33,837 bases of DNA, taken from contig JAJZCB010000038.1 of the NCBI GenBank assembly GCA_021846285.1, forward strand, positions 1-33,837. The letters are read 5' to 3'. The stretch comes from Bacillota bacterium. Its GTDB lineage: Bacteria; Bacillota; Bacilli; Alicyclobacillales; SLC66. Of the stretch, positions 1-33,837 are shown in pieces; position 1 is the first letter of the stretch, and the number at the start of each line of letters is the position of its first letter. A model generated the notes under the pieces. The model did not search any database. It saw only the letters and a list, made by a program, of their open reading frames with translations, and was not told the origin of the DNA. Made by a program: the position numbers and the translations under genes.

Positions 1-1052
1 ATTTTGGGGCGAGCGGCGAAGTGCTGGGAGAAGTTGTGTTTAACACGGGAATGACCGGCTATCAGGAAATCCTGACCGACCCGTCGTATTATGGACAAAT
101 TGTGACGCTGACGTATCCGCTGGTCGGCAATTATGGCTGCACAGTCGACGATGTTGAGTCGACGAAGCCGCATGTGCGCGGTTTCGTCGTCCGGGAATTC
201 GCGCAGTTTCCCAGCCATTACCGCAGTCAGTTCTCACTCCATGACTATCTGCTGCGCGAACAGATCGTGGCTATTGCCGGCATCGATACCCGCAAACTGA
301 CGAGAATTTTGCGTGTGCATGGCACGATGCGCGGCATGATCACAACATTTGACACGGAGGAGAGCGAGCTGCTTGACCGCGTGCGCGCCTACGAACGTGT
401 GCGCGATCAGGTGAAACAGGTGACTACAAGACAGGCGTACCGCATGCCCGGCGAGGGGTTGCGAGTGGTGTTGCTCGATTTCGGAACAAAAATGGGCATC
501 TTGCGATCACTTCGCGCGCGCGGCTGCGATGTGGTTGTCCTGCCTGCCCATTCCTCCCGAGAGGAGATCCTGTCCTGGCGGCCACAGGGAATCATGATGT
601 CGAATGGCCCCGGGGACCCTGCCGATCTGATGGACATCGTCGACACGGTGCGGTCATTGATCGGCCAGGTGCCAATCTTCGGAGTTTGCATGGGCCATCA
701 GGTGTTATCACTGGCCTGTGGCGCCGTGACGGAGAAACTGGGCTTTGGCCATCGGGGAGTGAATCACCCCGTGAAAGACTTGCGTACCGGCCGCGTCTAC
801 ATGACGTCGCAAAATCATGGTTACGTAGTCCGGGAAGGCTCTCTGACGGGCACCGACCTGGAACTGACACACATCAACCAAAATGACGGAACAGTCGAAG
901 GCGTGAGGCATCGCAGTGCGTCCGCCTATTCCGTGCAGTACCATCCTGAAGCTCGTCCAGGCCCAGATGACAGTGATTATTTGTTTGACGAGTTTCTAAC
1001 GAACGTCAAGCAGTTCTGGAAAGGGGACGACGAACATGCCCAAGCGCACTGA
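1..1052 (+). CDS. carA: Carbamoyl-phosphate synthase small (glutaminase) subunit, 5' partial
   Basis: This glutaminase subunit hydrolyses glutamine and passes ammonia to CarB to make carbamoyl phosphate for pyrimidines and arginine. The frame is open from base 3 ([16 protein letters not shown]), so the start lies upstream and roughly 10-15 residues are missing. The N-terminal CPSase domain holds [14 protein letters not shown] and PLVGNYG. The class I glutamine amidotransferase half shows the nucleophile motif GVCMGHQ, with the Cys codon at 687-689, and a C-terminal [12 protein letters not shown] carrying the catalytic His and Glu. The stop overlaps the carB start by 17 bases, so translation is probably coupled. 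Family assignment is firm; only the N terminus is unseen. Confidence 0.97.
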
Positions 1053-4000
1053 CATTGCGACGATCCTGGTCATCGGTTCGGGCCCCATCGTGATTGGCCA
1101 GGCGGCCGAATTTGACTACGCGGGCACACAGGCGTGTCACGCGCTGCGCGAAGAAGGACTGCGGGTCGTGCTCGTGAATTCCAACCCCGCGACCATCATG
1201 ACGGATCCGGAGACGGCTGATCGCGTGTATGTGGAACCCTTGACCACGGAGTTTCTCGCCCAGATCATTCGTCAGGAACGTCCGGATGGATTGTTGGCCA
1301 CACTGGGTGGCCAAACCGGGTTGAATCTTGCGGTGTCATTGGCGGAAGCCGGAGTGCTGGCGGAGGAGAGCGTTGAACTGCTGGGAACTCCGCTTGCGTC
1401 GATCAAACGGGCCGAAGATCGGGAACTCTTCCGGACTTTGATGGGAGATTTGGGTGAACCGATTCCCGAGAGCGCCATTGTGACATCGATGGAAGAAGCT
1501 CGGGTATTCGCTGATCGCGTCGGTCTCCCTGTGATCATCAGACCAGCCTATACGCTTGGCGGAACGGGCGGCGGCCTCGCTCATACCGATGAAGAGTTTG
1601 TTGCGACCGTCCGGCTTGGCCTGACGCTCTCCCCCATCGGTCAGGTGCTGATTGAACGAAGTATCGCCGGGTTCAAGGAAATCGAGTATGAGGTGATGCG
1701 GGATCGCGCTGACAATTGCATCGTCATTTGCAATATGGAAAATGTCGATCCAGTCGGGATTCACACCGGAGACAGCATCGTCGTCGCACCGAGTCAGACG
1801 CTGACAGACCAGGAATATCAGATGCTCCGCGCCGCCAGTTTGCGGATCATTCGGGCGCTTGGCATCGAAGGCGGATGCAACATTCAGTTTGCTCTGGATC
1901 CCGACAGTTTGCAGTATTATGTGATCGAAGTCAACCCGCGGGTCAGTCGGTCAAGCGCGCTGGCCTCCAAAGCGACTGGATATCCGATTGCCAAAGTAGC
2001 GGCCAAAGTCGCGCTCGGGTACACCCTTGACGAGATCATGAACCCGATCACAGGACAGACATACGCCTGTTTTGAGCCTGCCCTGGACTATGTGGTGACA
2101 AAGATCCCGCGCTGGCCGTTCGACAAATTTGCGAGTGCGGAGCGCCGTCTCGGCACTCAGATGAAAGCGACAGGCGAAGTGATGGCGCTCGGGCGCACAT
2201 GGGAAGAGTCGCTCATGAAGGCCGTACGGTCTCTGGAGATCGGCGTGTCGTCTCTGGAACTGCCGGGGCTGCCTGAGGCCGCTTCCGATGACCTGTGGCA
2301 TAGAGCCGCTCATCCGGACGATGAGCGCCTGTTTGTGCTGTACGAACTGATTCGCCGCGGCGCGCCCATTGACGATATCGCGGCGCGTACTGGTGTAGAC
2401 CGGTTTTTTCTCGCCAAACTGCGCCACATCGAAGAGATCGCGAGCGATCTTCGGGAAGGTCTGACCGATGAACGGCTGTATACGGCCAAACGGGCGGGTT
2501 TTGTGGATGAATACATCGCTGCGCTGACGCGCATGCCGGAGCGCCAGATCACGTTATGGCGTGAGCGTCTGAACCTCTTTCCCGTATACAAAATGGTGGA
2601 TACGTGCGCAGCGGAATTTGCGGCGCAGACACCGTACTACTACTCCACGTATGAAGACGAAGACGAAGTCAAGGATTCGACCGCGCAAAAGGTTGTGGTT
2701 CTCGGATCAGGGCCGATCCGCATCGGTCAGGGCATCGAATTTGACTATTGTTCGGTGCACGCCGCCCTGGCGCTGCGAGCGCACGGGTACGAATCGATTG
2801 TCATCAACAATAATCCTGAAACGGTGTCTACCGATTTCAACATGTCGAGCAGACTCTACTTTGAACCATTGCACATTGAAGACGTGATGCACGTTATCGA
2901 ACGGGAGCAAGCTCAAGGCGTGATTGTTCAGTTTGGCGGTCAAACGGCCATCGATTTGGCTGAACCACTCGCGAAGCGCGGTGTAAAGATTCTGGGCACG
3001 TCGGTGGCGAACATCGATCGCGCCGAGAATCGGGAGAAATTTGACGCGCTTCTGGCGGCGCTCGACATACGGCGGCCTGCAGGAAAGGCGGTAACCGGGT
3101 TGCAGGAGGCGCTTCTGGCTGCGCGGGAATTGCGCTTTCCGGTTCTGGTGCGCCCGTCTTACGTGCTTGGCGGCCGCGCCATGCAGATCGTCTACTCGGA
3201 ACAGGAATTGACGGAGTATATCCGGGAGGCGGTGCAGGTGTCGCGTGAACATCCTGTACTGATCGACCGCTACCTGACTGGCGTCGAGGTGGAGGTGGAC
3301 GCCATCTCTGACGGAGAGACTGTCATCATTCCTGGGATTATGGAGCATGTGGAACGGGCAGGCGTCCACTCCGGCGACTCGATGGCGGTGTATCCGGCCC
3401 AGTCGGTCGGCGGCGACCTCCAGGACAAAATCATTGCCAACACGGTGGCTATCGCGCGCGGGCTGAATGTCCGCGGCCTTCTGAATATCCAGTTCGTCAT
3501 TCATGAAGGACATGTCTACGTGCTTGAAGTCAATCCGCGGTCATCGCGGACTGTTCCCTTTCTCAGCAAGGTGACGGGAGTTCCCATGGTCGACCTGGCC
3601 ATGAAGGCTGTGCTGGGCGAACGGCTGTCCGATCTTGGCTGGCGCACAGGACTGTTGCCTGCGAAGGGCCGGATTGCGGTCAAAGTGCCTGTGTTCTCCT
3701 TCGCCAAATTGCGCGAGGTGGATGTCACACTCGGGCCAGAGATGAAATCTACCGGCGAGGTCATGGGAACGGACGATACGCTTGGCAAGGCGTTGTACAA
3801 AGGCATGCTGGCCGCGGGGTTTCGCTTCCCCAGTCACGGCGCGATCATAGCGACCATCGCGGACAAGGATAAGGAAGAAGCTCTTCCCATTTTGCGCGGT
3901 CTGTCGCAGTTGGGCTACCACCTGTTTGCCACAGACGGCACAGCGCAGTTCCTGGAACGCTATGGGATCAGATCCACAACCGTCAATAAAATATCGCAGG

Positions 4001-4251
4001 GCGGTCCGTCGCTGCTAGACATCATGCGGACCGGGGAAGCGATCATGGTTATCAATACGCTGACCAGAGGCCGCGCGCCTGAACGCGACGGGTTTCGCAT
4101 TCGCCGCGAGGCGGTCGAACATGCGATCCCCTGTCTGACTTCGCTGGACACGGCGCGAGCGGTGTATGAAGTGCTGGGAGCCCTGCGCTTTGCCACAAGG
4201 CCGATCGAACAAAGCAGGGTAAGGGGTGATGGCGCCCATGCCGGACGTTGA
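1036..4251 (+). CDS. carB: Carbamoyl-phosphate synthase large subunit
   Basis: This large subunit makes carbamoyl phosphate from bicarbonate, ammonia and two ATP. At 1071 residues it has the usual full length. Two homologous ATP-grasp halves are visible: the first opens with [21 protein letters not shown] and the second, near residue 550, with [21 protein letters not shown]. Each half carries an EVNPR metal and ATP-binding motif. The last 130 or so residues form the MGS-like allosteric domain ([16 protein letters not shown]). The ATG at 1036 follows AAAGGGGAC at good spacing and overlaps the end of carA. pyrK follows with a short overlap. No damage is seen. Confidence 0.98.
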
Positions 4252-5017
4252 AGTCTTTGCACACGAGACGCTGGGCAAGGATCTGTACGCTCTGACATTC
4301 GCCTCGCCGATTGATTTGCGCGCGGGCCGCTACCAACCGGGACAGTTTTTGCACATTCGCGTCTCCCAGTCGTTTGATTTCCTGCTGCGGCGTCCGCTGT
4401 CCCTGTGCAACGCTGATGTGGACCACAATCGCCTCACCGTCGTGTATCGGGCTCAAGGTGCGGGAACAAGGCGTCTGACGGCGTGCAAACCGGGCGACTG
4501 GATCGATGTGCTCGGTCCACTCGGCCAGGGGTTTCCGATTCGCGCACAGGACCACCGGACACTGTTGATTGGCGGTGGAGTCGGAGTCCCGCCTCTGCTT
4601 GAACTCGCCAAACAGTTGCGGGCTTCCGGAAAATCAGTGCAGACCATCGTAGGGTTTCAAACCGCAGGGCAGTTGATGCTCGTTGAAGAACTGGCGATGT
4701 ACGGCGAGGTGACGGTCATGACGGATGACGGATCCGCCGGAACGCGCGGTCTGGTTACGACGGCGCTCACTGCTGAACTGTGTTCGCTGGCGGACAGGTA
4801 TTATGCGTGTGGACCGAGCGCCATGTTAAAGGCGGTGCAGCAAACCATGCGGGTCAGGGGCGTACCGGGGTACCTGTCACTGGAGGAGCGCATGGGCTGC
4901 GGCATTGGGATTTGTGTGGGCTGCGTTCACGCTGTCTATCGCGACGGACAGTTGACAAACGCCAAGACGTGCCGGGAAGGCCCCGTCTTTGATGAGCAGG
5001 AGGTGGTGTTTGCGTGA
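4238..5017 (+). CDS. pyrK: Dihydroorotate dehydrogenase B, electron-transfer subunit
   Basis: PyrK carries FAD and a [2Fe-2S] cluster and passes electrons from the PyrD flavin to NAD+ in the heterotetrameric type 1B dihydroorotate dehydrogenase. It has 259 residues from the chosen ATG. The FAD-binding region [11 protein letters not shown]...RRPLSL comes first, then an NAD-binding loop [19 protein letters not shown]. Near the C terminus, cysteines in [11 protein letters not shown] plus the later KTCREGP Cys fit the cluster ligands. I chose the ATG at 4238 because AAGGGGTGAT (4221-4230) sits seven bases upstream; GTG 4226 and ATG 4229 overlap that site. The start overlaps the carB end and the stop overlaps pyrD by GTGA, consistent with one operon. 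Confidence 0.95.
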
Positions 5018-5958
5018 ATGATCCACGTATGGACGTCGACCTCGCTGTCAACCTGCTGTCCCTGCACTTGAAAAATCCTGTCATGCCTGCGTCGGGATGT
5101 TTCTCCTTCGGCAAGGAGATCGCGTCCTTCTATGATTTAGGCGTGCTTGGCGCCGTCGTCGTAAAGGCGACCACACTGGATGAACGCCTCGGAAATCCCA
5201 CGCCGCGCGTGGCGGAGACGGCCGCAGGCATGCTGAACTCGATCGGCTTGCAGAATCCTGGCGTAAAGCGTGTCATGCAAGAAGAACTCCCCAATTTGCG
5301 TCAGTATCAGTCACTTCCCGTGATTGTCAATGTGGCCGGCACAGCGATCGATGATTACGTCGATGTGACCAGAGAGCTATCGTCCAGTCCGGATGTGAGC
5401 GCCATCGAACTCAATATCTCCTGTCCAAACGTCAAGTGCGGCGGGATCCAGTTTGGCAGTGATCCGCAGATGGCGGCATCCATGGTCCGCGCGATCAAAA
5501 CTGTCGCAACGCACCCGGTTATCGTGAAACTGTCGCCCAATGTCACGGACATCGTCGAGATGGCCGTTGCGTGTGAAGAGGCGGGTGCGGACGGCCTGTC
5601 CCTGATCAATACGGTCATAGGCATGGCGATTGATCTTGAGCGCCGTCGACCGTTGCTCGGAAGCGGCGCCGGAGGCCTGTCGGGACCTGCCATAAAGCCG
5701 ATTGCCATTCGCATGGTGTATGAGGTATTTCGACATGTGAGCATTCCTGTCATAGGCATCGGCGGAATTATGACGGGTGCGGACGTGATCGAATTTCTGA
5801 TGGCGGGGGCCACCGCTGTGCAAGTGGGAACCGCCAATTTTGTCGATCCGCTGGCCTGTCCGCGGATCATCGACGAGACCCGGGAGTGGTGTGTCCAGCA
5901 CGGCGTTCGATCCATCCGCGAGATCATTGGGGCGGCATCGCGTCCCAATGAGCGGTGA
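5014..5958 (+). CDS. pyrD: Dihydroorotate dehydrogenase B, catalytic subunit
   Basis: This FMN enzyme oxidises dihydroorotate to orotate; in type 1B it works with PyrK and NAD+. It is a TIM-barrel protein of 314 residues, normal for the family. The active-site segment [13 protein letters not shown] contains the catalytic Cys (residue 137), which marks class 1 rather than the Ser of class 2. FMN phosphate binding is suggested by the C-terminal [29 protein letters not shown] region. The GTG start overlaps the pyrK stop (GTGA) and is preceded by AGGAGGTGG at good spacing. pyrF begins 25 bases downstream. Confidence 0.97.
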
Positions 5959-5983
5959 ACCTTGTCGCAGGGAGGAAAATGAG

Positions 5984-6724
5984 ATGCGCAACGACCATGA
6001 ACAGCGCGCCGTACCACCTGTCTACGTGGCGCTGGACTTTCCCACGGCGCGACAGGCCCGCGAACTGGTGACGAGGCTTGGCGACCAGGGAACTCACTAT
6101 AAGGTGGGATTGCAGCTGTTTCTCGAGGCTGGTCGATCATTTGTTGAGGAACTGACGAACAGCGGGAAAAACGTGTTTCTCGATCTGAAGTTGCACGACA
6201 TTCCCAACACAGTCTATGGCGCGACCATGGCGGCGGCAGGGATGGGAGCGCGCCTGCTGACGGTGCACGCGCAGGGCGCAGGACCCATGATCCAGGCGGC
6301 TGTGGAGGCGACGTCGACGCATGGTGGTGGCATGGCTATCCTCGCGGTCACCATGCTGACGAGTTTGTCCGACGCAGATGTCCGTTCGCTAGGTTATGAC
6401 GAGAGACCTTTGAGTGAGCGTGTCGCTCTTTTGGCCTCTCTCGCAGCGCAGGCAGGGGCGCATGGCGTCGTGTGCAGCGCGTTTGAAATCGCCGACGTCC
6501 GAGCCGCTGCGGATCTGTTGACCCTCGTGCCTGGGATCAGGCCGGCGGGTATCGCGGCAGAGGACCAGGCGCGTGTTGCCACACCGGCCGACGCCGTAAG
6601 AATGGGAGCCGACTATCTTGTGGTAGGCAGACCGATCTCCAGGGCGGCTGATCCCGCCCAGGCGCTGGCAAACGTCCTGCGCGAAGCAAGCAGAGCGGCT
6701 GACGCCGTACAGGAGAAGCGGTGA
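5984..6724 (+). CDS. pyrF: Orotidine 5'-phosphate decarboxylase
   Basis: PyrF decarboxylates OMP to UMP, the last step of the pathway. The 246-residue TIM barrel shows VYVALDFPTARQA at the N terminus, the catalytic signature FLDLKLHDIPNTV (Lys/Asp pairs, about residues 65-76), and the phosphate-binding end LVVGRPISRAADP. The ATG at 5984 is chosen because GGAGG at 5971-5975 lies eight bases upstream; longer in-frame starts would run into pyrD. The expected next gene, pyrE, is not intact; a short decayed frame starts on the pyrF stop codon. Confidence 0.97.
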   Translation: MRNDHEQRAVPPVYVALDFPTARQARELVTRLGDQGTHYKVGLQLFLEAGRSFVEELTNSGKNVFLDLKLHDIPNTVYGATMAAAGMGARLLTVHAQGAGPMIQAAVEATSTHGGGMAILAVTMLTSLSDADVRSLGYDERPLSERVALLASLAAQAGAHGVVCSAFEIADVRAAADLLTLVPGIRPAGIAAEDQARVATPADAVRMGADYLVVGRPISRAADPAQALANVLREASRAADAVQEKR

Positions 6725-6926
6725 CAGACGTGACGCGAGAAAAAGTCGCGCGAGAAAAAGTCGCTGGCGCGTCGCCCGCCGTCGAAGTGGCGACGCTCTG
6801 CCTCGATGGTCCGTGTGTATGGATGTCGGGAGTCTTGCAATGCGCTTGCTGTTTTGGAATTCTCACAGACTCTTGTCGACCCTGATGGACTTTGATAAAC
6901 TGACTGTGATAGACTTCCATGCCTGA
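6721..6926 (+). pseudogene. Decayed frame at the pyrE position, possible pyrE 5' remnant
   Basis: A frame opens with GTG overlapping the pyrF stop (GTGA), as operon genes do here, and ends after 54 codons at 6883-6885. It includes VATLCLDGPCVWMSGV, which resembles the start of orotate phosphoribosyltransferases (a GAV...PFxWxSG pattern). In another frame the same stretch continues as FWNSHRLLSTLMDFDKL to a stop at 6924-6926, weakly like YCDNRxLLS. No catalytic domain or PRPP loop follows. Position and pattern suggest a truncated, frame-broken pyrE. The match is by eye only, and chance resemblance is possible. Confidence 0.35.
6734..6763 (+). repeat. Perfect 15-bp tandem duplication
   Basis: CGCGAGAAAAAGTCG occurs twice head to tail. 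In the frame that starts on the pyrF stop it adds five codons (REKVA twice) without shifting the frame. It looks like a local slippage duplication in the decayed region after pyrF. Confidence 0.9.
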
Positions 6927-6960
6927 GTTTTGCGAAGCAAAATCTCACTTGCGCAGTACC

Positions 6961-7084
6961 ATCAGCAGGATGAAAAACCCGCTTGGCCGGGATCGTATGC
7001 TGTGCCGAGGCGAGTTCGGCGCAGCCGTGTTTGAGAAGCGGCGCAGCATACGATCCCAGCGGGCAGAGACGATCGATTTTCAGG
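6961..7084 (+). repeat. Structured intergenic repeat, copy 1
   Basis: First of three related elements, all in the same orientation. It opens with CAGCAGGATGAAAAACCCGC. The left arm GGGATCGTATGCTGTGCC (6989-7006) pairs with GGCGCAGCATACGATCCC (7040-7057) with one G-U pair. The 33-nt loop contains CGAGTTCGGCGCAGCCGTG. An outer CCCGCT/AGCGGG pair can extend the stem. About 14 nt after the stem a short T run appears. It lies between the end of the pyrimidine genes and the MFS gene. It could be a structured RNA, a REP-like mobile palindrome or an mRNA processing site; the sequence does not decide. Confidence 0.85.
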
Positions 7085-7169
7085 GATAGTCTCTCGTAAT
7101 GGCCATGTATCGCCGGAGGATCTGCCGATTCTTGAGAACTTTCGCCCAGACCCTCATAGGAGATTATAA

Positions 7170-8426
7170 ATGTCCGCCTATTCTGATGTTGAAATCCAGT
7201 TAAACGAACGTGTGAGTATCACCAATGGCAGTTTTGCGATTATCGGGATCAACATCGTCAGTAACTTTGCCCCGCTCTTTGTCCTGTCGGCGCTTCACGC
7301 TACTGCCCAGGACATGGCGCTGTTAAATGCGCTGCCTTCTCTGATGGCCATTATTTCCATGTGGGTTGGAGCCATCCTCGTGGCTAAAACGGCGAGCAAA
7401 AAATGGTTCTGCATACGCTCCACCGCAGTGGGACGTATGTTTTACGGATTGCTGGCTGTCACTCCGTTTTTCATCCATGGACCGTCGCTCGCCCTCGTCA
7501 TCGTCATCCTGATTGCGCTGATGAACGTTCCCGCTTCCTTTAGCGCCCTGTCCTGGACATCGCTCATCGGCGATCTTATACCCGCCGAGCGGCGAGCTGC
7601 GTTTTTCGGAAAGCGCAACCGCGTTGTGACGTTCATCGGAATGCTTGCCACACTCATCCCTGGACTCATTTTGCAACGCTTCCCGGCCGCCGACATCCCT
7701 CCCTACGCGGCTCTTTTCAGTGTCTCCATGCTGTTTTCCGTACTGGAAGTGTACTATCTGGTTCGCCATCGCGAGCACACCGATCGGCGACCGGATCAGA
7801 CCGCTCCAGCCCTCTATCATCCCAGGCTCTTTGTGTCATACCTGAAACGGCGTCCTTATATGCGCTTTTTGTTGGGTTCGATCGTGTTTAATCTGGGCTG
7901 GCAAATGGCCTGGCCGCTATTCAACATCTATCAGATCCAGTACGCGGGCGCCACGGCCCTCTGGATCAGCGCGTTTACGGTCGCCAATCAGCTGTCGCAA
8001 GTACTGACTTTTCATTTTTGGAGCCGCTTCTCGGAGCGTTTTGGCAACACCATGATGCTGGCGATTGCGTGCGCCGGGATGGCGATAGCGCCCGTCTTGA
8101 CCATTCTCAGCCGCAGCCTCTACTACTTGACCGCTCTCAATCTTGTCACCGGCGCATTCCTGGGTGGCATCGGTCTCCTCCTGTTCAATCATCTTCTGGA
8201 AGTTGCGCCGGAATCTGAACGCACATCATACATTGCCCATTATAATATCGTGATCGGTCTTGTCGGTTTCGTCGCCCCGGAGCTTGGAGTCCTGTGTTTG
8301 CACTGGCTGCGCATGGATGGCGGCATGATCATGTCAGCGGTTGTGCGGCTGGGCGGCACCGTCGTGTTTTTCTGGACGGCTCGACAGGCGCTTCGCGCCG
8401 TAAGAAAAAACGCTCTGACTATGTGA
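7170..8426 (+). CDS. Major facilitator superfamily transporter
   Basis: This is a predicted secondary transporter of 418 residues with about twelve hydrophobic segments spread along its length and a central loop near residues 200-225 (RHREHTDRRPDQTAP) separating two six-helix halves. The ATG at 7170 follows AGGAG at good spacing. The cytoplasmic-loop segment GDLIPAERRAAFFGKRNR between helices resembles the charged loops of drug- and sugar-type MFS proteins. No substrate can be named. It is preceded by hairpin repeat copy 1 and followed by accessory DNA. It is probably a single-gene unit; no clear terminator was seen after it. Confidence 0.85.
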   Translation: MSAYSDVEIQLNERVSITNGSFAIIGINIVSNFAPLFVLSALHATAQDMALLNALPSLMAIISMWVGAILVAKTASKKWFCIRSTAVGRMFYGLLAVTPFFIHGPSLALVIVILIALMNVPASFSALSWTSLIGDLIPAERRAAFFGKRNRVVTFIGMLATLIPGLILQRFPAADIPPYAALFSVSMLFSVLEVYYLVRHREHTDRRPDQTAPALYHPRLFVSYLKRRPYMRFLLGSIVFNLGWQMAWPLFNIYQIQYAGATALWISAFTVANQLSQVLTFHFWSRFSERFGNTMMLAIACAGMAIAPVLTILSRSLYYLTALNLVTGAFLGGIGLLLFNHLLEVAPESERTSYIAHYNIVIGLVGFVAPELGVLCLHWLRMDGGMIMSAVVRLGGTVVFFWTARQALRAVRKNALTM

Positions 8427-8573
8427 GTTCTGACAAGTGGCAGGCAATCTACGGCACAAGTTTGTGTTGTATGGTTGTACACAGATTCTATCAAGGAAAA
8501 CAAAAGAACGCTTAACGTCTTTCGGAAGTCGGGGGCGTCTCCTAAAGTTTGTGACTTTGGTCTGCGATTTGCA

Positions 8574-9137
8574 CTGCTCTTGCGGTAGATAGACGTATCC
8601 AACGCGGGTGAGCATTGCCCGGATCTCAGCCAGCAGTGCGGCGCCACGAGTCTGGATGCGCGGAACGTTCTCGAGGAGGATAAGCGCAGGCAGGTCGTCT
8701 TCGAACGCCTCGATCGTCAGTCGCAGTCCACGCACGGCGAGCCGATTGAGCGCTTGATACTTGTCTCCAGCGGCGCATTGCTGGGGTAGTAATCCCGAAA
8801 ATCCTTTGCAGGGTGCGCTCAAAAAGACCACATCCGGCGTTTGACCTTCCATCGCCCGCCAGATGTCGTACGACGTGGCTTCCGTCCAGCCTGCGGGCGG
8901 CTCGTGGCCACGGAATGCAACGTAATCCTCACGCGCGAACAGATCCATCTCCATGGGCGGCGCACTCGTGATACGACGAAAGTCCTCACATGCTTGCGCG
9001 TCCACGTCGATCCCGCAGAGCGTCTCGAATCGACCCATCCGACCACCGGATTCCTTGCGTGCCTGTTGATATCCCAGCGCACCCCCGCCGATACCGCTAA
9101 ACAGGTGCAGGGCTTTATAGATGCGGTCCGTGTCCAA
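8574..9137 (-). pseudogene. C5-cytosine DNA methyltransferase, truncated
   Basis: The first 188 codons match the catalytic half of a C5-cytosine methyltransferase: the SAM-binding motif LHLFSGIGGGALGYQQA (motif I), APCKGFSGL with the catalytic Cys (motif IV), and LLENVPRI (motif VI). After TRVGYVYLPQEQ the family's remaining motifs, target-recognition domain and motifs IX-X are absent; unrelated sequence runs to a stop at 8334, inside the MFS gene. The TTG start at 9137 has no clear ribosome binding site. The frame can be traced upstream to about 9240 with one TGA, so the 5' end may be damaged too. It is very likely inactive. 8427-8573 holds nothing else recognisable. Confidence 0.8.
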
Positions 9138-9292
9138 GGTGTTCGCCGCCCGTGTCTGTCTCTTAAGACCAGCGTAACGGATCGGAACGAGGCAAAACGA
9201 TCATTTTACCGTCAAATTCGGTCGTGGGAACAACATCTCCGTTGTCACCGCCAGAACGCTCACAAGGGTCGTTCCGGCTGCCTGACGACGTG

Positions 9293-9538
9293 TCACGAGA
9301 CGCACTCCTCCACTTGCCTAGTCTGTTCCAGCAGCGTCATGACTTTGTCAAACTGCTCGACCGGCACGCTGATCCCTTTGCCTGGCAGCCACTGCCCGTC
9401 GTTGCTGCGGTTTTGATACCAGGTGCGGATGTCGACGTACTGCTTGTCCTTCAGTCTCGTCCGCGACACGACGATTTTGTTGCGCTCGTCGCGCTCCACT
9501 TCGCCGACGACCGTCTGCTCATCCCAAAATTCGCTCAT
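9293..9538 (-). CDS. PC4/YdbC-like ssDNA-binding protein, copy 1
   Basis: This 81-residue protein has the layout of the bacterial transcriptional coactivator p15 (PC4)/YdbC family: a strand-rich core with ERDERNKIVVSRTRLKDKQYVDIRTWYQ, then GQWLPGKGISVPVEQFDKVMTLLEQ, where the last part forms the family's C-terminal helix. YdbC-type proteins bind single-stranded DNA as dimers; the cellular role is usually unknown. The ATG at 9538 is preferred over one eight codons upstream because GGGGGTG precedes it at about six bases. A near-identical paralogue lies at 16203-16448; only the last residues (TLLEQTRQVEECVS) differ much. Confidence 0.75.
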   Translation of the reverse strand: MSEFWDEQTVVGEVERDERNKIVVSRTRLKDKQYVDIRTWYQNRSNDGQWLPGKGISVPVEQFDKVMTLLEQTRQVEECVS

Positions 9539-9588
9539 GGGATTCACCCCCTTCAAGTCCATGGTAAAGGATTGCGCTTGGGTGAAAC

Positions 9589-9605
9589 GGTCAATTTTAG
9601 GTCAA
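9589..9605 (-). promoter_or_regulatory. TTGACC direct repeat upstream of PC4-like gene copy 1
   Basis: On the minus strand two TTGACC hexamers are separated by five bases (TTGACCTAAAATTGACC) about 50 bases before the PC4-like start. The same arrangement is kept in copy 2. Either hexamer could be a -35 box, although no good -10 follows at 17 bases. The 11-bp spacing, one helical turn, would also suit an operator. Confidence 0.35.
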
Positions 9606-9958
9606 TTTCGCTTGTGTCGAGCGAGTCGGATGCTGCTGCTTCCATCTGTCCTGCGGGCTTCTCCGTGGTCGATGTGTCGCGAAACTTTGATGCAGGTGAC
9701 GCAGGCAGTCTGTCCATACGCAAATTGAGATGCGTCCGTACACATGGAGAGGGGGTGACAAGAAGGAGGCCAGATATTTACGCTTAACTTTTGGAAGGGA
9801 GCGGTGATTATCAGGTCAGCACAAAATAATGTGCGACATGTGTTGTTCGCGGTTGTGTAGATCGGATCTTGTCGAGGAGGTGCGAAGTGATCTTAATCGA
9901 CTGACCATCTGCGCACATCCGAAGCGATGGACTGCAAAGTGAATATCCGAACAGAAAT

Positions 9959-9978
9959 ACGGACATTAGTTTGTCCGT
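9959..9978 (+). promoter_or_regulatory. Small inverted repeat upstream of the 10018 gene
   Basis: ACGGACA (9959-9965) and TGTCCGT (9972-9978) form a perfect 7-bp inverted repeat with a six-base loop, 39 bases before the ATG. It could be an operator or a 5' mRNA hairpin. Nothing comparable was seen in module copy 2. Confidence 0.35.
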
Positions 9979-10017
9979 GTCATAGAATCAAAACTGAAAA
10001 GGAGTGAAGTTGTCGTC

Positions 10018-10743
10018 ATGTCGGCAAATTGGGTTTTCGGTGCTGATAATGCCACGAACTCTTACCCGTATTGCGGAGGAATGAAGTTTTATATCGGACG
10101 GTTAGGGGGCGGAACTACACCGAGTCAACTCTGGACACTTCCAGCAGGCGCGAATATACCGGCCTACACGTATTGGAACATCGAGGGACCCGGTGCAAAC
10201 CCAGACCCGACCAACATTACCAACACGCAGTGGGGGGAACAACAAGCCAATGCCTATTACAACTACTGGCATACTGTGGCTTCGCCGACCGGTTTTGTTG
10301 GCAATACAATGTTCGGCGCTGTTTCTAGCGGTTCTGGTGGATGGAATGCCAAACAGACCGCAACTGCCTATCAAGAAAACCAAGCAGTCGCTGATGGGTT
10401 CTTAAACGGCCTCCAATCTGTCCTGAACGCGAACGACTTCGCCGTCAACATAGGACTCTACGGTTCACAGACTTCTGAGTTTGCCGATCTTCTTGACGCC
10501 TCCAACTGGTCATCGCCACAACCAATAGTGATTTGGAACGCCATTGGAACGTCGAAGAGCTACTCAGATTGTGCCGGAATCGAAAGTGTCTACTGCCCAG
10601 CTCCGAATATTGGCGGCTACGCTGTTGTGATCTGGCAATTTGCCACAAATTTGACTGGGCCTGATTACGATATTTCTCCTTACGGAACCGAGGGAACAAT
10701 TGACATGCAGTGGCCAGCGGTTGCATATCCCGGTTTCTGCTAA
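10018..10743 (+). CDS. Uncharacterised protein, possibly a glycoside hydrolase-like barrel
   Basis: I do not recognise this 241-residue protein with confidence. It is rich in Trp, Tyr, Asn, Ser and Gly, like exported Gram-positive proteins, but has no signal peptide (MSANWVFGADNATNSYPYCGG). It contains alternating hydrophobic strands such as AYTYWNIEGP, NIGLYGSQTSEF and GGYAVVIWQFA, plus a late DMQW. That pattern is reminiscent of GH25 or DUF1906-like TIM barrels, where an acidic residue follows strand ends; this is only a guess. Four Cys could form disulfides. AAAGGAG precedes the ATG at about 13 bases. It is divergent from the PC4-like gene and convergent with an Asp-box gene, the same layout as 16796-17409. 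Confidence 0.6.
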   Translation: MSANWVFGADNATNSYPYCGGMKFYIGRLGGGTTPSQLWTLPAGANIPAYTYWNIEGPGANPDPTNITNTQWGEQQANAYYNYWHTVASPTGFVGNTMFGAVSSGSGGWNAKQTATAYQENQAVADGFLNGLQSVLNANDFAVNIGLYGSQTSEFADLLDASNWSSPQPIVIWNAIGTSKSYSDCAGIESVYCPAPNIGGYAVVIWQFATNLTGPDYDISPYGTEGTIDMQWPAVAYPGFC

Positions 10744-10776
10744 ACTTCGTGTTCCCGGTGCAAGTGATTCTCTTGA

Positions 10777-10819
10777 AATCCAAAGTCCTTCTGCCCTATT
10801 TGCGGAAGGACTTTGGATT
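10777..10819. terminator. Hairpin between convergent genes
   Basis: AATCCAAAGTCCTT (10777-10790) and AAGGACTTTGGATT (10806-10819) form a perfect 14-bp stem with a 15-base loop. It lies between the plus-strand stop at 10743 and the minus-strand stop at 10834, so it could end transcription both ways. No T tract follows on either side. Confidence 0.6.
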
Positions 10820-10833
10820 CCAAACATCTATGT

Positions 10834-12012
10834 TTATCCTGCATTCCACTTGGAACCGCCGTCTTTCGTTATCACAGGCAACCCGTTACTCGTGAGCGCC
10901 CACCCCAGAGTTGGAGAAAGAAATTGAATGCTCGACAGCGGTTCTTCTGTCCGCCCGAGATATGTCCAATTTCGGCCCAAATCCCTTGAAATAAAAAATG
11001 TGACGCCGTGATTAAGCGGTAACGGAACGCCCATAATCAAGGCATTTTGAGAAAGCAAACTGAACATGACCCCAAATGAATCTGGTTTGGTTTTGGTACT
11101 TCCCAAGGTCCATGTGTGTCCTCCGTTTACTGTGCGCAGAAGGCCTGCGCGCCTATAATTCGTACCGACTACACTGGCAACCGGAACCACCCCATACTGC
11201 GATCCAAAAAAGACAGGCCCTTGCGTGAGGACAACCTTGGGCAGCTTACTGTCGATTTTCTGGGATAAGACCGGAATTCGTACAGGTGACCAACTCCACC
11301 CGCCGTCGTGTGTATAAAACAAGGAACCCATGCCGCCGTTGGCGTCACCACCACGTTCGTACCCCACACGGTTTGTGAGAAAACGGATGTCCATGATGTT
11401 TTGCCGGCCATAATTACGCACCAAGGTCCATCTTTGCCCGCCATCGCTTGTTCGATACAACGCCTCAGGAGATGCGGCCAGCGCCGGAAACCCGTTGACC
11501 AGGAGCCAACCATCTTTGCTTGATAAAAAACTAAAAAATGTGCCCCCCGTTCCGACCGCGAACGGGGGGATGACAGTGTACTCGCGCCAACGGACACCGC
11601 CATCGTATGTATACCAAATGGTCAGGCTGTGATGTTTTCCCTTGGCGGCAAGCCATGCATGTCGAGGTGACCCGAAGTACACGGCCTGGTTGGATATCGG
11701 ACGGACGCCAGGGGGATTTACCTCGGCCCAGGTGCGCCAGCCATTTACAGTGTGCAGCACCGCTCTGTAATACACCCCCCATCCATCGTGCTGGTTAAAC
11801 ATTTTAAGGTATAATAAATGCGGATCTTTCCCATTATGCGCTACCGGGGTTCCAGCAGTTCGTGTACGAGCAGGTGCCTTCCCCGCCTCCGTAACGTGCT
11901 GACTGGATTGCTGCGATGAAGCGGAAGGTGAGACCCCGCACCCCGACAGCATGACCGCTGCACTTGTAACGAGAGCAATAGACGCTGCGCGAAACTTCTC
12001 CTGCGATTTCAA
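10834..12012 (-). CDS. Lipoprotein with Asp-box (BNR/Ycf48-like) beta-propeller repeats
   Basis: The predicted product is an exported lipoprotein of 392 residues. From the TTG at 12012 the N terminus has a short basic start, a hydrophobic core and the lipobox MLSGCG, then a Ser/Gln/Thr-rich linker. The body carries at least six Asp-box repeats of the S/T-x-D-x-G-x-x-W type (TYDGGVRW, TSDGGQRW, THDGGWSW, TVNGGHTW, SRDLGRNW, TKDGGSKW), as in sialidase and Ycf48 beta-propellers. The TTG start is chosen because AGGAAGGTGAT precedes it; the ATG at 12060 would add 16 residues with no site. Ligand and role are unknown. A second, damaged propeller gene is at 17463-18544. Confidence 0.8.
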   Translation of the reverse strand: MKSQEKFRAASIALVTSAAVMLSGCGVSPSASSQQSSQHVTEAGKAPARTRTAGTPVAHNGKDPHLLYLKMFNQHDGWGVYYRAVLHTVNGWRTWAEVNPPGVRPISNQAVYFGSPRHAWLAAKGKHHSLTIWYTYDGGVRWREYTVIPPFAVGTGGTFFSFLSSKDGWLLVNGFPALAASPEALYRTSDGGQRWTLVRNYGRQNIMDIRFLTNRVGYERGGDANGGMGSLFYTHDGGWSWSPVRIPVLSQKIDSKLPKVVLTQGPVFFGSQYGVVPVASVVGTNYRRAGLLRTVNGGHTWTLGSTKTKPDSFGVMFSLLSQNALIMGVPLPLNHGVTFFISRDLGRNWTYLGRTEEPLSSIQFLSPTLGWALTSNGLPVITKDGGSKWNAG

Positions 12013-12224
12013 TGCAACATCACCTTCCTGACATCCATGGTCCCCGAATAGACGATTCATATGCCAAAAAGGTTACACATTGCGCTCCCGACCCGGCCCA
12101 CTTATAAGAAGCACAACCGAACCGCTCCGACGCACATTGATGTCCTGTCGCAGAAGACGCACCAGCATGCCCCTCTGAACGTGTGCATGTGGTACTGTTA
12201 CGATGTGAAATGGGGCGATCGTCC

Positions 12225-12686
12225 ATGACGCAGGACGACATCAAACACGAAGTGGCGACGCTGCTCACGGTGCGGCGTTGCTCGTACAACGAGATCGTGC
12301 GACGCCTTGGCCTCACGGAATCCAGAGTGGGCGCCATCATTCGCGATCTGCGCCGGATGGGCATCCTGCCGCCTGCGACACACCGGACTCAGCTCATGAT
12401 GTCCCGTCTGGCCCTGCCGGTTGAACCTGCGGAACTCAAGGAGGCCATACAGGCCGTGGAGCTTGCCATCGATCGGTACGCGGCAGTCATGGAGGATTCC
12501 CCGTCGCAGGTGCTATCCTTTCTGAGCAAACGTGAAACCGTGGAGTTGGGCGCACAACTTCTTAGGTTGTCGGGTGCGGACGGCCAGGACACGCCGACTG
12601 CGGTCGTGCATGCTTTGGCGCTCATTCTGGAGAGCGGCGGGTATGATGTGCCACCGTTGTCGGGGTTCACGCCGGTTCGGTCATGA
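12225..12686 (+). CDS. Helix-turn-helix protein of unknown role
   Basis: This is a 153-residue protein. The first 50 residues read as a winged-helix or sigma-region-4-like HTH: DIKHEVATLLTVRRCSYNEI then VRRLGLTESRVGAIIRDLRRMGIL. The rest is helical, with a long segment VEPAELKEAIQAVELAIDRY, and matches no family I know. The start at ATG 12225 fits the HTH boundary; ATG 12210 and GTG 12183 are also open, and no strong ribosome binding site separates them. It stands alone on the plus strand between minus-strand genes, and probably encodes a small DNA-binding regulator. Confidence 0.6.
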   Translation: MTQDDIKHEVATLLTVRRCSYNEIVRRLGLTESRVGAIIRDLRRMGILPPATHRTQLMMSRLALPVEPAELKEAIQAVELAIDRYAAVMEDSPSQVLSFLSKRETVELGAQLLRLSGADGQDTPTAVVHALALILESGGYDVPPLSGFTPVRS

Positions 12687-12710
12687 TGAACGCTATTTCG
12701 CAACCGCGTG

Positions 12711-12978
12711 TCACGACAGCTTCAGACGAATCGTGTCTGCACCAGAATCCACAGACGTCACCGTATACACCATCTCGCCCATCGGTCCGCCCAATCCTGT
12801 TCTCTATCGACACACGTGTGCCCACCCGTTCCAGAACGAGAAATGGCGCCGATTACGAGGAAGAGAAGAACCCGACGCTCTCCTTTGTGAACCAGAGTTC
12901 ACCGAAGCGAATGCCGACAGACACGATGTTCCCTTCACTTTGGCCCGCCAACTCGTTCGTTCTTGACTCAAAGTGTGA
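12711..12978 (-). pseudogene. Decayed small gene of unknown family
   Basis: No intact gene is seen between 12687 and 13059, but the minus strand carries a protein-like trail. It reads ELAGQSEGNIVSVGIRFGEL then WFTKESVGFFSSS, stops at 12853-12855 (TAA), continues in frame as SAPFLVLERVGTRVSIENRIG, then shifts frame near 12790 to GGPMGEMVYTVTSVDSGADT and IRLKLS ending at a TGA (12711-12713). There is no start codon at the 5' end. One nonsense codon plus one frameshift in a strand-rich sequence of about 85 residues suggests a pseudogene. The family was not identified. Confidence 0.4.
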
Positions 12979-13059
12979 TCAGTAGTCCGTTTGATGGGAA
13001 AATAGCCGTTCGGCCATTTTCATGATAATCTTGTGGCCCGAAGGAACATGGGTGTTTAG

Positions 13060-13488
13060 TTATGGAATAACAGTAACTTTCATTAGAATGCCAACAACCA
13101 TGATCACTGTAGCTAATCCAACTCCTGTGAGAATAGACCACTTCAAGTGAAAATAGCTTAACCGACCACTGATAAAGGAAGCTGGCAATCCGACGAACAC
13201 AATCAAAACACATCCGATCCCGAAGGATTTCCAATCCATTGGGATGTTCCAACGAAACCATTGAATCGTTCCAACCATACCTTCATCAACCGTAAGTCCG
13301 ACAACCCAAAGGCTGACACCTGTGAGGATACAATTTTTCATTCGTTTTGACTTCGATCTAACCAAACCGCATACTACAAATAAAACCAATAGCCAGATGG
13401 AGTACGTGAAAAATTTCGATGTGTAAAAGGCTATAAGTCCGAGAAGTATCCCGATTGCTAAAACAATCACCCACATGACTCGATTCAT
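13060..13488 (-). CDS. Small membrane protein, four predicted helices
   Basis: I do not recognise this 142-residue protein. It has four hydrophobic segments: MWVIVLAIGILLGLIAFY, YSIWLLVLFVVCGLV, a middle segment around FGIGCVLIVFVGLPASF, and a C-terminal SILTGVGLATVIMVVGILM. Short basic loops (RSKSKRMK) suggest membrane orientation. Its AT-richer codon use differs from the housekeeping genes, fitting an accessory origin. The start ATG at 13488 has a weak GGTGA upstream. It lies just beyond the terminator of the gene at 13570, so it is probably transcribed separately. Confidence 0.65.
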   Translation of the reverse strand: MNRVMWVIVLAIGILLGLIAFYTSKFFTYSIWLLVLFVVCGLVRSKSKRMKNCILTGVSLWVVGLTVDEGMVGTIQWFRWNIPMDWKSFGIGCVLIVFVGLPASFISGRLSYFHLKWSILTGVGLATVIMVVGILMKVTVIP

Positions 13489-13527
13489 TGTTACGGCTCA
13501 CCGCTCTTTTCTGAAATATAAAAATAC

Positions 13528-13549
13528 AGACGCGCAGTTATGCGCGTCT
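13528..13549 (-). terminator. Rho-independent terminator of the exported-protein gene
   Basis: On the minus strand a 9-bp stem (AGACGCGCA/TGCGCGTCT) with a four-base loop is followed by a T-rich GTATTTTTAT. It sits 20 bases after the stop of the gene ending at 13570 and closes the sigma-factor operon. Confidence 0.8.
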
Positions 13550-13569
13550 TATCTATTTCGAAGAGAACT

Positions 13570-14334
13570 TCAGTTCAGAGCAACATATCCCTGGTAGTCC
13601 GTTCCACAGAAGTAGTTACACGAACTGCAATCGTTCACATCGGTTGTGAAATTTTGTCCACTGCCACCGCTCCAGTTCATTGAATAACTATCAGCGTTTT
13701 GTTGTCCCGCACCAATATTTGGACAACCTGCAGTGTATCCATTTCCGGCCCAGTTAATCCAGTTCCAGTAGATCGCTGAGGACGGAATTTGAGACAACCA
13801 CACTTGGTAATGACTCACATTGACCGTGCCGTTGTACGTGTTGTTTGAGTACGTGATTTGGTAATCCGCGTAGGCATTGTGATACGTATTAAATGAACCA
13901 TCCGCCGTAAGGTACGATACGTTGGGGGTTGACTGAAAACTCGGCGAACTTTGGATGGTAGCGGTCGACTGCTGAAGCGCCTTTTTTTGAATCATTTGAT
14001 GCAGAGTGTTAATTTCTTTCTCTTGCTGAAGATGATCGCCTTGTTGAATCACATATTGCTGGTGATTTTTCTCCGCTTGAGCCAGAGACTCAACGTGCAC
14101 GGCGATGAGACTTCCAGGCGCACCGGGAAGTGTCTTTTCGTTGAGCAACTGACCAGTTTGAGAATACGCTCGGTATGTGATTTCATAATGCAGCGACTGT
14201 GTCACGTCTTTGGCGACAAATACATGTGTGGTATTCGAGATATTCACCGATTTCGTCGCTGCATAGGATTGCCCTATGCCCAGACTTGCTAAAACACCAA
14301 GAACCGCAAAAACTGTGCCAATTTTTTTGTGCAA
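13570..14334 (-). CDS. Exported protein of unknown function, third gene of the ECF operon
   Basis: A signal peptide is clear: KIGTVFAVLGVLASLGIGQSYA with likely cleavage after YAA or SYA. The 254-residue product has a coiled, Gln-rich middle (SLAQAEKNHQQYVIQQGDHL) and a C-terminal domain rich in Asn, Tyr, Trp and Cys (CPNIGAGQQNADSYS, NDCSSCNYFC) that could be disulfide-bonded. No family was recognised. The open frame starts at TTG 14334, but an ATG at 14338 with a better-spaced GGAAG would give MFAQKIG if the A7 run at 14322-14328 were one base shorter. It follows the sigma and putative anti-sigma genes and is closed by a terminator. Confidence 0.75.
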   Translation of the reverse strand: MHKKIGTVFAVLGVLASLGIGQSYAATKSVNISNTTHVFVAKDVTQSLHYEITYRAYSQTGQLLNEKTLPGAPGSLIAVHVESLAQAEKNHQQYVIQQGDHLQQEKEINTLHQMIQKKALQQSTATIQSSPSFQSTPNVSYLTADGSFNTYHNAYADYQITYSNNTYNGTVNVSHYQVWLSQIPSSAIYWNWINWAGNGYTAGCPNIGAGQQNADSYSMNWSGGSGQNFTTDVNDCSSCNYFCGTDYQGYVALN

Positions 14335-14362
14335 ACATGTTCGTCATCTTCCTTTCTCATGA

Positions 14363-15214
14363 TCAGGATGTCTTGGCGATGATACTCTCCGTCACACCAA
14401 GAATGACAGACCGATCGACGGCGGGGCCATTCACCGAATACTGCACATGGCGGCGATAGAAGTACACCGTCAACTGTGCCAAGCCAGTTGCGGCGGTGTG
14501 CGATTCAGGCGTCATAAACTCAAGCACCGACTGTCCCATAATGTTGACCTTTTTTGCACTGGGAGCCAACTGGCGTGGTCCTGTAAACGCATAGGAGATG
14601 GTTCCCTTGTAAGATGAACTTGGATGCCAGCCTCCCCGGCTAAGCCTTAGAAGAGCCTGTTCAGAAACGGTTACATTTTCTCCTTGCATTTTCGGATGAA
14701 CGTGATACACCAGGTCCAGTTCCTGCATCACTTCTGTGCCAACGCCCTGATGATATTCCGATAAGGCAACCTGATGATTCAACGAGGCATTCAAAACTTG
14801 TGGCACTACGAATGGGAACTTCTCCTCATTTTGTGCCTGAGCGAGCGTCATGAGAGGTGGACGAAACCAGTGACCGACGCTGGTGGTCTTCGGAGGTGGC
14901 AACAACTTGTCGAGCGCGTTTTGCACGACATGAATGTTCATTGCTCCTACAGACCCCGCGAAGATCGTGTGCTCCAACCAATGCTCAGCTCCCAAAGACG
15001 TGCTGTAAGCCCATGCCTTCATACTTGGACTAATGCCAAACGCCAGCACCAGACATCCACTCACGGCGCCTGTGAGCACCTGCCGATGTCGTCGAACCCG
15101 CTTCCTACGTTCAGCCGTGAAGCGAATGTTCGCTCCGGTCAAACGTGATGGATAGGGAAGGTCTGCACGAAAAGAATCTTGAGTGTGCATGTCAAGCCCT
15201 TTGTTATCCCCCAT
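14363..15214 (-). CDS. Putative membrane-anchored anti-sigma factor
   Basis: This 283-residue protein has a basic N-terminal segment (RRKRVRRHRQ), one transmembrane helix at about residues 46-65 (VLTGAVSGCLVLAFGI) and a long outside domain. That is the layout of DUF4179/DUF4367-like anti-sigma partners. No zinc-binding HxxxCxxC motif is seen in the short cytoplasmic part. The start overlaps the stop of the sigma gene by 11 bases, so the two are coupled, the strongest argument for the anti-sigma role. The external part (LTVYFYRRHVQYSVNG, strand-rich) may sense an envelope signal or the exported protein encoded next. No function is proven from sequence. Confidence 0.6.
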   Translation of the reverse strand: MGDNKGLDMHTQDSFRADLPYPSRLTGANIRFTAERRKRVRRHRQVLTGAVSGCLVLAFGISPSMKAWAYSTSLGAEHWLEHTIFAGSVGAMNIHVVQNALDKLLPPPKTTSVGHWFRPPLMTLAQAQNEEKFPFVVPQVLNASLNHQVALSEYHQGVGTEVMQELDLVYHVHPKMQGENVTVSEQALLRLSRGGWHPSSSYKGTISYAFTGPRQLAPSAKKVNIMGQSVLEFMTPESHTAATGLAQLTVYFYRRHVQYSVNGPAVDRSVILGVTESIIAKTS

Positions 15215-15782
15215 GAAATACTTCCCCCTGTTTTCGATCAGTTCGTTGTTCCCCCTGGCCTCTCCAAACCTCAGCCAAAGTTGAGCGAGATTTGTGCAGA
15301 CGGGATTTTACCGTTCCAAGAGGACAGCCGAGTCTCGCAGCGATTTCACCCTCGCTAAGATCGTAAAAATAATACATAAAAACAACCGCTCGGAGTTTTG
15401 GCTTGAGCCGACTCACCGCATCCCACAACTCAAGATGCATGCCCTCTTTGACGGAATGCATCTTCTCAAACTCTAACCCCACTGGAATTTCTCTGTTAAC
15501 TGATTTTCTGCGCCAACTGTATGAGGCATTAATGACGATTTTGGCGAACCATGGCGCAAACCCATTTTCTCCACGGCAACGTTTCAGTTGAAAATAGGCT
15601 TGTATAAATGCCTCCTGTACCGCATCCTCTGCGGCGCTCAAGTCTTGGGTACGACTGTATGCGAGTCGAACGGCCCATGATCGGTGCCATTCCACCAATT
15701 CATCAAACGCCTGGACATCTCCAGACTTGGCACGAGCGAGAAGCGCCACCTCCTTAGCGATGTCTTCTCGCCCTTTCTCCAT
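15204..15782 (-). CDS. ECF-type RNA polymerase sigma factor
   Basis: This is an extracytoplasmic-function sigma-70 factor of 192 residues. Region 2 reads VEWHRSWAVRLAYSRT then LSAAEDAVQEAFIQAYFQL (core-polymerase and -10 contacts). Region 4 reads YDLSEGEIAARLGCPLGTVK followed by SRLHKSR, a typical -35 recognition HTH. Region 3 is absent, as expected. GGGAGTGA lies six to seven bases before the ATG. It heads a three-gene operon with a putative anti-sigma and an exported protein. No convincing ECF-type autoregulated promoter was found in the 270 bases upstream. Confidence 0.92.
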   Translation of the reverse strand: MEKGREDIAKEVALLARAKSGDVQAFDELVEWHRSWAVRLAYSRTQDLSAAEDAVQEAFIQAYFQLKRCRGENGFAPWFAKIVINASYSWRRKSVNREIPVGLEFEKMHSVKEGMHLELWDAVSRLKPKLRAVVFMYYFYDLSEGEIAARLGCPLGTVKSRLHKSRSTLAEVWRGQGEQRTDRKQGEVFHGG

Positions 15783-15859
15783 GAACGGTCACTCCCTTCT
15801 CTTGGTCAATTTCAATGAAGACACGTCATCTTGGAGGAAGGGTATTCACAAGTTCCACT

Positions 15860-15883
15860 TCAAGATAACGATCGCCAGTTCAT
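15860..15883 (-). other. Seven-codon ORF with strong ribosome binding site upstream of sigma gene
   Basis: On the minus strand AAGGAAGGTGA is followed four bases later by ATG AAC TGG CGA TCG TTA TCT TGA (MNWRSLS). The site is nearly ideal. It may be a leader peptide or the relic of a deleted gene. The rest of 15783-16051 shows nothing recognisable. Confidence 0.35.
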
Positions 15884-16051
15884 AAAATCACCTTCCTTTC
15901 GTTCTTCTAAATGAATGATGTGCTAACACGTACAAAAGGTTCATTTTGATTTCATTTCATAATCTTTGTGAAAAGCAACAGAACTCAAGTTTGTCACGGT
16001 TACTACTTTGGCGCACCAAAACGGTCATTCTTCGCGCAGATAGAGATCGTC

Positions 16052-16183
16052 TCACGACACGGTTAATACCCGGCGTAACTCGGTGACTCCAACCCCGGTA
16101 TAGCCTGTGGTGTCCCATACCGGCCCGTAATATAGCGAATGGCGGGCCACCGTGCTGTCGACCGGGTTCCAGTTGTTACGCAT
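16052..16183 (-). pseudogene. Short ORF, probable gene fragment
   Basis: A 43-codon minus-strand ORF (MRNNWNPVDSTVARHSLYYG, then PVWDTTGYTGVGVTELRRV and LTVS) has protein-like composition but no good ribosome binding site. It ends where the long direct repeat copy 2 begins. It looks like a C-terminal fragment left at a rearrangement point; the family was not recognised. Confidence 0.3.
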
Positions 16184-16202
16184 CTGACCGCCTGACGGCG
16201 TG

Positions 16203-16448
16203 TCACGAGGCAGGCTCATCCACTTGCTTGATCTGTTCCAGCAGCGCCATGACTTTGTCAAACTGCTCGACCGGCACGCTGATCCCTTTGCCTGGCAGCC
16301 ACTGCCCGTCGTTGCTGCGGTTTTGATACCAGGTGCGGATGTCGACGTACTGCTTGTCCTTCAGTCTCGTCCGCGACACGACGATTTTGTTGCGCTCGTC
16401 GCGCTCCACTTCGCCGACGACCGTCTGCTCATCCCAAAATTCGCTCAT
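16203..16448 (-). CDS. PC4/YdbC-like ssDNA-binding protein, copy 2
   Basis: Paralogue of the gene at 9293-9538, 81 residues, identical over almost the whole core and differing at the C-terminal helix (ALLEQIKQVDEPAS). It has the same start, ribosome binding site and upstream repeat pair. It is divergent from the plus-strand gene at 16796. The conserved core with changes confined to the end suggests recent duplication or gene conversion, with both copies probably expressed. Confidence 0.75.
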   Translation of the reverse strand: MSEFWDEQTVVGEVERDERNKIVVSRTRLKDKQYVDIRTWYQNRSNDGQWLPGKGISVPVEQFDKVMALLEQIKQVDEPAS

Positions 16449-16498
16449 GGGATTCACCCCCTTCAAGTCCATGGTAAAGGATTGCGCTTGGGTGAAAC

Positions 16499-16515
16499 GG
16501 TCAATTTTAGGTCAA
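16499..16515 (-). promoter_or_regulatory. TTGACC direct repeat upstream of PC4-like gene copy 2
   Basis: Same TTGACC-N5-TTGACC arrangement as at 9589-9605, at the same distance from the start. It lies at the edge of the fully identical segment, so conservation may simply reflect recent duplication. Confidence 0.35.
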
Positions 16516-16795
16516 ATTCACTTGTGTCGAGTGAGTCAGTTCCTGCCGCTTCCATCTGTCCTGCGGACTTCTCTGTGGTCGATGTGACGCGAAACTTTGA
16601 TGCAGGTGGCGCAGGCAGTCTGTCCATACGCAAATGAGGATTCGTCCGTACACATGGTGAGGGGGTGAAAAGAAGGATGCCGGGTATTTCCGCTCACCTT
16701 GGAGGGATGTGTGATTACCAGACCACAGTTGTCCGAAGTCAAGTGGTTGTATCCGCAGAAGTGCTAATTTAAGTCAATTATCAGGGGGAATCATC

Positions 16796-17409
16796 ATGGT
16801 GTTTTGGGATATGCAAACCGCTATCAATCTCGGGGGAGCGTTCTCAAAAGGTGAGGCGGAGTCAATCGGTAAGTTTGACGCAGCGAACGGCTATGTCGGC
16901 GGGATCGCGGTCGTGGGCAACATCCCGGATTTCATTCAATATGCCGGTGGCACTGTCCAAGATGCCGAAAGCTTGCTTCTCTCAATTGGACAGAACTATC
17001 TCAAGGGTTTCCCAAAAGGCTTTTTTGCGTGGTCATTCTCCAACGAAAAAGCCAGCGCGTCAGCGGGAACCGATGCTGGTGAAATACAGCGTTTCTTGAC
17101 CAATCAGATCGGTTCGCTCGCTCCCTTCTTTGATGCCGAAACAGGCTATGCGTCAGTTACCGCGCCTTGGGCGGGACCGGAAGTGCTTTACCGCAATTAT
17201 ATTGTCCGGGGGATGCGTCGCAATATACCCAATGCAAGCTTTCCGGTTTCCTCGGAGTAACGACGTACATCGCCTCATGTCAATCAGCACTGGGGTACCA
17301 AGGGGGTATTACTGCTTTTAAATCAGCATTTGGCGCTTGCCCACAATACGTGATCATTAACGGTGGGCACGAGAACCAGATCGACACTTCGACACTTACC
17401 TGTTCTTGA
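16796..17409 (+). pseudogene. Uncharacterised protein with a frame break
   Basis: The first frame starts at ATG 16796 after AGGGGG and runs to a stop at 17260. A second frame carries protein-like sequence (CPGDASQYTQCKLSGFLGVT, later SCQSALGYQGGITAF and INGGHENQIDTSTLTCS) to 17409. One extra G in the G5 run at 17208-17212 would join them into a 204-residue protein. The joined C terminus has several Cys, as in exported proteins. No signal peptide or known family was seen (MVFWDMQTAINLGGAFSKGE). It holds the same module position as the gene at 10018, but clear homology between the two is not visible by eye. It may be a true mutation, an assembly error or slippage. Confidence 0.55.
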
Positions 17410-17422
17410 TCGAAAGTTTGGC

Positions 17423-17456
17423 AAGACCGTTCAGGCATTGTTCCATGAACGGTCTT
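17423..17456. terminator. Hairpin between convergent genes
   Basis: AAGACCGTTCA (17423-17433) and TGAACGGTCTT (17446-17456) form an 11-bp perfect stem with a 12-base loop. It sits between the plus-strand stop at 17409 and the restored minus-strand stop at 17463. There is no T tract. Its position supports 17463 as the true end of the minus-strand gene. Confidence 0.6.
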
Positions 17457-17462
17457 CCTATG

Positions 17463-18544
17463 TCAGTGAGATATCCACGAGTTTCCGTTTGTGTTCGACC
17501 AGATGTGCCGTGGTGTCGTATGCGGGATATCGAGCGGTTCGAGACCGAACCAGAGGTCGATCCTGTGCCCGATTGGAGGGGCGGCGAAAAAAATCCTGCG
17601 AGTCGTGCTGGAGGAACGTTCGGATTCTTGTAGTGCACCGCTATGCTCGGAAGCGGTACGCTTCGCCAGGTGCGTCCACCGTTCGTGGTGTGGAGCAGCG
17701 ATTGATAGCCGAAATACGGAAAATTGGTCGATTGGATCTCCCCCGCTGCCGCCCATCCGGTCCTCTCCGTCTGCATCCGCAACTCGTAGATGGTATGCTG
17801 TCCAACTGGCCGCGTTGAGATCGTCCGCCACCTCGATCCTCCATCCGTTGTTAATTGAATCAATTCCGTGCGCGATGGATCTGTCGTGTTGCCCATGAAC
17901 CAACCGATTCGGGATGATAGCCAATCGAAGCCTTGAATGTGTACACTGGATCCATGCCAAACGGTTTTCCACCGCCAAGATGCGCCAACGATGTCACCCC
18001 GTTTGATCTGGACCTCCCCTGTGGGCAGCGTCAAGGCGATCCATGCCTCATCGGAAGAACCGGGCGCCATCGCCGTCACTTTTTGCGTGTGTGGCCACGG
18101 TGAACGCCAGTGGCTGAGATCCTTTGAGAGCAGCAATCCACCGTTTTGCAAAAGGACGCAAAAGTACGGACGACCAACCGCAGGGAACAGCACGTTTCGT
18201 ACGTTGTACAGGTTAAATGGACCGCCTCTCAGTCGCCAGACGGTCCAGGTGTGACCGCCATTCACCGTGTGGGCAACGGATGTTCCAAGTGAGCCTTGAT
18301 CTCCCCAGACCCAAAGATTTCTTGCTGACGAGGCAAACAAGTATTGCCACTGTGCTCCGCCAAGATCCCAATGCACCCATGTTCGTCCGCCATTATGGGT
18401 TTGTGATATATTCCCTTGGCCTGAACGGTTGCCAAATCCGACAGCCCATGCGTTCTGGTTGCCGAACCATTTTGCCCGTTGCAGGTATCCGGCCCCTTCA
18501 GTCATAAGATACGATCCATGCAACCTTTGGGCGCATCGGCTCAC
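17463..18544 (-). pseudogene. Asp-box (BNR/Ycf48-like) beta-propeller protein, frameshifted
   Basis: This is the second propeller gene of the window. From GTG 18544 (GGTGGAG upstream) it carries Asp-box repeats THNGGRTW, TVNGGHTW, TTDGGSRW and TTNGGRTW. At the run of seven A (17587-17593, plus strand) the frame breaks. The unshifted frame runs through the hairpin to 17396 as low-complexity sequence. The -1 frame reads FFAAPPIGHRIDLWFGLEPL and ends with SNTNGNSW, another Asp-box, stopping at 17463. Unlike the lipoprotein at 10834-12012 it has no signal peptide, so its 5' end may be lost. It is a damaged paralogue or a slippage gene. Confidence 0.7.
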
Positions 18545-18670
18545 GCGCTGTCTCCACCGCCCTCTCCGGCTATTGACATCGTATTGACCGTGTCATGTTC
18601 TGACACGGAGTTCTTTATTTTGTGTTCCATTGTTCTCTGATTGGGAACGCTGGAAGAAGAGACTGTTGCG

Positions 18671-18797
18671 CCGCCAACAACCGGGAAGAAAAACCCGCGT
18701 GGCCGGAATCGTATGCTGCACCGAGGCGAGTTCGGCGCAGCCGTGTTTGAGAAGCGGCGCAGCATACGATTCCGGCGGGCAGAGACGATCGGTTTTT
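18671..18797 (+). repeat. Structured intergenic repeat, copy 2
   Basis: The left arm GGAATCGTATGCTGCACC (18705-18722) pairs with GGCGCAGCATACGATTCC (18756-18773). The 33-nt loop is identical to that of copy 1. It opens with GCCAACAACCGGGAAGAAAAA and is followed by a T6 run about 16 bases after the stem. A partial second copy of the opening (GCCAACAACCAGGAACGGGG) follows near 18827. The element fills most of the gap between the divergent genes at 18544 and 18869, which otherwise shows nothing. Confidence 0.85.
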
Positions 18798-18868
18798 TGG
18801 GGTAGACTTCCATGTCGCCAGCGCGCCGCCAACAACCAGGAACGGGGAGGGTTTCGCTGATCAAGAAG

Positions 18869-20323
18869 ATGGTGCTGCACGCTCTGACATCCGGAACTGT
18901 CATTGCGCTCATTTTTGCGCTCTCGCCCAAAGGGTTTGTGGGAGACACGGATACGGCTCGCAATTACCTGAGCACCATCGTATCGTGCCTGTCGACGATC
19001 CTTGCCTTGTGTATTTCCATCACGCTTGTGGCCATTCAATTGACGGCCACTCGCTATACCCACCGCGTGCTGGATCTGTTTCTGAAATTGCCGTTCAATA
19101 TTTCACTGATCCTCTTTTACTTTGTGACCATAATTCAGAGTCTGTTTCTCCTGTCGCGCATTCAGGAACCGATTCGGGAGACACTCCCCGGATATTTGCA
19201 GCCACAAATGACGGCGGACATGATTTTGGTGTTATTCTGCTTTGCCATCCTGATCGCCTATCTGTATGCGGTCATGCAGCTGTTGAAACCGGAACGGATC
19301 GTGGCCGAGATTGAACGGGAATGCCGCTACGCCATGTTGCGCTTGCGGGATCGCGAGGCTCTCGACAAGGTGGAGCAGATTTGTGACATTGCGAAGCGAG
19401 CCGCGGGGGACATGGACTCCAGCACTGGACTCGTGGCGATCCACGCACTCGAAAAAGTGGCCAGTGAAGGATCACGCACGCCGCGGGCCAGTGTCACAAA
19501 ACAATTTGTGGAGATCGCGGTCATTGCGGCCAAGGAACGAGAAGGGGGGATGCTCGGGAGTGTCATGGCAGCTCTCTATGCGATCGGCAGTGAAGCGCTG
19601 GCGTCCGGGCGTATGCAGGATGCGCGCGATGTGATTCACGCCTATGAACGCATCGTGCGAACGGCCCTCGTTGGCCAGCGCCTTATGCCATTCGTAGAGG
19701 AAGCGGTCGCGGACATGTTTCGCCTGACTGGTCGCGCGGTGCGCGGACAGGCGCAAACTGTCACAAAGGAACATGCGCTATTTGCCCAGAAGACTTTTCA
19801 TGCCGTTCGCAAGATAGGCGAAGAGGTTCTGGCTTCTGAGGAAGATGGCCAGACTTTCGTGGCGCGTTCGATCCTGTCCGCCGCCTTCGGCAAGTTTTTG
19901 CGCTCGTTGGAACAGATAGTTCCGTTATTGCCCGATGGGCTGTGGCCCGTGTGTCTCGATTACGGAATCCTGGCTAAAAGGCTCATAGAAAAAGCAGAGC
20001 TGTCTGATCTGGCGCCTGTGACCACCTGGTTGCGCAGCGATCTAGGCAGTTGCGCAGGGGGCAGTGACACGGGGCGCAGCCAACTGGCGATCGCAGTCAT
20101 GGTGTGCGCGCTTTCCCACGCAGCCGGGCGCCAGGAGGCGCAACGGCTGATCGTTCACGCGGTCGCGAGCATTGCGCCCCTGTCGCCTGACGCTGTGTCC
20201 GACATGAGTGAGAACTATCGTTTATGGCGCCCGCTGTTCGACTTTGCCGATCCGCGTCCTCATCTGCAGGCGGCGGCTTTGGCCTGGGGCGACTATCGAA
20301 AGCTCCGGGTGAATGGGCGTTGA
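18869..20323 (+). CDS. DUF2254-like membrane protein
   Basis: This is a predicted inner-membrane protein of about 484 residues. Four helices lie in the first 160 residues (TSGTVIALIFALS, IVSCLSTILALCISITLVAI, NISLILFYFVTIIQSLFLL, MILVLFCFAILIAYLYAVMQ), with the segment SITLVAIQLTATRYTHRVLD typical of DUF2254 between them. A long helical cytoplasmic domain follows. The function of the family is unknown. An ATG at 18812 would start inside repeat-derived sequence. ATG 18869 lies 18 bases from GGGGAGG, whereas a CTG at 18857 is six bases from it; the CTG may be the real start (four more residues). It converges with rqcH across a strong hairpin. Confidence 0.75.
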   Translation: MVLHALTSGTVIALIFALSPKGFVGDTDTARNYLSTIVSCLSTILALCISITLVAIQLTATRYTHRVLDLFLKLPFNISLILFYFVTIIQSLFLLSRIQEPIRETLPGYLQPQMTADMILVLFCFAILIAYLYAVMQLLKPERIVAEIERECRYAMLRLRDREALDKVEQICDIAKRAAGDMDSSTGLVAIHALEKVASEGSRTPRASVTKQFVEIAVIAAKEREGGMLGSVMAALYAIGSEALASGRMQDARDVIHAYERIVRTALVGQRLMPFVEEAVADMFRLTGRAVRGQAQTVTKEHALFAQKTFHAVRKIGEEVLASEEDGQTFVARSILSAAFGKFLRSLEQIVPLLPDGLWPVCLDYGILAKRLIEKAELSDLAPVTTWLRSDLGSCAGGSDTGRSQLAIAVMVCALSHAAGRQEAQRLIVHAVASIAPLSPDAVSDMSENYRLWRPLFDFADPRPHLQAAALAWGDYRKLRVNGR

Positions 20324-20346
20324 CGGTACTTCCATTCACCCGGAGC
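20302..20346. terminator. Hairpin between convergent genes
   Basis: GCTCCGGGTGAATGG (20302-20316) and CCATTCACCCGGAGC (20332-20346) form a perfect 15-bp stem spanning the stop codon of the DUF2254 gene. rqcH ends at 20392 from the other side. It lacks a T tract, like the two other convergent hairpins in this window. Confidence 0.65.
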
Positions 20347-20391
20347 CTTGAAGAGGCACTTGAAGTCCTCGATTTTGTCGCTTGTTTTCAC

Positions 20392-22173
20392 CTATCGCCG
20401 GGCTGCCTGTTTTGTCTCCTGCACCGTTTTAAGGAGGTACTCGATGCGCTCAGGATCAAGTCGGACCATCAAAGTCTGCTGGCCTTCAAACAGGACGAAA
20501 CCAGGCCGTGCGCTGTTGGGCTGCCAGACATGTTTCACTGGAACGACATCGACCGCCGCTTTTGCGGAGTGGCGCGATTTACTGAAGTAGGCGGCGAGCA
20601 TGGCTGCGTCGTAAATGGTATCCTGCGACGGGTCCGGGCTTGAAATGATCACGTGCGAACCGGGCGCGTCCTTGACGTGCAGCCACAGATCGGTCTTCCT
20701 GGCGATTCGCAGCGTCAACTGGTCGTTCTCCCGATTGTTGCGGCCCACGAAAATGGGCGTGCCGTCTTGCGCAAAGTATGTCGCATGTCGCAATGGCTCG
20801 GGTTTTTTTGCAGTCTGTCTGCGTGAATTTGGTGTCTTCTTGAGGTAACCTGCCTCGCGCAGTTCCGCTTCAATCTGCGGTAAATCGGAGAGTGCGCAGG
20901 ACTCAAGCTCATGCAACACGCTCTCCAGATATAGCGTGTCTGTACGGGCCGCCTCCAGTTGTTCCAGCGTCTTGACTCGGCCCTTTTTATATTTGTTGTA
21001 ACGTTTGAAGTAGACATTTGCGTTCTCGAGCGCCGTTTTGGCGGGATCCAGCTCAATCAACAGCATTGTTTCCTGATCGTAAAAATTGGGCAGTGACACG
21101 CGAGTCAGCCCTTTCTGGATCTCGTGCGGATAGGCGGTCAGCAGTTCGCCCATCACTCGCCATGCTTCAGCGTCTGCCGCCGCATCCAGCAGCGCCGCAA
21201 ATTTTTCCGCCTTTTGTCTGGACCGGACCAGTTCGTTTTTGATGAGGCGCATGTAGCCTGATGTCTTGGACCGCGCAATGTCGGCGAGCGCCCGTTCACG
21301 AAAGAACGTGTCCACGCACTCGCTGATGCTTGGGAAAGTCTCTGTTCGTCCAGGAACGTGCACTGGAGGGAACAGATAGAACGCCTTTGGTTGCCTGGCT
21401 TCGTCGTGTACGATGGTGGGCCATCTGGATTCCTTGGCGCGTTGCAGCATGTCGGCGAAGACGACCCACTCAAGAGAGGCGGCAAGGGACGGTGTCGATA
21501 TGCTGTTGGCGGTTTCCAGGCGCAGTTGGGTTGCTAGCTCCCTGCCAAAGAAGGGGCTAACACCCAGATAGGTATCGACGACAAACCGTTCGACTGGACT
21601 GTCCGAATTGTCCGTCCGGTGCATCACAAATCCTTTGGCGGTCTCCATAAACGGATCTGTTTTACTTTGCGCGGGCGGGTAGATGTAGGGACGGCCGGGA
21701 AGAACCTCGCGATGGCGGTTTATGGCCCTTGGGGTATGATAGGTCGCTTCAAGGATCGTTCCGTCGGGACGATCAAGCAGCAACAGGTTGCTGTGACGAC
21801 CCATGATCTCCAGAACGATTCTGCGCACCACCTTATCGCCGAGTTCATCGCGGGTATCCACGTCGACAAAGAGAATGCGTTCGCGTTTCCACTGTGCGAC
21901 CGACACGATTCGACCGCCTTCCAGGTGTTTGCGCAGCAACATACAGAACATCGGTGCGACGGGCGGGCTCGGCAAGGTGAGCGAGTGGCTCAGGTGAGCC
22001 CTTGGATAGGCCTTGTTGGCCGAGAGCAACAGTCGATAATTGATCCGGTTGGCCCTTACTGTCAGGATGATATCGTCGTCGGTCGGTTGCTGAATTTTAT
22101 CGATACGCCCTCCTGCAAGCGCAGTGTCGAGTTCACGCGCAATGGCGGCTAGCACCAAACCGTCAAATGCCAT
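20392..22173 (-). CDS. rqcH: Ribosome quality-control protein RqcH (NFACT/Rqc2 family)
   Basis: RqcH binds split 50S subunits carrying a stalled peptidyl-tRNA and adds C-terminal alanine tails that mark the chain for degradation. Older annotation calls it fibronectin-binding protein FbpA. The 593 residues contain the NFACT-N domain (MAFDGLVLAAIARELDTALA, GGRIDKIQQP), a middle helical and coiled-coil part (ELDPAKTALENANVYFKRYN), and a C-terminal NFACT-R domain (PIFVGRNNRENDQLTLRIA, DLWLHVKDAPGSHVII). The ATG at 22173 follows GGAGGAG and overlaps the SDR stop by 11 bases, so the two genes form an operon. No defects seen. Confidence 0.93.
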   Translation of the reverse strand: MAFDGLVLAAIARELDTALAGGRIDKIQQPTDDDIILTVRANRINYRLLLSANKAYPRAHLSHSLTLPSPPVAPMFCMLLRKHLEGGRIVSVAQWKRERILFVDVDTRDELGDKVVRRIVLEIMGRHSNLLLLDRPDGTILEATYHTPRAINRHREVLPGRPYIYPPAQSKTDPFMETAKGFVMHRTDNSDSPVERFVVDTYLGVSPFFGRELATQLRLETANSISTPSLAASLEWVVFADMLQRAKESRWPTIVHDEARQPKAFYLFPPVHVPGRTETFPSISECVDTFFRERALADIARSKTSGYMRLIKNELVRSRQKAEKFAALLDAAADAEAWRVMGELLTAYPHEIQKGLTRVSLPNFYDQETMLLIELDPAKTALENANVYFKRYNKYKKGRVKTLEQLEAARTDTLYLESVLHELESCALSDLPQIEAELREAGYLKKTPNSRRQTAKKPEPLRHATYFAQDGTPIFVGRNNRENDQLTLRIARKTDLWLHVKDAPGSHVIISSPDPSQDTIYDAAMLAAYFSKSRHSAKAAVDVVPVKHVWQPNSARPGFVLFEGQQTLMVRLDPERIEYLLKTVQETKQAARR

Positions 22174-23110
22174 CAGGGTTCTCCTCCTCAAGCTGGTCCA
22201 CAGTAAACTGCGTTAGGTGGTTCTCCCGCAATACTGTATAAATGGAGCGCTGGTTTGTTCTGTCTCTGCGGTCTGTCACGACGGCCGACGAGTTCCAGGG
22301 GATGACGCGCACCGGGGCGCCGATGGGAATCGTGCGCGAGTCCACCACCTGCGACCGGCCAGTGTCGTAACGGCCGAGAATGTCTTCGCCGTTCGTCAGT
22401 GACAGGATGTTGCCCGTGATAAACTGTGCGTCAGGGTGCAGCAACAGCGAGATGACGCGGGCCAAGTCGCCTCCTACAGGGGTTCGCAGGGCAGAATGCC
22501 ATGGTTCCGGAGGCGGATCGGACTCTTTCGCCCGGCCCCGGATGTCTCCAGGACAAATCATGTTGGCCGTGATGCCGTTCTCCCGTTCTTCATGGGCGAT
22601 GGAGCGGGTGAGCGAAGCCAGTCCGACTTTTGCGGCCGCATACGCGGAGCGGTACGCCCATCCCGGCGCCTCATGGACGCGATCAAACCCTACTGTGACG
22701 ATACGGCCAAATCCTCGCGGCCGCATTAACAGAATCGCCTTGCGAAAGAGATAGAAGGCAGACGATAGATTGCCGTCAATCATCTCGCGCCATTCTTCGC
22801 CCGTGTAGTCCGTCAGTCGTTTGCGGCGAGCGATAAATGGGCCAGCGCTGTGCACGACCACATCCAGTCTGCCAAACCGCGCCGCCACATCGTCGACCAT
22901 GCGTTCGACATCGACCTCTCGCGACATGTCCGCCGCAAATGCCGCTGCGTTGATCCCATAAGAGTTTATAAGGCTCGCCGCGAGTTGTTCGCATCGCTCT
23001 TTGCCAGTGCGATAATTGAGAGCGATATCGTACCCGTCGCGGGCCAACTGGCGGGCAAACGCGACTGCCAGTCCGCTGGCGCTTCCCGTGATCAGGGCTA
23101 CCTTGCCCAT
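22163..23110 (-). CDS. Short-chain dehydrogenase/reductase with C-terminal extension
   Basis: This is an NAD(P)-dependent Rossmann oxidoreductase of 315 residues. It shows the cofactor motif ALITGSASGLAVAFA, the strand motif VVVHSAGPF, and a YxxxK-type active site (SAYAAAKVGL). The normal SDR core ends near residue 250 (TGNILSLTNGEDILGRYDTG). About 65 further residues (VRVIPWNSSAVVTDRRDRT and onward) form an extension of unknown role. The ATG at 23110 is chosen because of GGAG upstream; an open frame reaches 23353 but runs through the ATPase start. A TATACT on the minus strand (23145-23150) may be its -10 box. It is co-transcribed with rqcH. Confidence 0.85.
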   Translation of the reverse strand: MGKVALITGSASGLAVAFARQLARDGYDIALNYRTGKERCEQLAASLINSYGINAAAFAADMSREVDVERMVDDVAARFGRLDVVVHSAGPFIARRKRLTDYTGEEWREMIDGNLSSAFYLFRKAILLMRPRGFGRIVTVGFDRVHEAPGWAYRSAYAAAKVGLASLTRSIAHEERENGITANMICPGDIRGRAKESDPPPEPWHSALRTPVGGDLARVISLLLHPDAQFITGNILSLTNGEDILGRYDTGRSQVVDSRTIPIGAPVRVIPWNSSAVVTDRRDRTNQRSIYTVLRENHLTQFTVDQLEEENPDGI

Positions 23111-23259
23111 GCGAAATCCACTCCTGATATGTGGCAGTATGCTCAGTATAGCAGACGATTTCCAGTTCTGCGCCTCCGCCTGCTCAGGTGGTACTGTTTG
23201 TCCTCCCATGCGCATAGGAAGTAAAGAGCCTACATGGGGTAAGGACGGTGCGCAAAGCG

Positions 23260-25935
23260 ATGAATGAGGAACTATTTTATACAAAAACACGGGAAGAGGC
23301 GCTTGACGCACTGGACGCAAGTCTTGATGGGTTATCGGAAGAGGCTGTTTCACAGCGGCGTCTCGTCTATGGAGAAAACCAGCTTATGGACCGTAAACGG
23401 GTTTCGCTGATTACTGTGTTCTTCGATCAATTTCGCAATTTTATGGTCATCGTTCTGTTGCTGGCCACGCTGATTTCGGGACTGCTTGGGGAGTTCACCG
23501 ACGCCGTCACGATCATTGCCATCATTGTCGCCAATGCGCTTCTCGGTTTCGCCCAACAGGTGCGCGCCGAACGCTCTTTGCAGTCGTTGCGGGAACTGAC
23601 TGCCCCGCAGGCGAAAGTGTTGCGGCGGGGCGCGTGGAAAGAGGTGCTGGCGCGCGACTTGGTGCCAGGAGATATCATTGCGCTCGAAGCGGGCGACCGG
23701 GTGCCTGCCGACGCCCGTCTCCTGCGCAGCGAAGAGATGGAAACGGAAGAAGCCTCCTTGACTGGGGAATCGCTGCCTGTGTCCAAGCATTTTGAACCGA
23801 TTGCGGATCCTGACGCGGCTCTTGGCGATCGCAAGAATATGCTTTACATGGGCACTATGGTGACGCGGGGCGTCGGACAGGCGTTGGTGGTCGCTATCGG
23901 GATGGCGACGGAAATGGGGCGCATCGCCGACCTCATACAAAACAGCGAGGAGGCCTTGACTCCGCTCGAACACCGTTTAAACCAGCTGGGGCAGGTGCTC
24001 GTCTATGTATCGCTCGCGATCACGGGCATCGTAGTCGCGGCGGGTGTAGTCCATGGCCACGCTTTATATGAGATGTTCCTGGCGGGAGTGAGTCTTGCGG
24101 TGGCGGCGATTCCGGAAGGATTGCCCGCCATCGTTACGATTGCTTTGGCCCTCGGGGTGCAGCGGATGATCAAACGCAATGCGATTGTCCGCAAATTGAC
24201 TTCCGTTGAGACGTTGGGCTGTGCGACGGTCATCTGTTCTGACAAGACGGGAACATTGACCCAGAATCAGATGACGGTAAAGGAAATCGTTGCAGACGGC
24301 AGAACATACACCGTTGAAGGGGACGGCTACGATCCGGCAGGGAAACTCTGCTACAGCAACAAACCGCTGACACAGACGCCAGAGTCCATACGAGTCCTGT
24401 CGGAGATTGGGCGGATTTGCAACAATGCCCAAGTCGACCGTGTCGATGATGTGTATGTGGCGTTGGGCGATCCCACGGAGGCCGCGCTTCTGGTGCTGGC
24501 GCAAAAGATCCCAGTGTCTGTAGACGGCGTCCGGATCAAGGAATACCCGTTTGATTCCGATCGCAAGCGCATGTCTGTCGTGACGAAAAATGGGCAATCC
24601 TTGCAACTGTTGGTCAAGGGAGCGCCGGATCTGCTCCTGGCTGAGTGTACGCGCATTCAGATGGGAACGGAACTGCTGCCGCTCACCGAGGCGCGCCGGG
24701 AGGCTGTTCTGCAGTCTGTAGCAGGGATGGCCTCACGGGCCATGAGGACACTCGGTTTTGCGCGCAGGGAGCTAAAGACGGCGCCCGGTTCCGCAGAACA
24801 GGCAGAGCGGGATCTCATCTTCATCGGTCTGGTGGGCATGATCGATCCGCCGCGCCAGGGCGTTCGGGAATCGATTCAGACCTGCAAACGGGCCGGTATC
24901 CGGACGGTCATGGTGACCGGGGATCACCAATTGACTGCTGAAGCGATTGCCCGCGATCTTGCCATACTGCCTCCGCACGGACGTGTGATGACCGGCGCGC
25001 AACTGGATCGGCTGTCTGACCGGATGCTCGAAGATCGTGTCGACGACGTGTATGTATTCGCGCGCGTGTCGCCCTTGCACAAGCTGCGCATCGTGCGGGC
25101 TCTGCAAAAAAATGGGCACGTCGTCGCGATGACCGGCGATGGGGTGAATGACGCACCTGCCATCAAAGCGGCGGACATTGGAATCGCTATGGGCAAATCG
25201 GGAACGGATGTCGCCAAGGATGCGTCGGCGCTCATTCTGACTGACGATCACTTCGCGACGATTGTGGCGGCGATAGAAGAAGGAAGAGCGATCTACGACA
25301 ACATTCGAAAGTTCATCCGCTATCTGCTGACGTCCAATGTCGGGGAAATGATCACCATGTTTCTGGCGATGGTCGCGGGGTTGCCATTGCCGCTTCTGCC
25401 CATTCAGATTTTGTGGGTGAACCTCGTTACTGACGGACTTCCGGCGATTGCGCTTGGTCTTGATCCTGCGGAAGCGGGGAATATGCAAAGACCGCCGCGC
25501 AGCGTTCGGGAGGGGATCTTTGCGCGCGGACTCAGTCGGCAGATACTCATCAGGGGATTTCTGATCGGTCTTATGACACTCACTGTATTTTACAGCGCTC
25601 TGGAACTGCTCAACAGTGGGCTGCAGACGGCGCAGACGATGGCGTTTGCGACGCTCGTCGTAGCTCAACTCATCCATGTGTTCGCCTGCCGTTCTCAGGA
25701 ACGCAAATCGCTCGTGCGCCGTATCTTTGAGAACCGCTGGCTGGTTGCGGCTGTGGCCAGTTCTCTGGCTCTTCTGCTGACTGTGATCTACACTCCCTCG
25801 CTGCGGGGTGTGTTTCATACCAGTCCTTTGCCCTGGATGGCCTGGCTGACCATCGTTGCAGCCGCCGCAGTTCCGAGTCTCGCTCAGGACGCAGGACGCA
25901 GCAGGCGCCGGCGCGCCCTCGCGCGCGCGCGTTAG
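23260..25935 (+). CDS. Calcium-transporting-type P-type ATPase (P2A-like)
   Basis: This cation pump of about 891 residues uses ATP to move Ca2+ (likely) out of the cell. It has the actuator motif [12 protein letters not shown], the phosphorylation site [14 protein letters not shown] (Asp at residue 328), the nucleotide-binding KGAPDLLL, and the hinge [13 protein letters not shown]. Helix 4 carries [12 protein letters not shown], the P2A ion-site pattern, and the late helices include [17 protein letters not shown]. The start is uncertain: ATG 23260 is 14 bases from AAGGA, while GTG 23248 nearly touches it. The end is a GC-repeat-rich Arg/Ala tail. It is divergent from the SDR gene. Ion preference is inferred from family motifs. 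Confidence 0.92.
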
Positions 25936-25959
25936 GGTTTTGTCGCGCGGGGTTCGCCC

Positions 25960-25989
25960 TTGTCACGGCGATCGACCCTGCGCTACAAT
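25960..25989 (+). promoter_or_regulatory. SigA-type promoter before yicC
   Basis: TTGTCA (25960-25965) and TACAAT (25984-25989) are separated by 18 bases, close to the housekeeping consensus. It lies about 30 bases before the yicC start region and would head the yicC-remA-rpoZ-coaBC-priA block. Confidence 0.7.
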
Positions 25990-26029
25990 ATAGAAGGGGA
26001 CACTCGGAGGGATTCATCTGATAGCGAGC

Positions 26030-26905
26030 ATGACTGGATATGGCCGGGCAGAGGCGCGCCTAGGAGGGCGCGCCTTGGTTGTTGAGATGAGGGCTGTGAA
26101 TCACCGCTTTGCGGAAGTCACGATGCGCGTACCCCGCGAGTGGATGAGTCTTGAGGAACGCGTTCGCCGATTGGTGCTCTCGCAGATCGGTCGCGGTCGC
26201 GTTGAGATCTTTGTGACAGTCAGTGCGGAATCGGACGCGGCGGATGCCGCTGTGTACGTGAATCAGAGCTTGCTGTCAGCAGCGCTTCGTTTGCTGCGGG
26301 ATGTCAGCGTCAGCGCGCAGGTAGACTTCGAGCAGCCCAGCATCGGTGAACTGTTGGCGTTGCCGGGACTCTTTGTCACAACTGAGGCTCCGGGATGGCC
26401 CGCGGATGGTCAGGAGCTGTTTATTGACACCGTGAACTGTGCCTTGCAGGAATTGACGCTGATGCGCAGAAAAGAAGGAGAGTATCTGGCGACTCACCTT
26501 GAAGCGCGCCTGTGTGATTTGGATGAATGCATCGAGCATGTGGCTTCCAGGGCGCCCGCTGTTGCGCAGTTGTTTCGAAATCGGTTGATGGAGCGGCTGC
26601 AGGAGGTGCTTGGAGAGTTTAAGGTAGAGGCCAGTCGCATTGCCCTTGAAACAGCCATTTTTGCGGAAAAGACATCAATCGAAGAGGAAGTGCAGAGACT
26701 GCACAGCCATGTCCGGCAATTTCGCCGCCTGCTCTCTGGCGATGAGAGCGCCGTCGGACGCAAATTGGACTTTCTCTTGCAGGAGATGCATCGCGAAGTG
26801 AATACTATTGGAGCGAAATCCGGGGATTTGGAGATCTCTGACTCGGTGCTTGCCGCGAAACACGCGATCGAACAGTTGCGGGAGCAGGCGCAGAATGTTG
26901 AGTGA
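26030..26905 (+). CDS. yicC: YicC/YloC family endoribonuclease
   Basis: YicC-family proteins are implicated in RNA decay as endoribonucleases. The 291-residue product opens with [13 protein letters not shown] and has [18 protein letters not shown], the N-terminal family signature. The C-terminal DUF1732-like part includes [16 protein letters not shown] and [20 protein letters not shown]. The ATG at 26030 is 19 bases from GGAGG (26006-26010). A CTG at 26018 sits seven bases from GGAGG and would give [11 protein letters not shown], matching the usual MIxSMTGYG start of the family, so the true start is probably that CTG. It heads the housekeeping block and is followed by remA after 52 bases. Confidence 0.92.
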
Positions 26906-26957
26906 CGCCTCGCAGGCCAAAACGTCCTGGTCATACTGCGTGAGGGGGGGAGAAACC

Positions 26958-27236
26958 GTGAGCGTCCGTCTCATTAACATTGGGTTTGGCAACATGGTGG
27001 CCGTGAACCGCATTGTTTCGATCGTCGGACCTGAATCCGCGCCGATCAAGCGACTGATTCAGGAGGCCAGGGAGAGCGGCAAACTGATTGACGCAACGTA
27101 TGGCAGGCGGACAAGGGCCGTGATTGTCTGTGACAGTGATCACGTGATCCTGTGCGCCGTTCAGCCGGAGACAGTGACCCACCGGATGACGCAAGACCCG
27201 AAAGAAGAGCCTGCGGTCGACGAGGAAGACGCGTAG
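26958..27236 (+). CDS. remA: RemA-family extracellular matrix regulator (DUF370)
   Basis: RemA is a small DNA-binding activator of biofilm matrix and osmoprotection genes in Bacillus, assembled in rings. This 92-residue homologue shows the family core [20 protein letters not shown], a following [20 protein letters not shown], and [20 protein letters not shown]. The GTG at 26958 is preceded by GGGGGGAG. The C-terminal tail is acidic and not conserved in the family. In most Bacillota gmk follows immediately; here only 68 bases separate remA from rpoZ. Confidence 0.92.
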
Positions 27237-27304
27237 GCGGCGATCGCAGGTTGTTGCGGCATGGCAACAGTGACGAATGAAATTGATCAGGGGGTCGCAT
27301 AGCG

Positions 27305-27514
27305 ATGATTTTGTATCCGTCGATCGACAAATTGGTGGATTTGGTGGACAGTAAGTATACACTGGTAATCGCGTCATCGAAACGCGCACGGTCTCTCCAG
27401 GAGGGTGCGCGGCCGCACGCTCACGTAAAGTCGGGTAAGTTTGTCAGTGTGGCGCTGCGCGAACTGGAATTGGGCTCCATCACGTATTTTCGCACGCGCG
27501 AAGGCATTAAGTAA
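27305..27514 (+). CDS. rpoZ: RNA polymerase omega subunit
   Basis: The omega subunit binds the beta' subunit and helps polymerase assembly. At 69 residues it is the short Bacillota form (about 67 in Bacillus). The sequence shows ILYPSIDKLVDLVDSKYTLV and the conserved IASSKRARSLQEGA, then KFVSVALRELELGSI. GGGGGT lies upstream of the ATG. coaBC follows after 43 bases. Confidence 0.92.
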   Translation: MILYPSIDKLVDLVDSKYTLVIASSKRARSLQEGARPHAHVKSGKFVSVALRELELGSITYFRTREGIK

Positions 27515-27557
27515 GCGAATTTGGGTGGTGCGGGTCGATCCCCGGAGGTGTGCACGG

Positions 27558-28781
27558 ATGGACGGAAAAACGATCGTACTAGGCATTACGGGGGGCATCG
27601 CAGCCTACAAGGCGGCTATGTTGGCCAGTGCGCTCACCAAACGCGGGGCGCGCGTTCAAACGGTGATGACTAGGCATGCGACACAGTTTATCACACCCCT
27701 GACGTTGCAAAGCGTAACGCGCCAACCCGTGTTTGTCGATATGTTTGACGAACGTGATCCGTCGCGCGTTGCACACATTGCCTTGGCGGACGACGCTGAT
27801 CTGGTCGTTGTGGCCCCCGCTACGGCGGACGCCATCGCGCGCGTCGCTCATGGGGCGGGCGACGACATGCTGACGACCATGTTGCTTGCCACAAGAGCCC
27901 CAGTTATAATGGCTCCGGCCATGAATGTACATATGTATGAAAATCCGATCGTACAGCGCAACTTGGGCATTCTGCGCGAGGTGGGGTTTTACGTTGCGGA
28001 ACCGGGGGTCGGCCCGCTTGCTTGCGGCTATACAGGGCGGGGCCGATTGATGGAACCGGATGAGCTTGTCGAGTTTATCGATATGGTTCTGACACCAAAG
28101 CTTCTCGCGAACCGGAGCGTGCTCGTGACTGCGGGCCCAACCCGGGAACGCATTGATCCGGTGCGGTATCTCTCCAACGATTCGACGGGCACCATGGGTT
28201 ATGCGCTCGCTCAGATGGCGTGGCGCATGGGCGCCAAGGTAACGCTGGTCACGGGACCAGTGGCAAAGGAACCGCCGATGGGGGTCGAGACAGTGGCTGT
28301 GAACAGCGCGCAAGAGATGCTGCGAGCAGTCGTCGAACGCGCGCCATACAGTGACATTGTCATCAAATCAGCCGCGGTGGCCGATTATCGTCCCGCGCAG
28401 GCAGCAACGGTCAAAATCAAAAAGACTGACCAGGAACTGCGCCTCGACCTGGTTCGCACCGCGGACATCCTGCAGGCTGTGCGGGCTGTTCGCAACTCGT
28501 CTTCGTATGTGGTTGGCTTTGCCGCCGAAACACACGATGTCGATTATTACGCCCGCAAGAAACTTCAGGAAAAGGAACTGGACATGCTTGTACTGAACGA
28601 TATCCTCGAAGAGGGAGCGGGTTTTGGCGATACGACCAATCGGGTGACACTCTACTTTGCGGACGGCGCGGTCCTTCCGCTGGGGCTAGCCCCCAAATTG
28701 GCTGTCGCAGGCGACATCCTGTCGCACGTGGCCAGCCGTTGCGGGGCGACTGGCCGCGTGAATTCGCCGCACACGATATGA
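27558..28781 (+). CDS. coaBC: Bifunctional phosphopantothenoylcysteine decarboxylase/synthetase
   Basis: This enzyme joins phosphopantothenate to cysteine (CoaB, C-terminal) and decarboxylates the product (CoaC, N-terminal, FMN-dependent) in coenzyme A synthesis. It has 407 residues. CoaC motifs: VLGITGGIAAYKAAMLASAL, VAPATADAIARVAHG, and PAMNVHMYENP with the catalytic Asn. CoaB motifs: VLVTAGPTRERIDPVRYLSN and the C-terminal KIKKTD. The ATG at 27558 follows GGAGGTG; longer frames lack a site. The stop overlaps the priA start (ATGA). Confidence 0.96.
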   Translation: MDGKTIVLGITGGIAAYKAAMLASALTKRGARVQTVMTRHATQFITPLTLQSVTRQPVFVDMFDERDPSRVAHIALADDADLVVVAPATADAIARVAHGAGDDMLTTMLLATRAPVIMAPAMNVHMYENPIVQRNLGILREVGFYVAEPGVGPLACGYTGRGRLMEPDELVEFIDMVLTPKLLANRSVLVTAGPTRERIDPVRYLSNDSTGTMGYALAQMAWRMGAKVTLVTGPVAKEPPMGVETVAVNSAQEMLRAVVERAPYSDIVIKSAAVADYRPAQAATVKIKKTDQELRLDLVRTADILQAVRAVRNSSSYVVGFAAETHDVDYYARKKLQEKELDMLVLNDILEEGAGFGDTTNRVTLYFADGAVLPLGLAPKLAVAGDILSHVASRCGATGRVNSPHTI

Positions 28782-31015
28782 TCGTCGCCTCCATAGCGGT
28801 TCTGATGCGAGCGAGACAGGTGGACCAGCTATACGACTACGAGGCGCCCGCGTCAGTCAGTGTGCAGATAGGGCAATGCGTGATGGTTCCGTTTGGCGCA
28901 CGGTACGTTCTGGGCTATGTGGTGAAGCTCACACAGGTAGATCACTCGGCTGCGGCAGGAGAGACCCAGGCGCGCGTTCTGCGGATGCTTGATCGCGAGC
29001 CGCTGTACAACGCTCCCGTGCTCGCCGCAGAGTTGATTGAACTGGCGGCGTTCTTGCGGCACCGTTACATGTGCACCTGGGGAGCAGCCATTCAGACCAT
29101 GTTGCCGCCCGCGACCCGTACGAGTCAGAAAGTGCGTTACAGGGCGCCGGATCAGTGCAATGCGTCGCTCCTGCCGGAAGAACTGCTTCGCTACCTGAAA
29201 CGGTATGGGGGAGCAAGCAAAAAAGTGCTTCTCGACCGTTTTCATGTGACTGCCCAGCAATTGGCCAAATGGCTGGAAGACGGGTCTTTGACCGCCGTAT
29301 CCGAAGCTGTGCAAAAGTACAGTCGCACGCGGTCGACAGTTGCTGCGGATGATGATCTAGCCGCTGCGCCCCTTGAACCCAGTATGGTCCTGTCGACAGA
29401 ACAGAAGGCGGCTTACGATTCGGTATGCTCAGCTCTGGATCAGCGAACGGCGCGGACTTTCGTCTTGCGGGGCGTAACTGGCAGCGGCAAGACGGAAGTT
29501 TACCTGCAGGCGATCGAATATGCGCTTGGATGTGACCTGCAGGCTATTATGCTGGTTCCGGAGATTGCCCTGACGACGCAGATGACAGCCCGCTTCAAGC
29601 GGCGGTTTGGAACGCGGGTAGCTGTGCTGCACAGTCATCTCACGGAACGTGAAAAGCACACGCAGTGGCATCGCATCGCAAATGGACAAGCCGACGTTGT
29701 CATCGGGGCGCGATCCGCCATCTTTGCGCCGCTGGCAAGACTGGGGTTGATTCTGATCGATGAAGAGCACGAATCGACGTACAAACAGGATCGAGAGCCG
29801 CGCTACGTGGTGCGGGAAGTCGCACAGTGGCGGTCGGAACGCGCAGGCGCCGCAGTCGTTTTGGGCAGCGCTACTCCGTCGCTCGATGCGATGTACAGAG
29901 CGGAGCGCGGGCGTTATCAACTGCTCACCCTCAATGCGCGTATTCGGCAGCGTCCATTGCCGGAAGTATCGGTAGTCGACATGAGACAGGAGCTTCGGAC
30001 AGGAGGCCGCTCTCTATTTAGCGGAGTGCTGCGAGAGGCGCTTGAGAACACGCTGGCGCGACGGGAACAGGCCATACTGTTTTTAAACAGGCGTGGTTTT
30101 TCGACTGTCCTGCTTTGTCGCGAGTGTGGAGAAGCAGCCACGTGCCCGCACTGCGATGTGTCTCTCACGTTGCATAAGACGCGCAGCGGGGCGCTGCTGC
30201 GCTGTCATTTTTGCGGACATGCGGAAGGGCTCCGCACGCAGTGCGGGGGCTGCGGAAGTGCGCGCGTGAGGCAGTTTGGCGCCGGCACACAACGTGTTGA
30301 ACATGAGTTGTTGGAACTGTTTCCCGATCTGCGGGTCGTGCGAATGGATGTGGATACAACGACAGCCAAAGGAGCGCATGAACGTCTGCTCGCAGAATTT
30401 GAACGCGGCGACGCCGACATTTTGCTCGGAACGCAGATGATTGCCAAGGGGCTGGATTTTGCGCGGGTTTCTCTAGTTGGCGTGGTAGCGGCGGATACGT
30501 CGCTTCACGTACCCGACTTTCGGGCAGCGGAACGCACGTTTCAACTGCTGGTACAGGTCGCGGGACGCGCGGGCCGACACGAGACTCCGGGCCGGATGAT
30601 CGTGCAGACATTCGCCCCGGACCACTATGCGATTCTGGCCGCAGCGCGCCAGGACTATGGGCGCTTCTACGAGACGGAGCTTGCGGCGAGGAAAATGATG
30701 GAGTACCCGCCGTTTACTGAGATTACCCAATTCCTGATTGCCCACCGGGACGAGCAGCAGGCGCTGCGTCATGCCACCGCATTGCAGGATGAGCTCGCGC
30801 ACCAACTGCAGTCTGTTCCCGGAGTGCGAGTGCTGCCGGCCGTGCCTGCCGCCGTGCCGCGCGCCAAAGGTCTGTATCGATATCAGGTCATGGCGCTGTA
30901 CCGATCATTCGCAGCGGTGCGCGCTGCTGTGCAGGACGTGTACAGGCGCGCACTCAGCAAGGCGCCCACCGACCTGTCGATAACCATAGACGTGAATGCC
31001 CATTCTGTTGGGTAG
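28778..31015 (+). CDS. priA: Primosomal helicase PriA
   Basis: PriA recognises stalled forks and reloads the replicative helicase. The 745-residue protein starts with the 3'-end-binding domain (VLMRARQVDQLYDYEAP). The helicase core has GVTGSGKTEVYLQAIEYA (Walker A, near residue 231) and LILIDEEHESTYKQDREPRY (Walker B DEEH). The zinc insertion near residues 446-493 contains eight Cys (CRECGEAATCPHC, CHFCGHAEG, CGGCGSARV). The C-terminal helicase motifs include LLGTQMIAKGLDF and QVAGRAGR. The start at ATG 28778 overlaps coaBC. Hairpin repeat copy 3 separates it from def. Confidence 0.97.
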   Translation: MIVASIAVLMRARQVDQLYDYEAPASVSVQIGQCVMVPFGARYVLGYVVKLTQVDHSAAAGETQARVLRMLDREPLYNAPVLAAELIELAAFLRHRYMCTWGAAIQTMLPPATRTSQKVRYRAPDQCNASLLPEELLRYLKRYGGASKKVLLDRFHVTAQQLAKWLEDGSLTAVSEAVQKYSRTRSTVAADDDLAAAPLEPSMVLSTEQKAAYDSVCSALDQRTARTFVLRGVTGSGKTEVYLQAIEYALGCDLQAIMLVPEIALTTQMTARFKRRFGTRVAVLHSHLTEREKHTQWHRIANGQADVVIGARSAIFAPLARLGLILIDEEHESTYKQDREPRYVVREVAQWRSERAGAAVVLGSATPSLDAMYRAERGRYQLLTLNARIRQRPLPEVSVVDMRQELRTGGRSLFSGVLREALENTLARREQAILFLNRRGFSTVLLCRECGEAATCPHCDVSLTLHKTRSGALLRCHFCGHAEGLRTQCGGCGSARVRQFGAGTQRVEHELLELFPDLRVVRMDVDTTTAKGAHERLLAEFERGDADILLGTQMIAKGLDFARVSLVGVVAADTSLHVPDFRAAERTFQLLVQVAGRAGRHETPGRMIVQTFAPDHYAILAAARQDYGRFYETELAARKMMEYPPFTEITQFLIAHRDEQQALRHATALQDELAHQLQSVPGVRVLPAVPAAVPRAKGLYRYQVMALYRSFAAVRAAVQDVYRRALSKAPTDLSITIDVNAHSVG

Positions 31016-31033
31016 ACCTTCACGGCGCTTCGC

Positions 31034-31162
31034 GCCAGCAACAACCGGGATGAAAAAGCCCGCTCGTCAGGATTCATATGCTGTGCCCGTCGCGAGTTCG
31101 GCGCAGCCGTGTCTGAGTAGGGGCACAGCATATGAATCCGGTCGGCAGGAGTAAGCCATTTT
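31034..31162 (+). repeat. Structured intergenic repeat, copy 3
   Basis: The left arm GGATTCATATGCTGTGCCC (31070-31088) pairs perfectly with GGGCACAGCATATGAATCC (31121-31139), 19 bp. The loop keeps CGAGTTCGGCGCAGCCGTG but the stem differs from copies 1 and 2 at paired positions on both arms (for example TCG:CGA there, TCA:TGA here). It opens with GCCAGCAACAACCGGGATGA. It lies between priA and def, with def only about 23 bases after it, so it is probably transcribed within the operon. Confidence 0.85.
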
Positions 31163-31184
31163 TGAGCGAAGGAGAGAGCGGGGG

Positions 31185-31658
31185 ATGGGGATACGCGTCA
31201 TAAGAACTGGCAATGATCCGGTGTTGCGCCAGGCTGCGCGGCCTGTGGCGGCCATTGATCCCTACATATGGATGCTGCTGGACGACATGGCGGAAACCAT
31301 GTATTACGCCCGCGGGATCGGCCTGGCCGCAACGCAGATTGGCATTTTGCGGCGCGTGATCGTGGCGGATGTAGGTGATGGGCTTGTCGAATTGGTCAAC
31401 CCCCAGTGGCGGCTGCTGGAAGGAGAGACGCTTGCCACGGAAGGTTGCCTTAGTCTGCCTGGCAAGCGCGGGTTTGTAAAGCGCGCGCAGCGCGTGATCA
31501 TTGCAGGAGTCGATCGATACGGACAGGAGCTTGTGATTACCGCGCAAGATCTTTATGCGCGTTGTCTGCAGCATGAGGTGGATCACCTGAACGGCGTTCT
31601 GTTTGTCGATAAAGAAGTGCCTGCACCGAGTCAGGAGAGTGTTTCGGAGCGTGTTTAA
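31185..31658 (+). CDS. def: Peptide deformylase
   Basis: Def removes the formyl group from the N-terminal Met of new proteins, using a metal ion. All three motifs are intact in 157 residues: GIGLAATQIG (44-53), EGCLS with the metal-binding Cys 88, and the HEVDH helix (130-134). The ATG at 31185 follows GGAGAG. It overlaps the fmt start by eight bases; fmt makes the formyl-Met-tRNA whose formyl group Def later removes. Confidence 0.97.
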   Translation: MGIRVIRTGNDPVLRQAARPVAAIDPYIWMLLDDMAETMYYARGIGLAATQIGILRRVIVADVGDGLVELVNPQWRLLEGETLATEGCLSLPGKRGFVKRAQRVIIAGVDRYGQELVITAQDLYARCLQHEVDHLNGVLFVDKEVPAPSQESVSERV

Positions 31659-32601
31659 ACCAAGGATCGTCTTTATGGGTACACCGGACTTTGCCGTAAA
31701 GTCTCTCACCGCCCTTTTGGATGAGGGCTGGCCCGTTGTGGGTGTCGTTACCCAGCCAGACCGTTCCGTCGGTCGCAAGCGGGTGCTGACCCCTTCGCCG
31801 GTAAAGAGCATGGCGCTGCAAGCAGCGATTCCGGTTTTACAACCGGATCGAGTCAGAAGACCTGAGGCGCTGAGGACCATCGCGGCATGGCAGCCAAACA
31901 TCATCGTCACCGCCGCCTATGGTCAGATTCTGCCGTCCGCGCTGCTTGAGATGGCAGAGCTGGGCGCTTTCAACGTGCATGCCTCCTTACTGCCAAAATA
32001 CCGCGGCGCGGCTCCCATTCAATGGGCTATGATCAACGGGGAAGAGAGAACCGGAATTACCATCATGACGATGGTGAAAGAACTGGACGCAGGTCCGGTT
32101 TGGGCGACTGCCGAGACCGCCATCGATCCGGCGGACACCTATGGAACATTGCATGATCGTTTGGCCATCCTGGGAGCTGAGCTGCTGCGCGACTCACTGC
32201 CCCTGATCATCAGTGGTCAGTTGGTCGCGCAGCCGCAGGATGACAGTGCGGCGACCTATGCCCCGCCCATCAGGCGCGACGATGAACAGATTGACTTCAG
32301 GCAAACTGCTCATCGAGTGTGCAACTTCGTTCGGGCGCTCAGTCCACGACCGGGCGCTTTCACTCGAGTGGGCGATGCACTATGGAAAATCTGGTGCGCG
32401 TATCCTGATGAAATCTGGTCGGGAAGCGCTCGTCCGGGGCAGTTTGTCGGACAACGGTCCGATGGACCTGTGATTGCCTGCGGCGACGGCGCGATCGTTG
32501 TTACTCGCCTGCAGATGGCTGGCAGGACGGCGCAGAACGGCGCGGAGTTTTTGCGTGGGGTCAGGGATATCGAAACACTGTGCTGTGTGCATGATGAGTA
32601 A
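31651..32601 (+). CDS. fmt: Methionyl-tRNA formyltransferase
   Basis: Fmt formylates initiator Met-tRNA using 10-formyl-THF. It has 316 residues, typical for the family. The N-terminal domain begins FKPRIVFMGTPDFAVKSL and includes the formyl-THF/catalytic stretch NVHASLLPKYRGAAPIQWAM. The C-terminal tRNA-binding domain covers about the last 110 residues. The GTG at 31651 is chosen because the family begins directly before this segment; an ATG at 31603 would add residues from the def frame. The end overlaps rsmB by 11 bases. Confidence 0.95.
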   Translation: MFKPRIVFMGTPDFAVKSLTALLDEGWPVVGVVTQPDRSVGRKRVLTPSPVKSMALQAAIPVLQPDRVRRPEALRTIAAWQPNIIVTAAYGQILPSALLEMAELGAFNVHASLLPKYRGAAPIQWAMINGEERTGITIMTMVKELDAGPVWATAETAIDPADTYGTLHDRLAILGAELLRDSLPLIISGQLVAQPQDDSAATYAPPIRRDDEQIDFRQTAHRVCNFVRALSPRPGAFTRVGDALWKIWCAYPDEIWSGSARPGQFVGQRSDGPVIACGDGAIVVTRLQMAGRTAQNGAEFLRGVRDIETLCCVHDE

Positions 32602-33837
32602 CATCGCACCCGCCAGGATGTGCGCCTATGATGTATTGCGACAGGTTGACACCGCTGATGCCTACGCACATATCGCCTTGCGCGCGGCTATTGAACGGCG
32701 GAGGCTGCCAGCGGTCGATGTCGGCCTGGCAAGTGAATTGGTAGCGGGTGTTCTGACGGCGCAGAGACTCCTCGATGACAGCATCTCGCGGCACTCCAGG
32801 ATAGCGTTTGCAAAACTGGATCCACGAGTAGTCGTCATCTTGCGCATGAGTATATACCAGATTGCTTTTTTATCGCGCATACCCCACTATGCAGTCGTGG
32901 CCGACGCCGTAGAGATGGCCAAACAGGCGGCGCCGCGAGCAGCCGGATTCGTCAATGCCGTGTTGCGTTCGCTATTGCGCCAGAAAGACTGGCGGACATT
33001 GTGGAGTGAATTGCCAACCCCGCTGCCGAGCCGCTCGGAAATCGGATTGCATCTATCGTATCCCGATTTTCTGGTCGATCACTTTTGCAACTCTTGCGGC
33101 GACATGTTTGGCAGTGAGGTCATGCTTGCTCAAAATAGACGAAAGGGACGGACGTTACGGATAAACAGCGCACGATGCACTCGTGATGAAGTGATTGCTC
33201 TATTGGCTGAAGAGGGCGTGGAAGCCGAGGAATCACCGATCTCTCCTTTCGGCGTTCGGTTGCCGGCGGGCGTCAACCCGTCTATGTTGCGGGCATACAC
33301 GACGGGCATGTGCTCGCTCCAGGGTGAAAGCTCGATGCTGATAGCCCCCCTGCTCGGATCTCTGAATGGGAAACGTGTGTTGGACGCATGTGCAGCGCCC
33401 GGAGGAAAAGCGCTGCACATGGCAGAACTAGCGGCAGACGATACATCCATAACTGCTGTGGACATCCACGCCCATCGTGTGGCGACGATCCGCCGCCAGG
33501 CGGAGCGATTGCGACTGCAATCCGTACAGACCGTTGTAGCGGATGCGCGCACCGTAACAGGGGATTACGATGCCGTGCTTCTCGATGCGCCATGTTCAGG
33601 GTTGGGAACAATTGGTCGCCATCCCGATATCAAATGGCGCGCGAAACCAGGGGAGATTGAGTCGCTTGTAGCGCTGCAAAAGGATTTGCTCGATGCGATG
33701 GCCGAGCGCGTGCGTCCAGGAGGCATTTTGCTCTATACTACCTGTACACTGTCTCCTCTAGAGAACGCTGTGCAGATTGAGCGGTTTTTGGAACGCAGAT
33801 CCGACTTCTCGCCAGTTCCGGTTGTCCTTCCCGTTCC
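32591..33837 (+). CDS. rsmB: 16S rRNA (cytosine-967-C5) methyltransferase, 3' partial
   Basis: RsmB (Sun/Fmu) methylates C967 of 16S rRNA from SAM. 415 codons are visible and the frame is still open at the window edge; the family is about 440-450 residues, so only the last part is missing. An N-terminal NusB-like domain (ARMCAYDVLRQVDTADAYA, YAVVADAVEMAKQAAPRAAG) precedes the methyltransferase. SAM site: VLDACAAPGGKALHM. Catalytic Cys: DAPCSGLGTIGRHPD (Cys 335) and TTCTLSPLEN (Cys 385). The ATG at 32591 overlaps fmt; a second ATG follows directly. The ribosome binding site is weak, so coupling to fmt is likely. Confidence 0.93.
   Translation, partial: MMSNIAPARMCAYDVLRQVDTADAYAHIALRAAIERRRLPAVDVGLASELVAGVLTAQRLLDDSISRHSRIAFAKLDPRVVVILRMSIYQIAFLSRIPHYAVVADAVEMAKQAAPRAAGFVNAVLRSLLRQKDWRTLWSELPTPLPSRSEIGLHLSYPDFLVDHFCNSCGDMFGSEVMLAQNRRKGRTLRINSARCTRDEVIALLAEEGVEAEESPISPFGVRLPAGVNPSMLRAYTTGMCSLQGESSMLIAPLLGSLNGKRVLDACAAPGGKALHMAELAADDTSITAVDIHAHRVATIRRQAERLRLQSVQTVVADARTVTGDYDAVLLDAPCSGLGTIGRHPDIKWRAKPGEIESLVALQKDLLDAMAERVRPGGILLYTTCTLSPLENAVQIERFLERRSDFSPVPVVLPV

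Follow-up and report, generated by a model that had tools for sequence, protein, structure and literature searches.

Small hairpin repeats are common. MITEs and non-autonomous elements of the IS200/IS605 type form one class with which such repeats can be compared. In the portions of the published descriptions on which we draw, REP sequences are defined by a stem of 5-13 bp, a loop of 2-20, and a GTAG or CGTC tag (PMC3733652), and the choice of cleavage site is treated for IS608 (PMC8266576). BOX, RUP, and SPRITE of Streptococcus pneumoniae are, in the part of the source used, small intergenic lineage-specific repeats with secondary structure, of which 60.8-63.3% lie on the leading strand and which are enriched between convergent genes; BOX is modular and partly transcribed, and transposition of all three is slower than that of IS elements (PMC3049150). 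For the Bacillus cereus group, the excerpted account describes bcr1-bcr18 as intergenic, some with conserved secondary structure, and places 40-51% of the copies in mRNAs (PMC3446304).

The element described here resembles BOX, RUP, and SPRITE, as characterized in that excerpt, in consisting of small, interspersed, intergenic, structured repeats of one lineage. However, 57 of its 65 copies in a co-directional context are sense, and a constant internal loop between free helices does not appear in the part of the BOX, RUP, and SPRITE description used (PMC3049150). With bcr1-bcr18, likened by the partial description alone, it shares intergenic position in Bacillota, although the host lineage is another. 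As far as the excerpts go (PMC3733652, PMC8266576), many extragenic copies, strand-specific hairpin features, and mosaics are common to it and the REP/RAYT (TnpAREP) system, but the REP definition does not cover stems of 19-22 positions with a constant loop of 31-32 nt, as seen in the window, and no RAYT was recognized among the loci read. Like a MITE or an IS200/IS605-type element, it includes a short composite inserted at a GATAGAC site, where GATAG adjoins the start of the composite and also forms its end; unlike these, it showed none of its eight repeat motifs at the 12 transposase or RT loci scanned. No description of the hairpin repeat was found in a literature search covering few subscription journals. 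We see in it what looks like a mobile hairpin repeat that has to preserve its fold, a type of element known from other organisms of which this would be a new family. Its constant parts are clearly set apart from its free ones, compensated changes in the stem are more numerous than breaks, and the system allows direct tests of a loop-reading protein and of turnover by exchange, palindrome correction, or selection. Our preferred interpretation, held with moderate confidence, is a non-autonomous dispersed hairpin repeat whose fold is maintained and which is overwritten in place by exchange among its copies.

Constant loop and free stems

The window, by which we mean the whole stretch of 33,837 nucleotides analyzed, contains the loop core CGAGTTCGGCGCAGCCGTG at positions 7011, 18727, and 31093, all on the plus strand, which confirms the three dispersed loop-bearing hairpins of the original prediction. 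Copy 1 is a large hairpin of type A at 6989-7057 on the plus strand (model R2, E = 1.2e-21), whose stem (6989-7007/7039-7057) has 19 positions including one G-U and encloses a 31-nt loop with the internal loop GCGAGTT...TGTTTGAG and an apical hairpin, CGGC-GCA-GCCG. A 5' scaffold module at 6908-6947 (plus strand) consists of the linker GATAGACTTCCATG and then the small hairpin TGAGTTTTGCGAAGCAAAATCTCA, and has 28 matches in the own genome at three or fewer mismatches, some of them free-standing. The 3' scaffold tail, GATCGATTTTCAGGGATAG (7071-7089, plus strand), has a GATAG end, as found also at the 5' end of the composite, which as a whole occupies 6908-7089 of the plus strand.

Copy 2, also of type A, lies at 18702-18776 on the plus strand (R2, E = 1.3e-20), with a stem of 22 positions and one mismatch (18702-18723/18755-18776) around a 31-nt loop. 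It is preceded by an opening module, CAACAACCGGGAAGAAAAACCCGC (18675-18698, plus strand), and followed by a 3' tail (18787-18842, plus strand) composed of GATCGGTTTTTTGGGGTAGAC and the first part of another stretch, one found again in relatives. Its neighbors in the ORF list are a minus-strand frame at 17396-18544, with 382 aa and without a Pfam match, and a plus-strand frame at 18812-20323 (DUF2254). Copy 3, of type B, lies at 31070-31139 on the plus strand (R2, E = 5.6e-23) and has a perfect 19-bp stem (31070-31088/31121-31139) and a 32-nt loop. Its composite fills 31013-31163 (plus strand) of the priA-def gap, starting with the TAG stop codon of priA itself (31013-31015) and ending in ATTTTT (31158-31163). 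An IS related to the repeat would be expected to have ends matching GATAGACTTTCATG...TTTTCCGGGATAG.

Loops had been predicted at 32-33 nt, one too long. As predicted, copies 1 and 2 have identical loops and the third is nearly the same, copy 3 differing at the loop edges and having TCTGAG instead of TTTGAG; the joint change of both arms between copies was likewise borne out by the three stems. The opening thought to be shared, CAACAACCGGGATGAAAAA, is present in copy 3 and, one base off, in copy 2, but copy 1 has CCATCAGCAGGATGAAAAA.

Across the family, the constant part is the internal-loop motif GCGAGTT...TGTYTGAGC, and the helices on either side of it vary yet stay paired. We suggest that this internal loop, which has GCGAGTT on its 5' side and TGTYTGAGC on its 3' side and could form tandem G.A pairs, separates a lower helix, which is long, from a short apical one, and that both helices may take any sequence provided that they pair. 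Among 47 copies of the own genome picked by the loop only, in an alignment drawn from 78 distinct copies, 99.1% of cells were paired versus 27-56% when slid, both-sided change occurred in 14 of 17 stem pairs, and the covariation score was 0.417 versus 0.163 in shuffles. For 45 hairpins from five genomes, preselected for pairing by a script (45 of 58 selected, from 115 found), the corresponding values were 92.1%, 16 of 19 pairs, and 0.539 versus 0.208, of which the pairing figure is flattered because the 13 hairpins omitted include some whose internal loops are long or irregular (L123, L234, L248, L259, L261, and L262); a "further pair types" measure was reached by 13 of 500 shuffles. The refuting outcome named beforehand, no further copies or arms that fail to covary, did not occur: there are many more copies, and in 84 of 100 every one of the 15 lower-stem pairs tested is formed when G-U is included. 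Structure combined with a recognition loop, the core of the original prediction, is thus strongly supported by pairing and covariation, and the three identities it offered (a structured RNA family, a protein-binding mRNA element, or a REP-like palindrome) are partly supported.

Distribution, scaffold, and candidate enzymes

The own genome, a 3.9-Mb Bacillota draft, has 115 matches to the loop core at three or fewer mismatches; the core pattern read backwards gave no forward and one reverse match. The covariance-model search that had been proposed yielded at least 132 matches there at E ≤ 1e-4 (150 of 3180 candidates scored). Across the order, model R1 matched 5 of 59 genomes, all within one family, and relatives of the repeat occur in two further genera of the host's family. 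The counts of model matches are lower bounds, with at most 78 candidates scored per genome in the order survey, 13 in the class samples, and 150 in the own genome. In the class sample (13 scored per genome), G002 and G010 are absent among the matches listed, and a wide contig scan gave at least 51 stretches, all from one genome, among the matches listed. Outside the family there was a single weak match (G425, E = 3.4e-5); it has 80% G+C and broken pairs, and we regard it as chance. Rfam at the gathering score had no match in the window or in ten loci; by E-value, the 401 bases round copy 3 gave five microRNA-model matches, all below gathering (best E = 0.0064). Copy 3 had no match among phages and plasmids, nor had the exact loop pattern in viral contigs.

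The large hairpin sits in a mosaic scaffold with GATAG(AC) ends, and GATAG is found at both composite ends and beside insertion sites. An hxlR frame of G002 is split by a 92-bp short scaffold that lacks the large hairpin, and GATAGAC stands at the start of this scaffold and again immediately after it; the flanks, once joined, give HxlR (PF01638, positions 1-88 of 91). GATAGAC flanks this one short composite on both sides, a candidate target-site duplication, but the motif is also part of the element end. The family is non-coding, has many copies, and is present or absent at orthologous sites, as expected of a small dispersed repeat or MITE, although the absence of copies in G002 could be loss there.

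We suggest that copies probably move as DNA, that a protein may read the folded strand through the internal loop, and that a transposase-like enzyme would act in trans when they move. Y1_Tnp matches were found in 13 of 18 family genomes, including all five with the repeat, and a Y1 fragment (C73:7174-7317) lies about 1.7 kb from a copy at C73:9037. Together with the single-strand asymmetry of the loop and the GATAG motifs, this is what a REP/RAYT-like system would offer, in which a HUH single-strand transposase recognizes a hairpin plus a tetranucleotide and spreads the hairpin. Such a system is nevertheless improbable here, since stems have 15-22 positions against the 5-13 bp of the REP definition in the excerpt used (PMC3733652), Y1_Tnp is also present in eight family genomes without R1 matches, and the best-scoring Y1 locus of G000 has a TnpB-like frame alongside and no copy. 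Five Y1 and two RT loci searched with R1 held no copy, and no ends were shared among the 12 transposase or RT loci scanned. A RAYT/Y1 partner was set aside for the loci read, Y1 genes being present with and without the repeat and no common ends being seen there, and the search for a RAYT that had been suggested recognized none among the Y1 loci read. The predicted REP-like character holds for dispersal, given the number of copies, the mosaic composites, and the sites that lack a copy, and fails on stem length; as to the REP tags, CGTC lies inside type B loops, and GATAG at composite ends. A group II intron or retron origin was rejected: RVT_1 matched G001, G002, and G005 but neither G000 (98% complete) nor G010 (73% complete), both of which carry copies.

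Orientation and terminator-like features

None of 100 copies lies inside a called gene. In co-directional context, 57 copies are sense and 8 antisense (p = 3e-10, 100 copies), counted with gene calls of a simple script of our own, which missed the 382-aa minus frame beside copy 2 and scored that copy as sense to both sides. Hairpins may be co-transcribed as mRNA leaders, spacers, or tails. Replication strand was rejected as the cause of the bias: the regional coding strand agrees with 17 of 19 sense copies yet is opposed by 7 of 10 antisense copies, which makes local transcription the better fit to the orientation (40 copies in the window and 20 pieces, by the same gene calls, the pieces being partly chosen for holding antisense copies). 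Upstream frames stopping at most 135 nt away use TAG in 18 of 34 cases, versus 92 of 417 long frames (p = 2e-4).

In 62 of 100 copies, the antisense strand has a complementary GCGGG-like helix followed by a T-run, a count made without a shuffled control, and the sense bias may arise because most copies, read on that strand, end in such a GCGGG-TTTT terminator-like tail. This feature would also suit plain intrinsic terminators whose numbers had grown by chance or through errors of assembly, a reading that we consider highly improbable. Sense-strand T-runs, which 62 of 100 copies have, begin at least 10 nt past the stem, outside the definition of an intrinsic terminator; a terminator does not require a constant internal loop; and the copies are scattered over numerous contigs of one draft assembly and recur in four others. 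The terminator tool scan was blind to loops of more than 8 nt. That copy 3 is no plain terminator, as originally argued, is therefore right for the sense strand, and the antisense strand is terminator-like to the extent given above.

Turnover at shared sites

A relative at about 95% identity has copies at many shared sites, and another at about 83% at some. Between G000 and its close relative G001, the hairpin type differs at 10 of 38 shared sites, all picked for holding a copy; 38 of 41 ortholog pairs were compared, the 3 omitted being second, tandem copies at sites already listed, and for five (L133, L135, L149, L155, and L214) the range searched was extended manually. In the 28 same-type pairs (504 stem positions), 17 stem pairs were altered on both arms with pairing kept (in nine ortholog pairs, with six of the 17 in one), 7 one-arm changes were still paired, 2 one-arm changes broke pairing, and 2 two-arm changes had one form unpaired. 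Independent change simulated at the far-flank rate of 4.3% gave 29 ± 5 broken and 0.5 double changes. Since broken stems are very few, purifying selection for a host function is as good an explanation as exchange or palindrome correction.

Host use could take the form of a structured RNA, a hairpin in mRNA leaders, spacers, and tails that would set stability or translation when an RNA-binding protein or a ribonuclease binds its internal loop, with copies first carried by the mobile scaffold and then kept by selection. The sense bias favors this, as do stems that still pair after the species split, loops that differ at only 8 of 756 nt over the 28 same-type pairs versus 4.3% in far flanks (in hairpins found by loop pattern, so that strongly altered loops would be missed), the same loop in three genera, and one site upstream of the same gene that carries a copy in each of the three species, the stem being another one in G002. 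We regard it as possible yet rather unlikely, however, because copies adjoin unrelated genes and occur in tandem, convergent (16/100) and antisense (8/100) contexts exist, and the repeat is confined to the five genomes of the order noted above. Two of the window's own copies also speak against it. G002 lacks the copy 1 composite at the aligned position (contig C117), and G001 has it with a stem differing at two pairs, on both arms; G002 also lacks that of copy 3, in whose place G001 carries a type A composite. These comparisons involve draft assemblies, in which repeats may be misjoined. A single loop-binding protein acting on the folded strand both as DNA, in copying and exchange, and as mRNA is a doubtful proposition. 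If it held, what is passed on would be the loop and the requirement for pairing arms, and not the arm sequence, giving a dispersed element that changes its sequence in place but preserves its shape. Under the preferred interpretation of a dispersed repeat overwritten in place, differences in type would arise when copies undergo ectopic exchange by way of the loop that they share. Three of 100 copies are A/B hybrids with arms from two types, and we read them as recombinants.

Hairpin architecture and pairing in the home genome

The three hairpins of the window (copies 1 to 3, at 6989-7057, 18702-18776 and 31070-31139, all on the plus strand) are real, and judging from the sequences they are members of a lineage-bound family of hairpin repeats lying mostly in transcript sense. 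The family belongs to the same broad kind as BOX, bcr, and ERIC repeats, but its hallmark is an internal loop that stays constant while the helices on either side vary freely in sequence and keep their pairing.

Further copies, which the original prediction had proposed to look for, were found throughout the genome that holds the window (G000; 3,894,429 bases, 164 contigs, 98.2% complete). The 19-base loop core gave 115 matches with at most three mismatches (56 forward and 59 reverse), compared with no forward and one reverse match for the core pattern read backwards. A covariance model, R2, derived from an alignment of 45 hairpins taken from five genomes (A5), gave at least 132 matches at E <= 1e-4 among 150 candidates scored, including sub-types with other apical hairpins. 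A weak model match (E 0.016) was also found on the minus strand of the window at 33384-33423.

Read 5' to 3', the hairpin opens with one arm of a lower helix of 15-22 positions; GCGAGTT then leads into an apical helix, which is followed by TGTYTGAGC and finally by the second arm of the lower helix. The two constant strands could pair with each other through G-C and C-G, then tandem G.A pairs, and then G.U. The apical helix is also variable (CGGC-GCA-GCCG, AGCGACAGCG, GTGCGAAGCGCTG, TTTGCGGCCTTTAGGCCGC, and others). A script assigned 100 copies of G000 to 55 type A (as copies 1 and 2), 35 type B (as copy 3), 3 type C, and 3 A/B hybrids, with 4 left without a type; all 15 tested lower-stem pairs were formed in 84 of the 100, counting G-U.

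The proposal that the two stem arms change together was borne out in alignment A2, composed of 47 G000 copies picked by the loop alone: 99.1% of the lower-helix cells were paired (27-56% in slid controls), 14 of 17 pairs had changed on both sides, and the covariation score was 0.417 compared with 0.163 in shuffles, none of 500 shuffles reaching the observed value. RNAalifold was in agreement (14 of 23 pairs). In A5, whose rows had been pre-selected for pairing by a script, 92.1% were paired (20-47% in slid controls), 16 of 19 pairs had changed on both sides, and the score was 0.539 compared with 0.208 in shuffles; the pair between columns 19 and 62 of its structure fails in 23 of the 45 rows.

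Distribution and change at shared sites

When 59 genomes from the order were searched with the first covariance model, R1, five had matches at E <= 1e-3: at least 78 in each of the three from the home genus, and 26 (G010) and 12 (G005) in two other genera of the family, all five genomes being drafts in many contigs. In G005, and partly in G010, stems and flanks are unlike those of G000 and the loop strands vary at single bases only. R2 had matches in 3 of 398 genomes of the class sample, and among 398 genomes of the phylum in the home genome plus one weak match, which we judge to be due to chance. Neither phages, plasmids and viral contigs searched for the repeat nor Rfam searched with the window and ten loci gave a match.

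The congeneric genome G001 is 95% identical to G000 over two long blocks, 95-96% over two others, and 75-87% in further blocks. The G001 loci examined contain 62 copies; 41 had both flanks inside one examined G000 locus and could be judged, and 38 of these site pairs were compared. The hairpin type differed while the flanks agreed at 10 of the 38 sites, the type call of single rows being disputable (L123 and L137 have hybrid or altered arms). Among 504 stem positions in the 28 same-type pairs, 476 were equal, 17 were altered on both arms and form a pair in G000 and G001 alike, 7 were altered on one arm with pairing retained, 2 were broken on one arm, and 2 were altered on both arms with one form unpaired. 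The 17 double changes do not represent 17 independent events, because they are clustered in nine pairs (six in a single pair, L134 and L038, with an identical loop) and one change, CATATG to CCTATG, is common to three pairs. The compared loci diverge by 4.3% in far flanks and 9.8% in near flanks; simulated independent change at 4.3% predicted 29 +- 5 broken positions and 0.5 double changes. The loops of the 28 rows differed at 8 of 756 positions, although strongly changed loops would be missed by the pattern used to find them. An apparent remnant of the other type lies beside the hairpin at two sites (the G001 site of copy 3, and L026), which together with the three hybrids points to exchange among copies. 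The scarcity of broken stems needs selection or palindrome correction, beside or instead of exchange.

Placement, orientation, and surrounding modules

Genes were called with a simple home-made caller, and none of 100 G000 copies with enough flank lay inside a called gene. Among the 91 with both neighbors known, 57 were sense to both and 8 antisense to both (p = 3e-10), 16 lay between convergent genes, and 10 between divergent genes. The regional coding strand does not account for the antisense copies, 7 of 10 of which run against it. In raw counts, the antisense strand carries a T-run of at least 4 in 71 of 100 copies, preceded by a complementary helix as in an intrinsic terminator in 62; the sense strand has a T-run in 62, at least 10 nt past the stem. 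Antisense copies between co-transcribed genes would stop transcription and for that reason would be lost. The hairpins might also be read as an RNA element of the host, which we consider rather unlikely; this reading and that of a mobile repeat are not mutually exclusive.

Many copies are embedded in a mosaic scaffold, in which GATAGACTTTCATG precedes a small hairpin of either TGAGTTTTGCGAAGCAAAATCTCA or GGCGCTTCGCGCC; a linker (for example CAACAACCGGGATGAAAAACCCGC) then leads to the large hairpin, after which comes GGCAG...ATTTTCCGGGATAGAC. With three mismatches allowed, the 5' end was recognized in 34, the 3' end in 41, and both in 20 of 94 G000 copies with enough flank (raw counts). The stop codon of the preceding frame is often the TAG of GATAG: TAG ends 18 of 34 frames stopping within 135 nt of the loop versus 92 of 417 long frames. 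The small-hairpin module, also found alone or repeated, had 28 matches in G000, 28 in G001, and 50 in G002 (the other congeneric relative), and none in G005 or G010. The small hairpin TGAGTTTTGCGAAGCAAAATCTCA (window 6908-6947; L224, L225, and L227) forms a repeat family of its own and occurs three times in tandem at L224. Tandem repeats of TTCGGCAGACGTGCGGC follow a type C hairpin at L066 (G000 contig C150) and at its G001 counterpart L139, and GGCAG-like repeats follow the hairpin at L072 and L045.

Signs of movement and candidate enzymes

We lean, by a modest degree, toward reading the family as a mobile repeat. G002 carries no copy 3 in its priA-def gap, a region of 80-84% identity, and no copy 1 at the aligned place. 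At L063, G002 has a short module where the large hairpin would be, and at 9064 of G000 contig C137 the hairpin is of a different make in each of G000, G001, and G002. At G002 locus L228 (691-789), a 92-bp short scaffold interrupts a reading frame, with GATAGAC at its start and again directly after it; once the flanks are joined, the frame encodes a regulator of the HxlR type (PF01638, positions 1-88 of 91 in the profile, E 7.5e-31). Because this element has no large hairpin, the mobility it shows is that of the scaffold and not of the hairpin.

Regarding mobilizing enzymes, PF01797 matches were present in 13 of 18 family genomes, namely all five repeat-bearing genomes and eight without R1 matches. 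The best match in G000 (contig C5, L198), which we read as an IS605-like pair with TnpA beside a TnpB-like frame, has no hairpin copy nearby. A Y1 transposase fragment (G000 contig C73, 7174-7317) lies approximately 1.7 kb from a hairpin copy. RVT_1 matches were present in G001, G002, and G005, and absent from G000 and G010.

Other apparent repeats were also noticed in the window. The stretch at 12986-13059 recurs at several positions of G002 and is apparently a further dispersed repeat. A terminator scan returned identical hairpins at 9422-9441 and 16332-16351, and at 9457-9474 and 16367-16384, which suggests a longer duplicated stretch.
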